DNA from: Pseudomonas cavernae
GTDB lineage: Bacteria > Pseudomonadota > Gammaproteobacteria > Pseudomonadales > Pseudomonadaceae
Assembly (NCBI RefSeq): GCF_003595175.1
Contig: NZ_CP032419.1
Span: 1,116,001-1,180,000, forward strand
Direction of reading: 5' to 3'
DNA length: 64,000 nucleotides
A model generated the notes under the pieces. That model worked only from the letters and a program-made list of their open reading frames with translations, made no database searches and had not been told where the DNA came from. Of the stretch, positions 1-64,000 are shown one piece after another. Position 1 is the stretch's first letter. Every line of letters starts with the position of its first letter. Both the position numbers and the translations under genes were made by a program.

Positions 1-939
1 GATGTAGCCCGGCGCGAAATCCGGGTTGTTGCGGCTGTACTGGTTGCTGCGCACCGTCAGGGGCGGCGGCAGGGTGTGGACCACCAGCTTGCGTCCATCG
101 GCATCGGTGGCCGCGTTGAGGATTTCCAGGTGCTTGCGGGTCACGGCGTAGTCGTAGGACTTGGGGTCGTTGTCCAGGTTGGCGATCACCACGCCGGGTT
201 TGACGAAGCGCGCATAGAAGTCGACGTGGGCGTCGGGGATGTCCTTGTTCTTGATGCCCGGCAGCCAGATGATCTTGCGCAGGCCGAGGTTGGCCTTCAG
301 CTCGGCCTCGATCTGCGCCTTGCTCATACCCGGGTTGCGGTTGCTGTTGACCCAGCAGCTCTCGGTGATGATCGCGGTGCCGTGGCCGTCCACCTCGATG
401 CCACCGCCTTCACCCACCAGCGCGCTGCGAATGTAACTGGCCTCCAGCTCGTAGCTCAGGGTGGCGGCCGCACGGGTGTCGTTGCTCGCCGGCTGCTTGT
501 CACCCCAGCCGTTGAAGTTGAAGTCCACCAGGCCCAGGCCACCCGCTCCGTCGACCACGAAGCAGCCACCGTAGTCACGCACCCAGACGTCATCCAGCGG
601 CATGGTCAGGAACTCGATGTTGGTGGTGCCGCATTTGCTCCTCGCCTGGGATAGCTGGTTGGCCCGGCACAGGACGGTTACCGGCTGGTACTTGGCGATG
701 GTCTTGGCGAGCAGGGCGATGGTGTTGTTGACGGCAGTCTCCCAGCCCTCCCAGACGCGGGAAGAAGCCGCGAAGGCCAGGATCACCCGCTCCTGCGGGC
801 CGTGTTCGTCGGGCATGTACCAACTCGCGGCCAGGGCGGCGGGAACGCGGGCCGCGCCGAAACCGAGGCCGAGCGAGGCGACGGCGCCGATGCCGCTGGC
901 GGCCATCAGCTGTTTGATGAAGTCACGACGTGTAGACAT
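1..939 (-). CDS. TAT-exported agmatine deiminase-like protein (partial)
   Basis: This is a peptidyl-arginine/agmatine deiminase family (PAD_porph) protein. It starts at the ATG at 937-939 and runs off the left edge of the window after 313 codons. The N-terminus (MSTRRDFIKQL, then an Ala/Gly-rich hydrophobic stretch) is a twin-arginine signal, so the enzyme should act in the periplasm, unlike cytoplasmic AguA. Family motifs visible are VRDYGG (about residues 120-125), GEGGGIEVDGHG (about 170) and NSNRNPGMSK. The catalytic cysteine lies near the C-terminus of this family and is outside the window. A GAGGG ribosome site precedes the start. It is the last visible gene of the minus-strand agmatine operon and resembles, from memory, the agu2A' gene of the P. 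aeruginosa agu2ABCA' cluster. Family call is secure; substrate is inferred. Confidence 0.85.
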   Translation of the reverse strand, partial: MSTRRDFIKQLMAASGIGAVASLGLGFGAARVPAALAASWYMPDEHGPQERVILAFAASSRVWEGWETAVNNTIALLAKTIAKYQPVTVLCRANQLSQARSKCGTTNIEFLTMPLDDVWVRDYGGCFVVDGAGGLGLVDFNFNGWGDKQPASNDTRAAATLSYELEASYIRSALVGEGGGIEVDGHGTAIITESCWVNSNRNPGMSKAQIEAELKANLGLRKIIWLPGIKNKDIPDAHVDFYARFVKPGVVIANLDNDPKSYDYAVTRKHLEILNAATDADGRKLVVHTLPPPLTVRSNQYSRNNPDFAPGYI

Positions 940-1025
940 GGTGGGTCCCTCTTCTGGTGGGGGGGTGTGATGCCGCCGCAACCGGTCGGCTCGCCATCAA
1001 TGGCTTGCTGCTCCCTGGCACGACG

Positions 1026-1044
1026 GACGGGCCGGCGGCCCGTC
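1026..1044 (-). terminator. GC-rich hairpin between porin and exported deiminase genes
   Basis: An 8-bp perfect stem (GACGGGCC/GGCCCGTC, loop GGC) lies just after the porin stop codon on the minus strand. There is no T-tract, so it may be an mRNA-stabilising or attenuating hairpin rather than a true terminator. Confidence 0.35.
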
Positions 1045-1050
1045 GCCGGC

Positions 1051-1782
1051 TCAAAAGGTCTTGTTGGCGCCCAGCACCAGGGTGGCCGAGCAAACGTCGT
1101 CGAAGCCCATGTAGTTGGCGCATTCGCTGTCCGCGAGATCGGTATCGACGTAGCTGGCCGACCAGTTCAGGCCGAGCAGTTCCTTGCTCAGCTTGAGCTG
1201 CCATTCGCGGTAGCTGCTGCGGGTGTCGCCGGCGCCATCGAGCAGCAGCGGATCCTTGGGGTCGACCTTGCCGTAGCGCAGGTCCAGGGCCACGTCCGCC
1301 GGCAGCAGGGTGCCGTAGCCGACGTAGCTGTACAGGTAGCTCTGGTCGCCACCGAGGTTGTCGGAGTAGTAGGCACCCAGCTTGGCGCCATAGGCGGTCA
1401 GCTGGCTGAAGTACTCGCCGTAGTTGAGCTCGCTCTGCCGCGGGTACTCGTACTTGTAGTAGGCGGTGTCCAGGCTGATGTCGTCGCTGATCTGCCAGTT
1501 GTAGCCGGCGTAGTAGTCCAGCTCCTGGCGCGTCTTGCTGCTCAGGCCGAAGTCGACGTTGGAACTCCACACCCCGGCATACAGGCCGCTGCTGTGGCTG
1601 AGGGTGGCCGAGCCCTGCAGCGCCGGGTCGTTCTGGGTCTGCGAGATGCCGCGGGTGCGGTAGTCGCTGTAGACGCCGGCATCCAGGTACAGGGCGAAGT
1701 CTTGGTTCAGCTCGATGGCCTGGCTCAGCCCCCAGGGGGCGAGTAGGACGATGGCCAGGGCGGCCTTGGACGGGTACTGCAT
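1051..1782 (-). CDS. TorF-family putative outer-membrane porin
   Basis: A 243-residue outer-membrane beta-barrel protein of the TorF (TIGR02001, Gcw_chp) type. The N-terminus MQYPSKAALAIVLLAPWGLSQA is a signal peptide. Typical family features follow: YLDAGVYSDYRTRGISQT near the mature start, many alternating aromatic strands (YAGYNWQIS, YKYEYP, YSYVGYGTLLP) and a terminal Phe (ANKTF), as expected for a BAM substrate. I chose the ATG at 1780-1782 because AAGGAG precedes it and the signal peptide begins there; a longer reading frame upstream gives no sensible signal. It sits inside the agmatine operon after the polyamine-binding protein, so it may be the outer-membrane entry route for agmatine or a related cation. 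That role is inference from context. Confidence 0.85.
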   Translation of the reverse strand: MQYPSKAALAIVLLAPWGLSQAIELNQDFALYLDAGVYSDYRTRGISQTQNDPALQGSATLSHSSGLYAGVWSSNVDFGLSSKTRQELDYYAGYNWQISDDISLDTAYYKYEYPRQSELNYGEYFSQLTAYGAKLGAYYSDNLGGDQSYLYSYVGYGTLLPADVALDLRYGKVDPKDPLLLDGAGDTRSSYREWQLKLSKELLGLNWSASYVDTDLADSECANYMGFDDVCSATLVLGANKTF

Positions 1783-1885
1783 GGAGAGGCTCCTTTCTTG
1801 TTGTTGTGGGCAAGGCGCTGCCATGCCGCGCCGACTGGCGCGGCGGCAGTTGGGGCTCGGGTGGTCGGCCGCGGGGGCCGGAGCG

Positions 1886-2980
1886 TCAGTGGCTGGCGGT
1901 CTTGAAGGTGGTCCAGGCACGCATGCGCGCGCGCATCGAGCGCTGCGGGATGTCCTTGCCGGGAATCAGCCGCGCGTAGGTGGCTTCGTCGACGTAGATG
2001 TCCGGGTTGTTGCGCATGTCTGCATCGACCATCGGCCTGGCCTTGGCGTTGGAGGTCGGGTAGCCGGTGAAGTTGCTGATCGCCGCCATGTTCTCCGGCC
2101 GCATGACGAAGTTGATGAAGGTGTAGGCGTACTCCGGATGCCTGGCATCCACCGGGATGGCCATGGTGTCCATCCACACCGTGGTGCCTTCGCGCGGGAT
2201 GTGGAAGCGGAAGTCCGCCGGCTTGCCGGCACCGCTGGCGGCGCGCTGGGCCTGGGTGAAGTCGCCGCTGTAGCCGAGCGACAGGCACAGGTCGCCGTTG
2301 ACCAGGTCGGTGACCGGCTGCGACTGGAACTTGCGGATGTAGGGCTTGATCGCCAGCAGCAGCTCGCTGGCCGCCTTCAGGTCGGCCGGCTCGGCGCTGC
2401 GTGGCGTACGGCCGAGGTAGTTGAGCGCCACGGCCATGACCTCGTCCGGCGAGTCAATCATGGAGATGCCGCAGTCGGCGAACTTGGCCGCGTTCTCCGG
2501 CTTGAACAGCAGGTCCAGGCTGTTCACTGGCGCGCCGGGCATGCGCTTCTCGACCATCGCGGCGTTGTAGGTGATGCCGATGCTGCCCCAGGTGTAGGGC
2601 ACGGTGGCGTGCCGCGAGTAGGGATACTTGGTCTGCAGGCTACGCAGGCCGGGCTCGATGTCGGCCAGGTGCTGGAGCTTCTCCGGATCGAGCTTCTGCA
2701 GGGCGCCAGCGCGCATCAGGCGCTCGGCCACGGTGTCGCCGGGGAAGATCAGGTCATAGCCGCTGTTGCCGGACATCATCTTGGCCTCCAGCATCTCGCT
2801 GCCTTCCATGACGTCGTAGATCACCTTGATACCGGTCTCCTTGGTGAAGTTGGCCAGGGTGTCCTCGGCGAAGTAGTCCGCCCAGTTGTACAGGCGCAGG
2901 GTCTTGTCCTCGGCGGCGGCCGAGGCCTGGGCGCAGCACAGCGCCAATGCAGCGATCAGCAGTGGATTCTTGGTATTCAT
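1886..2980 (-). CDS. Polyamine ABC transporter substrate-binding protein (PotF/SpuD-like)
   Basis: A 364-residue periplasmic binding protein of the spermidine/putrescine family. It has a cleavable signal peptide (MNTKNPLLIAALALCCAQASA), then the hallmark LRLYNWADYF, the segment DLIFPGDTVAERL, the hinge region VPYTWGSIGITYN and IDSPDEVMAVALNYLG. Length matches PotF/SpuD. No permease or ATPase gene is present next to it, so it may feed a polyamine ABC transporter encoded elsewhere or act as a sensor. It starts 2 bp after the aguB stop, in the order aguA-aguB-binding protein-porin-exported deiminase. It corresponds in position to what I recall as agu2C. Specificity for agmatine or putrescine is inferred. 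Confidence 0.9.
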   Translation of the reverse strand: MNTKNPLLIAALALCCAQASAAAEDKTLRLYNWADYFAEDTLANFTKETGIKVIYDVMEGSEMLEAKMMSGNSGYDLIFPGDTVAERLMRAGALQKLDPEKLQHLADIEPGLRSLQTKYPYSRHATVPYTWGSIGITYNAAMVEKRMPGAPVNSLDLLFKPENAAKFADCGISMIDSPDEVMAVALNYLGRTPRSAEPADLKAASELLLAIKPYIRKFQSQPVTDLVNGDLCLSLGYSGDFTQAQRAASGAGKPADFRFHIPREGTTVWMDTMAIPVDARHPEYAYTFINFVMRPENMAAISNFTGYPTSNAKARPMVDADMRNNPDIYVDEATYARLIPGKDIPQRSMRARMRAWTTFKTASH

Positions 2981-2982
2981 CG

Positions 2983-3891
2983 TCAGACTCCCCGGGCGTT
3001 CCAGTGGCTATGAGTTTGGCGGCCATCCAGGCCCAGCAGCGGTCCGTACATCTCCGGGCGGCGATCGCGGTAGATGCCCCAGGTCAGGCGCTCCTCGCGC
3101 ATAGCGGCGAGGTCCAGATCGCGCACCAGCACACCGCTGGTGTCGCGGTCGGCCTCCGCCAGCAGTTTGCCCTTGTGATCGGTGATGAAGGACGAGCCGT
3201 AGAAACTCATCTGCAGGTCCGGGTCGGTAGTCGCCACCTCGCGGCCGACGCGGTTGGCTGCGATCACCGGGACGATGTTGGCGGCGGCGTGGCCGCGCTG
3301 GGTCAGCTGCCAGTGGTCGCGCGAATCCAGTGCGGCGGCGCCCGGCTCGGAGCCGATGGCGGTCGGATAGAGCAGCACCTCGGCGCCCATCAGCGCCAGG
3401 CAGCGGGCAGTCTCGGGGAACCACTGGTCCCAGCAGATGCCGACACCGATGCGGCCATAGGCGGTGTCCCAGACACGGAAGCCGGTGTCGCCGGGGCTGA
3501 AGTACTCCTTCTCCTGGTAGCCGATGGCGTTGGGGATGTGGGTCTTGCGGTACACACCGAGCAGGCGGCCGTCGGCATCGGCCACGGCCAGGGAGTTGAA
3601 GTAGGCGTTGCCGGCCTTCTCGAACCAGGACAGCGGCAGGACCACGCCCAGTTCGCCGGCCAGCGCGGCGAAGCGCTTGAGCAGCGGGCTGTGCGCGTAC
3701 TCCTCGGCCAGCGCCAGGTGCTTGTGATCCTGTTCGATGCAGAAATACGGAGTGGCGAACAGCTCCTGCAGCAGGATCAGCCGGGCGCCGCGGGCTGCAG
3801 CCTCGCGCACCAGCTGCTCGGCGCGGTCGAGGTTGTCTTTCAGGTCCCAGCTGCAGGCGAACTGGGTGGTGGCGACGGTCAGTCTGCTCAT
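2983..3891 (-). CDS. aguB: N-carbamoylputrescine amidase
   Basis: A 302-residue nitrilase-superfamily enzyme that hydrolyses N-carbamoylputrescine to putrescine, CO2 and ammonia, the second step of agmatine degradation. The Glu-Lys-Cys triad is visible: E43 in LLQELFATPYF, K116 in YRKTHIPN and C153 in GICWDQWFPE. The segments GYQEKEYFSPGDTGF and NWQLTQRGHAAANIVPV-like region are typical of AguB rather than generic nitrilases. The start ATG is 4 bp after the aguA stop, consistent with translational coupling. Length equals the family norm. Confidence 0.95.
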   Translation of the reverse strand: MSRLTVATTQFACSWDLKDNLDRAEQLVREAAARGARLILLQELFATPYFCIEQDHKHLALAEEYAHSPLLKRFAALAGELGVVLPLSWFEKAGNAYFNSLAVADADGRLLGVYRKTHIPNAIGYQEKEYFSPGDTGFRVWDTAYGRIGVGICWDQWFPETARCLALMGAEVLLYPTAIGSEPGAAALDSRDHWQLTQRGHAAANIVPVIAANRVGREVATTDPDLQMSFYGSSFITDHKGKLLAEADRDTSGVLVRDLDLAAMREERLTWGIYRDRRPEMYGPLLGLDGRQTHSHWNARGV

Positions 3892-3895
3892 GGCC

Positions 3896-4948
3896 TCACC
3901 CCTTCAGCGGCCAGCGCGGCTGCTGCTGGGTGATGCAATGCACCCCGCCACCGCCGTGGGCCAGCTGGTTGATCCGCACCGGCACCACTTCGCGACCGGG
4001 GAAGGCCATGCGCAGGGTGGCCGCCGCCTGGTCGTCGGCGGCGATGCCGTAGGCCGGCATGATGATGGCGCCGTTGCAGATATAGAAGTTGGTGTAGGAG
4101 GCACAGAATACCTCGGCCTCGGTATCCACCGCCTCGCTGGCCTCGAACAGTTCGAGCAGCTCGAAGGAGCGCCCCTTGGCGTCGGTGGCCAGCTCCAGGG
4201 CGCGGCGGTTCTCGCGGATCACTTCGGCATACACCGAGGACTGGTCGCGGGTGGCATCGACCAGCAGCGCACCGGGACGGGCGAAGGCACACACGCCATC
4301 GACGTGGCCGTCGGTCATGTCGCCGGTGACGTACTGCGGATCGCCCGGCAGCCAGATGGTCTTCTTCACGCCCAGCAGGCGGGCGAAGATCTCTTCCATC
4401 TCGGCCTTGCTCATGCCCGGGTTGCGGTTGGGGTTGAGCAGCACCGACTCGGTGGTGATTAGCGTGCCTTCGCCGTCCACATGGATGGCGCCGCCCTCGT
4501 TGCTCAGCGGCGTACCGAAGCACTCCAGTCCCAGACCATTGAGGATGCGCCGCGCCAGGCCCTCGTCGAGACCGTGCTCGGACTTGCCGCCCCAGGCATT
4601 GAAGCGCCAGCTGACGCCGGCCAGGCCCAACTGCGGGTGACAGACGAAGCTCGGACCCGAATCGCGGCACCAGCTGTCGTCCACCGCCAGCTCGATCAGC
4701 TCGACACCCTCCCCGCACAGCTCGCGGGCCCGGAACACCGCCGAAGGATCGACCACCATCTTCACCGGCTCGAAGCGGGCGATGGCGTTGGCCACCCGGG
4801 CGAAGTCGACCTGCACCTCGGCCAGGGTCACGCCCCAGCCAGACTCCCACAGCGACTGATTGTGCGGCCAGACCATCCAGGTGGCGGCGTGCGGGGCCCA
4901 TTCGGCGGGCATGAACCAAGCGTTTGGAGCGACTGCGTTCTGTTGCAT
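3896..4948 (-). CDS. aguA: Agmatine deiminase
   Basis: A 350-residue cytoplasmic agmatine iminohydrolase converting agmatine to N-carbamoylputrescine. The signature regions are all present: PAEWAPHAATWMVWPHN at the N-terminus, WCRDSGPSFV, GGAIHVDGEGT, NPNRNPGMSK, TDGHVDG (catalytic His) and the C-terminal GGGGVHCITQQQP with nucleophile C338. It is somewhat shorter than the 368-residue PAO1 AguA, with a compact C-terminus. It is the first gene of the minus-strand operon, 134 bp from the divergent LysR gene at 5083, which is its likely regulator. An alternative, longer reading in another frame is spurious. Confidence 0.95.
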   Translation of the reverse strand: MQQNAVAPNAWFMPAEWAPHAATWMVWPHNQSLWESGWGVTLAEVQVDFARVANAIARFEPVKMVVDPSAVFRARELCGEGVELIELAVDDSWCRDSGPSFVCHPQLGLAGVSWRFNAWGGKSEHGLDEGLARRILNGLGLECFGTPLSNEGGAIHVDGEGTLITTESVLLNPNRNPGMSKAEMEEIFARLLGVKKTIWLPGDPQYVTGDMTDGHVDGVCAFARPGALLVDATRDQSSVYAEVIRENRRALELATDAKGRSFELLELFEASEAVDTEAEVFCASYTNFYICNGAIIMPAYGIAADDQAAATLRMAFPGREVVPVRINQLAHGGGGVHCITQQQPRWPLKG

Positions 4949-4957
4949 ACAAGTGCC

Positions 4958-5000
4958 TTTCAGTTAAGTCTTTGTTATCACTGAAAACCGCAGATGCGGT
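4958..5000. promoter_or_regulatory. Candidate LysR operator region between aguA and the LysR gene
   Basis: Two dyads lie in the 134-bp divergent intergenic region. TTTCAG at 4958-4963 and CTGAAA at 4981-4986 are perfect complements with a 17-bp spacer. ACCGCA-GA-TGCGGT at 4987-5000 is a perfect 6-bp inverted repeat. Placement upstream of both divergent genes fits LysR-type autoregulation and activation of aguA. No footprint is implied; this is from sequence symmetry alone. Confidence 0.4.
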
Positions 5001-5082
5001 GATGGCTTGCATGCTAGGCCTGTAAAAACGTCGTAACAAACGATAGATTTTGCACAATCCTGATTAGCTGGGCTTATCAATC

Positions 5083-5979
5083 ATGCTCAAACACTGGCCT
5101 CCCCTGAACGCCCTGCGCGGCTTCGAAGCCGCAGCCCGCCTGGGCAGCTTCCACAAGGCTGCCGAAGAGTTGCACCTGACCCAGTCGGCCATCAGTCAGC
5201 AGATCCGCAGCCTGGAAAGCTTCCTCGAACAGCCATTGTTCTTCCGCAACGGCCGCAGCGTGGCGCTGACCGATGCCGGCTTCGACCTGCTCAGCACCAC
5301 CCAGGCGCTGCTGCAGCAGTTGGCCGTGGGTATCCGCCGCCTGGAGCAGTACCGCAAGCCCAACCAGTTGGTGGTCAACACCACCCCAGCCTTTGCCCGC
5401 CACTGGCTGGTGCCGCACCTGGCGGACTTCCACCAGCGCCACCCGCAGATCGACCTCTGGTTGCTGACCACCGACGAGACGCCGGACATGGCCACCCAGA
5501 CCATCGACATCGCCGTGCGCGACGACCTCAGCGCCCAGGCCGAATGCAGCTTTCGCGTGCTGCTGGAAGATCGCCTGTACCCCGCTTGCCATCCCGGCCT
5601 GCTGGAACTGGCAGCGGATGCACGGACCACCCTGCATGGCGAGCGCGAGATGGACTGGAGCCACTGGCAGGTGCAGGGCGGCGCCGATGTCGGCCAGCAC
5701 AGCCAGGGGCTGAACTTTTCCGATCCCGGCCTGCTGCTGGATGCCGCCAGCCAAGGGCTGGGGATAGCCCTGGTCAGCCAGCTGCTGGCCGGCCGCGCGC
5801 GGGATCAGGGTCTGCTGGTGCCGCTGGCGGAGCAGACGGTGCGCGGTCCGAACTGGACCTGGCTGGTGCACCGCGATAGCCAGGGCGACCCGCTCACCCG
5901 CAGTTTCTGCGACTGGCTGGTCGGGGCCCTTGAGGAAGATTCAAAGGGGGTCGAGCCGCCGCTGGGACAGGGCTACTGA
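5083..5979 (+). CDS. LysR-family regulator of the agmatine operon (GcvA-like)
   Basis: A 298-residue LysR-type transcriptional regulator. The N-terminal winged HTH (NALRGFEAAARLGSFHKA, then HLTQSAISQQIRSLE) is of the GcvA/AmpR type with an LNALRxFEAAAR start. The C-terminal substrate-binding domain contains VNTTPAFARHWLVPHLADF and IDIAVRDD. It is divergently transcribed from aguA with a shared 134-bp intergenic region, so it very likely controls the operon in response to agmatine or a catabolite. This differs from the classical aguBA operon of P. aeruginosa, which is controlled by a TetR protein (AguR). No strong Shine-Dalgarno is visible before the start. Confidence 0.9.
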   Translation: MLKHWPPLNALRGFEAAARLGSFHKAAEELHLTQSAISQQIRSLESFLEQPLFFRNGRSVALTDAGFDLLSTTQALLQQLAVGIRRLEQYRKPNQLVVNTTPAFARHWLVPHLADFHQRHPQIDLWLLTTDETPDMATQTIDIAVRDDLSAQAECSFRVLLEDRLYPACHPGLLELAADARTTLHGEREMDWSHWQVQGGADVGQHSQGLNFSDPGLLLDAASQGLGIALVSQLLAGRARDQGLLVPLAEQTVRGPNWTWLVHRDSQGDPLTRSFCDWLVGALEEDSKGVEPPLGQGY

Positions 5980-6037
5980 ATCCGTTTGATTCGTGAACGG
6001 TGCTATGGCCGCCGTGGTTCGAAAGCTGCAAGTCCGA

Positions 6038-6066
6038 AGCGTCCGCTTCGGCCAGAAGCGGACGCT
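6038..6066. terminator. 12-bp perfect hairpin between convergent genes
   Basis: AGCGTCCGCTTC at 6038-6049 pairs perfectly with GAAGCGGACGCT at 6055-6066 (5-nt loop). It lies between the LysR gene (plus) and the convergent decarboxylase-family gene (minus). It lacks a clear U-tract; it could be a bidirectional transcription barrier or a dispersed repeat. Confidence 0.45.
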
Positions 6067-6120
6067 CGCTTCTTACTGAAAACCTCTCCCCTGATGAGAA
6101 GAGGCTTCAGGAGGCTCCCT

Positions 6121-6672
6121 TCAGTTTTGGTACTCACTGAATTTCGCAGAGTTGGGCTCAAGGGGAAGGGCCAATCCATTAGCGATGTACGAAACAGTGC
6201 GATAGAAACCCGCGAGCATCATGACTTCCAAGATCTGGTTATTGTCGAAATGCTCGCTGATCCTTGCGAACTCTTCGTCGCTCAGCGCCGCTCGCTCATG
6301 CAGGGCATCGATTGTCTCAAGCAGCGCGGCCTCATCATCTCTCCACTGCCCCGAGCGCAAAGGTACTTCCAGGGTTCCGGTGACCTCATCCCTTGTGAGC
6401 CCAGCAGCTTGGCCAAAAGCCCATACGTGCACCCCCCACTCGTACTCACATCCTGTCCGCGCGCAAATCCTGTTAATGGCCAGCTCCCGTTGACGAAGAG
6501 TCAGCAGTGTTCCCTCAAGCAGCGATCCGCCCCTGAATTTACGCCACGCGCGGTCACTACTTGCGATAGTTGTGAACAGCAGTAGTGGTGGGACGCCAGT
6601 CCCCATGATCTTGTCAAAAACGGCTTGGACTTCATCCGGATAGGGTTGATTAAGTGGGTTGATTCTCGCCAT
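6121..6672 (-). CDS. Carboxymuconolactone decarboxylase (AhpD-like) family protein
   Basis: A 183-residue all-helical protein of the carboxymuconolactone decarboxylase/AhpD fold. The diagnostic region is RQRELAINRICARTGCEYEWGVHVWAFGQAAGL, containing Glu, Cys and His of the family motif (E...C.YEW..H). Only one Cys is in the motif instead of the CxxC of true AhpD, so it is probably not a disulfide reductase; substrate unknown. It is divergent from an HxlR-type regulator, an arrangement common for redox or electrophile-responsive CMD genes. By eye its base composition is visibly lower in GC than the neighbours, suggesting recent acquisition with the regulator. Confidence 0.85.
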   Translation of the reverse strand: MARINPLNQPYPDEVQAVFDKIMGTGVPPLLLFTTIASSDRAWRKFRGGSLLEGTLLTLRQRELAINRICARTGCEYEWGVHVWAFGQAAGLTRDEVTGTLEVPLRSGQWRDDEAALLETIDALHERAALSDEEFARISEHFDNNQILEVMMLAGFYRTVSYIANGLALPLEPNSAKFSEYQN

Positions 6673-6693
6673 GGTATCCTCCGCTATTGAAAG

Positions 6694-6716
6694 TGTAGCG
6701 ATCTCTTTATGCTACA
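6694..6716. promoter_or_regulatory. Candidate HxlR operator
   Basis: TGTAGC (6694-6699) and GCTACA (6711-6716) form a perfect inverted repeat with an 11-bp spacer in the divergent promoter, and a third half-site GTAGC follows at 6723-6727. The position between the two divergent starts is what is expected for HxlR-family autorepression. Confidence 0.5.
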
Positions 6717-6745
6717 AAATCAGTAGCACTGCAAGGCGGATAGAG

Positions 6746-7081
6746 ATGACTGATGACGAACAACATTTTTCGTCAAAGATGGAGGGGCGCCGCCCGATCA
6801 TGGCGCTTCTGGAACTGCTTGGACAAAAGTGGGCGCTGCGGATTCTCTGGGAGCTTCGAGATGGCGCGCTGAGTTCACGAGCATTACGTACCGCCGCAGG
6901 AAATATTTCACCCACAGTACTGCAAGCAAGGGTCAACGACCTGCGTGATGCCGGCCTGATTGTGTTGGGCGATCAAGGGTACTCGCTGACATTGTTAGGC
7001 GTAGAGCTTCAGGGGGCATTTGCTCCGCTATATCAGTTTGCGGGTCGATGGGCCGATGCATTGAAGCAGGACGCCCCCTAG
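6746..7081 (+). CDS. HxlR-family transcriptional regulator
   Basis: A 111-residue winged-helix regulator of the HxlR family (cytoplasmic, normally a dimer). The family core is clear: MALLELLGQKWALRILWELRDGALSSRALR, then ISPTVLQARVNDLRDAGLI and GYSLTLLGVEL. I chose the ATG at 6746 because the HxlR domain starts there; the reading frame extends upstream through the promoter dyad. No cysteine is present near the N-terminus, so it does not look like the thiol-sensing YodB/HypR type. It is divergent from the CMD gene, which it probably represses. It shares the lower GC of that gene. Confidence 0.88.
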   Translation: MTDDEQHFSSKMEGRRPIMALLELLGQKWALRILWELRDGALSSRALRTAAGNISPTVLQARVNDLRDAGLIVLGDQGYSLTLLGVELQGAFAPLYQFAGRWADALKQDAP

Positions 7082-7123
7082 TCGTCCGCTGCTCCCCATA
7101 CTGCTTATGGAAAAGGGGACTGG

Positions 7124-7143
7124 AAAAGGGGACAGATTTATTT
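7124..7143 (+). repeat. AAAAGGGGACAGATTTATTT motif, copy 1
   Basis: A 20-bp motif, preceded at 7111-7120 by a second AAAAGGGGAC. Two further copies occur at 62813-62830 (plus) and 62202-62219 (minus, one base different). I recall this string beside REP-associated tyrosine transposase genes in many gammaproteobacteria. No transposase is present here. The copy sits at the right edge of the low-GC islet. Confidence 0.6.
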
Positions 7144-7207
7144 ATAAAGCAGACCGGCCGCTTCTGGCTGCTCGCCACTGGCAACTTCGGGGCGATCGCT
7201 GCCAGTT

Positions 7208-7233
7208 GGTGGACAAGCAAAGCGTTGTCCACC
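7208..7233. repeat. Short hairpin repeat (GGTGGACAA/TTGTCCACC)
   Basis: A 9-bp perfect stem around GCAAAGCG, followed by CTAC. It belongs to the window-wide family of hairpins with the pattern GGTGGAxAA-gc(A/G)AAGCG-TTxTCCACCCTAC; near-identical at 13741-13772 with GATAA/TTATC, a compensated stem change. Confidence 0.6.
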
Positions 7234-7259
7234 CTACAGTCCCGGATTCCACCATTGAA

Positions 7260-7439
7260 ATGTCCAGGCTACCTTGCTACCGCTACCGTTGCGAGGGCAG
7301 CACCCGCTACAGCACGGGGCATGCCTACAACATGGCGGGCCTAGGATCGAACTGCTACGCGGACACCATCGATATCGCCCCGTCCTGCCCGCCCGAGCAG
7401 GTTGTCGCCGAGGCCACGGCGTTCGTGGTGTGCCAGTAG
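7260..7439 (+). CDS. Small cysteine-rich protein or gene remnant
   Basis: A 59-codon reading frame from ATG 7260 encodes a protein with five cysteines (C6, C11, C32, C43, C58) and the segment YSTGHAYNMAGLGSNCYAD. The frame is open further upstream to 7107 across the 7124 motif and a hairpin repeat. It could therefore be the 3' remnant of a gene cut by those repeats rather than an intact small gene. There is no clear ribosome site or signal peptide. I do not recognise the family. GC content is intermediate. It is the only coding-like content of the 377-bp stretch between the HxlR gene and the lipoprotein gene. Confidence 0.3.
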   Translation: MSRLPCYRYRCEGSTRYSTGHAYNMAGLGSNCYADTIDIAPSCPPEQVVAEATAFVVCQ

Positions 7440-7458
7440 CCCCGCGACGGGCTGGGGC

Positions 7459-7776
7459 TCAGGCGCTGTGCTGCGGGAGCTTGATCGGCTGGTCGCGTTC
7501 GGGTGCGTCTTCGGCCTGGTTGTCCGGCGCGTCGTCACCCTCCGCCGGTTCGCCGTCCAGCCATTGCTCGGTGGATTTCTGCGCCTGGTCGATCTGTTTG
7601 TTGAGTTCCTTGGCCGTTTCGTTCAGCGCGTTGCGGGCAGCCTGTTCGACTTCCTGCTGGGCTTTCTCGGCGAGTTTCTGGGCGGCGTCTTCGGCGGCTT
7701 CGCAGCCGGCCAGCAGGGCCAGAGCGGCGACGCAGGCGACCCGCAGCGAGCGAGCGGTGAGCGGGGAAAAGGACAT
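7459..7776 (-). CDS. Small hypothetical lipoprotein
   Basis: A 105-residue protein with a lipoprotein signal: positively charged start, hydrophobic stretch CVAALALLAGC with lipobox LLAGC, and E at +2, so it is expected in the outer membrane. The rest is a long amphipathic helix rich in A, E, K and Q (about residues 32-70), probably a coiled coil, followed by an acidic tail. I chose ATG 7774-7776 because GGAG lies 9 bp upstream; an ATG 15 bp earlier overlaps that site. No known domain is recognised. It is transcribed in the same direction as cysZ, separated by a repeat. Confidence 0.7.
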   Translation of the reverse strand: MSFSPLTARSLRVACVAALALLAGCEAAEDAAQKLAEKAQQEVEQAARNALNETAKELNKQIDQAQKSTEQWLDGEPAEGDDAPDNQAEDAPERDQPIKLPQHSA

Positions 7777-7862
7777 GGTGACTTGCTCCATAGAGATGGC
7801 ACGGCGTGGCCGTGACGAACAGGGGGCCGATGGTACGGTTTGGACAACAGGTGAGACATCTA

Positions 7863-7893
7863 GGGTGGAAAACCCGCGAAGCGGTTTCCCACC
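7863..7893. repeat. GGTGGAAAACC-type hairpin repeat
   Basis: GGTGGAAAACC pairs with GGTTTCCCACC around the loop CGCGAAGC. It is another member of the GTAGGGTGGAAAAC family also seen at 13786, 21619 and 58090. Confidence 0.55.
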
Positions 7894-7953
7894 GAGAGAG
7901 ATCCAGGCTTCCTCGCTGCTGTATCAGTTAGCAGGAAGGGGGCGCTTGCGGCG

Positions 7954-8733
7954 TCAGCGTGCAGGCTGGTCAGACGGCGTTCCGGCCTCGGGCTTGAGCG
8001 CCAGTTCGCCGCGCTCGCGGACCCAGAACAGCGTGGCGCCAGCCACCGCCGCCGGCATCACCAGGACGTTGACCACCGGCACCAGCAGCGCCAGGTAGGT
8101 GACGCCGCCGAAGCCGAGGCTCTGCCAGCGTTTCTCGCGCAGCCAGGCGAGCATCTCGTTCCAGCCGAGCTTGTGGTTGTCGGCGGGATAGTCGATGTAC
8201 TGGATGGCCATCATCCACACGCCGAACAGCAGCCACAGCGGCGCGGCGATCAGGTTGACCCCGGGGATCAGCGAGAGGATGAACAGGCCCACGGCGCGCG
8301 GCAGGAAGTAGCCGAGTTTGCGTGCCTCGCGGCCGAGGGTGCGCGGCACCATGGCCAGCAGTTCGCCCCAGCGGAAGGGCGGGAAGTCGTCCTGGCCGCG
8401 CACCACCACTTCCACCTTTTCGGCGAGAAAACCGTTGAGCGGGGCGGCGATGATGTTGGCCAGCATGGTGAAGCTGAAGAACACCATCAGCAGCACCAGG
8501 GCGACGAACAGCGGCCACAGCAGGTAGTCGAGAAAGCCCAGCCAGTCCGGCAGGCTGGGCATCAGGGCGTCGACCCAGCCGCTGAACTGGCGCACGGCAA
8601 AGCCGACCAGGGCGGCGAACAGCAGCAGGTTGAGGGTCAACGGCAGCAGCACGAACAGGCGCAGGCCGGGGCTGAGGACCAGCTTCAGGCCTTCGCGCAG
8701 GTATTGCGGGCCGCTCAGCGCAGGGGCAGGCAT
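7954..8733 (-). CDS. cysZ: Sulfate transporter CysZ
   Basis: A 259-residue inner-membrane protein of the CysZ/EI24 family, which imports sulfate for cysteine biosynthesis. Family segments are visible: [19 protein letters not shown] at the N-terminus, hydrophobic helices at about 25-47, 66-92, 147-175 and 205-235, and the conserved cytoplasmic region [13 protein letters not shown]. Length fits E. coli CysZ (253). It lies next to the diguanylate cyclase and the peroxiredoxin/trxB pair, the same order that I recall for PA0846-PA0849. A sulfate-assimilation role beside thioredoxin reductase makes physiological sense because PAPS reductase uses thioredoxin. Confidence 0.92.
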
Positions 8734-8794
8734 AGGGTTCTCCCATGGATAAATTCGCGCCGACCTTACCGGCTTTACCCTATGGCGCCTAGCG

Positions 8795-10753
8795 CTAGGG
8801 CTGATAGACGCAGGCCCGGTTGCGCTGCTGCTTGGCCTGGTACATGGCGCTGTCGGCGGCCTTGGTCAAGGCTTCCGGGCTGTCGGCGTGCTCGGGGTAG
8901 AGGGCGATGCCGATACTCAGGGTTACAAAATCGATCTGCACCCCGCTCAGTTCGATCGGCGTCGCCAGGGCGCCGAGCAGGCGCTCGGCGAGCTTGCTGG
9001 CGGCTGCGCGCGAGGTGGCGGGCAGCAGCATGATGAATTCGTCGCCGCCGACCCGGAAGAAACGGTCGGGCTGGCGCAGGGTCTGGCGCAGGCGCGCGCC
9101 GATGGCGATCAGCAGGGCGTCGCCGGCATCGTGGCCATAACGGTCGTTGACTTCCTTGAAGCGGTCGAGGTCGATGAACAGCAGCGCCAGCGGATTGTGC
9201 GTGCGCTGGGCGGCATCCAGAGCGGCCTTCAACTGTTCGTCGAAGGCCTTGCGGTTGCCCAGCCCGGTCAGCGGGTCACGGTAGGCCATGTCGAGCAGCT
9301 GGTTCTGGTAGGCCACCTGATCGCTGATGTCGCGCAGGATGCCGCGGTAGCCGGCGAAGCGACCTTGGCTGTCGCGGACAAAGGCGAAGCTGGTTTCGAA
9401 GTAGCCGAGGCTGCCGTCCTGGCGCTTGAGTGGCGCGGCGAAGATGGTTGCACCTTGCTCGCTGAGGGCCTTGAGCAGGTGCGTCTGCGCGCGTTCGACC
9501 TCGGCGGCGCTGAGTATGTCGCGGAACGAATGGCCGAGCAGCTGTTCATCCGGATAGCCAAGCAGCGCTTGTACGGCGCGGTTGATGCGAATGATCCGGC
9601 CGTGCTCGTCGAGCTCGAAATAGCCGTCGTGGATGGTGTCGAGAATCGCCCGGTCGCGCGCCTCGCTCTGCTCCAGGCGTTCGAGCATGCGGTTGAGCTC
9701 GCCGCTCAGTTGCCCGAGTTCGTCATCGCCGTGGTCACTCAGGCGCGGCAACGAGGCCGCGCCGCCGATCCGCGCGATTTCCGCGTGCAGGCGCTGCACG
9801 CGGCTCAGCACCCAGCGCTCCAGGCCCAGGTAGATCAGCAGCAGCGCCACCAGCGCGGCGGTGACGGCGAGCAGGAGGAAGAAGTGGATCGCCTGCCGGC
9901 CTTGCTGGTACAGCGTGCGCGGCTGGCTGATCTGCATGCGCAGTTCCGGCTCGCCGCGCAAGTTGTGGAACTGCAGTTCGATCCGCTGTTGCTGCGGCCC
10001 CAGGAGCCGGCGCGGGCTGATCTGGATCAGCTGCAGGAAGGCACTTCTATCGCGCAGCGGGGCTTGCCAATGCTCGCCGGGGTGGGGTGCGGGCGGCAGC
10101 AGCTGCAAGGTGCCGCCCATCTGGGTCTGCAGCTCGGCGAGGCGCTGGGCATCGAGGAAGAGCCCGGCCAGGACATTGCCGATCGGGGCGGCGCTGCCCT
10201 GGTTGTTGCTGATCGGGCTGCTGACCAGAATGAGCGGAATACCCTGGATCAGCAGAATCTGGGCGCTGGTTTGCTCGACGCTGGCATGCTTATCGAGCAG
10301 GCCCAGTTGGCGGCTGCGCTCGAGGATGGCCTGGCGCAGGCTTTCCAGGCTAGGCGGATGTTGTGTGCCGAGCGCTGGCAGCTCGGGCAAGTCGGGCGGC
10401 ACCCACTGCTCGCCGAAGACCCGTCCCTGGTTATCGGCATAGACCATGAAATCGAAGCCGAGGTTGATCAGCGAGTCGGGGTCGAGATTGCGCCGGGCGA
10501 ACTTCTCGCGGCTCAAGCCTTGGGCGAACTCATAGCTGTCATCCCACCAGGCATAGCTGCGCAGCAGGTCGAGGTTGCGCCTGACGGTGTTGTCGATATT
10601 GATGCTCAGGCTCTTCGCCTCATTGACCAGCAGCTGGCCATCCTGGCTGTCGAAGCGGCTGAGCAGCAGGTGCTGCGACAGGCTGTTGACGATCAGCAGG
10701 GTCAACAGCACGAGGGGGATGAACAGCCAAAGCAGGCGTGTGCGTAGGGTCAT
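8795..10753 (-). CDS. Membrane diguanylate cyclase (CHASE4-HAMP-PAS-GGDEF)
   Basis: A 652-residue inner-membrane enzyme making cyclic di-GMP from two GTP. Order of parts: TM helix about 8-28; periplasmic CHASE4-like sensor about 35-280 (contains [11 protein letters not shown]); TM helix about 291-312; HAMP about 313-370; PAS about 375-490 ([17 protein letters not shown]); GGDEF domain about 500-650. The active site is an intact GGDEF (569-573). The inhibitory I-site RQPD (560-563) lies exactly five residues upstream, so product inhibition is expected. No EAL domain follows. ATG 10751-10753 is chosen; a TTG three codons upstream is possible, and neither has a strong ribosome site. It is divergent from the peroxiredoxin gene, which suggests but does not prove redox-linked signalling. 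Confidence 0.93.
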
Positions 10754-11039
10754 TCGGGGCAACTGCAGGCTGTGCCTGCGATCAGGGTGTTCATCTAGAG
10801 TCCCCCTGTTTGCCGTGGCGTCCTTTGATCTATGACAAGGCAGGTGCAGCTAGGCGCCGTCACAATTCAACCCATAGAACTCCGCTCTGCGCAGTATAGA
10901 CAGGCGGCTGCGGCACTTTGCGCATATAGGGTTTGCCTATGGCGCGGATTGGAAATCGGCACTTCCGCCGCGTCGCCGCCCTGGGTAGTCTTGCCGACAA
11001 TTCTTCGGACCCTGAGTTCAAGCCTTTCAGGAGTGGTTC

Positions 11040-11639
11040 ATGAGCGTATTGGTTAACAAGCAAGCACCGGATTTCACCGCCGCCGCGGTACTCGGCGACG
11101 GTTCGATGGTCGAGGATTTCCAACTCTCGGCGCTGCGCGGCAAATATGTCGTGCTGTTCTTCTGGCCGCTGGACTTCACCTTCGTCTGCCCGTCGGAAAT
11201 CATCGCTCACCACAACCGTATGGATAAATTCCGTGAGTTGGGTGTGGAAGTGGTTGGCGTGTCGATCGACTCGCAGTTCACCCACTACGCCTGGCGCAAC
11301 ACGCCGGTGGAGCAGGGCGGCATCGGCGCGGTCGAGTTCACCATGGTCGCCGACGTCAAGCATGAGATCACCCGTGCCTACGGCATCGAGCACGATGACG
11401 GCGTGGCCCTGCGCGCGACCTTCCTGATCGACCGCGCCGGCGTGGTGCAGCACCAGGTGGTCAACAACTTGCCGCTCGGCCGCGAGGTCGACGAAGTGAT
11501 CCGCCTGGTCGAGGCCCTGCAATTCACCGAAGCGCACGGCGAAGTCTGCCCGGCCGGCTGGCGCAAGGGCCAGAAAGGCATGAAGGCCGACGCCGCGGGC
11601 GTCGCCGCCTACCTGGCCGAGAACGCCAACGCCCTGTGA
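11040..11639 (+). CDS. 2-Cys peroxiredoxin (AhpC/Prx1 type)
   Basis: A 199-residue typical 2-Cys peroxiredoxin that reduces hydrogen and alkyl peroxides. The peroxidatic cysteine is C50 in DFTFVCPSE and the resolving cysteine C170 in HGEVCPAGW. The segment YGIEHDDGVALRATFLID is family-typical. The downstream trxB gene, 126 bp away on the same strand, would supply electrons through thioredoxin, unlike AhpC-AhpF systems. The 286-bp upstream gap to the divergent cyclase gene holds the promoter; I could not assign an OxyR site there. Confidence 0.94.
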   Translation: MSVLVNKQAPDFTAAAVLGDGSMVEDFQLSALRGKYVVLFFWPLDFTFVCPSEIIAHHNRMDKFRELGVEVVGVSIDSQFTHYAWRNTPVEQGGIGAVEFTMVADVKHEITRAYGIEHDDGVALRATFLIDRAGVVQHQVVNNLPLGREVDEVIRLVEALQFTEAHGEVCPAGWRKGQKGMKADAAGVAAYLAENANAL

Positions 11640-12713
<1,074 letters not shown>

Positions 12714-12725
12714 GCATCAGCGCCT

Positions 12726-12760
12726 AACAAAAAGCCCCGCCTAGAGCGGGGCTTTTTGTT
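12726..12760 (+). terminator. Rho-independent terminator of trxB
   Basis: A perfect 15-bp stem (AACAAAAAGCCCCGC with its complement GCGGGGCTTTTTGTT), 5-nt loop CTAGA, with a T-run within the 3' arm, starting 12 bp after the trxB stop. Confidence 0.95.
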
Positions 12761-12876
12761 GGGCAAGCAGGGCAGTCAAACCCAGATATTCATCACTAGC
12801 GTCCATGCACCCAGGCGGTGGTACTGCTTGTGGGCGCTGATCGGCAGCGCGTCCTGGTCGACGCTCAGCTTTGCAG

Positions 12877-12977
12877 GGTGGGTTAGCCGTGTAGCGGCGT
12901 AACCCACCAGCGGTGTCGCCTCGGACACTGGCGTCCCGCAGGGTTGGTGGGTTACGCCTACGGCTAACCCGCCCTAC
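12877..12977. repeat. GGGTGGGTTA(G/C) paired hairpin repeat
   Basis: The unit begins GGGTGGGTTAGCC, passes GTAACCCACC and GGTGGGTTACG, and ends GGCTAACCCGCCCTACG, so the two halves are inverted copies that can pair over most of their length. It is the main content of the 231-bp space between the trxB terminator and the HopJ-like gene. A related element is at 55970-56148. Confidence 0.6.
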
Positions 12978-12991
12978 GCAGGCCGCGTAGC

Positions 12992-13333
12992 TCAGGCCTT
13001 GCGCGTGAGCGGCTGGGCCTCGAAGCGCACGCCGCTCATGCCGGTCTCCATCAGCGCGCGGATGTTGCCGTGGTCGCTGTCATCCGGCGTCGCCAGCACG
13101 CTGCGATAGTGTTCGCCGAAGGCTTGCAGGGCCTCCTCCAGGCTCAGGCCTTCGAGCAGGGCCAGGCCGAGGGTCTTGCACGAGCCTTCGTTCTGCCCGG
13201 CGGCGTTGCTCACCGCGCCGTTGACGAAGGCGCTCGGCTGGTAGTCGTAGTGCGCGGCGATGAACGCCAGGGTGGCGGCGAACAGGTGCTGGTCGCTGTG
13301 CAGGCTGGCGCGGAAATCGCTCAAGGCGCTCAT
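12992..13333 (-). CDS. HopJ-family protein (PF08888-like)
   Basis: A 113-residue protein resembling the HopJ type III effector family: AHYDYQPSAFVNG, NAAGQNEGSCKTLGLALLEGL, FGEHYRSVLATPDDSDHGNIRALMETGMSGVRF. Despite the family name, such proteins are widespread in non-pathogenic bacteria, and nothing nearby suggests a type III secretion system, so the effector label should not be taken as a function. It overlaps the upstream DUF1244 gene by 4 bp (ATGA), so the two are translationally coupled and probably act together. Confidence 0.85.
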   Translation of the reverse strand: MSALSDFRASLHSDQHLFAATLAFIAAHYDYQPSAFVNGAVSNAAGQNEGSCKTLGLALLEGLSLEEALQAFGEHYRSVLATPDDSDHGNIRALMETGMSGVRFEAQPLTRKA

Positions 13334-13641
13334 GGCTTGCTGCGCTCCTGGTTCTGGGTGGTCTGGTCGAAGGCGGCCTGTTGCTCGGCGCTGGCCTCTT
13401 TCTGGTATTTGCTTTTCCACTCGCTGTACGGCATGCCGTAGACCTCTTCGCGCGCCTGTTCGAGGCTGACCTCGATGCCGCTGTTGTCGGCGGCGGCCTT
13501 GTACCACTTGGACAGGCAGTTGCGGCAGAAGCCGGCGAGGTTCATCAGGTCGATGTTCTGCACGTCCGAGCGCGCACGCAGGTGCATCACCAGCTGGCGA
13601 AACGCCGCGGCTTCCAGTTCGAGTTGCTGTTGTTCGGTCAT
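13330..13641 (-). CDS. DUF1244 family protein
   Basis: A 103-residue protein. The core MNLAGFCRNCLSKWYKAAAD is the DUF1244 signature with its FCRNCL cysteine pair, and it contains VYGMPYSEWKSKYQ, also family-typical. The C-terminal tail is charged and Gln-rich. Function unknown; cytoplasmic, no signal or membrane segment. It is coupled to the HopJ-like gene downstream through a 4-bp stop/start overlap, an association I regard as meaningful though unexplained. Confidence 0.85.
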   Translation of the reverse strand: MTEQQQLELEAAAFRQLVMHLRARSDVQNIDLMNLAGFCRNCLSKWYKAAADNSGIEVSLEQAREEVYGMPYSEWKSKYQKEASAEQQAAFDQTTQNQERSKP

Positions 13642-13685
13642 GCTGGGCCTCCTTAAAGGCAGGTTTGGCGATTATCAGAAAAGAA

Positions 13686-13820
13686 AGGGTTTAGAGCCTG
13701 TTCAAGGTCACTCCGGTGACCGCTTCGTGTCGGCGTAATGGTGGATAAGCAAAGCGTTATCCACCCTACAAAGTCTGAACGTTGGCGTAGGGTGGAAAAC
13801 TGCGAAGCATTTTCCACCGA
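13686..13820. repeat. Repeat cluster: family A end fragment and two hairpins
   Basis: TAGAGCCTGTTCA at 13692-13704 matches the terminus of the family A palindromes but no body follows, so it looks like a fragment. Then come hairpins GGTGGATAA/TTATCCACCCTAC (13741-13772) and GTAGGGTGGAAAAC/ATTTTCCACC (13787-13818). Together they fill most of the 223 bp between the DUF1244 gene and folX. Confidence 0.5.
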
Positions 13821-13864
13821 TGGGCAATGACAGGTGCTGGTCTCACGAGACATTGAACCGGCTC

Positions 13865-14236
13865 TCAGCGGTGGCCGGCCAGGGTGATCGACACCGACTC
13901 GGCGAAGCGCAGGGCGTGCGGCTTGTCGACTTCCACCTCGGCGTAGCGCACCTGCGGGTGTTGCATCACCAGGTCGAGGATCTCCTGGGTCAGGCGTTCG
14001 AGCAGGGCGAAGCGGTTGCCTTCGACGTGCTGGATGATCGCCTTGGTGATGGTGCGGTAGTTCAAGGCGTGGTCGATGACATTGTCGCGCACGGCATCCA
14101 CCGCCGGGTAGAGGATGGTCAGGTTGATCAGCACATCCTGCTTGTTGTTGATCTCCTCTTCCTTGATGCCGATGTAGGTGCGCAGGCGCAGGTCCTTGAC
14201 CCGAATCCGCGCCATTCCCGGTTCCAGTCGCGCCAT
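13865..14236 (-). CDS. folX: Dihydroneopterin triphosphate 2'-epimerase
   Basis: A 123-residue member of the FolB/FolX fold that epimerises 7,8-dihydroneopterin triphosphate to dihydromonapterin triphosphate. The segment [32 protein letters not shown] and the conserved Glu/Lys region [18 protein letters not shown] support the family. FolX rather than FolB is favoured by the folE and folM neighbours, which together make the tetrahydromonapterin cofactor used by phenylalanine hydroxylase in Pseudomonas. The ATG at 14234-14236 starts 2 bp after the folE stop; the open frame reads much further upstream inside folE but that is not coding. Confidence 0.9.
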
Positions 14237-14238
14237 AG

Positions 14239-14799
14239 TCAGTTGCTCCGTCCAATCAGTTTGAGGAATTCGTCGCGGGTGCGGGCCGAGTCGCGGAAGG
14301 CGCCGAGCATCACCGAGGTGACCATCGACGAGTTCTGCTTCTCCACCCCGCGCATCATCATGCACATGTGCTGCGCCTCGATCACCACGGCGACGCCGGC
14401 GGCGTCGGTGACCTGCTGGATCGCCTCGGCGATCTGCCGGGTCAGGTTCTCCTGGATCTGCAGGCGCCGCGCGTACATGTCGACGATGCGCGCGACCTTC
14501 GACAGGCCGAGCACTTTGCCGGTGGGAATATAGGCGACATGGGCCTTGCCGATGAAGGGCAGCAGGTGGTGTTCGCACAGCGAGTAGAGCTCGACGTCCT
14601 TGACCATCACCATCTCGTCGTTGTCCGAGGCGAACAGCGCGCCGTTGACGACCTCCTTGAGGTTCTGCGCGTAGCCGTGACACAGGTACTGCATGGCCTT
14701 GGCCGCGCGTTGCGGGGTGTCCTGCAGGCCTTCGCGGTCGGGGTTCTCGCCGAGGCCGAGGAGGATCTCGCGGTATTGCCGGTGCAGTTCGGGGTTCAT
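14239..14799 (-). CDS. folE: GTP cyclohydrolase I
   Basis: A 186-residue GTP cyclohydrolase I forming 7,8-dihydroneopterin triphosphate. Zinc ligands are visible: C75 and H78 in [10 protein letters not shown] and C146 in [10 protein letters not shown]. The motif [15 protein letters not shown] and VASE-equivalent TRQIAEAI region are intact. ATG 14797-14799 is chosen by homology to the family start; six codons upstream lies another possible start. It is the middle gene of folM-folE-folX. Pseudomonads usually carry more than one folE; this copy is tied to pterin (monapterin) rather than bulk folate synthesis, by context. Confidence 0.95.
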
Positions 14800-14833
14800 G
14801 GCACGGGTCCTTGGCATGGGCGCTTGAGGCCGG

Positions 14834-15541
14834 TTATTTGAGGTGGCGGCCGCCGTTGACGGTCAGCGTGGTACCGGTGACGTAGGGGTTGTCGAGCAGG
14901 TAGCGCAGGCTCTGGTAGATCACCTCGGCACCCGGCTCGATGCCGAGGGCGGACTTGGCCAGGGTCTTGGCGCGGTAGGCGTCGTCGTCGCCCTCGTTGA
15001 ACAGGATCAGCGCCGGGGCGATGCCGTTGACCTTGATCGCCGGCGCGTACTTGGCCGCGAACGACAGGGTCAGGTTGTCCAGCCCGGCCTTGCTGGCGCA
15101 GTAGGCGACGCGGTTGGCGCTGCCCGTGCGCGCCACGTCGTCGCTGAGGTGCACGATGTCGGCGGGCGTCGAGCGTCGCAGCAGCTCGGCGCAGTGCAGG
15201 TTGATCAGGTAGGGCGCGAGCATGTGCACGTTGAACAGGCGCTGGAAAGTCGCCGCCTCATCGCCCGGCATATCGACCTGCCACTCGGCGGCGTTGTGGA
15301 CGATGGCGCGCAGGCTGTCGGTGTGCGCCTTGAGTTCGGCGATGAAGGCGAGGATGCCGGCCTCGCTGGCAAAGTCCGCCTGCAGGCAGATGGCGCCGCG
15401 CTCACGCAGGCGCTGCAGGCTGGCGCGTGGGGTGCGGTAGCTGACGATCACCGCGTGGCCGTCATCGAGCAGACGCTCGGCGCAGTGCAGGCCGAGGCGC
15501 TGGCTGGCGCCGGTGATCAGGATCGGGGCGGAAAGCTGCAT
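14834..15541 (-). CDS. folM: Dihydromonapterin reductase
   Basis: A 235-residue short-chain dehydrogenase that reduces dihydromonapterin (and weakly dihydrofolate) with NADPH. It has the nucleotide motif [15 protein letters not shown], with the Arg after Gln typical of FolM, the NAAEW variant of NNAG, and the catalytic pair in YCASKAG (YxxxK). ATG 15539-15541 is chosen because the SDR fold starts immediately; an upstream start would add eight residues. It is first in the operon, 34 bp before folE. From memory it matches PA3437. Confidence 0.92.
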
Positions 15542-15666
15542 GCACGGCTCGTCGGGGCTGGACAAAGGGCGACCCGGCAGGCCGGGCGGCGGACTGGGTC
15601 ACGTTACCGCAGTCCGCTGCCGCGCACAAAAGCTGCGGGTTTAGCCCTGTGCCGCTGGCGGGTGCC

Positions 15667-16275
15667 TTACGCCATGCCCTCGCTCAGCTCATTCAGCTGT
15701 GGGTGATGGTCGAGCATGAATTGGCGCAGGCGTTCGTGCTGGCGGGTCTTGCGCAAGCTCAGGCGATAGGCGACCAGCTGTTGCTCGGTCTTGCGGGTGA
15801 GGATGCCGCGCAGTTCGATCGGCTCGTCGCCGTGCACCGGCATCCACAGGGTGAAGCGTTTCGGTGGTGCCGGCAGGCCGCGGACTTCGACCAGCAGACC
15901 GCTCAGCGACAGGGAGTGCAGCCACAGGCCGCTCGGCAGCCCCTCGGCGTCGAGCAACTCCAGGGGCTCATTGAACGGCAGGCGCCAGGGGCGGTCGGCG
16001 GCGGCCTGCTCGACTATGGTCGGCAGGCCCAGCTGCAGATGCAGGGTGTGAAATTCATCCTCCACCAGCAACACCGGGAAGGAGACGCGTTGGCTGTCGA
16101 TATGGGCCTCGATGGTCACCTGCTCGTGGGCTGCGAGACGGGCCAGCAGCTCTTTGGTCCTCTCGCCGCCATCCACTATCAAGGCAGATGCGGAAGGCAG
16201 CGGCGCGTGCGGGCCACTGGGCAGGCTGCGAATGAAGTCCAGCTCCTCCTGAGTCAGGATCGAATCGTCTTGCAT
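15667..16275 (-). CDS. PilZ-like hypothetical protein
   Basis: A 202-residue cytoplasmic protein. The C-terminal half has a beta-rich pattern with LHSLSLSGLLVEVRG followed by FTLWMPVHGDEPIELRGILTRKTEQQ, reminiscent of the PilZ D/NxSxxG strand, but the canonical upstream RxxxR is not obvious. The N-terminal half may be a YcgR-N-like domain (VTIEAHIDSQRVSFPVLLVEDEFHTLHLQLG). It could be a c-di-GMP binding protein; binding cannot be asserted from sequence. It lies upstream of folM on the same strand, 125 bp away, and may be independent. Confidence 0.6.
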   Translation of the reverse strand: MQDDSILTQEELDFIRSLPSGPHAPLPSASALIVDGGERTKELLARLAAHEQVTIEAHIDSQRVSFPVLLVEDEFHTLHLQLGLPTIVEQAAADRPWRLPFNEPLELLDAEGLPSGLWLHSLSLSGLLVEVRGLPAPPKRFTLWMPVHGDEPIELRGILTRKTEQQLVAYRLSLRKTRQHERLRQFMLDHHPQLNELSEGMA

Positions 16276-16668
16276 CTATCGGGCTCATGCAGATGAGGAA
16301 GACAGGGTACGACCGCAAGAAAGCCGATTGGTTGACCCCAGGCAATATTGGCTGCGATTTGGGCCGGCTGGCGCGAAAGTCCACTCGATGGCCGAGCGCT
16401 GCCGCCCCACCTCTCGGGGGAGCGCGGCGGCGTCCAGGCGTCTTATCCATCAGGGTAGTTGATTCGAGTGTGCCGGCGCGCGGCGATCGATAAATACTTG
16501 GGAACCGGTTGTCATCTTTGCGGGATTTGCCGGGAACGGGCGCACTTTGCGAGCTGCCGGCTGTCGTCCAGGCGCTCGTTCCGTGCGCTCCAGGGCAGGG
16601 CGGCGGGCAGCGCAGGCTGCTCTTGCGGCATAATGTTCGGCCTTGTCATCTTGCTTCGGGAGCTGTTC
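16276..16668. other. 393-bp gene-free stretch
   Basis: Between the divergent PilZ-like and flavodoxin genes. It must hold both promoters. I see no clear repeat, RNA gene or conserved coding frame here; the inverted string CGCCGCC...GGGGAGCGCGGCGGCG around 16408-16435 is the only notable dyad. Confidence 0.4.
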
Positions 16669-17121
16669 ATGAAAGTCGCCATCCTCTCCGGTTCGGTCTA
16701 TGGCACCGCCGAGGAAGTTGCCCGCCACGCCGAACGCGTGCTCAAGGCCGCCGGTTTCGACGCCTGGCACAACCCGCGGGCGAGCCTCGACGAACTGCTG
16801 GCCTTCGCCCCCGAGGCCTTCCTGGCGGTGACCTCGACCACCGGCATGGGCGAGCTGCCGGACAATCTGCAGCCGCTGTACCACGCCATCCGCGATCGCT
16901 TTCCGGCCTGGAGCGGCTTGCCCGGTGGGGTGATCGGCCTGGGCGATTCCAGCTATGGCGATACCTACTGCGGCGGCGGCGAGCTGGTGCGCGAGCTGTT
17001 CGCCGAGCTGGGCATCCGCGAGGTGCAGGCGATGCTGCGCCTGGACGCCAGCGAGACGGTCACCCCGGAAACCGACGCCGAGCCCTGGCTGGCCGACTTC
17101 GCCAGGGCGCTCCACGGCTGA
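16669..17121 (+). CDS. Flavodoxin-like protein
   Basis: A 150-residue flavodoxin (MioC-like). It has the FMN phosphate loop near the start (SGSVYGTAEE, equivalent to T/SxTGxT), the STTGMGELPDN loop, and GLGDSSYGDTYCGGG, the third FMN-binding loop. It transfers electrons in the cytoplasm; partner unknown. Start ATG 16669 follows GGGAG. It overlaps the next gene at TGATG. From memory it matches PA3435. Confidence 0.88.
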   Translation: MKVAILSGSVYGTAEEVARHAERVLKAAGFDAWHNPRASLDELLAFAPEAFLAVTSTTGMGELPDNLQPLYHAIRDRFPAWSGLPGGVIGLGDSSYGDTYCGGGELVRELFAELGIREVQAMLRLDASETVTPETDAEPWLADFARALHG

Positions 17122-17588
17122 TGGAGCCGCGCGCCGCCGAACTGATCCGCGAGCTGGGGCTGCTCGCGCACCCGGAGGGCGGCTATTACCGGCGCCTGTT
17201 CGAGTCCGCACAGCGCTTGGCCGATGGCCGGCGCTGCAGCAGCGCGATCGTCTTCCTGCTGCCGGCCGGGGTGAATGGTCGCTGGCATCGAGTGGATGCC
17301 GACGAGCTCTGGCACTTCTATGAAGGCGCGCCGCTGGAGCTGCTGATCGCCGACACGCCGGACCTGGTGCGCAGCGAGCGGCTCGGCCTGGTCGCCCCTG
17401 AGCAGTTGCCGCAGCGTGCGGTGCCGGCCAACGCCTGGCAGGCGGCGCGCAGCCTCGGCGAGTACACGCTGGTCGGCTGCACGGTGGCGCCGGAGTTCCA
17501 GTTTTCCACCTTCCAACTGCTCGCCGAGGATGCCGAGGCGCAGCGCCAGTGGCCGCGGCTGGTCGGCGAGTACGCCGATTTCCTCTAA
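17121..17588 (+). CDS. DUF985 cupin-fold protein
   Basis: A 155-residue single-domain cupin of the DUF985 (Cupin_5) family: HPEGGYYRRLFES, SAIVFLLPAGVNGRWHRVDADELWHFYEGAPLELLI (metal-ligand-like His and Glu), ARSLGEYTLVGCTVAPEFQFSTFQL. Enzymatic role unknown. The start codon overlaps the flavodoxin stop (17119-17121), so the two are translationally coupled; a redox partnership is possible but unproven. Confidence 0.88.
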   Translation: MEPRAAELIRELGLLAHPEGGYYRRLFESAQRLADGRRCSSAIVFLLPAGVNGRWHRVDADELWHFYEGAPLELLIADTPDLVRSERLGLVAPEQLPQRAVPANAWQAARSLGEYTLVGCTVAPEFQFSTFQLLAEDAEAQRQWPRLVGEYADFL

Positions 17589-17655
17589 AAGGGCGGGTGA
17601 ACCCACTGCTTCCGGGGCGGCTGTGATCGATGGGTAGCGCTGCCCTCAACCCATC

Positions 17656-18549
17656 CTACGCGGGCTCTTCTAGCAGCGAGCTCTCCTTGATCAGCTCCAG
17701 CCAGGCCTGTGCCGCGCGTGATAGGTAGGCGCCGCTGCGCCAGATGAAGGCGATGTCCCAGCGCAGGTCCGGCTCGCGCAGGCGCAGGCAGGCGACGCCG
17801 GGGCGCAGCAGGCCGCGCGCCACCACGCGCGGCAGCAGCACCGTGCCTTGGCCGGCGGCGACCAGTGCGGCGAGGAAGTCGGCCTGGCCGCTGCGGCCGG
17901 CCTCGCGCGGGGTGAAGCCGGCCTGCCGGCAGGCCTGCAGCAGACGGTCGTTGAGGATGAAGCTCTGTTGGTAGAGCAGGAACGGCGTGTCGGCCAGTTG
18001 CGCCAGGGCGATGTCGGCCAGTCCGGCCAGCGGATGGGCGCTGGGCAGCAGCACTTCCAGCGGTTCGTTGCAGAACGGCTGCAGGTCGAAGGCCGGGTCG
18101 CCCTGGGTCAGGCTACCGCCCAGCTCCAGTTCGCCGCTGAGCACCAGTTGCTCGATGCTCTTGCTGCCGCCTTCCTGCAGGTGCACGGCGATGTTCGGGT
18201 AGCGCCGCCGGTATTCGGCGAACAGGCTGGCGAACAGCGCGTCGCTGCCGAGCAACGGCAGGCCCAGGCGCAGTTCGCCGCGGGCCATCTGACTGAGGTC
18301 ATCCAGCTCGCTGTGCAGTTCCTGCTGCAGGCGCAGCATCTCCTCGGCGCGGCGCAGCACCACGGCGCCAGCATCGGTCAGGCGGATTTGCGGGCCCTGA
18401 CGTTCGAGCAACTGCACGCCGAGGCGCTGTTCGAGCTGGGCGACCTGCTTGCTGACCGCCGATTGGCTGGCATACAGGACCTTGGCGGCCTGGGTGAAGC
18501 CGCCCTGACGCACTACTGCGACGAAGCTACGCAGCTGTTTGAATTCCAT
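17656..18549 (-). CDS. LysR-family regulator (CidR-like by context)
   Basis: A 297-residue LysR regulator. HTH: MEFKQLRSFVAVVRQGGFTQAA with YASQSAVSKQVAQLEQRLGVQLL. The effector domain includes GELRLGLPLLGSDALFASLF and HPLAGLADIALAQL. It is divergent from the cidA/cidB-like pair at 18778, with a family A palindrome in between, an arrangement like cidR-cidAB of staphylococci and PA3433-PA3431. The ligand is likely a weak acid or overflow metabolite; that is inference. Just beyond its 3' end, 17626-17657 carries half of a GATGGGTAGCGC repeat. Confidence 0.88.
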   Translation of the reverse strand: MEFKQLRSFVAVVRQGGFTQAAKVLYASQSAVSKQVAQLEQRLGVQLLERQGPQIRLTDAGAVVLRRAEEMLRLQQELHSELDDLSQMARGELRLGLPLLGSDALFASLFAEYRRRYPNIAVHLQEGGSKSIEQLVLSGELELGGSLTQGDPAFDLQPFCNEPLEVLLPSAHPLAGLADIALAQLADTPFLLYQQSFILNDRLLQACRQAGFTPREAGRSGQADFLAALVAAGQGTVLLPRVVARGLLRPGVACLRLREPDLRWDIAFIWRSGAYLSRAAQAWLELIKESSLLEEPA

Positions 18550-18608
18550 TTTGGAATGCCTTCAAGTCGAACAATTCGCTTTTGTGATGATAGCTGCGAA
18601 CGTAGCCT

Positions 18609-18752
18609 GAGAACCTGTTCAGGATCTCGCGAGCTAAGGCCAGACAAGGCGAAAATGGCTGAGGAAGCGGAGTTTACGAGTTGTAAATGAGCATTCCGAA
18701 GCCATTTTCAACGCCGTATGGCCGACGCGCAGCAGATCGTGGATAGGTTCTC
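18609..18752. repeat. Family A long palindrome, copy A1
   Basis: 144-bp imperfect palindrome from GAGAACCTGTTCAGGATCT to GATCGTGGATAGGTTCTC. It contains the core TTTACGAGTTGTAAA and flanking arms GGCGAAAATGGCT... and ...GCCATTTTCAACGCC. It is in inverted orientation relative to copies A2, A4 and A5. It occupies the LysR/cidA divergent promoter region. Confidence 0.85.
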
Positions 18753-18777
18753 GCCAGTTGCATCGAGGATTGCCGCC

Positions 18778-19161
18778 ATGTACCGAGTTTCCCTGCGCTT
18801 CACCCGTCTGTGCCTGGAACTGGCCGTGCTGATCGGCCTGTACGGTCTCGGCACGCTGCTGGCCGGCTGGCTGGGCTGGCCGATTCCCGGCGGGGTGATC
18901 GGCCTGGCGTTGCTGTTGCTGGCCTTTGCCAGCGGCTGGCTGAAGCCGGCGGCGCTAAAGCTGGGGGCCGGCCTGCTGCTGGCTGAAATGCTGCTGTTCT
19001 TCATCCCGGCGCTGATGAGCCTGCTCGACTACGGCAGCCTGGTGCGCCAGGACGGCTGGCGGATTCTGCTGGTGATCGGCGTCAGCACCCTGCTGGTGAT
19101 GCTCAGCACGGCGCTGGCGGTGGAGTGGGTGTGTCGCTGGAGGGCGCGTCATGACTGTTGA
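18778..19161 (+). CDS. CidA/LrgA-family holin-like protein
   Basis: A 127-residue inner-membrane protein with four predicted helices (about 13-31, 38-58, 66-84, 94-116). The conserved signature GWLGWPIPGGVIGLALLLLAF and FFIPALMSLLDY identify the CidA/LrgA family, which modulates murein hydrolase activity and, in more recent work on LrgAB/CidAB, export of small organic acids. ATG 18778 follows GAGG. An open frame continues upstream into the A1 repeat but is not coding. It overlaps the next gene by 11 bp. Confidence 0.92.
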   Translation: MYRVSLRFTRLCLELAVLIGLYGLGTLLAGWLGWPIPGGVIGLALLLLAFASGWLKPAALKLGAGLLLAEMLLFFIPALMSLLDYGSLVRQDGWRILLVIGVSTLLVMLSTALAVEWVCRWRARHDC

Positions 19162-19837
19162 GTTGCAGGCCTGGTTGTGGCTGGCGCTGACCCTCGGCGT
19201 GTATGTCCTCAGTCGCTGGCTGTACCGGCGCAGCGGCCGCTACCTGCTGTCGCCGCTGCTGCTGGTGCCGGCCGTGTTGCTGGCCGTGGCGCTGCCGCTG
19301 CACACCCGCTACGCCGAGTATTCCGCCCTGACCCATTGGCTGATGGCACTGCTCGGCCCGGCCACCGTGGCCTTTGCCGTGCCGATCTGGCAGCAGCGCG
19401 CGATGCTCGCCCGCCATTGGCCGGCGCTGCTGGCCGGCATGCTGGTCGGCAGCACGGTGGCGATGGCCAGCTCCTGGGGCCTGGCCAATGCGCTGGCGCT
19501 GGATCAGCAGGTGCAGCTGTCGTTGCTGCCGCGCTCGATCAGCACGCCGTTCGCCATGCCGCTGGCCGCCGATCTCGGCGGCGTGCCGGGGCTGACCGCG
19601 GTGTTCGTGCTGGTCACCGGGGTGTTCGGTGCCGCCGCCGGTGGCCTGCTGCTCAAGTGGCTGCCGCTGAAGAGCAGCCTGGCCCGCGGCGCGCTGTTCG
19701 GCGTCGGCGCGCATGCTGCAGGCGCCAGCCGCGCCAGCGAGATCGGCCGCGAGGAGGGCTCGGTGGCCGGTCTGGTGATGGTCCTGATGGGCCTGCTCAA
19801 TCTGTTCGCCGCGCCGTTGCTCAGCCACCTGCTGTGA
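19151..19837 (+). CDS. CidB/LrgB-family membrane protein
   Basis: A 228-residue partner of the CidA/LrgA protein. Family features: SPLLLVPAVLLAVALPL, LLGPATVAFAVPIWQQ, LLPRSISTPFAMPLA and GVGAHAAGASRASEIG with EEGSVAGL. About seven membrane segments. The 11-bp overlap with the upstream gene indicates coupled translation of the complex. Regulation by the divergent LysR is probable. Confidence 0.93.
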   Translation: MTVELQAWLWLALTLGVYVLSRWLYRRSGRYLLSPLLLVPAVLLAVALPLHTRYAEYSALTHWLMALLGPATVAFAVPIWQQRAMLARHWPALLAGMLVGSTVAMASSWGLANALALDQQVQLSLLPRSISTPFAMPLAADLGGVPGLTAVFVLVTGVFGAAAGGLLLKWLPLKSSLARGALFGVGAHAAGASRASEIGREEGSVAGLVMVLMGLLNLFAAPLLSHLL

Positions 19838-19930
19838 CCCGCTCGGCCAGCAAGCTGGCCGCCAAGGCGACTACCGCAGTCCGCCACCCTCGCTAGACTC
19901 AACGGGCACACCCACAACTACAACATCGAG

Positions 19931-20722
19931 GTGAATGCCGTGACCGCTGCTCATGCTCTGCCCGTCGCCAACGTCAAGGACCAAGTGTCCGCCGCCGAAT
20001 GGCAGACCCGTGTCGACCTCGCCGCCTGCTACCGGCTGATCGCCCTGCATGGCTGGGACGACCTGATCTTCACCCACATCTCGGCGAAGATCCCCGGCAC
20101 CGAGGAGTTCCTGATCAACCCGTTCGGGATGATGTTCCATGAGATCACCGCGTCCAGCCTGATCAAGATCGACCTGGCCGGCAACAAGCTGATGGACAGC
20201 CCGTTCAACATCAACCCGGCCGGCTACACCATTCACAGCGCCGTGCACGAGGTGCGCCACGAAGTGGCCTGTGTGGTGCACATCCACACCGCCGCCGGCA
20301 TCGCCGTGTCGGCGCAGAAGCAGGGCCTGCTGCCGCTGTCGCAGCAGTCGTTGTTCGTGCTCTCCAGCCTGGCTTATCACGGCTACGAGGGGGTGGCGCT
20401 GCACCACGAGGAGAAGGCCCGGCTGCAGGCTGACCTGGGCGCGGCCAACTTCATGATCCTGCCCAACCACGGCCTGCTCACCGCGGCCAACAGCATCGCC
20501 GACGCCTTCCTGATGATGTTCACCCTGCAGCGCGCCTGCGAGATCCAGGTGATGGCGCAGAGCGGCGGCGCCGAGCTGATCCACATCCCGCAGCAGATCC
20601 TCGATGGCGCCAAGGCTATGGCGGCCGGGGTGACCGGAAGCAAACAGGGCATGGGCGGCGCGCTGGCCTGGCCGGCGCTGCTTCGCAAGCTCGATCAGCA
20701 GATGCCCGGCTACGCCGAGTGA
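19931..20722 (+). CDS. Class II aldolase/adducin-family protein
   Basis: A 263-residue zinc-dependent aldolase-fold protein. The metal-binding pattern is visible: VHIHTAAGIAVSA (HxH) and PNHGLLT, plus HGWDDLIFTHISAKIP and NPFGMMFHEI. Closest in style to the adducin-like proteins of fatty acid or aromatic pathways rather than fuculose aldolase, and the catalytic Glu is not evident, so the reaction is unknown. The GTG start 19931 follows GAG. It ends with a GTGA overlap to the next gene, so the pair forms an operon. Confidence 0.88.
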   Translation: MNAVTAAHALPVANVKDQVSAAEWQTRVDLAACYRLIALHGWDDLIFTHISAKIPGTEEFLINPFGMMFHEITASSLIKIDLAGNKLMDSPFNINPAGYTIHSAVHEVRHEVACVVHIHTAAGIAVSAQKQGLLPLSQQSLFVLSSLAYHGYEGVALHHEEKARLQADLGAANFMILPNHGLLTAANSIADAFLMMFTLQRACEIQVMAQSGGAELIHIPQQILDGAKAMAAGVTGSKQGMGGALAWPALLRKLDQQMPGYAE

Positions 20723-21618
20723 AACTGCCCGGCATCGCCCTGGCCGATTGGCGCGCCCAGGGTCAGAGCTTCAGCTACCAGGGCCATGCCATCCGCTACT
20801 GGACGGCGGGCGAGGGCGCGCCGCTGCTGCTGCTCCACGGTTTTCCCACCGCCAGTTGGGACTGGCACTACCTGTGGGCACCGCTGGCGGCGCGCTACCG
20901 GCTGATCGCCTGCGACATGCTCGGCTTCGGCGACTCGGCCAAGCCGCGCGGCCATGACTACCGCCTGCTCGAGCAGGCGGATATCCAGCAGGCCTTGCTG
21001 CAGCACCTCGGCGTCGAGCAGCCGGTGCACGTGCTGGCCCACGATTACGGCGACAGCGTCGCCCAGGAACTGCTGGCGCGCCACGAGGACGGCCACTTCG
21101 CCATGGCCAGCTGCGTGTTCCTCAACGGCGGGCTGTTCCCCGAGACCCACCGGCCGGCGCTGATCCAGAAGCTGTTACTGAGTCCGTTCGGCGCCCTGGT
21201 CGGTCGGCGATTCAACCGGCGCAAACTGGCCGCCAACTTCGCCCGGATCTTCGGTCCCGAGACCCAGCCTGCGGAAAGCGAAGTGGACGATTTCTGGCGC
21301 CTGATCACCCAGAACGACGGGCAAGGGGTGATGCACCGGCTGATCCGCTACCTGCCCGAGCGCGCTCAGCAGCGCGAGCGCTGGCTGGTGGCGATGCAGC
21401 GCACGCAAGTGCCGCTGCGGGTGATCGACGGTGCGGTCGACCCGATTTCCGGGGTGCACATGGTGGCGCGCTATCGCGAGCTGATCGCGGACGCCGACAC
21501 CGTGCTGCTCGACGACATCGGCCATTACCCGCAGGTCGAGGCGCCGGAGCGGGTGCTCAAGCATTACCTGGAGTTTCGCGCGCGGATCGCCAAGCGCACG
21601 GCGGTGATAGATACCTAG
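20719..21618 (+). CDS. Alpha/beta-hydrolase resembling MEST/epoxide hydrolase
   Basis: A 299-residue alpha/beta-hydrolase starting at GTG 20719, overlapping the aldolase stop. The nucleophile elbow is AHDYG, with D109 as nucleophile, so it belongs with epoxide hydrolases and haloalkane dehalogenases rather than serine esterases. The oxyanion motif HGFPTASWDW and C-terminal DDIGHYPQVEAPE (catalytic His) are intact. Segments HDYGDSVAQELL and LNGGLFPETHRP closely recall, from memory, the vertebrate imprinted protein MEST, so it is a bacterial member of that branch. Substrate unknown. Confidence 0.88.
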   Translation: MKLPGIALADWRAQGQSFSYQGHAIRYWTAGEGAPLLLLHGFPTASWDWHYLWAPLAARYRLIACDMLGFGDSAKPRGHDYRLLEQADIQQALLQHLGVEQPVHVLAHDYGDSVAQELLARHEDGHFAMASCVFLNGGLFPETHRPALIQKLLLSPFGALVGRRFNRRKLAANFARIFGPETQPAESEVDDFWRLITQNDGQGVMHRLIRYLPERAQQRERWLVAMQRTQVPLRVIDGAVDPISGVHMVARYRELIADADTVLLDDIGHYPQVEAPERVLKHYLEFRARIAKRTAVIDT

Positions 21619-21787
21619 GGTGGAAAACCGCGGAGCGTTTTCCACCACCAGCCGGTGGATGTGAAAAGCGACATCCACCCTACGGACTGACAGGCGAACT
21701 CCGTAGGATGGGTTGAGCAACGCGATACCCATCTTGCCGACGGACCACCGCGCGTTGGGTATCGCTGCGCTCAACGCTAACCTACGA
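21617..21787. repeat. Composite of two intergenic hairpin repeats
   Basis: The first unit (about 21617-21684) is GTGGAAAACCGCGGAGCGTTTTCCAC followed by GGTGGATGTGAAAAGCGACATCCACC. The second (about 21702-21787) is GTAGGATGGGTTGAGC ... GATACCCATC ... GGGTATCGCTGCGCTCAAC ... CCTACG. The same two units in the same order occur at 58088-58265. They fill most of the 297-bp gap before the SDR gene. Confidence 0.7.
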
Positions 21788-21915
21788 AAGGCAGCGGCGT
21801 TGCCCTGTATCGCCGCACCTTATCGACCTTTATTCAGCAGCCACCCGGTTGCTTGTGGACCTGCCGGAGCAAGCCGACACTTGGCCTTTTACCAACCTGC
21901 CCAGGAGTTCGCCTT

Positions 21916-22833
21916 ATGAGTGATGCCATCCGTTTTGAAGACCAGGTCGTCATCGTCACCGGCGCCGGTGGTGGCCTCGGCCGCGCCCATGCGCTGCTGT
22001 TCGCCAAACATGGCGCCAAGGTGGTGGTCAACGACCTCGGTGGCAGCACCCATGGCGAAGGCGCCAACGCCTCGGCGGCCGACCGCGTGGTGGCGGAGAT
22101 CCGCGAAGCCGGCGGCACCGCGGTGGCCAACCATGACTCGGTGACCGACGGCGACAAGATTGTGCAGAACGCCCTGGACGCCTTCGGCCGCGTCGATGTG
22201 GTGGTCAACAACGCCGGCATCCTGCGCGACAAGACCTTCGCCAAGATGGAAGACGCCGACTGGGACCTGGTCTACAAGGTCCATGTCGAAGGCGCCTACA
22301 AGGTCACCCACGCCGCCTGGCCGCACCTGCGCGAGCAGAACTTCGGCCGCGTCATCTTCACCGCGTCGACCTCCGGCATCTACGGCAACTTCGGCCAGTC
22401 CAACTACGGCATGGCCAAGCTCGGCCTGTACGGCCTGACCCGCACCCTGGCCATCGAAGGCCGCAAGAACAACATCTTGGTCAACGCCATCGCCCCCACC
22501 GGCGGCACCCGCATGACCGAAGGGCTTATCCCGCCGGCGGTGTTCGAGCAGCTCAAGCCAGAACTGATCAGCCCGCTGGTGGTGTACCTCGGCAGCGCCG
22601 CCTGCGAAGAAACCGGCGGCCTGTTCGAAGTCGGCGGCGGCTGGGTCGGCAAGGTGCGCTGGGAGCGTAGCAACGGCGTCGGCTTCAACCCGCTGCAGGG
22701 TTTCAGCCCGGAGGACGTGGCCGCCAGCTGGGCGCAGATCGGCGACTTCGCCGGCGCCAGCCACCCCGCCGACACCAGCCAGGCGCTGGGCGCGATGCTC
22801 GCCAACCTGCAGAAGTACGTGAAGCTCGGCTGA
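21916..22833 (+). CDS. SDR-family 3-hydroxyacyl-CoA dehydrogenase-like protein
   Basis: A 305-residue short-chain dehydrogenase. It has TGAGGGLGRAHALLFAKHGA, VVVNDLGGS, NNAGILRDKTFAKM, SGIYGNFGQSNYGMAKLGL (catalytic Ser, Tyr, Lys) and RKNNILVNAIAP. This pattern closely matches the dehydrogenase domain of peroxisomal multifunctional enzyme 2 (HSD17B4), so a (3R)-hydroxyacyl-CoA or steroid-like substrate is plausible. ATG 21916 follows AGGAG. An enoyl-CoA hydratase-family gene follows after a terminator, consistent with acyl-CoA metabolism. Confidence 0.9.
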   Translation: MSDAIRFEDQVVIVTGAGGGLGRAHALLFAKHGAKVVVNDLGGSTHGEGANASAADRVVAEIREAGGTAVANHDSVTDGDKIVQNALDAFGRVDVVVNNAGILRDKTFAKMEDADWDLVYKVHVEGAYKVTHAAWPHLREQNFGRVIFTASTSGIYGNFGQSNYGMAKLGLYGLTRTLAIEGRKNNILVNAIAPTGGTRMTEGLIPPAVFEQLKPELISPLVVYLGSAACEETGGLFEVGGGWVGKVRWERSNGVGFNPLQGFSPEDVAASWAQIGDFAGASHPADTSQALGAMLANLQKYVKLG

Positions 22834-22851
22834 TCCTTCGGCGTGCTTCCG

Positions 22852-22884
22852 AAAGGCCGGCTCTTTAGTCGGCCTTTTTGTTTT
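22852..22884 (+). terminator. Terminator after the SDR gene
   Basis: AAAGGCCG (22852-22859) pairs with CGGCCTTT (22870-22877), followed by TTGTTTT. It lies 19 bp after the stop and ends 33 bp before the next gene. Confidence 0.85.
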
Positions 22885-22916
22885 ATGGTGCGGGCAAAAC
22901 CGCCAGGAGAGTCGCC

Positions 22917-23687
22917 ATGAGCGTGATCATCGAGAAGAACGGCCCGGTCACCACCCTGATCATCGACCGGCCGCAGGTACGCAACGCCGTCGACCGGCCG
23001 ACCGCCGAGGCGCTGGCCGCGGCCCTGCGCGCCTTCGAGGCGGACGCCGAGGCGCGGGTGGCGGTGCTCACCGGTGCCGGCGGCAGCTTCTGCGCCGGCG
23101 CCGACCTCGGCGCGGTGGCGGCCGACGCCACTCGCGCCAATCGCCTCGAGGCCGACGGCGACGGGCCGATGGGGCCGAGCCGCATGCAGCTGAGCAAGCC
23201 GCTGATCGCCGCCGTCGAAGGCCATGCAGTGGCCGGCGGCCTGGAGCTGGCGTTGCTCGCCGACCTGCGGGTGATGGCCGCGGATGCGGTGCTCGGGGTG
23301 TTCTGCCGGCGCTTCGGCGTGCCGCTGATCGACGGCGGCACCGTGCGCCTGCCGCGCATCGTCGGCCAAAGTCGGGCGCTCGACCTGATCCTCACCGGCC
23401 GCCCGGTGCAGGCCGAGGAGGCGCTGGCCATCGGCCTGGTCAACCGGGTGGTGGCGCCGGGCACGGCGCGCGCGGCGGCCGAGCAGCTGGCGCGGGAGAT
23501 CGCCGCCTTCCCGCAGCGCTGCCTGCTGGCCGACCGCGCCAGTGCCTATAAACAGTGGGAGTTGCCGTTCGCGCAGGCGCTGGCCCATGAATTCCAGGGT
23601 GGCCTGGCGGTGATCGAAAGTGGCGAGACCCAGGCCGGTGCCCAGCGTTTCAAGGGCGGAGAGGGGCGGCACGGCCGCTTTGAGTGA
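22917..23687 (+). CDS. Enoyl-CoA hydratase/isomerase family protein
   Basis: A 256-residue crotonase. Visible features: GSFCAGADLGAV (oxyanion loop), KPLIAAVEGHAVAGGLELALLADLRVMAADAVLGVFCRRFGVPLIDGGTVRLPRIVGQSRALDLILTG-type core, in which the second catalytic region reads FGVPLIDGG, without the usual Glu pair of hydratases. This suggests an isomerase, hydrolase or other crotonase reaction rather than a simple enoyl-CoA hydratase. ATG 22917 follows CAGGAG. Its stop codon TGA is immediately adjacent to repeat A2. Confidence 0.88.
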   Translation: MSVIIEKNGPVTTLIIDRPQVRNAVDRPTAEALAAALRAFEADAEARVAVLTGAGGSFCAGADLGAVAADATRANRLEADGDGPMGPSRMQLSKPLIAAVEGHAVAGGLELALLADLRVMAADAVLGVFCRRFGVPLIDGGTVRLPRIVGQSRALDLILTGRPVQAEEALAIGLVNRVVAPGTARAAAEQLAREIAAFPQRCLLADRASAYKQWELPFAQALAHEFQGGLAVIESGETQAGAQRFKGGEGRHGRFE

Positions 23688-23942
23688 GAGCCTGTTCACG
23701 ATCTGCTGCGCGTCGGCCATACGGCGTTAAAAATGGCCTCGGCAAGCCGCTTGCGGCTAACGCGCTTTAGCGCGGCCCCGAAGGGGCGAGCGAAGCGAGT
23801 CATGCTCATTTACAGCTCGTAAACTCCGCTCCCTCGGCCATTTGACTCGCTACGCTCGCCCTTCGGGCCAGCCTTCGGCTGCTACTCCCGTTGGTCGTTG
23901 TGCCTTGTCTGGCTCTAGCTCGCGAGATCGTGAACAGGTTCT
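23688..23942. repeat. Family A long palindrome, copy A2 (long form)
   Basis: 255-bp copy starting directly after the TGA of the upstream gene, from GAGCCTGTTCACGATCTGC to GAGATCGTGAACAGGTTCT. Both arms carry an extra module: GGCCCCGAAGGGGCGAGCG on the left and CGCTCGCCCTTCGGGCCAG on the right are complementary, so the long form remains a palindrome. The centre is TTTACAGCTCGTAAA. Confidence 0.88.
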
Positions 23943-23949
23943 GAGGTCG

Positions 23950-24157
23950 CGCCGTAGGATGGGTTGAGGAGCGCAGCGACGATACCCATCGAGCCGATGC
24001 CGATGGATATTGCTTCGCCCAACCCATCCTAGGGTGCTGTGAGTGAGGGCGCGGTGGCCTGCGCTGTTTGCCATGGCGCTCGTTGGGTATCGCTCCGCTC
24101 AACACCAACCTACGGCGCGGTGCTGCTCATCTCCGGAGGATGGGTTGAGCAATGCGC
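23950..24157. repeat. GTAGGATGGGTTGAG-type repeats, two to three units
   Basis: CGTAGGATGGGTTGAGGAGCG with CCCAACCCATCCTAGG (23951-24031), then GGGTATCGCTCCGCTCAAC ... CCTACGG (24085-24115) and AGGATGGGTTGAGCAATGCG (24137-24157). These are degenerate members of the GATACCCATC family. The rest of the stretch to 24420 shows no gene. Confidence 0.6.
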
Positions 24158-24427
24158 TACCCATCACCCTGCGTGCTATTTGCCTGTACCAAGACCCGCC
24201 ACACCCGCGCCTCACTTCATAAGCCCTTCCATCACGTCCGCCAGCGCATTGCCAGGCGGCGGCGCCGATCCGCCTGCGGCTTTCTGCCGTCTGAGCGGCG
24301 GGGCGGTAACAGGCTAAGGCATGCCCCTCGGGGTTGAGTGGAAACTTCCCAGATTTCGGCCCAAGCCGCCGCGAAGGGTGGCGGCACGGATGAAAAACGC
24401 GGGCGTTGATCCTTTCGAGCGACACGG

Positions 24428-24478
24428 AAAAATCCGCCATTGGTGCGCTTATCCCACTCTGGCGCTCTGGGTAGGGTG
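24428..24478 (+). promoter_or_regulatory. Conserved upstream block of DUF1302 gene, copy 1
   Basis: AAAATCC, GCGCTTATCC (24445-24454) and CTGGGTAGGGTG (24467-24478) recur with the same order and spacing at 30740-30788. The conservation of spacing across a gene duplication marks this as a promoter or activator site, most likely for the adjacent MalT-like LuxR proteins. Confidence 0.6.
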
Positions 24479-24511
24479 CTATCGCAGTTTGACCCTTTCA
24501 TGGAGTGCCGT

Positions 24512-26341
24512 ATGACAAAAACAACAAGGCCCGGAATCTTCCAGCCGCAGACGCTGGCGCTGGCCGTCGCACTGGGTGTGAGCGCCCAGGCGCAAGCGGT
24601 GAATTTCAATATCGGGGAAATCGAGGGGCAGTTCGATTCGTCGCTGTCGGTGGGCGCCAGCTGGAGCACCGCCAAGGCCGACAAGGATCTGATCGGCGCG
24701 GCGAACGGTGGCACCGGCTTCACCCAGACCGGTGACGACGGCCATCTCAACTTCAAGCGCGGCGAAACCTTCTCGAAGATCTTCAAGGGCATCCACGACC
24801 TCGAGCTGAAATACGGCGATGCCGGCGTGTTCCTGCGTGGCAAGTACTGGTACGACTTCGAGCTGAAGGATGAGAGCCGCCTGTTCAAGGACATCAGCGA
24901 CGACGGCCGCAAGGAAGGCGCCAAGTCCGCCGGCTACCAGTTGCTCGATGCCTTCGCCTATTACAACTACAACCTCGCCGATAAGCCCGGCACCGTGCGC
25001 CTGGGCAAGCAGGTGGTGAGCTGGGGCGAGAGCACCTTCATCGGCAACTCGATCAATAGCATCAACCCGATCGACGCCGCCGCCTTCCGCCGGCCCGGCG
25101 CGGAGATCAAGGAAGGCCTGATTCCGGTCAACATGTTCTACCTGGCGCAGAGCCTGACCGAGAACCTGTCGGCCGAGGCCTTCTACCAGCTGGAATGGGA
25201 CCAGACCGTCGTCGACAACTGCGGCACCTTCTTCTCCTCGGCCGACGTGCTCGCCGATGGTTGCGACAACAACTTCACCATTCTCGATCCGGCGACCATC
25301 AACGCCTTACGCGCGCCGGGGACCTTGGCGTTGCTGAACTCGCGGGGCGTCAATGTGGTGCCGGAAGGCCTCATCGTCCCCCGTGGCGGCGACCGCGATG
25401 CGGACGACTCCGGCCAGTTCGGCACCGCCCTGCGCTGGCTGGGCGACGAGACCGAGTACGCGGCCTATTTCCTCAACTACCACAGCCGTACGCCTAACTT
25501 GAGCATGAAGAATGCCACCTCCGCGGACATTGTCCGGGCCTTCACCACCGCCGGCGGGGCATTGGCCCAGCCGATCCTGCTCGGGCGCGGCAGCTACTTC
25601 CTCGAATACCCCGAGGACATCCAGCTCTACGGCCTGAGCTTCTCCACCACGCTGCCCACCGGCACCGCCTGGAACGGCGAAATCAGCTACCGGCCGAACA
25701 TGCCGCTGCAAATCAACGGCACCGACATGACGGCCAAACTGGCCACCGTTCCTGCGGGGGCTTTCGCCGGGGCTGGCGGTGGCGCCGCCGGGGTAGGTGC
25801 GGCAGCGGCCACGGGCGGATTCGAGAGCCGCGGTTACAACCGCAAGGAAGTCACTCAGGCACAGACCACCCTGACCCACTTCTTCGACCAGGTATTGGGC
25901 GCCGACCGCCTGACCCTGGTGGGCGAGGTCGGCTACACCCGCATCGGCGCGCTGGAGAATCCGAACGAGGTGGCCTACGGCCGTGATTCCATCTACGGCT
26001 CGCCCCATGGCACCGCGGCGTCCAACGTGCAGGCCTTGCGGGCTTACGGCACCCACGGTTTCTTCACCTCGTCGTCCTGGGGCTATCGCGCTCGCGGCAT
26101 CCTCGACTACTCCGACGTGTTCGCCGGCATCAACCTCAAGCCGAACCTGGCCTGGTCACACGACGTGGACGGCTATGGCCCGGTCTTCAACGAAGGCTCC
26201 AAGGCGGTCAGCGTCGGCGTCGATGCCGATTACCAGAACACCTACACCGCTAGCCTCAGTTACACCGATTTCTTCGGTGGCGATTTCAACACCCAGACCG
26301 ACCGCGATTTCATCGCGCTCAGCGTCGGCGTGAACTTCTAA
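24512..26341 (+). CDS. DUF1302 family outer-membrane protein
   Basis: A 609-residue outer-membrane beta-barrel protein of the DUF1302 family. Signal peptide at about 1-31 (LALAVALGVSAQAQA), then IGEIEGQFDSSLSVGASWST, LRLGKQVVSWGES-like segment (VRLGKQVVSWGESTFIG), NPIDAAAFRRPGAEIKEGLIPVNM, and a terminal VGVNF strand with C-terminal Phe. These features define the family. It is followed 19 bp later by a DUF1329 gene; the two families are almost always paired. I recall that the orthologous P. putida trio with its LuxR gene was needed for growth on Tween-type esters, which suggests handling of hydrophobic acyl substrates at the outer membrane. ATG 24512 has GGAG upstream. Confidence 0.9.
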   Translation: MTKTTRPGIFQPQTLALAVALGVSAQAQAVNFNIGEIEGQFDSSLSVGASWSTAKADKDLIGAANGGTGFTQTGDDGHLNFKRGETFSKIFKGIHDLELKYGDAGVFLRGKYWYDFELKDESRLFKDISDDGRKEGAKSAGYQLLDAFAYYNYNLADKPGTVRLGKQVVSWGESTFIGNSINSINPIDAAAFRRPGAEIKEGLIPVNMFYLAQSLTENLSAEAFYQLEWDQTVVDNCGTFFSSADVLADGCDNNFTILDPATINALRAPGTLALLNSRGVNVVPEGLIVPRGGDRDADDSGQFGTALRWLGDETEYAAYFLNYHSRTPNLSMKNATSADIVRAFTTAGGALAQPILLGRGSYFLEYPEDIQLYGLSFSTTLPTGTAWNGEISYRPNMPLQINGTDMTAKLATVPAGAFAGAGGGAAGVGAAAATGGFESRGYNRKEVTQAQTTLTHFFDQVLGADRLTLVGEVGYTRIGALENPNEVAYGRDSIYGSPHGTAASNVQALRAYGTHGFFTSSSWGYRARGILDYSDVFAGINLKPNLAWSHDVDGYGPVFNEGSKAVSVGVDADYQNTYTASLSYTDFFGGDFNTQTDRDFIALSVGVNF

Positions 26342-26360
26342 GGTCAGGGAGAACAATCAG

Positions 26361-27734
26361 ATGACAATCCGCAAGAGCATGCTGCAGTGCAGCGCCCTGG
26401 CTCTGAGCCTGCTGGCTGCCAACGTGATGGCGGCGGTCAGCGCCGACCAGGTCGGCAAACTCGGTTCCACCCTGACGCCGCTGGGCGGTGAGCAGGCCGG
26501 TAACGCCGATGGCACCATCCCGGCCTGGGACGGCGGCCTCAAGCCCGGCGCTGCGCCGGTGACTCCGAACGGCTTCCTCGGCGACCCGTACGCCGGCGAG
26601 AAACCGCTGTTCACCATCACCGCGCAGAACCTCGACCAGTACAAGTCCAAGCTGTCCGAGGGCCAGTTGGCGATGTTCAAGCGTTATCCGGAAACCTACG
26701 TGATGCCGGTGTACACCACCCATCGCTCGGTTTCGGTGCCGGAGAACATCAACCAGGCGGCCAAGATCAGCGCGCAGAAAACCATGCTGATGGAAGGCGG
26801 TAACGGCCTGAAGGGCTTCACCGACAGCCGCTACTACGCGTTCCCGATCCCGCAGAACGGTCTGGAAGTGGTGTGGAACCACATCACCCGTTACCGCGGC
26901 GGCAACCTGCGCCGCACCATCGCCCAGGCTACTCCGCAAACCAACGGCTCCTACACCGTGGTTTACTTTGAGGACGAAGTCTCGTTCCCTGACGGGATGT
27001 CCGGCCTGACGCCGGAAAAAGCCGCCAATGCGCTGCTGTTCTTCAAGCAGCGGGTGACGGCGCCGGCGCGTCTGGCCGGTAACGTGCTGCTGGTTCACGA
27101 TTCGCTTGACCAGGTCGCCGAGCCGCGCATGGCGTGGATCTACAACGCCGGTCAGCGCCGCGTGCGCCGCGCCCCGCAGGTGGCCTACGACGGTCCGGGT
27201 ACCGCCTCCGACGGTCTGCGTACCTCCGACAACTTCGACATGTACAACGGCGCGCCGGATCGCTACGACTGGAAACTGATCGGCAAGAAGGAGCTGTACA
27301 TCCCGTACAACAACTTCCGCATGGGTCTGCCGACGGTCAAGTACAGCGACATCCTCAAGGCCGGCCACACCAACCAGCAACTGGCGCGCTACGAGCTGCA
27401 CCGCGTCTGGGAAGTGGAAGCCACGCTGAAGAGCGGCGAGCGCAACATCTACGGCAAGCGTCGCTTCTTCCTCGACGAGGACAGCTGGCAGATCGCCGTG
27501 TCCGAGCACTATGACGGTCGCGGTCAACTGTGGCGCATCGGTCAGGCCATGCTGACGCAGCACTTCGAGGCGCAAACCCCGTCCTACGCCTTCGAAGCCC
27601 TCTACGACATCATTAGCGGTCGCTACCTGGCGATCGGCATGAACAACGAAGAGAAGCAGGCCTTCCAGTTCGGCATCAAGACCTCGGCGGCGGACTACAC
27701 CCCGGCAGCGTTGCGCAGCACCGGCGTGCGCTAA
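26361..27734 (+). CDS. DUF1329 family periplasmic protein, copy 1
   Basis: A 457-residue secreted protein of the DUF1329 family (LolB-like fold in family descriptions). Signal peptide [20 protein letters not shown] with an AxA-type site near residue 25. Signature segments: [78 protein letters not shown], and the C-terminal [15 protein letters not shown]. Partner of the preceding DUF1302 porin. It is roughly three-quarters identical by eye to the second copy at 31065, which arose by tandem duplication. Confidence 0.92.
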
Positions 27735-27750
27735 AGGGTTGAGGGGTTCG

Positions 27751-27782
27751 AAAAAGGCGACCGCAAGGTCGCCTTTTTTATT
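27751..27782 (+). terminator. Terminator after DUF1329 copy 1
   Basis: AAAAAGGCGACC (27751-27762), loop GCAA, GGTCGCCTTTTT (27767-27778) with trailing T's. A near-identical terminator follows the second DUF1329 copy, so it was duplicated with the module. Confidence 0.92.
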
Positions 27783-27876
27783 TCTGGATATTCATGGCAC
27801 CAAGGTTGAGGCGGCGGGTCGGCGCTCTGTGGTTAACATGACGAACCGCTGGAATAACAACAAGAGAGTGCATGCG

Positions 27877-30483
27877 ATGAGCGGTCCGTCTAGCGTTAGA
27901 GCGTTCAAGTGTCAGCTGACTCCACGCCTCAAAAGCCCACTGCCGCGCCTGCCGGTTAACCATGTGCCGCGGCCGCGGCTGAGCCGGGCGCTGCTCGCCA
28001 GCGAATGCCGGCTGACCCTGCTCAGCGCGCCGGCCGGGTTCGGCAAGAGCGTGCTGCTCAACGAGTGTGCCCGCCAGGCGCCGGCAGGTACCCGCTTGGT
28101 CTGGCTCGACCTCAGTGGTCGCGCGCTAACCCTGGCCGAGCTGCTCGCTCGTCTGGCCGCCGCCCTGCAGCAGACGCCCGGGGCGGGCGAACCCTACGAC
28201 GAGCTGTGCAACTTGCTCAGCCGACTCGAACAACCGCTGTGGATCGTGCTGGACGACTACCCGCGACAACCCTGCGCGGTGCTGGATGAGTGTCTCGATC
28301 GCCTGCTCGGACAGGCATTGCCGGGTCTGCGCTGGTGGATCAGCGGGCGTCGGCGACCGGACTGGAACCTGCCGCGCCTGTTGCTGCAAGACGACTTGCT
28401 GGAGCTGGACGCCTATGCCCTGGCGCTGCAGGAAGAAGAACTGCTGCGGCTGCTGGACGAGCTGGGCCTGGAGTTGCCGACTGAGCTCTGCGCCCGCTTG
28501 CTGCATGACTACGAGGGCTGGCTGGCGGGCATCAGCCTGCTGCTGTTGAAGGCCGACGTGCCAAGCCTGCGCGAGCGCCTGGGCGCCGGCACGCCGGTGC
28601 TGCAGGACTACATCGGCCGCGAAGTGCTCAGCGACCTGCCAGCCATGCTCAGCCGCGCGCTGTTGGTGCTGGCGCATATGCCGCGCTTTTCCACCGCCCT
28701 GTGTGAGCAACTGCTGGAGGAGTGCGGCGGCGAGATTCTCGGCGAGTTGCGCAGCCGCCAGCTGGTCATCCACGGCCTCGACAGCCGTGGCGAATGGTGC
28801 CGCCTGTGGCGGCCACTGGCGTTGATCCTCAAGCAGTTGCCCGGCGGCATGCCGGCGCCGACCCAGGCCCACCTGCGTGCCTGCCAATGGTTCTACCAGC
28901 GCGGCGAAGTGCGCGATGCCGTCGAACACGCTCTGTGGGCGGAGCAACCCGAGGTGGCGGCCAGCTACCTGCAGTGCTTCGGCCATGGACAGCTGCTGGT
29001 CGGGCACAGCGTCACCCAGTTCCTGCACTGGCGCGACGAACTGCCGAGCCACCTGTTCGCCAGCACGCCGCGCTTGATCACCTTGCTTGGCTGGGCGTTG
29101 ATCATCTGCGCGCGACTGGACGAGGTGGATCAGTGCATGGCCAGCCTGGCGAACTTCCTGCCCCAGGCCGATGCCCGTCGGCAGCATCAGTTGCTGGCGC
29201 AATGGCAGGCGGTGCAGGGCGTGCTGCAGCGCCAGCGCGGGCAGCCCAGCGCCCGCCAGCACTGCCTGGAGGCGCTGGAGGTGCTGTCGACCACGTCTTG
29301 GTCGCAGCGCGTGCTCTGCTATCAGGCCCTGGCCCAGCAGGCGCTGGCGCTGGGCGAACTGGACGAGGCGCGGCGCTGCAGCGACGCGGGCCTGAAGCTG
29401 GCCAGGCTCAAGGGCAGCCTGGTGTTCGAGGGCTTGCTCAACGTCGATCAGCTCCATCTGCTGGCCATGCGCGGCGAGTTCGAGCACGGTGTGGAACTGG
29501 CCGAGCAGGCCTTGCAGCAGGTGTCCATGGCTTTGCGCCAGGGCCCGGTGCTGGCGCGTTTGCGCCTGTTGCATGGCAGTCTGCTGGCCAGCCAGGGCCG
29601 CACGGAGGAGGCGTATGCCGCCTACCGGGCCGGCCTGCAGGAGGCGGAAGTCTGTGAGGATGCCTACCTGTTGTTCGGCTACCTGGGCCTGGCCGAGTTG
29701 GCCGCCGTTACCGGTGATCATGACCAGGCCTTCCAGCTGCTGCGCGAGGCCGAGCGGCAGATGCAGTGGCTGCAGGTCTCGGAGGAGCGTTACCGCGGCG
29801 TGCTGCAGCTGGCCGATGGAGCGCTGTGCCTGCGCCGGGGCGACGGGCAGGCGGCGCGGGAGATCCTGCAGCCCTTGTTCGAGCGCTACGACAGCCAGGA
29901 TCTGCTGGCGCCTTCCGGCTTCTATGACCTGTTGCCGCGTCTGCGGCATTACCTGGCTCTGGTCGATCTGCGCCAGGGGTTGCTCGAGCCAGCCCTGGAG
30001 GCCTTGGTCGCGCTGCGCGACGAGTCCCTGCGCCGGGATCACCTGGCCCTCGCCTGTGAGTGTCGCTTCAGCCTGGTCGAGGCCCTGCTGGCCAGCAGCC
30101 GCGAGAGCGAGGCCGAGCAAGAGCTGCGCAGCGCCCTGAGCGAGGCGCAGCGCCTGCAGTTGTTCCGCCCGCTGCAGGAGCTGTATCAGCGTCAGCCCGG
30201 CTTGCTGATGCGCCATGCCACGCCGGATCAGCGTCTGCGCTTGCAACAGGAACACGCCCCGGACGAGATGCCGGTCAAGGACAGCGTCGCGCTGTTGAGT
30301 GCGCGCGAGCTGGAGGTGCTGACGCTGATCGCCCAGGGCCGCTCCAACCTGGAGATCGCCGAGCGCCTGTTCATCTCTCTGCACACGGTGAAGACCCACG
30401 CCCGGCGCATCAACGGCAAGCTCAAGGTCGAGCGGCGCACCCAGGCGGTGGCGCAGGCCAAGGCGCTGGGATTGCTGGACTGA
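27877..30483 (+). CDS. MalT-like LuxR-family regulator, copy 1
   Basis: An 868-residue ATP-dependent (STAND/LAL) regulator. N-terminal NTPase with Walker A APAGFGKS (residues 51-58) and [11 protein letters not shown] (Walker B); then a long helical, TPR-like repeat region (about 380-790) for inducer binding; C-terminal LuxR HTH with [44 protein letters not shown] sequence. ATG 27877 is preceded by AGAGAG; upstream in-frame starts exist but overlap the terminator region. By position it should activate the DUF1302/DUF1329 genes. The second copy at 32562 is similar along its whole length. Confidence 0.9.
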
Positions 30484-30739
30484 GTCGCAGGGGGCCGTTG
30501 AGGCCCCCGACCTATTGCGCCGCTCTGGCGTGCTGTTTGACTTGCCGTTCTTTTCCACCCCACCGGCCAAGCGCTTCACCCAATCATTCGGCTTGGAAAT
30601 GATGCGACAGCGGTCTTGCTTATGCGCTGCCGCCCTGCCGGTTATTGCCTGGCCGTCCTCCCCAGCCCCGACGCGGCGTGCGGTGCCGGGGTGAACAGGG
30701 CGAAAATCGGCTGCCAGTCATACTTTGGATTGATAGCGA

Positions 30740-30788
30740 AAATCCATCCTTCGCCCGCTTATCCATCCACGGAGCGCTGGGTAGGGTG
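30740..30788 (+). promoter_or_regulatory. Conserved upstream block, copy 2 (orphaned from its DUF1302 gene)
   Basis: GAAAATCC, CGCTTATCC (30756-30764) and CTGGGTAGGGTG (30777-30788) match the block before the DUF1302 gene at 24428-24478, and GGAGTGCC plus an ATG follow in both places. Here no DUF1302 gene follows. Confidence 0.6.
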
Positions 30789-30809
30789 AAGGCGTAACCG
30801 GAGTGCCCG

Positions 30810-30878
30810 ATGCCAACAATAAAAACGGTCGCCGCTTCGCCCATATCCCTGGTCATGGCGTTCGCCTTCCCAGCGTGA
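30810..30878 (+). pseudogene. Relic start of a lost DUF1302 copy or a leader peptide
   Basis: ATG 30810 opens a 22-codon frame (MPTIKTVAASPISLVMAFAF plus PA, then TGA). It is preceded by GGAGTGCC exactly as the intact DUF1302 gene is (GGAGTGCCGTATG). The residues look like the first part of a signal peptide. The most economical reading is that the second DUF1302 gene was deleted, leaving its promoter and first codons. A functional leader peptide for the downstream DUF1329 gene is an alternative. The 186 bp from here to 31065 contain no other recognisable gene. Confidence 0.45.
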
Positions 30879-31064
30879 TCTGCGATAAGCGCGACGTTGA
30901 TCGTCGTCATCCATTCCTCGAACCCGTCCGCACCGACGCTTCCGCGATCCGGCGCGGACAGCCCGCCGCCAGCAGCCCTTTCGGTATCGGCGGTGTGTAA
31001 AACCGCCCAGGTGATTGCGATGGCTCGCGTTCTGCCTCGGCACGCTCTTCTGAGAGGAAACACC

Positions 31065-32432
31065 ATGTACCTGCGTAAGACTCTGCAATGCGGCGCCCTG
31101 GCCCTGAGCCTGGTGGCCGCCAATGTGATGGCCGCGGCAAGCGCCGAGGACGCGGCCAAGCTCGGCACCAGCCTGACCCCGCTGGGCGGCGAGAAGGCCG
31201 GCAACGCCGACGGCAGCATCCCGGCCTGGACCGGCGGCCTGGCCAAGGACGCCGCGCCGGTGGACGCCAAGGGCTTCATCGGCGATCCGTTCGCCAGCGA
31301 GAAGCCGCTGTTCGTGATCACCGCGCAGAACGTCGAGCAGTACAAGGACAAACTGTCCGAGGGCGAAGTGGCGATGTTCAAGCGCTACCCGGACACCTAC
31401 AAGATGCCGGTGTACACCAGCCATCGCAGCGCAGCGGTGCCCGAGAAGATCGCCGAGGCCGCCAAGACCAGCGCGCTGAAGACTAGCCTGGGTAGTGACG
31501 GCTACGGGCTGGAAAACTTCCCCAGCCACTACTATCCGTTCCCGCTGCCGAAGAACGGTGTGGAGGTGCTCTGGAACCACATGGCCCGCTACCGTGGCGG
31601 CAGCACGCTGCGCGTCAATGTGCAGACCCCGGTGCAGACCAATGGCACGTTCACCCCAGTGGTGATCGATGAAGTGGTGGCCTACCCGAGCGACCTGCCG
31701 GAGCTGTCTGCGGACAAGGCCGCGAACCTGCTGTTGATGGGCAAGCAGACCGTCACCGCGCCGGCGCGCCTGGCCGGCACCGTGGTGCTGCTGCACGACA
31801 CCATCGACCCGGGCAAGGGCCCGCGCAAGGCCTGGATCTACAACGCCGGCCAGCGTCGCGTGCGCGCCGCGCCGCAGGTCGCCTACGACGGTCCGGGTAC
31901 CGCGGCCGATGGCCTGCGTACCTCGGACAACCTTGACATGTTCAACGGCTCACCGGATCGCTATGACTGGAAACTGGTCGGCAAGAAGGAGCTGTACATC
32001 CCGTATAACAACTATCGTCTGGCGTCGCCACAGCTCAAGTACAGCGATATCCTCAAGACCGGGCACATCAATCAGGACCTGACCCGCTACGAGTTGCACC
32101 GCGTCTGGGAAGTGGAGGCCACGCTGAAGCAGGGCGAGCGCAATATCTACGCCAAGCGGCGCTTCTTCATCGACGAGGATACCTGGCAGATCGCCGTGTC
32201 CGAGTTGTATGACGGTCGCGGTCAACTGTGGCGCGTCGGTCAGAACATGTTGATGCAGCAGTACCAGGCCCAGGTGCCGTGGACCGCGATGGAAAGCCTC
32301 AACGACCTGATCGCCGGGCGTTACATCACCTCGCTGATGGCCAACGAGCAGAGCCATCCCAGCCAGTTCGGTATCAAGGTGGCGGTAACCGACTTCACCC
32401 CGGCGGCGCTGCGCAACGCCGGTGTGCGTTAA
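31065..32432 (+). CDS. DUF1329 family periplasmic protein, copy 2
   Basis: A 455-residue paralogue of the protein at 26361. Signal peptide MYLRKTLQCGALALSLVAA; same signatures ([86 protein letters not shown]). ATG 31065 has GAGAGGAAA upstream; the frame is open much further upstream but that part is not conserved with copy 1. It lacks its own DUF1302 partner gene, so its product either shares the barrel encoded at 24512 or has diverged. Confidence 0.92.
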   Translation: MYLRKTLQCGALALSLVAANVMAAASAEDAAKLGTSLTPLGGEKAGNADGSIPAWTGGLAKDAAPVDAKGFIGDPFASEKPLFVITAQNVEQYKDKLSEGEVAMFKRYPDTYKMPVYTSHRSAAVPEKIAEAAKTSALKTSLGSDGYGLENFPSHYYPFPLPKNGVEVLWNHMARYRGGSTLRVNVQTPVQTNGTFTPVVIDEVVAYPSDLPELSADKAANLLLMGKQTVTAPARLAGTVVLLHDTIDPGKGPRKAWIYNAGQRRVRAAPQVAYDGPGTAADGLRTSDNLDMFNGSPDRYDWKLVGKKELYIPYNNYRLASPQLKYSDILKTGHINQDLTRYELHRVWEVEATLKQGERNIYAKRRFFIDEDTWQIAVSELYDGRGQLWRVGQNMLMQQYQAQVPWTAMESLNDLIAGRYITSLMANEQSHPSQFGIKVAVTDFTPAALRNAGVR

Positions 32433-32449
32433 GCGCGCGAGCTAAGTTG

Positions 32450-32477
32450 AAAAGGCGACCTGCGGGTCGCCTTTTTT
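32450..32477 (+). terminator. Terminator after DUF1329 copy 2
   Basis: AAAAGGCGACC (32450-32460), loop TGCG, GGTCGCCTTTT (32465-32475), then TT. Nearly identical stem to the terminator at 27751. Confidence 0.92.
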
Positions 32478-32561
32478 ATGGGCGGCACAATCGTGTCAAT
32501 CGGGGCGGTATCATGGGCGCGGGGCGCCGCCGGTGCCCAGTCGTCCGAGAGAGCCCGGGGA

Positions 32562-35156
32562 ATGAGTCAGCCAGTCGTCGTTGCCAGTCGCCAGCCACGC
32601 CTGCCGGTCGCGCACGTGCCGCGCCCGCGCCTGTACCAGCCGCTACTGGCGAGCGACTGCCGGCTGAACCTGATCTGCGCGCCCGCCGGTTTCGGCAAGA
32701 GCGTGCTGCTCAGCGAGTGCGCCCGGCAGATCCCGAGCGGCACGCGCCTGCTTTGGCTCGACCTTGGCGGCCGCGCGTTGAGCCCTGCCGGCTTGCTTGA
32801 GCGGCTGGCGGGCGCCCTGCGCCTGCCGGTGCAGCCGGGGGAGCCGGGCGAAGTGCTGGCCGCCCTGCTCGAACGCGTCGAGCAGCGGCTGTGGATCGTC
32901 CTCGACGACTACCCGCGCCAGCCTTGTGCCGAACTCGACGACTGCCTCGATCGGCTGTTCGACCACATCCCGCCGAACCTGCGCTGGTTCGTCGCCTGCC
33001 GGCGGCGGCCGAACTGGAATCTGCCGCGCCTGCTGCTGCTCGGCGAGCTGCTGGAACTGGATGCGCAGACCTTGGCGCTGGACGCGGCCGAGCTGCACCA
33101 ACTGCTGGCGGCGCACGGGCTGAAGCTGCCGGCCGAATTGGAAGAGCGCCTGCTGCACGACTACGAGGGCTGGCCGGCCGTGATCAGCCTGCTGCTGCTC
33201 AAGACCGCGCCGGCGCAACTGCACGAGCGCCTACTCGTCGGTACGGCGCTGCTGCGCGAATACCTCGACCGCGAAGTCCTCAACGGCCTGACCGAGGCGC
33301 TCCGCGAGGCCCTGCTGATGCTCGCCCATCTGCCGCGTTTCTCCGAGGCGCTGGGCCTGCACCTGCTGGCGACAGCGAGCGGCGAAGTGCTCGACGAACT
33401 GCGCAACCGTCAGTTGCTGATCGGCGACGACCCGGACAGCTCCGGCGAGCAGTGGCGCCTGTGGCGGCCGCTGGCGCACTGTCTCCAACGCGTGCCTGGC
33501 GCGGCACCGGCGGCCGACGTCCACCAGCGCGCTGCGCAGTGGTTGTTCGAGCATGGCCAAGTGCGCGAGGCGATCGACCAAGCGCTGGCGGCGGATCTGC
33601 CGGATCTGGCCGCGGGCTATCTGCTGAGCTTCGACCAGAAACAGCTGTTGATCGAGCGCAGCGCCAGCCAGTTCCTGCAATGGCGCGACGAGCTGCCGCG
33701 TACGCTGTTCGCCAGCTCGCCGCGGCTGATCTTCATGCTGGCCTGGACCCTGCTGTTCCGTGGTCGGCTCGACGAGGTCGACGAATGCCTGACCGATCTG
33801 GTTCGCTTCCTGCCCCAGGCCGACAGCGGCCGGCAGATGCAGTTGCTGGCCGAGTGGCAGGCCGTGCAGGGTGCCTTGCATCGCCAGCGTGGGCTGCCGG
33901 CGGCGCGTGAGTATTGCCTGGCCGCACTCGCGGCCCTGGCGCCGGCGAGCTGGGCGCCGCGCATGCTGTGCATGCAGACCCTGGCGCAACACGCGCTGGC
34001 AATCCAGGCGCTGGATCAGGCCGAAGAACTGCTGGCCGAGGGCGTGCGCCAGGCACGCCTCAACGGCAGCCTGGCCTACGAGGCGCTGCTCAACCTCGAC
34101 CGTATCCACCTGCTGACCATGCGTGGCGACTTCGTTCAGGGCCTCGAACTGGTCGACCAGTCGATGCAGCAGGTGGCCGCCGGCATGCTCCGCGGGCCGG
34201 TGATGGCGCGCCTGCGTCTGTTGCGCGGCGCCTTGCTGATCGTCCTGGGGCGCGCCGAGGAGGCTCGCGTCGATCTGCGCGAGGGCATGCAGGAGGCCGA
34301 GCGCTACGAGGATGTGTTCCAGCTGTTCGGCTACTTCGGGCTGGCCGAAATGGCGGCCGAGGCGGGTGACACCGCCCAGGCCGCGCAACTGTTGCAGGAG
34401 GGCGAGCGCCTGCTGCACTGGCTCAAGGTGCCCGAAGTGCGCTACCGCGGCATGCTGGAACTGGCCACTGGCGCGCTCAACCTGCGCCTGGGTGATTTGC
34501 CGGCCGCGCGGGAGGTCCTATGCCGGCTGCTCGAGCGTTATAAACAGCAAGGCCTGCTGGCACCGTCCGGCTTCTATGGCCTGTTGCCCCGCGCGCACCA
34601 CCGGCTGGCGTTGGTCGATCTGCGCCAGGGCCAGGTCGAAGCTGCGCTTGCGGCGCTGGTCGCGTTGCGCGACGAGTGCCTGGGCAACGGTCAGCTCGGC
34701 CTGGCCTGCGAATGCCGCTTCAGCCTGGCCGAGGCGCTGTTGGTGGCGGGGCGAGCCGAGGCGGCCGAACAGGAACTGCGCCTGGGGCTCGCGGAGGCGC
34801 AGCGCATGCGCATGGTTCGCCCGTTGCAAGCATTGTTCGCGCGGCAGCCGGAGCTGCTGCTCGCGCATGCCAGCGAGGAACAGCAGCAACTGCTGCTGCG
34901 CGCGCGTTTGCCGGCGGACGACAGTGGCGAGCTGCTCAGCGCGCGCGAGCTGGAGGTGCTGCGGCTGATCGCCGCCGGGTTGTCCAACCAGGAAATCGCC
35001 GCGCGCCTGTTCATCTCGTTGCACACGGTGAAGACCCACGCCCATCGCATCAACGCCAAACTCAAGGTGGAGCGGCGCACCCAGGCGGTGGCGCAGGCCA
35101 AGCTGCGCGGCTTGCTGGAGGGCGCGGCGCTCAGTGCAGCGCCGGGGTCTGACTGA
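32562..35156 (+). CDS. MalT-like LuxR-family regulator, copy 2
   Basis: An 864-residue paralogue of the regulator at 27877 with the same architecture: Walker A APAGFGKS near residue 40-47, [15 protein letters not shown]-like region with DELPRTLFASSPRLIFML and a C-terminal LuxR HTH ([51 protein letters not shown]). ATG 32562 is close behind GGGGA. Its 3' end overlaps the convergent SirB1-like gene by 26 bp. The HTH recognition helices of the two copies are almost identical, so they may bind the same operator while sensing different inducers. Confidence 0.9.
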   Translation: MSQPVVVASRQPRLPVAHVPRPRLYQPLLASDCRLNLICAPAGFGKSVLLSECARQIPSGTRLLWLDLGGRALSPAGLLERLAGALRLPVQPGEPGEVLAALLERVEQRLWIVLDDYPRQPCAELDDCLDRLFDHIPPNLRWFVACRRRPNWNLPRLLLLGELLELDAQTLALDAAELHQLLAAHGLKLPAELEERLLHDYEGWPAVISLLLLKTAPAQLHERLLVGTALLREYLDREVLNGLTEALREALLMLAHLPRFSEALGLHLLATASGEVLDELRNRQLLIGDDPDSSGEQWRLWRPLAHCLQRVPGAAPAADVHQRAAQWLFEHGQVREAIDQALAADLPDLAAGYLLSFDQKQLLIERSASQFLQWRDELPRTLFASSPRLIFMLAWTLLFRGRLDEVDECLTDLVRFLPQADSGRQMQLLAEWQAVQGALHRQRGLPAAREYCLAALAALAPASWAPRMLCMQTLAQHALAIQALDQAEELLAEGVRQARLNGSLAYEALLNLDRIHLLTMRGDFVQGLELVDQSMQQVAAGMLRGPVMARLRLLRGALLIVLGRAEEARVDLREGMQEAERYEDVFQLFGYFGLAEMAAEAGDTAQAAQLLQEGERLLHWLKVPEVRYRGMLELATGALNLRLGDLPAAREVLCRLLERYKQQGLLAPSGFYGLLPRAHHRLALVDLRQGQVEAALAALVALRDECLGNGQLGLACECRFSLAEALLVAGRAEAAEQELRLGLAEAQRMRMVRPLQALFARQPELLLAHASEEQQQLLLRARLPADDSGELLSARELEVLRLIAAGLSNQEIAARLFISLHTVKTHAHRINAKLKVERRTQAVAQAKLRGLLEGAALSAAPGSD

Positions 35157-35931
35157 TCTGCTGCAGGCGCTGGCTCAGCTGCAGGCGCTGCGCCGGGTCG
35201 TCGGTCAGCAGCAGGGCGTGTTCGAGGTCGTAGCGCTCGGCCTGCGGGCAGTCCAGCTGGCGATACAGTTCGGCACGGGCCAGGTGGTCGAGCGCGGTGG
35301 GCGGGCCGAGTTGCAGGACCCGCTCGGCGTCCTTCAGCGCGGCGAGGTGATCCTCGGCCTGCAGGTGCAGCAGGCGCAGGTTGCGCGACAGGCGCTGCAG
35401 CATCTGCCGCGCCTCGCAGGGTTGCAGGTGCGCGGCGGATAGCTCGGCGCGCGGCCCCAGCTGGCGCAGCAACAGCTCGCGGCAGTCGTGGGTGTAGAGG
35501 CGCCGGCCGCTGCAGGGGTCGAGCAGGTGATCGGCGCCCGGCACGCGCAGCAGGAAGCGCCCGGGGAAGTTCACCCCCAGCAGCGGAATCTCCAGCCGCC
35601 GCGCCAGTTCCAGGGCGATCAGCGCCAGCGACAGCGGCTGTCCGCGGCGGCGCTGGAGCACCCGATGCAGCAGGGCCGTCTGCGGGCGCAGGGGCAGGTC
35701 ATCGTCTTCGTGGAAGTCCAACTCGTTGAGACGCCGCAGCAGCGGTTGCGCCAGTTCCTGCACCGGCCACTCGGGCAAGCCGACCCGCACTTGCTGTAGC
35801 AGGTTGCCGAGGGCGTTGAGCACGCGCGGCGGTTGCACGTCGTCGTGCTCGGCGGCAATCCACAGGGCCGCTTCGAAGAGGCTGGCAGGCTCTCGCTCGA
35901 GGCAGGCGAAGCAGCTTTGGCGCGGGGTCAT
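35131..35931 (-). CDS. SirB1/transglutaminase-like family protein
   Basis: A 266-residue protein of the SirB1 (YchA) family: DLPLRPQTALLHRVLQRRRGQPLSLALIALELARRLEIPLLGVNFPGRFLLR is the transglutaminase-like core, followed by a TPR-like helical C-terminus (LAALKDAERVLQLGP). The catalytic Cys typical of transglutaminases is not obvious, so the domain may be non-enzymatic. Function unknown. It converges with and overlaps the LuxR copy 2 by 26 bp. From memory it matches PA3419. Confidence 0.82.
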   Translation of the reverse strand: MTPRQSCFACLEREPASLFEAALWIAAEHDDVQPPRVLNALGNLLQQVRVGLPEWPVQELAQPLLRRLNELDFHEDDDLPLRPQTALLHRVLQRRRGQPLSLALIALELARRLEIPLLGVNFPGRFLLRVPGADHLLDPCSGRRLYTHDCRELLLRQLGPRAELSAAHLQPCEARQMLQRLSRNLRLLHLQAEDHLAALKDAERVLQLGPPTALDHLARAELYRQLDCPQAERYDLEHALLLTDDPAQRLQLSQRLQQISQTPALH

Positions 35932-36053
35932 CGAGGTCTCCGGTTGATTCTTGGTTTGTAGTCAACGGCTCAACTTTCGTCCACTACCGCGCGCGCTCCG
36001 GCCTCGGCGCGGCCGCCTATACTCGGGGTAATCATGAGCAAGGGAGCCCCGCC

Positions 36054-37076
36054 ATGTTTGCCATCATGGAAGCCGCCCGGCTAGAAGCGCTGCACCTGGC
36101 GCACGATCCGGCCACCGGCCTCAAGGCGATCATCGCCATCCACAGCACCAAGCTCGGCCCCGCGTTGGGCGGTTGTCGCTATCTCGCCTATCCCGATGAT
36201 GTCAGCGCCCTGCGCGATGCCGTGCGCCTGGCCCAGGGCATGAGCTACAAGGCGGCGCTGGCCGGCCTCGATCAAGGCGGCGGCAAGGCGGTGATCATCC
36301 GCCCACCGCATCTGGACAACCGCGCCGCGCTGTTCGAGGCATTCGGCCGCTTCATCGAAACCCTCAAGGGCCGCTACATCACCGCCGTCGACAGCGGCAC
36401 CTCCAGCGCCGACATGGACTGCATCGCCCAGCAGACCCGGCATGTCACCAGTACCAGCAGCGCCGGCGACCCCTCGCCGCACACGGCCATGGGCGTGTTC
36501 GCCGGCATCCGCGCCACCGCCCTGGCGCGCCTCGGCAGCGACGATCTGGAAGGCCTGCGGGTAGCGGTGCAGGGCCTCGGCCATGTCGGCTATGCGCTGG
36601 CCGAACAACTGCACGCCGCCGGGGCCGAGCTGCTGGTCAGCGATCTCGACGCGGGCCGGGTGCGTCTGGCGGTCGAACAACTCGGCGCCCAGCCGGTGGC
36701 CTCCGAGGCGCTGCTCAGCACCCCATGCGACATCCTCGCGCCGTGCGGCCTGGGCGGGGTGCTGAATGCCCAGACCGCCGGCCAGCTGCACTGCGCGGCG
36801 GTGGCCGGCGCCGCCAACAACCAGCTGGTTGCCATCGAGATCGCCGACGAACTGGAGGCGCGCGGGATTCTCTACGCCCCGGATTACGTGGTTAATTCGG
36901 GCGGGCTGATTTATGTGGCGCTCAAGCACCGCGACGAGAGCCTGGTGAACATCACCGCGCGGCTGTCGCGCATCAGTCTGCGCCTGACCGAGATCTTCGC
37001 CCACGCCCAGGCCGACAAGCGCTCCCCCGCGCGCGTCGCCGACGACCTGGCGGAGCGTCTGCTATACGGTAATTGA
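36054..37076 (+). CDS. ldh: Leucine (Leu/Phe/Val) dehydrogenase
   Basis: A 340-residue NAD-dependent amino acid dehydrogenase deaminating branched-chain amino acids to 2-oxo acids. The catalytic lysine region is GLDQGGGKAVIIRP, the substrate-binding LGPALGGCRYLAY and MSYKAALAGL are conserved, the NAD motif is VQGLGHVGYALAEQL, and APDYVVNSGGLI lies near the C-terminus. It starts the cluster with the 2-oxoacid dehydrogenase genes 218 bp downstream, which could oxidise the 2-oxo acids it makes. Confidence 0.93.
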   Translation: MFAIMEAARLEALHLAHDPATGLKAIIAIHSTKLGPALGGCRYLAYPDDVSALRDAVRLAQGMSYKAALAGLDQGGGKAVIIRPPHLDNRAALFEAFGRFIETLKGRYITAVDSGTSSADMDCIAQQTRHVTSTSSAGDPSPHTAMGVFAGIRATALARLGSDDLEGLRVAVQGLGHVGYALAEQLHAAGAELLVSDLDAGRVRLAVEQLGAQPVASEALLSTPCDILAPCGLGGVLNAQTAGQLHCAAVAGAANNQLVAIEIADELEARGILYAPDYVVNSGGLIYVALKHRDESLVNITARLSRISLRLTEIFAHAQADKRSPARVADDLAERLLYGN

Positions 37077-37294
37077 TCCTTCCCCGGTTCCGCGGGAAGC
37101 TGGCTCGACGAGCCAAAAGAGGATCGCGACGGACTTTACCCCAGCCCGCACGGTCCGACAGTTAAGGCCTCTCTCCTTAACCAGAGGGGCTCAGCGCGGC
37201 GCTTGGCCTACCCGGCCGGCCGCCGCGCACAACCCCTGACGCCACAAGCGTCGGGAACCCGTGGCGCACCCACAAGGTGTAGGGGAGTCTGGCA

Positions 37295-38461
37295 ATGCAT
37301 AACAAGATCGACCTCCAGTACACCCGTTATCTCGACCCCGATGGCCGCCTCAGCGGCGCACTGCCCGGCTGGGCCGACGACTTCAACCTGCTCACCCGCC
37401 TGTACCGGCAAATGGTCCTGACCCGCTTGTTCGACCAGAAGGCGGTGGCCCTGCAGCGCACCGGGCGGATCGGCACCTACGCGCCGACCCTCGGCCAGGA
37501 GGCCATCGGCGTCGCCATCGGCAGCCTGATGCGCGGCGAGGACGTGCTGGTGCCGTACTACCGCGACACCGCCGTGCAGCTGATGCGCGGGGTGAAGATG
37601 GAGGAAATCCTCCTCTACTGGGGCGGCGACGAGCGCGGCAGCGCCTACCTCGACCCGGCGGTGGCCGAGGACTTCCCGATCTGCGTGCCGATCGCCACCC
37701 AGGCGCTGCACGCCTGCGGGGTGGCCAGCGCCTTCAAGATCCGCGGCCAGCATCGGGTCACCGTCACCACCTGCGGCGACGGTGCCACCAGCAAGGGCGA
37801 CTTTCTCGAGGCGCTCAACGTCGCCGGCGCCTGGCAACTGCCGGTGGTGTTCGTGGTCAACAACAACCAGTGGGCCATCTCCACGCCGCGGCGCATTCAG
37901 AGCGGTGCGCCGACCCTGGCGCAGAAGGCCATCGGCGCCGGCTTCCACGGCGAACAGGTGGACGGCAACGACATCCTCGCCGTCTACGATCGCCTGCAGC
38001 AGGCCATCGAACGCGCCCGCCAGGGCAAGGGTCCGGTGCTGATCGAGTGCCTGAGCTACCGCCTCGGCGACCACACCACCGCCGACGACGCCACCCGTTA
38101 CCGCAGCGCCGACGAGGTCAAGCAGGCCTGGCAGGAAGAGCCGATCAAGCGCCTGCAGAGCTTCCTCGCCGCCCAGGGTGTGTGGGACGAAGGCCGCGAG
38201 CAGAAGCTGATCGGCGAGTGCCAGGCCCTGGTGCAGCAGGCCGTGGATGCCTTCGAGGCGGCCGGCCTGCAGCCGCTCGAGTCGGTCATCGACCAGGTCT
38301 ACGCGCGCTGGCCGGCGGCGCTGGCCGAGCAGCGCGAGATGCTGCTGGAACGGGCCGTTCGTCGCGAGGCGCCTAGCGCCTCACCCTCTCTCCCGCAAGC
38401 GGGCGAGGGCCATCAGTCGCGACCTGCGGCCGCCAGTGTCGGAGGTGCCCATCATGAATGA
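37295..38461 (+). CDS. 2-oxoacid (pyruvate/branched-chain) dehydrogenase E1 alpha subunit
   Basis: A 388-residue thiamine-diphosphate E1 alpha. The TPP motif runs from GDG (161-163) to NN (189-190): GDGATSKGDFLEALN ... VVFVVNNNQWAIS. It also shows YRDTAVQLMRGV and CLSYRLGDHTTADDATRYR. The C-terminal 30 residues (EAPSASPSLPQAGEGHQSRP...) are unlike the family and are encoded by an intergenic-type repeat CACCCTCTCTCCCGCAAGC that the frame reads through before stopping 8 bp inside the E1 beta gene. It is annotated as pyruvate dehydrogenase in relatives; with leucine dehydrogenase upstream a branched-chain role is equally likely. Confidence 0.92.
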   Translation: MHNKIDLQYTRYLDPDGRLSGALPGWADDFNLLTRLYRQMVLTRLFDQKAVALQRTGRIGTYAPTLGQEAIGVAIGSLMRGEDVLVPYYRDTAVQLMRGVKMEEILLYWGGDERGSAYLDPAVAEDFPICVPIATQALHACGVASAFKIRGQHRVTVTTCGDGATSKGDFLEALNVAGAWQLPVVFVVNNNQWAISTPRRIQSGAPTLAQKAIGAGFHGEQVDGNDILAVYDRLQQAIERARQGKGPVLIECLSYRLGDHTTADDATRYRSADEVKQAWQEEPIKRLQSFLAAQGVWDEGREQKLIGECQALVQQAVDAFEAAGLQPLESVIDQVYARWPAALAEQREMLLERAVRREAPSASPSLPQAGEGHQSRPAAASVGGAHHE

Positions 38462-39476
38462 CCTGAGCTCCAAGATCGCCACGCCGACCCTGGTCGAGAA
38501 GAAAGCCGGCCTGCTGGACGCGGTCAACCTGGCCCTGCACCGGGCCATGCGCGAGGACGCCAATGTCGTCGTGCTCGGCGAGGACGTCGGCGTCAACGGC
38601 GGGGTGTTCCGCGCCACCGCCGGCTTGCGCGAGGCCTTCGGCTTCAAGCGGGTGATCGACACGCCGCTGGCCGAGAACATGCTCGGCGGCCTGGCCGTCG
38701 GCATGGCCGCCCAGGGCCTGAAACCCGTGGTCGAGATCCAGTTTCTCGGCTTCATCTATGCGGCCATGGAGCAGTTGGTGTCCCACGCCAGCCGCCTGCG
38801 CAACCGCACCCGTGGCCGCCTGACTTGCCCAATGGTGCTGCGCAGTCCGATGGGCGCCGGCATCCGCGCGCCGGAGCATCACAGCGAAAGCACCGAGGCG
38901 CTGTTCGCCCACGTTCCGGGGCTGCGCGTGGTGATCCCGTCGTCGCCGGCGCGCGCCTATGGCCTGCTGCTGGCCGCCATCGACGATCCCGATCCGGTGA
39001 TCTTCCTCGAGCCGACCCGCTTGTACCGGCTCAACCCGCAACCGCTGCTGGACGATGGTCGGCGCCTGCCGCTGGACACCTGCTTCACCCTGCGCGAGGG
39101 CAGCGATCTGACTCTGATCAGCTGGGGCGCCAGTGTCCACGAGACCTTGCAGGCCGCCGAACGGCTGGCCGAGCAGGGCGTCTCGGCCGAGGTGATCGAC
39201 GTCGCCTGCGTCAAGCCGCTGGATCTCGATACCCTCGAGGCCTCGGTGCGCAAGACCGGGCGCTGCGTGATAGTCCACGAGGCGCCGCGCTCCTACGGGG
39301 TCGGCGCGGAGATCGCCGCCAGCCTCTACGAGCGTGCGCTGCTGGATTTGCAGGCGCCGATCCAGCGGGTCACCGCGCCGGACATCCCGCCGCCGTTGTA
39401 TCGCCTGGAGCAGCTGTACATCCCCGGCGTCGAGGACATCTTGGCGGCCTGCGAAACGGTGCTGAACTACGCCTGA
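38454..39476 (+). CDS. 2-oxoacid dehydrogenase E1 beta subunit
   Basis: A 340-residue E1 beta with the N-terminal transketolase-pyrimidine domain (VVLGEDVGVNGGVFRATAGL, TPLAENMLGGLAVGMA, EIQFLGFIYAAMEQL) and the C-terminal domain (LTLISWGASVHETLQAA, DVACVKPLDLDTL). ATG 38454 lies within the last codons of E1 alpha, giving an 8-bp overlap and coupling the subunits. Cytoplasmic, forms the alpha2beta2 E1 component. Confidence 0.94.
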   Translation: MNDLSSKIATPTLVEKKAGLLDAVNLALHRAMREDANVVVLGEDVGVNGGVFRATAGLREAFGFKRVIDTPLAENMLGGLAVGMAAQGLKPVVEIQFLGFIYAAMEQLVSHASRLRNRTRGRLTCPMVLRSPMGAGIRAPEHHSESTEALFAHVPGLRVVIPSSPARAYGLLLAAIDDPDPVIFLEPTRLYRLNPQPLLDDGRRLPLDTCFTLREGSDLTLISWGASVHETLQAAERLAEQGVSAEVIDVACVKPLDLDTLEASVRKTGRCVIVHEAPRSYGVGAEIAASLYERALLDLQAPIQRVTAPDIPPPLYRLEQLYIPGVEDILAACETVLNYA

Positions 39477-39556
39477 ACCCATTCATGGAGGGCGGGTGCA
39501 ACCCGTCGTTGAGCACGGTTGCACCTGTCCTGCGGAGCAGAATCCGGAGAACAACA

Positions 39557-40666
39557 ATGAAATATTTCAAACTGCCCGATCTGGGTGAAGGCCTGCAGGA
39601 AGCCGAGATCGTCGAGTGGCACGTCAAGCCCGGTGAGACGGTCAAGGCCGACCAGTTGCTGGTCTCGGTGGAAACCGCCAAGGCGCTGGTGGACATCCCC
39701 GCGCCCTATGACGGCGTGGTGGCGAAGACCTTCGGCAAGGAGGGTGATCTGCTGCATGTCGGTGAGCCGTTGCTCGGCTACGAGGGCGAGGACGACGCCG
39801 GCACCGTGGTCGGGCGCCTGGAAGGCGGCGGCAGCAGTCAGCAGGACAGCTTCTTCGTCGGCGCCGCGCCTTCGACTCGCGCGCACCTGGCGCCGCGGGC
39901 AACTCCGGCGGTGCGCCAGTTGGCGCGGCAGCTGGGCGTCGAACTGAGCGGCCTGGTCGGCAGCGGCCCGGACGGTCTGGTCAGCCGCGCCGACGTCGAA
40001 GCCGCGGCGCAACAGTCGCGCGACCGTTTCGGTGGGGAAAAACTCCGTGGCGTGCGGCGCAGCATGGCGATCAATATGGCCAGGTCGCACGCCGAAGTGG
40101 TGCCGGTGACCATCTACGGCGACGCCGACCTGCACCGCTGGGGCGCGGCGCGCGACCCGCTGGTCCGCCTGGCCAAGGCCATCGCCGCCGCCTGTGCGGT
40201 CGAGCCGATCCTCAATGCCTGGTTCGACGGCAAACTGCTGTCGCTCAAGCAGCACGCCAAGCTCGACCTCGGCATCGCCGTCGACACCCCGGACGGCCTG
40301 TTCGTGCCGGTGCTACGTGATGTCGGCGGGCGCAGTGCGGAGGATCTGAAGCAAGGCATGAGCCGCCTGCGCGCGGATGTGCAGGCGCGTTCGATCCCGC
40401 CGCAGGAGATGATGGGTGCGACCATCACCCTGTCCAACTTCGGCAGCTTGTTCGGCCGTTACGCCAACCCGGTGGTGGTGCCGCCGCAGGTGGCGATCAT
40501 CGGCGCCGGTGGCATCCGCGACGAGCCGGTGGCCTGGGACGGGCAGGTGGCGATCCACCCGATCCTGCCGCTGTCGCTGACCTTCGACCACCGCGTGGCC
40601 ACCGGCGGCGAGGCCGCGCGTTTCCTGCGGGCGCTGGTGGAGGCGCTGGAGCAGCCAGACCTTTGA
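39557..40666 (+). CDS. Dihydrolipoamide acyltransferase E2
   Basis: A 369-residue E2 with one lipoyl domain (about 1-76; lipoylated K42 in VETAKALVDIP), a peripheral subunit-binding domain (about 113-150; ATPAVRQLARQLGVELSGLVGSGPDGLVSRADV) and the catalytic acyltransferase domain. The active-site segment is LTFDHRVATGGEAARFL: the catalytic His is present but the Asp of the usual DHRxxDG is Thr. That variant occurs in a subset of E2 proteins as far as I recall. No E3 gene is adjacent, so lipoamide dehydrogenase is borrowed from elsewhere. It starts 80 bp after E1 beta. Confidence 0.92.
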   Translation: MKYFKLPDLGEGLQEAEIVEWHVKPGETVKADQLLVSVETAKALVDIPAPYDGVVAKTFGKEGDLLHVGEPLLGYEGEDDAGTVVGRLEGGGSSQQDSFFVGAAPSTRAHLAPRATPAVRQLARQLGVELSGLVGSGPDGLVSRADVEAAAQQSRDRFGGEKLRGVRRSMAINMARSHAEVVPVTIYGDADLHRWGAARDPLVRLAKAIAAACAVEPILNAWFDGKLLSLKQHAKLDLGIAVDTPDGLFVPVLRDVGGRSAEDLKQGMSRLRADVQARSIPPQEMMGATITLSNFGSLFGRYANPVVVPPQVAIIGAGGIRDEPVAWDGQVAIHPILPLSLTFDHRVATGGEAARFLRALVEALEQPDL

Positions 40667-40740
40667 ACCTTGTTCAGCTGAAATGACACAGCCCCTCACG
40701 TGCAAGCAGAGAGGTCTTTTGTTGGTACGAGGTCGCTCGC

Positions 40741-40814
40741 CGTAGGATGGAGCAACGCGATACCCATCGCGATCTAGGCGTTGGGTATCGCTACGCTCCA
40801 CCCAACCTACGGGA
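40741..40814. repeat. GTAGGATGG...GATACCCATC hairpin repeat
   Basis: CGTAGGATGGAGCAACGCGATACCCATC pairs with the downstream GGGTATCGCTACGCTCCACCCAACCTACG. It lies between convergent E2 and yebG genes. Confidence 0.65.
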
Positions 40815-40855
40815 TTACTAGGGGACGAGGTCGCCTTGCGCTCCGCCCGCAGGCC

Positions 40856-41119
40856 TCAGGCTCCGCTGCCCGGCTCGAGCAACTCGCGCAGCGCTTCCGG
40901 CTGGCTCTTGAAGGCCTTGGCGAGCAGGTCGCGGTGTTTGGCCAGGTAGATGCCGACTTCCTCGCCCTGCTGTTCGTTCAGCGACGGCACAGCCTTGTGC
41001 AGCACTTCGGTGAGCAGTTCGGCCAGTTCGAGCATCTTGTCATGACGATCCGCTTCGGCCTTATCCATGAACAAACGCTCCGGGTCCCGGCTGCTGCGAT
41101 ACACCACTTCGACGGCCAT
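40856..41119 (-). CDS. yebG: YebG-family SOS protein
   Basis: An 87-residue YebG homologue: MAVEVVYRSSRDPERLFMDKAEADRHDKMLELAELL matches the conserved N-terminal two-thirds of the family. YebG is a small cytoplasmic, DNA-damage-inducible protein of unknown mechanism. A perfect 16-bp LexA box lies 39-54 bp upstream of the start codon, confirming SOS control. It is the counterpart, from memory, of PA3413. Confidence 0.93.
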   Translation of the reverse strand: MAVEVVYRSSRDPERLFMDKAEADRHDKMLELAELLTEVLHKAVPSLNEQQGEEVGIYLAKHRDLLAKAFKSQPEALRELLEPGSGA

Positions 41120-41157
41120 TCATCACCTCACCTTCATGCTGATCAGTTAAACCAATA

Positions 41158-41173
41158 CTGTTGTTATATACAG
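41158..41173 (-). promoter_or_regulatory. LexA box of yebG
   Basis: CTGTTGTTATATACAG fits the CTGT-N8-ACAG consensus exactly, and it overlaps the probable promoter of yebG. Confidence 0.92.
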
Positions 41174-41249
41174 TTGTTGCGAGCATAAAGCAGTGGAAGG
41201 CTTTTAGCCAGCAGCGGTCTTCGTGGCAAGTCTTTATCCCGGAGAAAGC

Positions 41250-41279
41250 AAAAAGGGGCGACCCATGGCCGCCCCTTTT
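41250..41279 (-). terminator. Terminator of the GMC oxidoreductase gene
   Basis: AAAAGGGGCG and CGCCCCTTTT form a 10-bp stem. Read on the minus strand the 3' arm continues TTTTTGC, so it terminates the minus-strand gene ending at 41303. Confidence 0.88.
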
Positions 41280-41302
41280 GGTTGTCGCTTCAGCGTTTGC
41301 CG

Positions 41303-42994
41303 TTAGCCTGCCAGCGCGGCTTCCGGGGTAGCCGCGGCGCTGCCATTCGCGCCTGCCGCGGCGCGGATCAGGTCGGCGGCCTTCTCGCCGATCATGATGG
41401 TCGGCGCGTTGGTGTTGCCGCCCACCTGCGTCGGCATGACCGAGGCGTCTGCCACGCGCAGGCCTTCCACGCCGCGCACCCGCAGTTGCGGGTCGACCAC
41501 CGAGTTGACGTCGCTGCCCATGCGGCAGGTGCCGACCGGGTGATAGACGTTGTCGGCATGCTCGCGAATCATCTGTTCCACGGCGCGGTCGTCGCTGCCG
41601 TCGAACTTCAGGTGGCCGTGGAACAGTGGCTTGCCGCCGAAGCGGGTGAGTGCCGGCTGCTCCAAAATGCTGTTCACGATCTTCGCGCCCTTGAGCATGG
41701 TCTGCATGTCGCGATCGTCCTTGAGCAGGTTGAACTCGATCAGCGGAGCGTCGCGCATGTCGGCGGACTTCAGGCGGACTTCGCCGCGGCTGTGCGGACG
41801 CAGCACGCAGACGTGCACCGAGTAGCCGGAGCCGTAGTGGAAGGTGCGGCCGTGGTTGTCGCCGGAGGACATCACGAAGTGCAGCTGCACGTCTGGTTCG
41901 GCCAGGCTCGGGTCGGTCTTCAGGAAGGCGCCGGCCTCGGTGAAGGTGCGGGTGAACAGGCCGCCGCGTTCGCGACGGTACTTGAGCAGCTGCCAGGCGT
42001 AGCTGAGCATGCCGCGCACGGTGACGCCGAACAGGTCGGTGCTGAACTTGCGCTTGTGCAGGATCAGGTCGGGATGCTCCTGCAGGTTCTTGCCGACTTC
42101 CGGCGAGTCCTGCACCACTTCGATGCCCATCTCCTTCAGGTGCCGGGCCGGGCCGACGCCGGAGGCCAGCAGCAGTTGCGGGGAGACCAGGCTGCCGGCG
42201 CTGACGATCACTTCGCGGCGGGCATGCAGGACCACTTCCTGGCCGTTGCGCTCGACCAGCACGCCGACCGCGCGCTTGCCCTCGAACACGATGCGCAGCG
42301 CGCGGGTGTTGGTCAGCACATTCAGGTTCTGGCGGCCGCCGTTGTGGGTGCTGTCCTCGACCTTGCCCTGGTGCAGGTAGGCGCGCGCGGAGTTCCAGCG
42401 TTCGCCGTTGCGCTGGGTGACCTGGAAGTAGCCGACGCCTTCCTGTTTCGGGCCGTTGAAATCATGGTTGTACGGGTGGCCGGCGCTGGCGGCGGCCTCG
42501 ATGAAGTGGCGTGCGTAGGAGCAGGGCGCGCGCGGGTCGGTCACGTGCAGCGGGCCGCTGCCGCCGTGCAGCGGATCGTCGTCGCGGCCGGCGACCCGTT
42601 CGTTGTTCTCGGAACGCTTGAAGTAGGGCAGCACGTCCTGCCAGCTCCAGCCGTCGCAGCCCAGCTTGGCCCAGCGGTCATAGTCGGACGGGGTGCCGCG
42701 CAGGTAGAGCATGCCGTTGATCGACGAGCTGCCGCCCAGGCCGCGGCCGCGCGGCACGTAGCTGGCACGCTCGGCCATGCTCGGCTGCGGCTCGGTTTCG
42801 TAGGCGTAGTTGAACTCGCCCTGGCGCGGGATGACCAGGGCGATACCCACCGGGGTGGTGATCTTGGCGTTGTGATCATGACCGCCGGTTTCCAGCAGGG
42901 CGATGGTTTCGCTGCCGCTGTCGGCCAGCCGTCCGGCAACCGCGCAGCCTGCCGAGCCGGCACCCACCACGATGTAGTCAAAAGTGTTGTCCAT
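41303..42994 (-). CDS. GMC-family FAD oxidoreductase (choline/alcohol dehydrogenase-like)
   Basis: A 563-residue flavoprotein of the glucose-methanol-choline family. FAD motif FDYIVVGAGSAGCAVAGRL; GMC signature 1 YVPRGRGLGGSSSINGMLYLRG; signature 2 VSAGSLVSPQLLLASGVGP; catalytic His in VYHPVGTCRMG and the C-terminal NTNAPTIMIGEKAADLI. The C-terminus has an Ala-rich tail. BetA is a possibility, but no betB, betI or choline transporter is adjacent; AlkJ-type aliphatic alcohol dehydrogenases share the same motifs. Substrate therefore left open. Confidence 0.9.
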   Translation of the reverse strand: MDNTFDYIVVGAGSAGCAVAGRLADSGSETIALLETGGHDHNAKITTPVGIALVIPRQGEFNYAYETEPQPSMAERASYVPRGRGLGGSSSINGMLYLRGTPSDYDRWAKLGCDGWSWQDVLPYFKRSENNERVAGRDDDPLHGGSGPLHVTDPRAPCSYARHFIEAAASAGHPYNHDFNGPKQEGVGYFQVTQRNGERWNSARAYLHQGKVEDSTHNGGRQNLNVLTNTRALRIVFEGKRAVGVLVERNGQEVVLHARREVIVSAGSLVSPQLLLASGVGPARHLKEMGIEVVQDSPEVGKNLQEHPDLILHKRKFSTDLFGVTVRGMLSYAWQLLKYRRERGGLFTRTFTEAGAFLKTDPSLAEPDVQLHFVMSSGDNHGRTFHYGSGYSVHVCVLRPHSRGEVRLKSADMRDAPLIEFNLLKDDRDMQTMLKGAKIVNSILEQPALTRFGGKPLFHGHLKFDGSDDRAVEQMIREHADNVYHPVGTCRMGSDVNSVVDPQLRVRGVEGLRVADASVMPTQVGGNTNAPTIMIGEKAADLIRAAAGANGSAAATPEAALAG

Positions 42995-43027
42995 CTGTTT
43001 CTCCTAGTGTGTGGGCTGCGCGCCGCG

Positions 43028-43249
43028 CGATCTTTTCGATCGGTGCGGGCGGTGTTTGGAGACCACCTGGGCCATCAGGCGTTAAACACTGCCTCGGAGG
43101 CCGCTTGCGGCTAACGCCTTTCAGTACGGCCCCGAAGCCATGCTCATAACCACGCGTAAACTGCGCTTCCTCGCCCGATTGACGAGCTACGCCCGCCCGG
43201 CGAGTCGGCCTACGGTTGACCCTGGCTCGCAGGATAGTGAACAGGCGCT
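43028..43249. repeat. Family A-related palindrome, degenerate copy A3
   Basis: Recognisable pieces in the right order: GCCATCAGGCGTTAAA, GGCCGCTTGCGGCTAACGCC, GGCCCCGAAG, TGCTCATAACCACGCGTAAA, GACGAGCTACGCCCGCC, and a terminal GTGAACAGGCGCT. It is a decayed long form. It explains about half of the 450-bp space between the GMC and regulator genes; nothing else is visible in that space. Confidence 0.6.
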
Positions 43250-43445
43250 AAGGGCTGTGCATGTATCTCGAGCATGAGGTTCATTATTAGTGGCCGATGA
43301 TCTAGCACCATCGTTCCTTTGAACCATTTCAGCGCCCAGCCGTCTGGATGACCTGAATGCGTCGGCCTAGCGGCGGGGATGCGCGCAGTCGCGCGCCGAG
43401 GAGCGAGGGACAAAACAACCGGCGGCTCGGCTTGTGCGGCCGCAC

Positions 43446-44072
43446 TCACGCGGCTTGGCCTTTTTTGCCGGTCAGGTGGAAGCGGCAGACCTGACCGCCG
43501 CGCAGCATGCACTCGAGGTGCTCTACGTCGCCGTCGCCGAGGGCGCCGATCAGCGCCAGGTCGAGCTCGCAGACTTCCGGATGAGCCTTGGCCAGATGGT
43601 GGAACACGCAGTTGTGCGCGACTATTTCCGGCTCGCCGGTCGAGCGGAAGAACACCTCGGCCTCGTAGCCGGCGTCGTTCATGTGGCTGGCGATGCGTTC
43701 TTCGGTGACCGTCTGCTGTTCCAAGCCGGCGGCCAGCTTGCGACCGAGGCTGCGCATCAGTTGGACGAGCTTGTCGTGGCCGATGATGGCTGCCACTTCA
43801 TCGATCAACAGGTCGGCCAGCAGCTGGTATTGGCGGGGAAACAGTTCCCGGCCGCGTGGTGAGAGTTGGTACAGCTGCTGCGGGCGCCGGCCGGTGGGCC
43901 GGGTTTCACCGCGCAGGATCAGGCCGTCGCGTTCCAGCGCGGCGAGATGCTGGCGGATCGCGGTGCGGGTCACCGTCAGGTGGCTGGCCAGCTCATCGAT
44001 GCTCATGCCTGCCGCTTGGTACAGCAGGGCGCTGAGCAGATCCTGTTGGGTGCGACCCATTCCCTGAAGCAT
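43446..44072 (-). CDS. HTH regulator with a cysteine cluster (COG2345/SufR-like)
   Basis: A 208-residue DNA-binding protein: winged HTH at the N-terminus (LLYQAAGMSIDELASHLTVTRTAIRQHLAALERDGLI) and a C-terminal region with HNC-x12-C-x19-C-x7-C. Four cysteines in that region recall the iron-sulfur-ligating cysteines of SufR-type repressors, so it may sense Fe-S status or redox. The basic loop GETRPTGRRPQQLYQLS is typical of the family. It precedes a secreted protein gene only 49 bp upstream of it on the same strand, and the two may be one transcript. Confidence 0.8.
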   Translation of the reverse strand: MLQGMGRTQQDLLSALLYQAAGMSIDELASHLTVTRTAIRQHLAALERDGLILRGETRPTGRRPQQLYQLSPRGRELFPRQYQLLADLLIDEVAAIIGHDKLVQLMRSLGRKLAAGLEQQTVTEERIASHMNDAGYEAEVFFRSTGEPEIVAHNCVFHHLAKAHPEVCELDLALIGALGDGDVEHLECMLRGGQVCRFHLTGKKGQAA

Positions 44073-44121
44073 TCACCTACCTCGTCGGCAAAGAGGGGCG
44101 TCGGAACGCCCCCGGTTGGTC

Positions 44122-44754
44122 TCAGAATTTGTCCGGGAACTGCTTGACCAGGGCCGCCGTCAAGGTGTCCGCGAGGACCAGCATGTGTTCGCGCATGGCC
44201 TTCCAGGTTTTCGCTTCCGCGGCGTAGTCCTGCTTGCCCAGCTGATCGACCTGGGCGATGTGGTGTCCGCCGTGCGCGCTGAGCATCGTGACCAGGGTGT
44301 TCTCCGGCAGGTTCGGGTTGGCCGTGGCGAGGAACTTGGCAATGGCCTTGGCATTGCCGGTCAGCTCGCCAACGGCGGCCTTCTTGCCCGCCGCATTCTT
44401 GGCGACAGCCGCATCGCTGTAGTGCTTGACGGCGCCCCAGTGCCCGGCCAGCAGCTTGAGCATCTGATCGGCGGCCGGCTGGCCGTACAGCGGCGCGAGG
44501 CTGTTGGCGATCGCCGTGGCATTGGCCACCACCTCGGTGACCGCGGTATCGGCCTGCTTGCGCTCGCCCTGCTGGTTGGCGATCACGTAGTTGCGCACCC
44601 AGAAGATGTGCTCTACCCAGAGATCCCGCAGCGCCAGGCGGGTGCTGAGGGCGGCGGAGTCCATGCCGGGTGTGCTGTGGCCTTGCTCCATCTGGCTCCA
44701 GACGGGTTGGGCGCACAAGGTCAGCAGCAGCAAAGCCAGGGTCCTGATAGTCAT
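44122..44754 (-). CDS. Secreted helical protein of unknown function
   Basis: A 210-residue protein with a signal peptide (MTIRTLALLLLTLCAQPVWS). The mature part is almost entirely helical, with histidines at helix starts (WVEHIFWVRNYVI, AGHWGAVKHYSD, MLSAHGGHHIAQVDQL, MREHMLVLAD), suggesting a periplasmic helical bundle that might bind metal. There is no known domain that I can name. It is 49 bp upstream of the Fe-S-like regulator gene in the same direction. Confidence 0.7.
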   Translation of the reverse strand: MTIRTLALLLLTLCAQPVWSQMEQGHSTPGMDSAALSTRLALRDLWVEHIFWVRNYVIANQQGERKQADTAVTEVVANATAIANSLAPLYGQPAADQMLKLLAGHWGAVKHYSDAAVAKNAAGKKAAVGELTGNAKAIAKFLATANPNLPENTLVTMLSAHGGHHIAQVDQLGKQDYAAEAKTWKAMREHMLVLADTLTAALVKQFPDKF

Positions 44755-44950
44755 GGCGGTATCCTCATGTGATGGATTGTCCTACAAAATCAATTAAAGC
44801 ATAAATAAATGCCATTATTGGTAAAATGATGAATCCAGAGTCGGTCTAAGAGGAAGGTTCTTTCGCGGGAGCCTTGCGCAGGGCCGCAACCTGCCGCCAC
44901 CCGCCGTGCGGTACGGTGGCGCCGCACCCGTTGCACTAGACTGGAATCAG

Positions 44951-45041
44951 GGCACCGGCATGGATCGGTGCCAGGCGGGGAACGGGAGGTTCCCCTTGTG
45001 CGCAACCGCTCAGGTTGCCCTTCGGGCCGGTGCCTAACCGG
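44951..45041 (+). ncRNA. Structured leader candidate upstream of the YbaK-type gene
   Basis: Four hairpins can form in 91 nt. GGCACCG (44951-44957)/CGGTGCC (44966-44972). GGGGAAC (44977-44983)/GTTCCCC (44989-44995). GCAACC (45002-45007)/GGTTGC (45013-45018). CCGGT (45027-45031)/ACCGG (45037-45041). In addition GGCACCGG (44951-44958) is perfectly complementary to CCGGTGCC (45027-45034), so the first and fourth hairpins compete with one long-range helix that would close a multi-stem structure. The start codon is 68 nt downstream. I do not recognise it as a known riboswitch class. Confidence 0.4.
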
Positions 45042-45108
45042 CTGGCGCTGCTTTCATCGGGACCATGATTTCGGCGTCGTTCCTCAGGCCCACGGCAGGA
45101 GGTGCATC

Positions 45109-45576
45109 ATGACCATGGCCACCCGTTTGCAAAGCTATCTGGCGCTGAAGCATTCGCGCTACGACATGCTCCTGCATGATCCATCCATGACTAGCCGCGA
45201 GGCGGCACGGCGCGCCGGAGTGCCGCCGCAGCTGATGGCCAAGCCGGTGATTCTGGATGACTTCCAGGGCCATTGGCTGATGGCGGTGGTTCCCGCGACC
45301 CGCCAGGTGGATCTGCAGAAAGTCCACAAACTCACCAAGCGGCATTGGCGGCTGGCGCGGGAAAGCGAATTCAGCAGCAGCTTCAGCGACTGCGACATCG
45401 GCGCGATTCCCGCCGTGGGCAATGCTTTCGGCATCGAAACGTTGGTCGACCAGTCGTTGGCGGGCCTCAAGGATGTGTATTTCGAAGCTGGCGATCATGA
45501 AGCGCTGGTGCATATGAGCAGCGAGCAGTATCTCAAGCTGATGCCCAACGCCCAGTTCGCCCCGCTCTGCGAATGA
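45109..45576 (+). CDS. YbaK/aminoacyl-tRNA editing domain protein
   Basis: A 155-residue stand-alone editing domain of the YbaK/ProX superfamily, which deacylates mischarged tRNA. Family features: TSREAARRAGVPPQLMAKPVILDD (the catalytic-site Lys in KPVIL), MAVVPATRQVDLQKV, FSDCDIGAIPAVGNAFGIETLVDQSL (GxxPPxG-like loop). The exact tRNA specificity is unknown. ATG 45109 has a perfect AGGAGG. It is preceded by the structured leader and followed by a strong hairpin, so it is a single-gene transcript. Confidence 0.88.
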   Translation: MTMATRLQSYLALKHSRYDMLLHDPSMTSREAARRAGVPPQLMAKPVILDDFQGHWLMAVVPATRQVDLQKVHKLTKRHWRLARESEFSSSFSDCDIGAIPAVGNAFGIETLVDQSLAGLKDVYFEAGDHEALVHMSSEQYLKLMPNAQFAPLCE

Positions 45577-45585
45577 CGCGCTCCG

Positions 45586-45613
45586 GGGTGGTGCCAACGG
45601 CCTGGCACCACCC
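45586..45613 (+). terminator. Hairpin after the YbaK-type gene
   Basis: GGGTGGTGCCA (45586-45596) pairs perfectly with TGGCACCACCC (45603-45613). There is no T-tract after it, so it may act as a Rho-assisted terminator or stability element. Confidence 0.6.
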
Positions 45614-45696
45614 ACAGTTGCCGGTTGATCTGCTCAGCCGGGCGCTGTTCTGCGCCTGGCGGGGTGGTGTCTTTTCCCGCGCTTGAGCCTTCACAC

Positions 45697-45841
45697 TAGA
45701 TTCTGTACGGAAACTGCCTGCGCTCGGTGATGCTGCGTTAAAAAGTGGCTCGGAATGCTCATTTACAGCTCGTAAACTCCGCTTCCTCGCCACTTTTTGC
45801 CTTGCCTGACCTTCGCTCGGCGACTTTTCGTACAGAACCTA
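45697..45841. repeat. Family B long palindrome, copy B1 (short form)
   Basis: 145 bp from TAGATTCTGTACGGAAACT to TTTCGTACAGAACCTA, with the centre TTTACAGCTCGTAAA and arms TTAAAAAGTGGCTCGG and CCTCGCCACTTTTTGCC. Ends begin and finish with TA. Confidence 0.88.
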
Positions 45842-45934
45842 ATTCCAGCTGGCCTTGTTACTGCATAACCGTCACCTGCGGGCGGCAACATGGTCGGCCT
45901 GATGTTCAAGGACGTTGTTCGAGGAGCTGCAAGC

Positions 45935-46435
45935 GTGAAAATCAACTGGGCCGAATCCCTGCGCGAAAGCGTGCATGAGCTGGCGGAGTCGCTGGGCAAC
46001 CTGCTGGTCGAGAGCTTCCACTACCTGGCGTTGTTCGCCATCGGCGGCATTACCGCCTGGGCGGCGGTGGTGGCGTTCCTGCAGATGGTGGAGAAGGGCC
46101 ATATCGCCGTGGATGACATCCTGCTGCTGTTCATCTACCTCGAACTCGGTGCCATGGTCGGCATCTACTTCAAGACCAACCACATGCCGGTGCGCTTCCT
46201 GATCTATGTGGCGATCACCGCGCTGACGCGCCTGCTGATTTCCGATGTGTCGCACCACAATGGCTCCGGCATGGGTGTGGTGTATGTCTCCGGGGCGATT
46301 CTGCTGCTGGCGCTGTCGATCCTGGTGGTGCGCTACGCCTCGTCGCAATTCCCCTCGGTATCGACCGAGAAGCCTGGGCGTCGGCGCCTCAAGCGCGAGC
46401 AGGCGCCGGAGGAGGGCGAGCCGGGCGAGGCGTGA
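45935..46435 (+). CDS. psiE: PsiE-family membrane protein
   Basis: A 166-residue phosphate-starvation-inducible E family protein with four membrane segments (about 25-47, 61-78, 84-101, 115-135). The conserved core ILLLFIYLELGAMVGIYFKTNHMPVRFLIYVAITALTRLL is diagnostic. The GTG start at 45935 is chosen because GAGGAG lies 9-14 bp upstream; the frame continues upstream but lacks a ribosome site. The charged C-terminal tail (KPGRRRLKREQAPEEGEPGEA) is cytoplasmic. It is bracketed by copies B1 and B2. Confidence 0.88.
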   Translation: MKINWAESLRESVHELAESLGNLLVESFHYLALFAIGGITAWAAVVAFLQMVEKGHIAVDDILLLFIYLELGAMVGIYFKTNHMPVRFLIYVAITALTRLLISDVSHHNGSGMGVVYVSGAILLLALSILVVRYASSQFPSVSTEKPGRRRLKREQAPEEGEPGEA

Positions 46436-46443
46436 CGGCGCTT

Positions 46444-46652
46444 TAGGTTCTGTACGAAAACTGCCTGCGGGCTTCGCGCGTGATGCTGCGTTAAAAAGTG
46501 GCTCGGAAAGCGGCTCACCGCTAACGCACTTTAGTGCGGCCCCGAAGGGGCGAGCGAAGCGAGTACTGCTCATTTACAACTCGTAAACTCCGCGTCCTCG
46601 CCACTTTTTGCCTTGCCTGACCTTCGCTCGGCGACTTTTCGTACAGAACCTA
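46444..46652. repeat. Family B long palindrome, copy B2 (long form)
   Basis: 209 bp from TAGGTTCTGTACGAAAACT to CGTACAGAACCTA. The left arm contains the extra module GCTAACGCACTTTAGTGCGG CCCCGAAGGGGCGAGCG; the right arm lacks its complement, so the copy is asymmetric. The last three bases (CTA) are the stop codon of the minus-strand DUF3509 gene. Confidence 0.88.
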
Positions 46653-46922
46653 GCGCGTCGCCGCGGAGGCTGCTCGGGTTGCCGCGCGGATCTTCCGCGG
46701 GGCCGGGTGGTGCTCGGCGACGATGCCGAAGCGCACGCTCGCGATCAGCAAGCGCAAGCGCTGCGGGTCGTTGCGCTGGGCCGGGCTGATCAGCCGTTTG
46801 GCCACCAGGCCGCGGTCGTTGGAGAGGGTCAGCATGATGCTGCCGTCCGGGCGTTCGACACAGAAATTGACCCGGTATTGGCGGTGGAAGGCCGCGGTCA
46901 GTCGCTGAAACGGATTGTCCAT
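46650..46922 (-). CDS. DUF3509 family protein, copy 1
   Basis: A 90-residue Pseudomonas-type DUF3509 protein: MDNPFQRLTAAFHRQYRVNF, ERPDGSIMLTLSNDRGLVAKRLIS and LRLLIASVRFGIVAEH follow the family pattern. Function unknown; cytoplasmic. Its stop codon TAG is formed by the terminal bases of repeat B2, and its last residues (AATRAASAATR) look less conserved than the rest, so the element may have replaced the original C-terminus. A paralogue lies at 52018, on the other side of the siderophore-receptor locus. Confidence 0.85.
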   Translation of the reverse strand: MDNPFQRLTAAFHRQYRVNFCVERPDGSIMLTLSNDRGLVAKRLISPAQRNDPQRLRLLIASVRFGIVAEHHPAPRKIRAATRAASAATR

Positions 46923-47110
46923 GGTGCTCTCCCTGGTTTGTGGGCACTTAGGAAAGTGACTGACTGACGCGGCCAAAGTTCGCCCCAGCGGACAGCCGGC
47001 TGGTTCCTGCCGGCCTTGCTCTGATCCCTCATTACCGCTGCTCCCTATCAGCCTGAGCGGCAGGCTGATGACCCGAGGGCGGCATTAAATCATTTACAAG
47101 TGCGAATGGT

Positions 47111-47126
47111 TCGTAAAGACTTACGA
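47111..47126. promoter_or_regulatory. Inverted repeat before the TonB receptor gene
   Basis: TCGTAA-AGAC-TTACGA is a perfect 6-bp dyad, 54 bp upstream of the receptor start. It may be an operator. The surrounding GCGAATGGTTCG has partial resemblance to a Fur box but not enough to call one. Confidence 0.35.
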
Positions 47127-47179
47127 GAATGTTTCGCGTCTGCGATCCGCCCGCATAACCCCTCAGAAGGATTCCCCCG

Positions 47180-49357
47180 ATGTTCCCGCTTGCCTGCCGT
47201 AAGCCCATGGCCGCCGCTGTGCGTGCCGCCCTGTTCAGTGTCGGACTGCCGCTGGCGGTCGGCCCGACGGCTGCCTACGCGGCTACGGAGGCGCAGGGCA
47301 AGTCCGGGGCGGAGGCCGGCAAAGGGGAGATCCAGCTGCAAGACGTTCACGTCGATGGCGTGCTCGACAGCCAGAGCGCCTTCGCGCCGGTGGCCGGCTA
47401 CGTGGCCGAGCGTCAGTCCAGCGGCACCAAGACCGACACGCCGATCCTGGAAACCCCGCAGTCGGTGTCGGTGATCACCGCCGACCGCATGCGCGACCAG
47501 GGCGTGCAGAGCGTGCAGGACGCGCTGCGCTACACCGCCGGGGTACGTGGCGAGACCTACGGCCTCGACAGCCGTGGCGACTGGAGCACCATCCGCGGCA
47601 GCGAGCCGGTGATCTTCCAGGACGGCCTGCAGCAGACCTTCGGCTTCTACGCCAGCTCGCGGCCTGACCCTTACACCCTGGAACGCATCGAAGTGCTCAA
47701 GGGCCCCTCGTCGATGCTCTACGGGCAGAGCTCGGTGGGCGGCATCGTCAACCTGGTGAGCAAGCGTCCGCAGGCCGACCAGCAGGGCCAAGTGCAGGCG
47801 CAGTACGGCAGCTTCGACCGTGCCCAGCTGGCCACCGATGTCACCGGCGCGCTGAACGAGGACGGCTCGCTGCTCTACCGGGTGATCGCCATCGGCCGTG
47901 ACAGCAACACCCAGGTCGATCACGTCGGCGACGACCGCAAGGTGCTCGCGCCGTCCCTCACCTGGCGCCCCACCGACAGCACCGAGTGGACCGTCCTGGC
48001 CAACTACCAGAAGGACGAATCCGGCTCCACCGCCCAGTTCCTGCCGCACGCCGGCACCGTGCTGCCGGCGCCCAACGGCCGCATCGACAGCGACCGGTTC
48101 ATGAGCGAGCCGGGCTTCGACGAATACAACACCGAGCAGAAGTCGGTGACCTCGCTGTTCTCCCACCAGCTCGACGATGTCTGGACCCTGCGCCAGAACC
48201 TGCGCTACGCGAAGAGCAAGGTCAGCTACCAGACCCAGTACCCGGCGTTCCCGCCGACCATCAACGCCGACGGCCGCACCATCGACCGGGTGTACTGGAT
48301 GGCCAAGCCGGAACTCAAGTACTGGACCGCCGACAACCAGGCCGAGGCGCACTTCAGCAATGGCCGCCTGGAGCAGACCCTGCTGATGGGCCTCGACTAC
48401 CAGCACGCGGTGACCAACCGCGACTGGCAATATGGCGCGGCCACGCCGCTGGACCTCTATGCGCCGGTCTACACCGGTTTCACCCCGCCGGGGCCGTGGA
48501 TCTCCGACCCGGAACAGACCGTGGCGCAGAAGGGCCTGTATGTGCAGGACCAGCTGAAGTGGGACGAGCACTGGCTGCTGACCCTCGGCCTGCGCAAGGA
48601 CTTCGCCGAAACCCGCGTCGAAGGCTCCGAGACGCAGAAGGACGACAAGGTCACCGGCCGCGCCGGCCTGACCTACCTGTTCGACAACGGCCTGGCGCCC
48701 TATATCAGCTACAACGAATCCTTCGTGCCGACCGTCGGCCTCGATGGCTTGGGCCAGGCGTTCAAGCCGACCGAAGGCAAGCAGTGGGAACTGGGGCTCA
48801 AGTACCAGCCGCCGGGTAGCAGCAGCCTGTTCACCGCGGCGGTCTACGACCTGCGCGAGGAAAACCGCAAGGTCCCCGACCCGACCAGCCCGCGCGGCGA
48901 AACGCAGGCCGGCGAGACGCGCGCCCGCGGCCTGGAACTGGAGGCGCAGGCCGGCATCACCCGCAACTGGGACCTGATCGCCAGCTACACCTACACCGAC
49001 ACCGAGGTGCTCAAGGGCACCCCAGGCTTCGACGATGGCAAGCGCCTGCCCAGCGTGCCGGAGCACATGGCCTCGCTGTGGAACGTCTATCGCTTCAGCA
49101 TCGGCGACCTCTCCGGCTTCAGCGTCGGCGCCGGCGTGCGCTACGTCGGCTCCAGCTGGGACGGCACCGACAGCCTGAAAACCCCGGGTACCACCCTGTA
49201 CGACGCCATGCTCGGTTACCGCTACGCCAACTGGGACTTCCAGCTCACCGGCAGCAACCTCGAGGACGAGACCTACTACACCACCTGCCTGGCACGCGGT
49301 GACTGCTTTACCGGCACGCGGCGGACCATCACCGGCACCGTGGCCTACAACTTCTGA
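47180..49357 (+). CDS. TonB-dependent siderophore receptor
   Basis: A 725-residue outer-membrane receptor. Signal peptide at about 1-35; plug domain about 75-190 with ETPQSVSVITADRMRDQ, ALRYTAGVRGE, and LERIEVLKGPSSMLYGQSSVGGIVNLVSKRP; 22-stranded barrel ending in the strand TGTVAYNF with C-terminal Phe. It belongs to the ferric-siderophore group (FhuA/FoxA type, TIGR01783) with no N-terminal signalling domain, so it is not an FpvA-like transducer. The loop with a Cys pair (YTTCLARGDCF) near the C-terminus is family-typical. The ligand cannot be told. Its TGA is directly followed by repeat A4, then by three membrane genes. Confidence 0.93.
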   Translation: MFPLACRKPMAAAVRAALFSVGLPLAVGPTAAYAATEAQGKSGAEAGKGEIQLQDVHVDGVLDSQSAFAPVAGYVAERQSSGTKTDTPILETPQSVSVITADRMRDQGVQSVQDALRYTAGVRGETYGLDSRGDWSTIRGSEPVIFQDGLQQTFGFYASSRPDPYTLERIEVLKGPSSMLYGQSSVGGIVNLVSKRPQADQQGQVQAQYGSFDRAQLATDVTGALNEDGSLLYRVIAIGRDSNTQVDHVGDDRKVLAPSLTWRPTDSTEWTVLANYQKDESGSTAQFLPHAGTVLPAPNGRIDSDRFMSEPGFDEYNTEQKSVTSLFSHQLDDVWTLRQNLRYAKSKVSYQTQYPAFPPTINADGRTIDRVYWMAKPELKYWTADNQAEAHFSNGRLEQTLLMGLDYQHAVTNRDWQYGAATPLDLYAPVYTGFTPPGPWISDPEQTVAQKGLYVQDQLKWDEHWLLTLGLRKDFAETRVEGSETQKDDKVTGRAGLTYLFDNGLAPYISYNESFVPTVGLDGLGQAFKPTEGKQWELGLKYQPPGSSSLFTAAVYDLREENRKVPDPTSPRGETQAGETRARGLELEAQAGITRNWDLIASYTYTDTEVLKGTPGFDDGKRLPSVPEHMASLWNVYRFSIGDLSGFSVGAGVRYVGSSWDGTDSLKTPGTTLYDAMLGYRYANWDFQLTGSNLEDETYYTTCLARGDCFTGTRRTITGTVAYNF

Positions 49358-49654
49358 GAGCCTGTCGCGGATCTGCTGCGCGTCGGCCATACGGCGTTAA
49401 AAATGGCGATGTCCCAGTTCCGTGTCGCCTGGGGTGGTGCTTTTGGTAGGAGCGGATTTATCCGCGAACCAGGGATAAGGGCGGTGCCAAGCCTTTCGCG
49501 AATGAATTCGCTCCTACAGGTGCGGCATGGGCTGACAGCCCGCAGGGCAGGGGATGCTGCACCGCGGATTGCATCCGCGCTACGACATCTCCAACCCATA
49601 ACTCGGACATAGCGTTAAAAATGGCTCGAGCTCGCGAGATCCGCGACAGCCGCT
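49358..49654. repeat. Family A long palindrome, copy A4, interrupted by other repeats
   Basis: The left half (GAGCCTGTCGCGGATCTGC, TACGGCGTTAAAAATGGC to about 49408) and the right end (CGAGATCCGCGACAGCCGCT) match family A, with the changed TIR bases CGCGG/CCGCG compensated on both sides. Between them lie a REP pair and a GCGGATTGCATCCGC repeat instead of the usual core, so a secondary insertion replaced the centre. The copy starts right after the receptor stop codon. Confidence 0.75.
49446..49517. repeat. Pseudomonas REP pair nested in A4
   Basis: GTAGGAGCGGATTTATCCGCG and its inverted partner CGCGAATGAATTCGCTCCTAC about 30 bp apart are the classical GTAGGAGCGA-type REP pair (BIME) of Pseudomonas. 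Confidence 0.85.
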
Positions 49655-49694
49655 AAACAAGGCCCGGGTAGTCGGGCCGGATAAGGAAATTACC

Positions 49695-49991
49695 GTGAGC
49701 AAAGCGCAAACCTCCACGCGCTGGGAGATCACCGCGCGGGTATTGGCGGCAATCTTCGGCGGCTACGCGCTGGCCTATGCGGCCACCGCGTTCTTGACCG
49801 TCTATCTGCCGTTGCTGCGTGCCGACCGGGTGGTGTTCGCCAGCCTGGTCAGCTTCGCCATCTGGACCGGAGTGGTGATCTACGTGTTCGCCGTCCGCCG
49901 CATTGGCCGCGCCTGGCTGGTGCTGCTCGGCCTGATCCTGGTGATGGCCCTGGCGGCCTTTCTACCCAGCGAATTGCGGGGGCGCCCATGA
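49695..49991 (+). CDS. DUF3649 family membrane protein
   Basis: A 98-residue protein with three membrane helices (about 13-38, 46-66, 71-90). It matches the DUF3649 (iron-uptake associated) family by size and position immediately before a PepSY gene. Start GTG 49695 follows AAGGAAAT. It overlaps the next gene by 4 bp (ATGA), so it is coupled. Probably part of a ferric-siderophore reduction or processing unit in the inner membrane. Confidence 0.8.
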   Translation: MSKAQTSTRWEITARVLAAIFGGYALAYAATAFLTVYLPLLRADRVVFASLVSFAIWTGVVIYVFAVRRIGRAWLVLLGLILVMALAAFLPSELRGRP

Positions 49992-51511
49992 GTCTCAGAC
50001 AGAGCATGGCCGGTCTGCATACCTGGGGCGGCCTGCTGCCCAGCTGGCTGCTGTACGTGATCCTCTTCGCCGGCAGCCTGGCCTGTTTCGACAAGGAACT
50101 CGAGCGCTGGATGCGCCCGGCGCTGCATGTGCCCACTGCCAGCAGCATGAGCGCCGATCAGGTGCGCGGCTGGCTGCAGCAGAACGTCAGCGAGCCGCTA
50201 CATGCCTTCTGGTTGCAGGGGCCGACCGAGCGCGAGCCCTACTGGCGGCTCGGCTGGGAAGTGGACAAGACCGAGCAGATCCACAACGTCGCCTTCGATC
50301 CGGCAACCGCGGCGCCGATGGCGGAAACCCTCGGCGGCAACTTCTTCTTCATCCTGCACTACAACCTGCACGCCGGCACGCTCGGCATGTACATCGTCGG
50401 CCTCGCCGGCATGTTCATGCTGGTGGCGCTGGTCAGCGGGGTGATCATCCACCGGCGCATCTTCAAGGATTTCTTCACCCTGCGGCCGAACGCCAATGGC
50501 CAGCGCGCCTGGCTGGACGCGCACAACCTGTTCGGCGTGCTCGGTTTCCCGTTCCACCTGGTGCTGACCTACACCGGCGTCGCGGTGTTCGTGTCGTCCT
50601 ATATGCCGGCCGGCGCGCAGGTCGCCTACCGGGGCGATGTCGGGCGCTTCTTCACCGAGGTGATGGGCGCGTACGACCGCGAAGGCATCGGCCAGGCGGC
50701 GACCAGCCGGGCGTCGCTCGACGAGTTGATCGCCCGGTCGCGCGCGCATTGGCAGGGCGCCGAGGTGGGCTGGACCAGTGTCCACCATCCGGGCGATGTC
50801 GCCGCGGTGGTCGACGTGCGCCAGCGCAACGAGTCGCGCATCGGCCCGCCCCAGGCCACCCTGAGCTACGACGAAGCCAGCGGCGCACTGGTCAACGAGC
50901 AGCAGGTCTCCAGCGGCTATCGCGCCTATATCTGGCTGGCCGGACTGCACATGGCCCAGTTCGGCGGTGTGCTGGTGCGTTTCCTGTATTTCCTCATGGG
51001 CCTGGCGGGTTGCGCCATGCTGGTCGGCGGCCTGCAGGTCTGGCTGGCCAAGCGCGAGGTGCGCGGCAGTCGCGGTCTCGGCCTGGTACGGGCGCTGAAC
51101 GGTGCGGTGCTCGGCGGCCTGCCGGTGGCCAGTCTGGCGCTACTGTGGGGCAACCGCCTGCTGCCGGCCGGTTTGGCCGAGCGGGCGGCGGCCGAAGCCT
51201 ACGTGTTCGTCGGTGCCTGGCTGCTGCTGGCGCTGTGGGCGGTGCTGCGGCGCCACAGCGGCCAGGTTGCCCGTGATGTGCTGGCGGCGGTGGCCGTGCT
51301 GGCGCTGGGCCTGCCACTGCTCAATGCGCTGACCACCGGGCAGGGCCATCTGGCTGCGACCCTGGTGCGTGGCGACTGGGCGCTGGCCGGCATCGACCTG
51401 AGCCTGCTCGTCAGCGGCCTGTTGTGCGCTTGGCAGGCCTGGCGCCGGCGCGCGCCGCAAGCCGTGCAGGCGCCGCGGGCGCGCCGGCAACTGGCCGAGG
51501 AGGGCGTCTGA
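49988..51511 (+). CDS. PepSY-domain iron-uptake membrane protein
   Basis: A 507-residue inner-membrane protein with PepSY-associated TM helices (HTWGGLLPSWLLYVILFAGSLACFDKELERW at the N-terminus; LHYNLHAGTLGMYIVGLAGMFMLVALVSGVIIHRRIFKDFF; the histidines of HYNLH and HNLFGV probably bind haem). Such proteins (PiuB/FsrB-like) are proposed to reduce ferric siderophores in the periplasm. It lies downstream of the TonB receptor with DUF3649 and DUF3325 genes in overlapping order, typical of this system. C-terminal TM helices extend to about residue 480. Confidence 0.9.
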   Translation: MSLRQSMAGLHTWGGLLPSWLLYVILFAGSLACFDKELERWMRPALHVPTASSMSADQVRGWLQQNVSEPLHAFWLQGPTEREPYWRLGWEVDKTEQIHNVAFDPATAAPMAETLGGNFFFILHYNLHAGTLGMYIVGLAGMFMLVALVSGVIIHRRIFKDFFTLRPNANGQRAWLDAHNLFGVLGFPFHLVLTYTGVAVFVSSYMPAGAQVAYRGDVGRFFTEVMGAYDREGIGQAATSRASLDELIARSRAHWQGAEVGWTSVHHPGDVAAVVDVRQRNESRIGPPQATLSYDEASGALVNEQQVSSGYRAYIWLAGLHMAQFGGVLVRFLYFLMGLAGCAMLVGGLQVWLAKREVRGSRGLGLVRALNGAVLGGLPVASLALLWGNRLLPAGLAERAAAEAYVFVGAWLLLALWAVLRRHSGQVARDVLAAVAVLALGLPLLNALTTGQGHLAATLVRGDWALAGIDLSLLVSGLLCAWQAWRRRAPQAVQAPRARRQLAEEGV

Positions 51512-51828
51512 TGCTGTGGAGCAGTTTTACCCTGGCGTTTATGGCGATGACCCAACTGAGCCTGGCCATGAACCGCCATGCCAAGGCGGCATACGGCGTT
51601 GCCCCGTCGCCGCGCCGGGTGCTGCTGATGCGCCTGCTCGCCGTCGTTTGCATCGCCTATGCCTTGCGTTTCTGTGTGCGGCAGCTGGGCGGCGAGATCG
51701 GGGCGGTGATCTGGCTGGGTCAGCTGATGCTCGCCGGCCTGCTGCTGGTCGGCCTGCTGGCCTGGCGCCCGCGCTGGGCGTTGCCACTGTCCGGGTTGCT
51801 GCTGTTGAGCGGCGCTCTAGGTCTATGA
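51511..51828 (+). CDS. DUF3325 family membrane protein
   Basis: A 105-residue protein with three membrane helices; LSLAMNRHAKAAYG is the conserved DUF3325 N-terminal motif. It starts at TGATG (51509-51513), overlapping the PepSY stop, and completes the DUF3649-PepSY-DUF3325 unit of iron-siderophore loci. Precise role unknown. Confidence 0.88.
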   Translation: MLWSSFTLAFMAMTQLSLAMNRHAKAAYGVAPSPRRVLLMRLLAVVCIAYALRFCVRQLGGEIGAVIWLGQLMLAGLLLVGLLAWRPRWALPLSGLLLLSGALGL

Positions 51829-52017
51829 AGCCCCAGTGGGTACCCACAAATGGGGCAATTGCCGCTGCGTTGCGCCGTCGTTGTTCGTCGGCGGGCGGCG
51901 CTGGCTGTTGCTCGGGCCTTGCCCTAGAAGGCTGCCGACCGTTGGTCGCGAGCTGGCAGAAGTTGGCCTTGGGCTTGCTCCTCTCTCGATCAGACTCAAC
52001 GCTGCAGGTACATCGTC

Positions 52018-52302
52018 ATGGTCAATCCGTTCAAATTCGTCAGTGATTCCTTCAAGGATGAATTCCAGGTGCGCTTCAGCATCGGCAGCCCGGACGGCAG
52101 CACCACGCTGTCGCTGTGCGACGCACAGGGCACGGTGGCACAGCGGCTGCTCAGCTGCGAGCAGCTGAACGATCCAGCCAAGCTGGAGCAGGCGATCCAG
52201 AGCATCCGCTTCGGCCTGGCGATCGACCGCGGACAGGGCCGCGCCGGTCTGGATGAGCTCAGCCAGCCGGCCGCCCACGAGGCGCTGGGCAGCGCACACT
52301 GA
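52018..52302 (+). CDS. DUF3509 family protein, copy 2
   Basis: A 94-residue DUF3509 protein: MVNPFKFVSDSFKDEFQVRFSI, SPDGSTTLSLCDAQGTVAQRLLS, LEQAIQSIRFGLAID. It shares the pattern of the gene at 46650 but with moderate identity. It is preceded by a 189-bp stretch without a gene. Function unknown. The two copies bracket the siderophore-receptor locus, one on each strand. Confidence 0.88.
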   Translation: MVNPFKFVSDSFKDEFQVRFSIGSPDGSTTLSLCDAQGTVAQRLLSCEQLNDPAKLEQAIQSIRFGLAIDRGQGRAGLDELSQPAAHEALGSAH

Positions 52303-52367
52303 GCGGCAGGCCAGGGCTCCCTGATTTTTTGCGCGCGCGGGCTCAGGCTTCGTCGTCGTGGGCAGTT

Positions 52368-52509
52368 AGAGCCTGTTTACGATCTGCTGCGCGTCGGCCA
52401 TACGGCGTTAAAAATGGCCTCGGGATGCTCATTTACAGCTCGTAAACTCCGCTCCCTCGGCCATTTTTGCCTTGTCTGGCTCTAGCTCGCGAGATCGTAA
52501 ACAGACTCT
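52368..52509. repeat. Family A long palindrome, copy A5 (short form)
   Basis: 142 bp from AGAGCCTGTTTACGATCT to AGATCGTAAACAGACTCT, the cleanest short copy. The arms GTTTACGATCT/AGATCGTAAAC carry a T/A pair where A2 has C/G, a compensated difference. The centre is TTTACAGCTCGTAAA. Confidence 0.9.
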
Positions 52510-52580
52510 TGGGCACGGGCGCCAGGAACCGCCGGCGTGCGCTAATGTCTAGGCAGGGTCATCAAACAAGGAGAAACCCT

Positions 52581-52973
52581 ATGTCTGCCTTCATGCGTCG
52601 TCTGGCTGCCGCCCTGGCGGTCGTGCATTTCCTGTTGTTCGCCCAGATTCCCCTGGCCCAGGCCGCCATGCTCGGCACCCCGCAGGTACTGCACGAGCAG
52701 CAGCAACAGGTCGACCGCCAGCAACTGCGGGCGATGCTCGACGACCAGCAGGTGCAGCAGAAACTCGAGTCCATGGGCGTCGAACGCGCCCAGGTGGAGG
52801 CGCGCATCGCCAGTCTGACGCCGGCCGAGTTGGCGCAGTTCAACCAGCAGTTGCAGCAAGAGCCGGCAGGCGCCGGCGTGGTCGGCATCATCGTGCTGTT
52901 CCTGGTGATCTTCATCATCACCGACATGCTCTGCGCCACCGACATCTTCACCTTCATCAAGTGCATCCGTTGA
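52581..52973 (+). CDS. PA2779-family small secreted protein
   Basis: A 130-residue protein with signal peptide (MSAFMRRLAAALAVVHFLLFAQIPLAQA), a Gln-rich helical central part (QVLHEQQQQVDRQQLRAMLDDQQVQQKLESMGV) and a C-terminal membrane anchor VVGIIVLFLVIFIITDMLCATDIF. This is the PA2779 family. It overlaps and is coupled to the following peptidase-like gene, as in P. aeruginosa, so the two probably form a functional pair. Start ATG 52581 has AAGGAG. Confidence 0.88.
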   Translation: MSAFMRRLAAALAVVHFLLFAQIPLAQAAMLGTPQVLHEQQQQVDRQQLRAMLDDQQVQQKLESMGVERAQVEARIASLTPAELAQFNQQLQQEPAGAGVVGIIVLFLVIFIITDMLCATDIFTFIKCIR

Positions 52974-53932
52974 GTCTGCTGCGTGCGGCCGCCCTGCTGA
53001 TGGCGGGGCTGCTGCTCGGCGGCTGCGCCGGGCAGGTGCAGTTGCCCGCGCACAGCCAAGTCCTGCCGCGGTCGGTGGAACTGGGCCAAGTGCCGTTCTT
53101 CCCGCAGGAGGCCTACCAGTGCGGCCCCGCGGCACTGGCCACCATGCTGGTGCAGCGCGGCGTGGCCACCACGCCGAGCCTGCTCAAGCCGCAGGTCTAC
53201 CTGCCCGAGCGCCAGGGCAGCCTCAAGCTCGAACTGGTCGCCGCGGCGCGCCAGCACGGCCTGCTGGTCTACCCGCTGGCGCCGACGCTGGATGCCCTGC
53301 TGACCCAGGTGGCGGCCGGCAACCCGGTACTGGTGATGCAGAACCTGCGCTTCGACTGGTGGCCGCAGTGGCACTTCGCGGTGCTGGTCGGCTATGACCG
53401 GGTCGAGCAGCAACTGATCCTGCGCTCGGCCACCAGCAAGCGCTGGCGCACCGACTTCAAGAGTTTCGACGCCACCTGGCGGCGCGCCGAGCGCTGGGCG
53501 GTGGTGACCGTGCCAGCCGAGCGCCTGCCGGCCGAGGCGCAATTGCAGCCCTGGTTGCAGGCGGCCAGCGATCTGGAGGAAACCGGCCAGCGCCGGGTCG
53601 CCGAGCGCGCCTACCGCACCGCCGCCACGCATTGGCCGCACGAGCCGATGCCGGCCTTCGCCCTGGCCAATGCGCGCTATGCCGAGGGCGACCGCAACGG
53701 CGCGCAACAGGCGCTGCGCGACAGCCTGCAGCGCCAGCCGGATTTCGCCCTCGGCTGGTTCAATCTCTCGGAAGTGCTCAACGAACAGGGCTGCGCCCAG
53801 CAGGCCAGCGCCGCCCGCGCCTGCGCGCAGCAGTTGGCGCCGCAGGATTCTCGCCTGGCGGCGCCGCTGGCGCCGGCCCCCGACAAATCGGCAAGCGCCT
53901 GCAGCGCGGTGCCGGCTTGCCCGGTGCGCTAG
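52961..53932 (+). CDS. PA2778-family cysteine peptidase lipoprotein
   Basis: A protein of about 320 residues with lipobox LLLGGC, a C39-like peptidase domain (EAYQCGPAALATMLVQRG with the nucleophile Cys, and WHFAVLVGYD with the catalytic His), and C-terminal TPR-like repeats (about 200-290: AERAYRTAATHWPHEPMPAFALANARYAEGDRNGAQQAL). The start may be GTG 52961 or the TTG at 52970 that overlaps the upstream stop (TTGA); both give the same lipoprotein. The paired PA2779-like protein with its membrane anchor may be substrate or scaffold. It is expected on the outer-membrane periplasmic face. Confidence 0.87.
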   Translation: MHPLSLLRAAALLMAGLLLGGCAGQVQLPAHSQVLPRSVELGQVPFFPQEAYQCGPAALATMLVQRGVATTPSLLKPQVYLPERQGSLKLELVAAARQHGLLVYPLAPTLDALLTQVAAGNPVLVMQNLRFDWWPQWHFAVLVGYDRVEQQLILRSATSKRWRTDFKSFDATWRRAERWAVVTVPAERLPAEAQLQPWLQAASDLEETGQRRVAERAYRTAATHWPHEPMPAFALANARYAEGDRNGAQQALRDSLQRQPDFALGWFNLSEVLNEQGCAQQASAARACAQQLAPQDSRLAAPLAPAPDKSASACSAVPACPVR

Positions 53933-53940
53933 GGCGTCCC

Positions 53941-54233
53941 TCACCCTAGCCCTCTCCGATGGGAGAGGGGACTGATCGGCGCGGCGTGGCGGTGCAACCC
54001 GCCAGTGCGGGTCTGCGGCAGTCCGTAGGATGGGTTGAGCGTAGCGATACCCATCATTGCGCTTCGATGGGTATCGCAGGCTCAACCCATCCTACAAAGC
54101 AGTCCGTGGCTCGGCACCATTCTCAGGAAACGGTGTAGCCCTGAAAAGGAATAATCCTCGAGCAGCCTTGCGCCCGCTGTAGGGCGGGCGCAACCCGCCA
54201 GTTCCGGCCTGCGACGGGTTGCCCCAGCTACGG
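53941..54233. repeat. Three intergenic repeat units, no gene
   Basis: CCCTCACCCTAGCCCTCTCC...GGGAGAGGGG (53939-53971), GTAGGATGGGTTGAGCGTAGCGATACCCATC with its inverted half GATGGGTATCGCAGGCTCAACCCATCCTAC (54026-54096), and GGGCGCAACCCGCCAG...GACGGGTTGCCC (54186-54226). They fill the convergent space before the ligase gene. Confidence 0.65.
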
Positions 54234-54234
54234 C

Positions 54235-55827
54235 CTAACGAATCGCCGCCTCGGCCGCCAGCTGCTTGCGCAGTTCGGCCTTGGCGATTTTCTCCAGGGT
54301 CACGCGCGGGAAGTCGTCGACGATGCGGATGCCGGCCGGCACCTTGAAGTCGGCCAACTGGCTGCGGCACTGGGCGAACAGGCGCTCGATGAATTCGTCG
54401 TGGCGGTCGGCGTCGATCTCGCTGGCCACGGCGACGAAGGCGTAGGGCACCTCGTCGAGCATGGCGTGGCGCTGGGCCACCACCGCCACCTCGACCACGC
54501 CCGGCACGCCGAGCAGCACGCGCTCGATTTCCGAGGCGGCGACGTTCTCGCCGCCGACCTTGAGCATGTCCTTGTCGCGGTCGGCGAACTTGATCGAGCC
54601 GTCCTCCAGCAGCGTCACCCGGTCGCCGCTGAGGAACCAGCCCTGCGCGTCGAAGCTCGCCGCGGTGGCCGCCGGGTCGTCCAAATATTCCTTGAACAGC
54701 GACACCCCGCGCAGCCCCAGCACCCGCAGGTGGCCGCTGGCGCCGACCTCGACCGGCTGGCCGTCATCGTCGACCACGCAGATCTGGTAGGTGCTGGCGG
54801 CGCGGCCGATGCTCATCTCGGTGTTGGGCAGGCCGGTGAGGCCTATGATCGGGTGCGAGATGGTTTCGGTCATGCCCCACCAGCCGATGGTCTTGATGCC
54901 GAATGGCTGCGCCAGCGCCGGATCGCACATGGCGGTGCCCCACAGCCGGAAGTAATGCCGTTCCGGCTTCGGTTGGGCGAGCAGGGCACGCATGAAGAAG
55001 GGGACGGCCGAATGCCAAGTGCAGCGGTTGCGTACGGCCACGTCCCAGAAGCGGCTGGCGGAGAAGCGCGGCTGCAGCACCAGGGTGCCACCGACCCACA
55101 GCGAGGTGAGGAAGCTGTAGCCCAGCGCGTTGGTGTGAAACAGCGGCATCACCGCGAGGTGGATATCGTCGCTGCGCAGGTCCTGGTGGTAGGCGTTGAC
55201 CCGCGCGGCCCACAGCGCGTTGCCGTGGGTCAGCACCACGCCCTTCGGCCGCGAGGTGGTGCCCGAGGTGTACTGCACATACATCGGCCGCAGCGGATCG
55301 GCGGCCACCCGGCGGCGCTGGGCGGCCGGCTCCGGGGCGAGCAGTTCGGCATAGGGCACCACGCCGCTGGGCAACTCGGCCGGTTCGCCGGCGTTGTGCG
55401 CGGTGCAGGCCAGCCAGCGCAGCTTGTCGCGCACCCGCGCCAGGCTGGCGATCAGGCTCGGCTGGCTGATCGCCACGCGGCAGTCGCTGTGAGTCACGAA
55501 GTAGTGCATCTCCTCGGCCGATGAGCGGGTGTTGGTGTTCACCGCAATCGCGCCCAACTCGCCGCAGGCGGCCCAGGTGAGGAGGAATTCCGGGCAGTTC
55601 TCCAGATGAATCAGCACCCGGTCGCCGCTGCGCACGCCGAGGGCTTCCAGGGCCGCGGCGACCCGTCCGACGGCGTGGTCGAACTGCGCGTAGCTGTAGG
55701 TTTCGGCGGGGCGATCGAAGGGCTCCCAGATCAGCAGCGGTTTGCGGGCGTTGGCTTGGGCCTGGGTCTCCAGCAGCCAGTTGAAGTCTTGGCCGGCGAA
55801 GGGATTGCAGGGTTGATGCGCGGACAT
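54235..55827 (-). CDS. AMP-dependent acyl-CoA synthetase/ligase
   Basis: A 530-residue ANL-superfamily ligase activating a carboxylic acid to acyl-CoA. P-loop YTSGTTSRPKGVVLTH; A5 motif GWWGMTETISHP; LSGDRVTLLEDGSIKFADRDKDMLKVGGENVAASEIE and the C-terminal catalytic lysine in PRVTLEKIAKAELRK (K of the last motif). Resembles crotonobetaine/carnitine-CoA ligase (CaiC-like) and cyclohexanecarboxylate ligases; substrate unknown. ATG 55825-55827 is chosen; an in-frame start 72 bp upstream lacks homologous sequence. No partner acyl-CoA genes are adjacent. Confidence 0.9.
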   Translation of the reverse strand: MSAHQPCNPFAGQDFNWLLETQAQANARKPLLIWEPFDRPAETYSYAQFDHAVGRVAAALEALGVRSGDRVLIHLENCPEFLLTWAACGELGAIAVNTNTRSSAEEMHYFVTHSDCRVAISQPSLIASLARVRDKLRWLACTAHNAGEPAELPSGVVPYAELLAPEPAAQRRRVAADPLRPMYVQYTSGTTSRPKGVVLTHGNALWAARVNAYHQDLRSDDIHLAVMPLFHTNALGYSFLTSLWVGGTLVLQPRFSASRFWDVAVRNRCTWHSAVPFFMRALLAQPKPERHYFRLWGTAMCDPALAQPFGIKTIGWWGMTETISHPIIGLTGLPNTEMSIGRAASTYQICVVDDDGQPVEVGASGHLRVLGLRGVSLFKEYLDDPAATAASFDAQGWFLSGDRVTLLEDGSIKFADRDKDMLKVGGENVAASEIERVLLGVPGVVEVAVVAQRHAMLDEVPYAFVAVASEIDADRHDEFIERLFAQCRSQLADFKVPAGIRIVDDFPRVTLEKIAKAELRKQLAAEAAIR

Positions 55828-55969
55828 GGGGCCTCTCAGTTTGTTGTTTTTGGTGGAGGTGGCCGGATTCTTACACCCGTGCAGGGGGCGGCAATGCAAA
55901 ATTTTGTATCTGCCGGAGGCTTGGCCATTAAGTTGCCAGGCGCCGGCGAGGCCACAGGCTAGAACCCCC

Positions 55970-56148
55970 GTAGGGTGGGTTGGCGGCGCAAGACGCAGGG
56001 TTCAAGGCTGGCAGAGGAAGCCGGGGCGCCGCGTAACCCACCGCACGCAGATGCAGGCCGACACCGCGGTGGGTTACGGCGCATCACTAGCCCACAGACA
56101 TCGAAGCGATATGCCGGGCGCCTAACCCACCCTATGCGCTTCTGCGAG
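55970..56148. repeat. GTAGGGTGGGTTGG...CTAACCCACCCTA repeat
   Basis: GTAGGGTGGGTTGGCG at 55970, GCGTAACCCACCGC near 56033, CGGTGGGTTACGGCG near 56068 and GCGCCTAACCCACCCTATG near 56118: inverted pairs of the same kind as at 12877. No coding gene is visible in 55828-56171. Confidence 0.6.
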
Positions 56149-56171
56149 GGCGAGAGGGGCGGACAGGGCTC

Positions 56172-57047
56172 TCAGCCGCCGAGAGCCGTGCGGTATTCAC
56201 CCGGCGTGGCGCCGAGGGCGGCGCGGAAGCGATTGCTGAAGTGACTGGCGCTGGCGAAGCCGCAGGCCAGGGCGATTTCGCCGAGTGGCAGGCCGGTTTC
56301 GCGCAGTAACTGGCGGGCCCGCGCCAAGCGCCGGGCCAGCAGGTAGCGATGCGGCGGCACGCCGAAGCTTTCGCGGAACATGCGCGCGAAGTGGTATGCG
56401 GACAGCGCCACCAACGCGGCCAGTTCACCGAGGCTGAGTGCTTGGTCGAGGTGCTGTTCGATGTAGTCCTGCAGCAGGCGGCGCTGGTGTGGTGCCAGGC
56501 CGCCCTGCAGACGCAGGCCCTCGCGCCTGCCGACCTGGGTGAGCAGGGTATGGCTGAGCAGCTCGTGGGCCAGGCTGCTGGTCAGCAGGCGCTCGCCCGG
56601 CTCGTGCCAATTCAAGGCGACCAGCTGGCGGAAACGCCGCGCCTGCTGTGGATCGTCGAGGAAGGTGCCTTCCCGCAGCTGCAACTCGCGCGGTTCGCGG
56701 TCGAGCAGTTGCACGGCGCCGAGGGCGAAGCGTTCGGGGCTGATGTACAGGTGCGCCAGGCGGATCTCGCCGTTGATCACCCAGGCCGACTCGTGGCCGG
56801 CCGGGAGGATGCACAGCTTGTCCGGCGCGCCCTTGCTGTCCGGGCGCTCGCGGCGGAAGGTGCCGGTGCCGCCGGCCAGGTAGCAGGACAGCGTGTGCTG
56901 GCTCGGTCCCTGGTACTCGCGGGCGTCGTGATGATTGCTCCACAGCGCCGCGCCGAGGCCGTCGCCCAGCTCGGCGACGGCCTCGAGGCGGGCGTGAGGC
57001 GAGCTGCTGAGCGACTGGAAAACCTGATTTTGTTCGAGTTGCGACAT
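56172..57047 (-). CDS. AraC-family regulator
   Basis: A 291-residue regulator. The C-terminal double HTH (LSLGELAALVALSAYHFARMFRESFGVPPHRYLLARRL, then LPLGEIALACGFASASHFSNRFRAALGATPGEYR) is canonical AraC/XylS; the N-terminal domain (about 1-180) is a divergent cupin-like sensing domain with GEIRLAHLYISPERFALG. ATG 57045-57047 is chosen; a longer frame upstream is possible. It is divergent from the EamA transporter gene (147 bp), which it probably regulates. Confidence 0.88.
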   Translation of the reverse strand: MSQLEQNQVFQSLSSSPHARLEAVAELGDGLGAALWSNHHDAREYQGPSQHTLSCYLAGGTGTFRRERPDSKGAPDKLCILPAGHESAWVINGEIRLAHLYISPERFALGAVQLLDREPRELQLREGTFLDDPQQARRFRQLVALNWHEPGERLLTSSLAHELLSHTLLTQVGRREGLRLQGGLAPHQRRLLQDYIEQHLDQALSLGELAALVALSAYHFARMFRESFGVPPHRYLLARRLARARQLLRETGLPLGEIALACGFASASHFSNRFRAALGATPGEYRTALGG

Positions 57048-57193
57048 GGCCGGAGTCTGCGCCGGAGCTGGGTCACCCATGCTACCGCGCGCGGGGGCGA
57101 GCGCCAGCCCGCCGGGGCAAATAAGCGCAAGTTTATGCAAGTCGGGCCTAAGCGGGTGGCGCAGACTGCCGGTCATCGCTGCCGGAGTCCGCC

Positions 57194-58090
57194 ATGAATC
57201 TCGCCCTGTATTTGCTCACCGTCCTGATCTGGGGCACCACCTGGATCGCCATCAAGCTGCAACTGGAAGTGGTCGCCATTCCGGCGTCCATCGCCTACCG
57301 CTTCGCCCTGGCGGCGCTGCTGCTGTTCGCCGTGCTGCTGGTAAGTCGGCGTTTGCAGAAGCTCGATCTGCGCGGTCAGCTGATCTGTCTGGCCCAGGGC
57401 CTGTGCCTGTTCTGTGTGAACTTCATGTGCTTCTACACCGCCAGCCAGTGGATCCCCAGCGGCCTGATCGCCGTGGTGTTCTCCACCGCCACGCTGTGGA
57501 ACGCGCTGAACGCGCGGGTCTTCTTCAAGCAGCGGATCGCCGCCAACGTGCTCGCCGGCGGCGCGCTGGGGCTGCTCGGCCTGGGCCTGCTGTTCTGGCC
57601 GGAGCTGGCCGGCCACCACGCCAGCCGGGAAACCCTGATCGGCCTGGCCCTGGCGCTGTTCGGCACGCTGTGCTTTTCCGCCGGCAACCTGCTCTCCAGC
57701 CTGCAGCAGAAGGCCGGCCTCAAGCCGCTGACCACCAACGCCTGGGGCATGCTCTATGGCGCGCTGATGCTGGCCGGCTACTGCCTGGTCAGTGGCACGC
57801 CGTTCGCCTTCCAGTGGAGCACAGGCTACGTCGGCTCGCTGCTGTACCTGGCGATCCCCGGCTCGGTGATCGGCTTCACCGCCTACCTGACCCTGGTCGG
57901 ACGCCTGGGTCCGGAGCGCGCGGCCTATTGCACGGTGCTGTTCCCGGTGGTGGCGCTGAACATCTCGGCCTTGGTCGAGGGCTACCAGTGGACGGCGCCG
58001 GCGCTGCTCGGGCTGGTACTGGTGATGCTCGGCAACGTGCTGGTGTTTCGTAAGCCCAAGGCGGCGACCCCGGTGCCGAAGCTGGCGTAG
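57194..58090 (+). CDS. EamA/DMT-family transporter
   Basis: A 298-residue inner-membrane transporter with ten predicted helices in two EamA repeats. Repeat 1 has LLTVLIWGTTWIAIKLQL and YRFALAALLLFAVLL; repeat 2 has LGMLYGALMLAGYCLVSG, SLLYLAIPGSVIGFTAYLTLVGRLGPERAAYCTVLFPVVALNISALVEGYQWTAPALLGLVLVMLGNVLV. Probably an exporter of amino acids or metabolites, controlled by the divergent AraC regulator. Substrate unknown. Confidence 0.9.
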   Translation: MNLALYLLTVLIWGTTWIAIKLQLEVVAIPASIAYRFALAALLLFAVLLVSRRLQKLDLRGQLICLAQGLCLFCVNFMCFYTASQWIPSGLIAVVFSTATLWNALNARVFFKQRIAANVLAGGALGLLGLGLLFWPELAGHHASRETLIGLALALFGTLCFSAGNLLSSLQQKAGLKPLTTNAWGMLYGALMLAGYCLVSGTPFAFQWSTGYVGSLLYLAIPGSVIGFTAYLTLVGRLGPERAAYCTVLFPVVALNISALVEGYQWTAPALLGLVLVMLGNVLVFRKPKAATPVPKLA

Positions 58091-58265
58091 GGTGGAAAAC
58101 CGCGAAGCGTTTTCCACCACCAGTGGGTGGATGTGAAAAACGACATCCACCCTACGAGAAGCGGCGCCACACCTGCGGGTCGCATGTAACACGTAGGATG
58201 GGTTGAGCGCAGCGATACCCATCAATAACGGCCCGCGTGGGTATCGCTGCGCTTAACCCACCCTA
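58088..58265. repeat. Composite of two intergenic hairpin repeats, second copy
   Basis: GTAGGGTGGAAAACCGCGAAGCGTTTTCCACC, then GTGGGTGGATGTGAAAAACGACATCCACCCTAC, then GTAGGATGGGTTGAGCGCAGCGATACCCATC and GTGGGTATCGCTGCGCTTAACCCACCCTAC. Same two units in the same order as at 21617-21787. They fill the 192-bp gap. Confidence 0.75.
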
Positions 58266-58282
58266 CATTAGCCGGCGGCTGT

Positions 58283-59260
58283 TCAGACCCCGCGCCACAC
58301 CTGCGGATTGACCAGATCGCGCGGGCGCTCGCCGGCCAGTGCGGCGAGCAGGTTGTCCACGGCGCGGTCGGCCATCGCCTGACGGGTTTCGTGGGTGGCC
58401 GAGCCGATGTGCGGCAGGGTCACCACCTGGCCCATGGCGAACAGCGGCGAATCGCGCAGCGGTTCCTGCTCGTAGACATCCAGCCCGGCGCCGCGAATCC
58501 GCCCCTGCTGCAGGGCCTCGATCAGCGCCGCCTCGTCGAGCACCGCGCCGCGGGCGATGTTGACCAGGATCGCTCCTGGCTTCATCAGCGCCAGTTCGCG
58601 GCGGCCGATCAGCTGGCGGGTCTGCGCGCTCAGCGGCACCACTATGCAGACGAAGTCGGCCTCGGCCAGCAACGCGTCGAGGCCGCGGTACTGCGCGCCG
58701 AGTTCCTGCTCCAGCGCCGGCTTGCGGCTGTTGCCGCTGTACAGCACCGGCATGTTGAAGCCGAAACGGCCGCGCCGGGCGATGGCCGCGCCGATGTTGC
58801 CGAGGCCGATGATGCCCAGGGTCTTGCCATGCACGTCGCAGCCGAACAGGCTTGGGTCGACCGTGCGCTGCCACTGGCCGGCCTTGGTCCAGGCATCCAG
58901 CTCGGCGACCCGCCGGGCGGCGCTCATCAGCAGGGCGAAGCCGAGATCGGCGGTGCTTTCGGTGAGCACGTCCGGGGTGTTGGTCAGCAGGATGCCGCGC
59001 TCGTTCAGGTAATCGAGCTCGTAGTTGTCGTAGCCGACCGAGATGCTCGAGATCACCTGCAGCTGCTCGGCCGCCTGCAAATTAGCCCGCCCCAGACGGC
59101 GACCGACGCCGAGCAGGCCGTGGGCGCGGGGCAGGGCGGCGGCGAACTGGGCCTCGACATCGCCGCCATCGGCGCCCGGCACTATCAGTTCGACATGCGC
59201 CTGCAGACGCTCGATGACCGCCGGATTGAGGCGGCTGAAGGCAAGCACGGTGTTTTTCAT
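58283..59260 (-). CDS. D-isomer 2-hydroxyacid dehydrogenase (GhrB-like)
   Basis: A 325-residue NAD(P)H-dependent reductase for glyoxylate, hydroxypyruvate or 2-ketogluconate. Features: SISVGYDNYELDYLNERGILLTNTPDVLTESTADL, Rossmann motif LGIIGLGNIGAAIARR, catalytic Arg in VNIARGAVLDEAALI, Glu in GLDVYEQEP and His in LPHIGSATHETR. The SVGYDN and R/E/H set are those of GhrB/ketogluconate reductase. ATG 59258-59260 is used; an in-frame GTG two codons upstream is possible. Confidence 0.92.
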   Translation of the reverse strand: MKNTVLAFSRLNPAVIERLQAHVELIVPGADGGDVEAQFAAALPRAHGLLGVGRRLGRANLQAAEQLQVISSISVGYDNYELDYLNERGILLTNTPDVLTESTADLGFALLMSAARRVAELDAWTKAGQWQRTVDPSLFGCDVHGKTLGIIGLGNIGAAIARRGRFGFNMPVLYSGNSRKPALEQELGAQYRGLDALLAEADFVCIVVPLSAQTRQLIGRRELALMKPGAILVNIARGAVLDEAALIEALQQGRIRGAGLDVYEQEPLRDSPLFAMGQVVTLPHIGSATHETRQAMADRAVDNLLAALAGERPRDLVNPQVWRGV

Positions 59261-59373
59261 CGGCACACTCGTAACGGGGAAAACAGGCCCCGCACGTTAG
59301 CATCCCCAGGGTCGCTGCGGAGCGGCGACAACGCTCTAGCGTGCGGTTATCGGCGCATTTCCATGTCGTGCGC

Positions 59374-59760
59374 TCAAGAGCCGAAGCGGGCGAACAGCCG
59401 CGGCGAGAACAGCAGCCACAGGCACAGCGGATACAGCAGGTAATGCAGGCCGAACAGCAGCAGGCCCATCGGGCTGGGGGCGTCCTGCAGGCTCATCATC
59501 ACCAGCAGCCCGAGGTAGAGCAGGCCCAGCCCGCCGCCATAGAGGCCGAGCAGGCGCCAACGCTCGCCCGCCAACGGCGCGCGCTTGACCCGCAGGGCGA
59601 AGCACAGCGCCAGTCCGGCGGCGACCAGCGCGGCGATGCACAGGCTGGCGGCCACCCCACCGAGGCGCACGAAGCTGCGCAGTAGCAGATTGAGCAGCAC
59701 CACCGCGAGCACCCCGGCGAGGGCGTAGTGGCGGATGGCAACGCTAGCGCTGGTGCTCAT
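59374..59760 (-). CDS. Small four-helix membrane protein
   Basis: A 128-residue inner-membrane protein with four hydrophobic segments (about 14-32, 37-57, 70-88, 95-118). No family recognised. Its ATG overlaps the stop of the short upstream frame at 59757 (TGATG), so translation is coupled to that HIT-like fragment. Function unknown. Confidence 0.7.
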   Translation of the reverse strand: MSTSASVAIRHYALAGVLAVVLLNLLLRSFVRLGGVAASLCIAALVAAGLALCFALRVKRAPLAGERWRLLGLYGGGLGLLYLGLLVMMSLQDAPSPMGLLLFGLHYLLYPLCLWLLFSPRLFARFGS

Positions 59761-59885
59761 CGGTGCGGCTCCTGGGTGGCAGTCGGCTGGCTGTCGAGGA
59801 AGGCCGGCACCCGCTCCGACGCGTAGACCCGGTGCGTGGGCACCTGGCCGCTGGCGATGCGGCAGAACCGGTAGGCGGTACTCAT
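59757..59885 (-). pseudogene. N-terminal HIT-domain fragment
   Basis: A 42-codon frame starting MSTAYRFCRIASGQVPTHRV and continuing YASERVPAFLDSQPTATQEPHR. This aligns with the start of HIT-family hydrolases (FCKIIxGExPxxxVYExExxxAFLDxxP), but the catalytic HxHxH segment is absent: the frame ends at the overlap with the membrane gene. It is therefore a truncated relic that may still serve as a translated leader (AGGGA before its ATG). The next 178 bp toward the GST gene contain another open minus-strand fragment I cannot assign. Confidence 0.6.
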
Positions 59886-60063
59886 GGCGTCATTCCCTGA
59901 TCGATGGACAGCCGCCAGCCTAACCCCAGGCGGCGGGCAAGGACAGGCGCAGCGCCAGCCGCTCGCCCAGCCCGGCGGCGGCTGCCTCGGCGAGTATCGC
60001 GGCGAGAAAGGCGGGCGCGAGCGGGACGAAGCCGCCCTGGCGGTACAGCGCCGCGCTCGGCGC

Positions 60064-60717
60064 TCAGTCCCGCGCGGGCGCACCCAGCGGGAACAGCTCG
60101 CGATAGGGCCGGGCCTCGTCCACCGCGCGGGCGAACGAGGGGCGGGCGAGCAGGCGCTGGCGATAGGCACGCAGGTTGGCGAACGCCGTATCGATGGGGC
60201 GCACCCAGTCGGCATAGAACAGCGCCGGCGCGGCGGCGCAGTCGGCGAGGCCGAATGTGTCCCCGGCCGCCCATTCGCGTTCGGCCATGTGCGCGTCGAG
60301 CCAGGCGTACGCGGTGTCGAGCAGCGCACCGGCGTCGGCGACGCCCTGGCGGTCGTGTTGGTCTTCGTCGCGGAAGCTGTCGAACACGAACTTCTGCATC
60401 GGCGTCATCACGTAGTTGTCGAAGAAGCGGTCGAGCAGGCGCACGTCCAGCGCCGCCCGCGGGTCCGCCGGGAGCATGCGCACGGGGCCGGGATGATGGA
60501 GGTCGAGGTACTCGATGATGATGCTCGACTCGGGCACCGTGCGGCCCCGGTCCAGCAGCAGCGGCATACGCTTGAGCGGCCACAACGCGGCGTGCTCGGC
60601 GGCCACGGCCGGGTTGTCTGGACCCAGCTGACAGAGCTCGAATGGCAGCTCGTTTTCGTACAGGGCGATCAGGACTTTCTGGCAGTAGGAGGAAAAGGGA
60701 TGGGCATAGAGTTTCAT
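60064..60717 (-). CDS. Glutathione S-transferase family protein
   Basis: A 217-residue GST. The thioredoxin-like N-domain starts MKLYAHPFSSYCQKVLIALYE (catalytic Ser/Cys region), has MPLLLDRGRTVPESSIIIEYLD (cis-Pro and the ESxxI glutathione-binding motif), and the helical C-domain ends ... GDTFGLADCAAAPALFYADW. Substrate unknown. ATG 60715-60717 has an AGGAGGAAAAGGG site upstream. Nearby VOC and GFA genes also belong to glutathione- or electrophile-related families. Confidence 0.9.
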   Translation of the reverse strand: MKLYAHPFSSYCQKVLIALYENELPFELCQLGPDNPAVAAEHAALWPLKRMPLLLDRGRTVPESSIIIEYLDLHHPGPVRMLPADPRAALDVRLLDRFFDNYVMTPMQKFVFDSFRDEDQHDRQGVADAGALLDTAYAWLDAHMAEREWAAGDTFGLADCAAAPALFYADWVRPIDTAFANLRAYRQRLLARPSFARAVDEARPYRELFPLGAPARD

Positions 60718-60797
60718 GTCGCGTTCATCTCCCAAGTGGTGGCGGCCGGACGACGCCATCTGCGCACGGCCCTGGTGCGAGTGAAGGGCGTGGGCGT

Positions 60798-60999
60798 TAG
60801 GTTCTGTACGAAAACTACCTACGCTCGGTGATGCTGCGTTAAAAACAGGCTCGGACTGCTCATTTACAACTCGTAAACTCCGCGTCCTCGCCATTTGACT
60901 CGCTGCGCTCGCCCTGCGGGCCAGCCTGCGGCTGTTACTCCGCTTCGCTGCGTTGCGCCTTGCCTAACCTTCGCTCGGTGACTTTTCGTACAGAACCTA
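60798..60999. repeat. Family B long palindrome, copy B3 (asymmetric)
   Basis: 202 bp from TAGGTTCTGTACGAAAACT to CGTACAGAACCTA. The left arm is short; the right arm carries GACTCGCTGCGCTCGCCCTGCGGGCCAGCCTGCGGCTG, the mirror of the module seen in the left arm of B2. The terminal CTA is the stop codon of the minus-strand VOC gene. Confidence 0.88.
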
Positions 61000-61377
61000 G
61001 CGCATCGAGTGCAGCCCAATCAGATTGCCCTCGGTATCGGTGACCAGCGCGATGAAGCCGTACTGGCCGATGGCGAATTTCTCTCGCATCACCGTGCCGC
61101 CATTGGCCACCACCCGGCCGGCCTCGGTGGCGCAGTCCTCGCACATGAAATAGACCAGCGTGCCGCCGATACCGGTCGGCCCGTCCGCCATCCTCACCAG
61201 CGCGCCTGAGGCGCCGTTACTGTCGTCCATCGGCCCGGGGAAGGCCCACAACTCCAGCGCCGGGTCGGGGCTTTCCAGCTTCTCCAGCTGCGTCGCGAAC
61301 ACCGCCTGGTAAAAGGCCTTGGCGCGCGGCATGTCCTGTACGTAGATCTCGAACCAACCAACGGGTTTGCTGAACAT
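60997..61377 (-). CDS. VOC-family (glyoxalase-like) protein
   Basis: A 126-residue vicinal-oxygen-chelate protein: VGWFEIYVQDMPRAKAFYQAVFATQLEKL, GALVRM, GGTLVYFMCEDCATEAGRVVANGGTVMREKF and FIALVTDTEGNLIGLHSMR are typical of the small YdeM-like VOC group. Role unknown. ATG 61375-61377 is chosen by homology. The stop TAG is contributed by repeat B3. Confidence 0.9.
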   Translation of the reverse strand: MFSKPVGWFEIYVQDMPRAKAFYQAVFATQLEKLESPDPALELWAFPGPMDDSNGASGALVRMADGPTGIGGTLVYFMCEDCATEAGRVVANGGTVMREKFAIGQYGFIALVTDTEGNLIGLHSMR

Positions 61378-61531
61378 GGCGTCCTCCACTGGAAACAGGG
61401 TGCTGACGGAGCCCATCGAGGGCTTGCATCACACAGTCGAACGGCGCGCGGCGGAATAGACAGTGGTGGAAGAAAAAAGCTCAGGTGGCGGCAGGGTGGA
61501 AGCAACCACAGGTTGGAACGCCGGCTGGCGC

Positions 61532-61966
61532 CTACTCGTCCAGGCTGATGCCGGAGCCGCCCATCTCCTTGGGGAAGTCCTTCAGTTTCGGCAGCCCGTC
61601 CTTGATGTGCAGCACCGTCTCCTGGTAGTTCACGTGCACCGTCGGCTGGTAGTCGAGCGCCGGAATCACCGCGGCATACACGTCGGTTAGACCCATGCCG
61701 GGGTGCTCGCTGAACAGGTGGCCGCCGCAGCTCTTGCACCACTTGCGATAGCTGTTCGGCGTCTTGTGGTAGGTGCCGATGTTGTCCGCGCCCTGGGTGA
61801 CCTGCACCGCGTCCGGTTGCCACAGGGTGAACGCGTTGACCGGCCCGGCCGACCAGTGCCGGCAGGACTCGCAGTGGCAATAACCCATTGCCACCGGCTC
61901 ACCGGTCACGGTGAAACGGACCGCGCCGCAGAAGCAGCTGCCCTGGTAGGTGTTTGCGTTGCTCAT
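61532..61966 (-). CDS. GFA (CENP-V/glutathione-dependent formaldehyde-activating) family protein
   Basis: A 144-residue zinc protein with the GFA cysteine pattern: GSCFCGAVRF, GYCHCESCRHW and KWCKSCGGHLF, binding two zinc ions. Such proteins are usually not true formaldehyde-glutathione enzymes; function unknown. ATG 61964-61966. A second, truncated GFA gene is at 62825, of lower GC and not close in sequence. Confidence 0.9.
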   Translation of the reverse strand: MSNANTYQGSCFCGAVRFTVTGEPVAMGYCHCESCRHWSAGPVNAFTLWQPDAVQVTQGADNIGTYHKTPNSYRKWCKSCGGHLFSEHPGMGLTDVYAAVIPALDYQPTVHVNYQETVLHIKDGLPKLKDFPKEMGGSGISLDE

Positions 61967-62056
61967 GAGTTATCTCCTCGACGAAGGAAGACGCATCCTT
62001 GTGGGCGATGTGTCCACGGTGCCGGCAGGGGCGGGGGCGCCAACCGAGGAGCAAAA

Positions 62057-62113
62057 GTGTAGTTCGTCGGGCGGGGTGCAACCCGACATGAGGCATTGCA
62101 CCCACCCTACGTG
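62057..62113. repeat. GGGTGCAACCC hairpin repeat
   Basis: GTAGTTCGTCGGGCGGGGTGCAACCCG pairs partly with GGCATTGCACCCACCCTACG; a member of the class framed by GTAG/CTAC. Confidence 0.5.
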
Positions 62114-62201
62114 CTGGGACATGGAATGTCAGGTGGGGAAGCTCAACTGCCGGGAAATGCCAAAGTGCTCATTGAGCCAGCCGAGTCGTTCGTCGAGGAA
62201 C

Positions 62202-62219
62202 AATAAATCTGCCCCCTTT
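62202..62219 (-). repeat. GGGGACAGATTTATT motif, copy 2
   Basis: Read on the minus strand: AAAGGGGGCAGATTTATT. It faces away from copy 3 at 62813, so the two point outward around the acidic-protein gene. On its minus-strand side an open fragment (FLDERLGWLNEHFGISRQLS, then FPT and stop at about 62136) reads on, an unassigned gene 3' end. Confidence 0.55.
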
Positions 62220-62273
62220 ACTGTCCGTATCGCACGGGCGCCGGCCCGTTTTCAGCGCCGCCCGCACGACCGA

Positions 62274-62603
62274 TCAATCATCGTCATCGCACTTGACCTC
62301 CTTCTTGTACTCGTCACGCTTGGCCTCGATCTTGACCTTGCAATCGCCGTCCCAGTATTCGTCTTTCCACCTGCCGCGCGGCCACCAGGCGCCGCGGCCG
62401 TTCGGGCATTTGATCTCTTCCTTGTACTCGCCGTCGTCGGACTCGCGTTTGACCCGGCACGGGCCATCCCGGAACTCGTCTTCCCAGTCGTCATCCCGGC
62501 CATAGCCACGCTCGTCGCGCCAATGGTCGGCCGCTGCCGGAGTCGGCATGGCGACGCCCATGACGGCGACCAGCAACAGACCAAGAATTGGTTTCACGCT
62601 CAT
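62274..62603 (-). CDS. Acidic secreted protein with two internal cysteine repeats
   Basis: A 109-residue protein with signal peptide (MSVKPILGLLLVAVMGVAMPTPAAA). The mature chain contains two copies of one unit: WEDEFRDGPCRVKRESDDGE, YKEEIKC, and WKDEYWDGDCKVKIEAKRDE, YKKEVKC. Each repeat has a Cys pair probably forming a disulfide. No family recognised. ATG 62601-62603 has GGAG. It is bracketed by outward-facing GGGGACAGATTTATT motifs. Confidence 0.72.
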   Translation of the reverse strand: MSVKPILGLLLVAVMGVAMPTPAAADHWRDERGYGRDDDWEDEFRDGPCRVKRESDDGEYKEEIKCPNGRGAWWPRGRWKDEYWDGDCKVKIEAKRDEYKKEVKCDDDD

Positions 62604-62812
62604 CTCTCCACCTCTGCAATTCTTGCCGCTGCGGGAGGGGCCGAACCTGTTCGCAACCCGCTCCAACTTCTTAGTCATGGCGGTGAACTCGCCCAGCGAT
62701 ACGACAACGTTCTCGGGCCGGTTGCTCCGTTAGCAGGGTGAAAAGAGTGGGCTAATCGTCGGGCAGGTTCGCGAGCAGGGCTCGCTCCTACGTGGAGAAG
62801 AAAGAGGAAATG

Positions 62813-62830
62813 AAGGGGACAGATTTATTT
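62813..62830 (+). repeat. GGGGACAGATTTATT motif, copy 3
   Basis: AAGGGGACAGATTTATTT, immediately after a REP half (GTTCGCGAGCAGGGCTCGC to CCTACG, 62767-62792). It forms the boundary between high-GC sequence on the left and low-GC sequence on the right, and contains the stop codon of the truncated GFA gene. Confidence 0.65.
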
Positions 62831-63136
62831 GGCTACCGCCGATGCCGGTTCAATGCTGAATAATTTTTGCTTGAAAAAAGCGGCCTTGATTATTGAAGTA
62901 AACATGCAGATGCAGAAATAGTGCTCGTTGCGCTTGGTGTTGAACAAATATTTGGTCAGCTCCAGCTCACCAGAAAGAAGGCGAAACGCTTCTGGTTTTA
63001 CTATTGCCGGCCAAAATTGGTTTCTTGAGCAGATTGAACAGTTGCATCTATATGTCGCAGCACTCAGATCAATGTCTGCCTCAAAGCGAACCGCGCCGCA
63101 ATGACAACTGCCTTTATATTTTTCAGCATTCTTCAC
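62825..63136 (-). pseudogene. Truncated GFA-family gene
   Basis: A 103-codon frame. The first 75 residues are a normal GFA start ([44 protein letters not shown]) up to the first Cys of the third zinc motif. After that the sequence ([18 protein letters not shown]...) no longer resembles the family, and translation ends at a TAA inside the GGGGACAGATTTATTT motif. The C-terminal third is thus lost, and with it one zinc site. Lower GC than its neighbours. Confidence 0.75.
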
Positions 63137-63322
63137 TCCTCACCGAGATTCTCCATGAGGCCTTACGCGAGTCTTGAAGCGCTGAGGAAAGCGTGCCCGC
63201 GCTTTACGAGGTCGCCCTCCACGACCATGTTAGATTCTTTCATAGCCGGATTTTTTCATTTCCGTGACTGTTTCTCCTCAGTGGTTTAACTCCTCAATCG
63301 CGCTTACGACCATCGAGAGAAT

Positions 63323-64000
63323 TCAGCCGTTTCGATAGATATAGCTATATGCGTTAATCGCTGGAACACCACCAAGATGTGCATAGAGAACCTTCGACCC
63401 CGCTGGGAAAAATCCCTTGCGGACGAGATCAATGAGGCCCTGCATGGATTTCCCCTCATAGACCGGGTCCGTCATCATGCCTTCCATGCGAGCGCATAAC
63501 CGAATGGCTGCATTGGTCTCTTCTGATGGAATGCCATAAGCCGGATAGGCGTATTCTTCCCTAAGGATCACATCGTCAGCTGTGATTTCCTGGCTCAGCC
63601 CAACCAGACTGGCCGTATGCTGAGCGATTGCCAACACTTGCGTTCTGGTTTGTTCGGGTGTGGCGGAGGCGTCGATACCAATCACATTGCGAGCACGACC
63701 ATCCTTGGCGAATCCCACCAGCATGCCCGCATGCGTGGAACCGGTCACGGTGCAGACGATAATGTAATCAAATTTGATCCCCATCTTAGCCTCTTGCTCG
63801 CGCACTTCTTCGGCGAAGCCGACATAGCCGAGACCGCCATATTTGTGCACGGACGCACCGGCGGGAATGGCATACGGTTTGCCTCCTTTCGCCTTGACGT
63901 CTTCTAGCGCCCGCTCCCAGCTCTCGCGGATGCCGATATCGAAACCTTCGTCGACGAGTTCAATCTCCGCTCCCATCACGCGGCTCATCAGGATATTCCC
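63323..64000 (-). CDS. acdS: 1-aminocyclopropane-1-carboxylate deaminase (partial)
   Basis: The C-terminal 225 residues of a PLP-dependent ACC deaminase, which degrades the ethylene precursor ACC to 2-oxobutyrate and ammonia; the gene continues past the right edge of the window. Matching segments: [63 protein letters not shown]. Counting back from the C-terminus in 338-residue numbering puts Y294-E295 in DPVYEGKSM and L322 in YAHLGGVPA. Those residues distinguish true ACC deaminases from D-cysteine desulfhydrases. The PLP lysine is off-window. By eye the GC is clearly lower than the rest, indicating horizontal acquisition. Confidence 0.92.

Follow-up and report, generated by a model that had tools for sequence, protein, structure and literature searches.

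The repeats described here share with bacterial MITEs a short length, terminal inverted repeats, target duplications, a high copy number and ends in common with insertion sequences (IS). MITEs are usually tied to one transposase family, and the fate of a non-autonomous element is generally held to be bound to a single transposase. Here, in contrast, one body was found under four end types, which match IS5 and IS1182 elements, and under a fifth end type without a known partner.

ERIC, RSA and YPAL of enterobacteria are of similar length, palindromic over the whole length, intergenic and hairpin-forming, and the ERIC-like form proposed in a first-pass annotation of this DNA is borne out. Nonetheless, a single query, a related copy carried by a viral contig (L135), had no match in a collection of 5,426 E. 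coli genomes. REP and REPIN are likewise dispersed palindromic repeats of pseudomonads; REPs, however, are 20-30 nt long, are mobilised by RAYT and leave no duplication, whereas the palindromic element described here has duplications of 2-5 bp and IS5 or IS1182 ends. The Tn3-derived TIMEs of Pseudomonas are also non-autonomous and possess the ends of an autonomous transposon. Their Tn3 ends of ~38 bp and 5-bp duplications would set them apart from the repeats found here. Elements of the IS5 and IS1182 families agree with the repeats in terminal repeats and in duplication sizes, but only the outer 16-20 nt are common, and inward of that the printed ends diverge from the palindromic element. A derivation of the body from insertion sequences was rejected for this reason.

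In their behaviour the repeats are MITEs whose standard unit measures ~140 bp, though not MITEs of the IS630/mariner kind. They probably form a non-autonomous palindromic transposable family, in which one conserved body of ~140 bp carries interchangeable terminal repeats of ~18 nt and is moved by IS5 and IS1182 transposases. This reading builds on features shown by computation, namely the common body, the distinct and matched ends, the duplications, the matching IS, the presence and absence in relatives, and the covarying arms.

Repeats in the window and their palindromic body

Eight related repeats had been annotated in the window, which is the whole 64-kb stretch of DNA that was analysed, and related repeats were found at all eight positions (8/8). 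The repeats and two adjoining reading frames are as follows, the limits of A1, A2, A5, B1, B2 and B3 being set by their ends.

A1, 18611-18750, minus strand: type A, 140 bp; limits converted by hand
A2, 23688-23941, plus strand: type A, 254-bp long form; TGA duplicated at both sides
A3, 43025-43249, plus strand: type A, very degenerate; limits approximate
A4, 49358-49653, plus strand: type A, both ends retained, middle lost
A5, 52369-52508, plus strand: type A, 140-bp standard unit; flanks TTA/TTG
B1, 45699-45839, plus strand: type B, 141 bp; TA on either side
B2, 46446-46650, plus strand: type B, 205 bp, one arm with an insert; TA on either side
B3, 60800-60997, plus strand: type B, 198 bp, one arm with an insert; TA on either side
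22878-23687, plus strand: enoyl-CoA hydratase/isomerase gene (PF00378); A2 has the stop TGA of this gene (23685-23687) as its left target duplication
60997-61416, minus strand: open frame with no Pfam match; its stop TAG consists of the TA duplication and the last base of B3

The exact centre TTTACARCTCGTAAA was detected by a script scan in 6/8 window copies. The centre and both terminal repeats described for all eight copies are thus present together in six of them; the copy annotated at 43028 is degenerate and that at 49358 interrupted. In place of the middle of A4 there is ~200 bp of other sequence, including a repeat that we take to be REP-like. The duplication of A1 is eroded (CGA/TCA on the element's strand). 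A5 and a copy at genome position 4761863 share 99% identity. In the 4.95-Mb genome the centre gave 151 matches at up to 3 mismatches, and the A-end pattern 79 matches at up to 1 mismatch, vs 0 for the reversed pattern and 0 for the control, respectively; a chance origin of the repeats was rejected on these controls.

The standard length is 140 bp in types A, C and D, and 141 bp in type B; assigned copies range from 126 to 281 bp and possess no transposase gene. The two copies that were folded, A5 and B1, form long hairpins on both strands (z from -6.3 to -8.6, 0/200 shuffles as good). Ungapped self-complementarity of A1, A5 and B1 (0.50-0.57) exceeded the largest value of 1000 shuffles, whereas A2, B2 and B3 (0.35-0.37) did not exceed the largest shuffle, since the arm inserts of these long forms break the register. 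The whole-length palindrome of the first-pass annotation therefore holds in the hairpins of A5 and B1 and in the ungapped test of A1, A5 and B1, and fails in the ungapped test of the other three. The long forms would consist of the same body with inserts in the arms.

The internal arms described as common to A and B were confirmed. Between types, the cores can be as close as one difference in 73 nt, while the 18-nt ends differ at 8-10 positions. Among 69 copies, 28/38 arm pairs had changed on both sides, and pairing was 94.2% vs 36-49% when slid, in a pairing structure predicted from the same alignment that was later used to count covariation. The centre is nearly invariant and the stems covary. 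A reading of the centre as a TyrR-like box was dropped, as the half-sites stand in opposite order.

End types, target duplications and partner insertion sequences

A single end type at both ends fits 212 of the 261 distinct copies (A 121, D 44, B 30, C 13 and F 4), in agreement with the terminal inverted repeats noted earlier; ends were left unassigned in the other 49/261. When ends were free to match any type, 204 copies had both ends at up to 3 mismatches, and 0/204 combined two groups. At up to 4 mismatches 3/216 copies combined two groups, each with one end at 4 mismatches; C and D ends are near, the closest C/D pair differing at 4/18 end positions. Subtypes of the A end are the same left and right in 119/121 copies. 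Agreement between left and right ends is weak in B (2.41 vs 3.06) and D (2.55 vs 2.87), and in C it was not significant (30/500 permutations as low).

Type A copies show an exact 3-bp duplication, TNA within CTNAG, in 79/121 cases vs 24.1 under shuffled pairing. The A end first described is a real terminal repeat, but the element starts at GA, and the A before it belongs to the flanking TNA duplication. Type D has an exact 4-bp duplication (YTAR) in 16/44 copies vs 5.2 under shuffled pairing, including 0/4 copies in the window's genome. In type C, duplications of 4 bp (4/13, shuffled 0.0) and 5 bp (2/13, shuffled 0.1) were found, and in type F a 4-bp duplication in 2/4 copies. The TA flanks described for family B are present on the left in 24/29 and on the right in 25/29 copies. 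An exact TA duplication occurs in 23/30 type B copies vs 20.9 shuffled; it rests on an invariant TA, and shuffling therefore gives B no support.

IS with matching terminal repeats and duplication sizes belong to the IS5 family for A, B and D, and to IS1182 for C; the groups of the IS5 family with TNA, TA and YTAR duplications correspond to IS1031, IS427 and IS5. For each of the four types, partners include at least one reading frame above the NCBIfam cut-off. Genome G163 harbours three identical 841-bp IS with the A ends GAGCCTGTTCACGATCTTTT and TTA duplicated. The partner of B is an IS of ~910 bp with ends GGTTCTGTACGAAAAG and TA duplicated, and its transposase belongs to the IS5 family (NF033580, 132 bits vs a cut-off of 110). 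Genome G308 possesses the partner of D, a 1331-bp IS with ends CAGGCCGTTGAAAAAC and CTAG duplicated. C partners comprise three elements in the window's genome, one of which was scored as IS1182, and more in G308 (one scored); the link of type C to IS1182 rests on 13 copies, 6 of them with a 4- or 5-bp duplication.

Of these partners, the window's own genome yielded only that of the IS1182 family. No partner of A, B or D was detected there (PF13340 0 matches, PF01609 the three C-type elements only), so that the reported lack of an autonomous partner in the window extends, for A and B, to the whole genome. This result, in a genome that holds 87 classified type A copies, speaks against the reading favoured here. 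No transposase-bearing element with the ends of type F was found.

Each of the four end types A, B, C and D matches the terminal repeat of a different IS. Under the favoured reading, the transposases that act in trans on the same body would come from two families or more, IS5 and IS1182 among them. Each transposase would leave its own duplication, i.e. 3 bp TNA for A, 2 bp TA for B, 4-5 bp for C and 4 bp YTAR for D. A joint change of both ends would come about through repair in which either arm of the palindrome may serve as template for the other, and after such a change only matched pairs of ends could move. A tree of the interiors was poorly resolved (7/127 inner branches starred). End types are strongly clustered on it, with 10 changes where the minimum possible is 4, and switching is therefore rare.

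Distribution and element-free relatives

Types A, B, C and D are present in the window's genome, which holds 87 classified type A copies, and type F in relatives. Within the family of the bacterium the centre was found in 182 of the 298 genomes searched, the reversed control giving 0 among the rows listed. A single query had no match in phage records. Seven plasmid records match A5, none across >80% of it. Six viral contigs contain the centre, and eight contain an A-end pattern designed to leave out the palindrome. A script found the matching opposite end nearby in only one of those eight (L123, 254 bp away).

Comparison of 258 copies revealed an element-free relative at five sites in related genomes (6 pairs). 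Fixation of the repeats at identical loci in every relative, which the first-pass annotation had named as evidence against its reading, is thus not what was observed. In addition, for four copies within one 60-kb segment of this genome, the corresponding place in G163 had no centre match. Empty sites were not obtained for the window's own eight copies, the searched window stretch being ~70% identical to relatives. A search with the flanks of L243 in the genus of G106 returned, among the matches listed, the element alone.

Stop codons, gene context and alternative readings

Type A copies exactly adjoin a predicted stop codon in 51/85 cases in the window's genome. Whichever base stands at N, one strand of the target CTNAG carries a stop triplet. 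Of the 214 CTNAG sites counted in the window plus 60 kb, 153 fall inside predicted coding sequence, while 2/101 copies overlap a predicted gene. These counts are in line with a placement at stop codons that reflects the target motif and the purging of harmful insertions, without preference for gene ends, which we regard as an evenly balanced possibility. The share at stop codons is, however, higher in type A copies than at non-coding CTNAG sites, both in the window plus 60 kb (20/61; odds ratio 3.1, p = 0.0014) and in relatives (53/187; odds ratio 3.8, p = 1e-6), in backgrounds that are small and with genes predicted by a home-made gene finder. Restricted to convergent gene pairs, the excess was not significant against the window plus 60 kb (26/35 copies vs 7/12 sites, p = 0.47), which fits purging, whereas against relatives it was (14/34 sites, p = 0.007).

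It is improbable that selection acts on the body chiefly for a function of its RNA or DNA structure, such as that of a bidirectional terminator past stop codons or a protein-binding centre, with the mobile ends secondary. The near-invariant centre, the covarying stems, the adjoining stop codons and the location of 36/99 placed copies between convergent genes would agree with such a function. Nonetheless, a simple terminator scan detected none inside A5, B1, B2 and B3, the four intact copies scanned, no Rfam match at the gathering score was found in the window, divergent genes flank 10/85 type A copies, and covariation can also arise from palindrome-templated repair. Convergence of several unrelated MITE families on a similar body, e.g. 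through selection for a terminator or DNA hairpin of this form, is very unlikely. The arms covary strongly and form A-tract/T-tract stems, so the structure is kept, as convergence would have it; against this, cores of different types differ at 1-2/73 nt, the unpaired inner loop included, the standard length is equal across types, and the terminator scan was negative. We give next to no credence to the mobilisation by IS630/mariner elements with a TA duplication that the first-pass annotation suggested for family B. Most type B copies have TA on both sides, as that reading expects, but the IS with the B terminal repeat and a TA duplication encode transposases of the IS5 family (NF033580), and the duplications of A, C and D measure 3, 4-5 and 4 bp.

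Within the reading of a body moved by IS5 and IS1182 transposases, each of the A, B and D targets holds a stop triplet. The stop codon would be restored by the duplication or, in B, by the first base of the element, and insertions at gene ends would therefore do little harm. We further propose, tentatively and at slightly less than an even chance, a palindrome that switches transposases. Both ends would have been exchanged at once, repeatedly, via palindrome-templated repair between IS5 and IS1182, with the hairpin kept, and targets that restore stop codons would have let the body persist across Pseudomonadaceae and Halomonadaceae (in which we place Halomonas, Salinicola, Chromohalobacter and Onishia). 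If true, a body that changes its transposase would explain how elements outlive any single IS and spread over bacterial families. With pairs of different types that have near-equal bodies, it can be tested directly how a transposon comes to change its two ends jointly. Placement at stop codons, with their restoration, indicates how a genome carries >100 copies with few broken genes, and the placement is also relevant to the annotation of gene ends. The sole homologue found of the open frame at 60997-61416, in genome G310 (40% identity), stops at the same codon.

Window copies, distribution and fold

The first-pass annotation had listed eight related repeats in the window, five of type A (18609, 23688, 43028, 49358 and 52368) and three of type B (45697, 46444 and 60798), and all eight were recovered at these positions. 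A common centre is present in six of the eight; the copy at 43028 is degenerate, and that at 49358 is split by other sequence. Inside the interrupted copy, at 49447, lies TAGGAGCGGATTTATCCGCGA, which we take to be REP-like. In the two window copies that were folded, the predicted whole-length hairpins stand far above shuffled sequences (z -7.4 and -8.6 for the two strands of type A copy A5, -6.4 and -6.3 for those of type B copy B1), and the three short copies passed an ungapped test of self-complementarity, which the three long copies did not pass.

The P. cavernae genome, a single contig of 4,949,615 bp containing the window, has 151 matches to the centre with up to three mismatches, and none to the reversed centre pattern at the same threshold. 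The copies analysed from it are the first 100 of these 151 matches, plus some found by other pattern or similarity searches. With up to two mismatches, the centre occurs in 182 out of 298 genomes of the family, P. cavernae counted, and in 16 of the 19 genera. The exact pattern was found in at least 120 stretches of named genomes; among the 80 listed with titles Pseudomonas predominates, accompanied by Stutzerimonas, Azotobacter, Halomonas, Salinicola, Chromohalobacter, Onishia, and some further Gammaproteobacteria. Several genomes of genus g6 (G005, G047, G106, G120 and others) gave 190-340 first-look candidates each with a query holding the element, so P. cavernae may not be the richest genome.

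For the structure, 69 diverse copies were aligned (70 were picked, and one plasmid copy was left out). Twenty-eight out of the 38 predicted pairs show changes on both sides. Paired cells amount to 94.2%, against 36-49% with partners slid by one to three columns, a control that favours the structure because this was predicted from the same alignment. Sequence hardly varies in the centre and in an unpaired inner loop. The covariation may reflect selection on the hairpin or template switching within the palindrome, which these data do not separate.

End types and partner insertion sequences

The fetched loci, picked by the centre pattern and thus missing copies with a decayed centre, hold 261 distinct copies, of which P. 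cavernae contributes 103. When both ends had to fit one type with at most four mismatches each, 212 copies were assigned (A group 121, D 44, B 30, C 13, F 4), and rarer end types remain among the other 49. With ends matched freely at up to three mismatches, none of the 204 copies with both ends typed mixes two groups; at up to four, 3 of 216 do, each with one end at four mismatches. Within the A group, which has three subtypes, both ends are of one subtype in 119 of 121 copies. The two ends of a copy also differ less from each other than from random partners in A (1.36 vs 3.56), B (2.41 vs 3.06) and D (2.55 vs 2.87), with 0 of 500 permutations as low in each; for C the likeness is not clear (30 of 500). 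Loci L199, L203, L182 and L255 (Chromohalobacter, Onishia, Pseudomonas, Halomonas) carry additional end variants, assigned to no partner, whose flanks match over 2-5 bp.

Type A copies are inserted in the context C|TNA[element]TNA|G, with 3 bp duplicated exactly in 79 of 121 copies (24.1 under shuffled pairing) and in 68 of 87 within P. cavernae. The TA reported earlier at both borders of family B was confirmed in 24 (left) and 25 (right) of 29 copies, one plasmid copy being excluded. Type D is bordered by YTAR (left 34/44, right 29/44) and has 4 bp duplicated exactly in 16 of 44 copies, against 5.2 under shuffled pairing, and in none of its four P. cavernae copies. Duplications of 4 or 5 bp were found in 6 of 13 type C copies, and of 4 bp in 2 of 4 type F copies.

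Insertion sequences (IS) with the same terminal repeats and duplication size were found for four end types. The A-type partner is represented by three identical 841-bp IS in genome G163, with perfect ends GAGCCTGTTCACGATCTTTT and TTA duplicated, and the B-type partner by elements of about 910 bp in several genomes, with ends GGTTCTGTACGAAAAG (or GGCTCTG..) and TA duplicated. Both have a transposase divided between two frames, which score 89.8 and 154.3 bits (A) and 132 and 103.9 bits (B) against NCBIfam NF033580 (IS5 family, cut-off 110). A PF13340 search of 43 genomes matched in 12, and not in P. cavernae. The three PF01609 matches of P. cavernae all lie in elements with CAGGCTGTGTGAAAA ends, the C end, and with 4-bp duplications GACC/GGTC, as judged by eye; the single element that was scored belongs to IS1182 (468.6 bits, cut-off 270). 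Genome G308 has elements (L372, L374, L375) with near-identical C-type ends and 4- or 5-bp duplications, of which L372 also scored as IS1182 (418.5 bits). The D-type partner, likewise in G308, is a 1331-bp element of IS5 family NF033581 (263.9 bits, cut-off 140). Its ends, CAGGCCGTTGAAAAAC, differ from each other by a single mismatch, and CTAG is duplicated. No partner for type F was found among the IS elements identified in the searched genomes. Past the ends, the palindromic body bears no resemblance to the printed partner sequences. In a viral contig (L123:2164), two type A-like ends spaced by 254 bp flank a different interior and may belong to another miniature element that shares these ends.

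One body under different ends

Types A, C and D have a standard unit of 140 bp, and type B one of 141 bp. Cores were compared without the outer ~36 nt on the left and ~30 nt on the right, and 18-nt left ends were compared ungapped. Cores of different types differ by 1 of 73 nt between B L043 and C L215 and L239, between B L279 and C L320, and between D L133 and F L207, and by 2 of 73 between B L043 and A L056; the left ends of such near-identical pairs differ at 8-10 places. In the C/D pair with the smallest distance (L066, L223), two core positions and four end positions differ. On a tree built from 133 interiors, which is poorly resolved, 10 end-type changes are needed (minimum 4, shuffled mean 53.4), so end changes are few and probably recurrent. 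Type A-like ends on B-, C- or D-form arms (L183:5034, L056, L045, L077) were also seen, chimeras that may record such changes.

These findings are most simply explained by a non-autonomous palindrome that is mobilised in trans by any transposase able to recognise the ends it carries at the time. The palindrome would offer one route for both ends to change together: template switching could carry a change from one arm over to the other, and transposition would then maintain the matched pair. Alternatively, ends could change stepwise by point mutation towards a new transposase; the end types have parts of a GG.CTGT..GAAAA pattern in common.

Insertion sites and other repeats of the window

Comparing filled and empty sites had been proposed as a check on mobility. 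With the flanks of 258 copies set against the fetched loci, a relative without the element was found at five sites (six pairs), none of them a window copy. Between L215 and L239, AAGCT stands twice in the filled site and once in the empty one. For B copy L395, empty site L406 runs through the same TA, though the right duplication is eroded. The L275/L204 pair rests on a looser alignment (81-84% identity). Four copies in a 60-kb stretch of P. cavernae have no centre match at the corresponding place of G163.

Gene prediction relied on a purpose-written codon-bias gene finder, and 2 of the 101 classified P. cavernae copies overlap a predicted gene. Distances from the flanking stop codon to the element show a sharp peak. 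Offset 0 was found in 51 of 87 type A copies in P. cavernae, at 17 gene ends among 34 A copies elsewhere, in 22 of 44 D copies and in 2 of 13 C copies; 10 of 29 B copies lie at -1, where TAG is formed by TA and the element's own G. Some of this effect comes from the motif, because TNA reads as a stop triplet on one of the strands for any N. Once the two intragenic copies are removed, 51 of 85 A copies in P. cavernae lie at offset 0. Among non-coding CTNAG sites, the share that are stop codons is 20 of 61 in the window plus 60 kb, giving an odds ratio of 3.1 (p = 0.0014), and 53 of 187 in relatives, giving one of 3.8 (p = 1e-6). Between convergent genes only, 26 of 35 A copies compare with 7 of 12 sites in the window plus 60 kb (p = 0.47) and 14 of 34 in relatives (p = 0.007). 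Natural stop codons were confirmed at three places. The L256 copy stands on the TGA that also closes the gene in the element-free relative L214 (..GMLNAA* / ..GMLTAA*). In G163, a D copy stands on the TAA at which P. cavernae, with no element there, terminates the same gene (..LLPLIFAT* / ..LLPLILPA*). The frame beside window copy B3 stops at the codon where its G310 homologue also stops; apart from the frame itself, no other homologue was found in 29 genomes.

The window also holds a tandem paralogous pair at 26361-35156, about 4.65 kb apart with pieces 67-84% identical; in each unit a DUF1329 gene precedes a LuxR-type regulator that carries a MalT-like TPR region. A second dispersed repeat, TAGGATGGGTTGAGC...GCGATACCCATC, occurs at 21684, 24116, 54006 and 58174 (and 17607, 23980, 40758), also in inverted form. 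Adjoining copies of it are those of a 69-bp repeat, TAGGGTGGAAAACCGC...CATCCACCCTACG, at 21616-21684 and 58088-58156, which are 94% identical.
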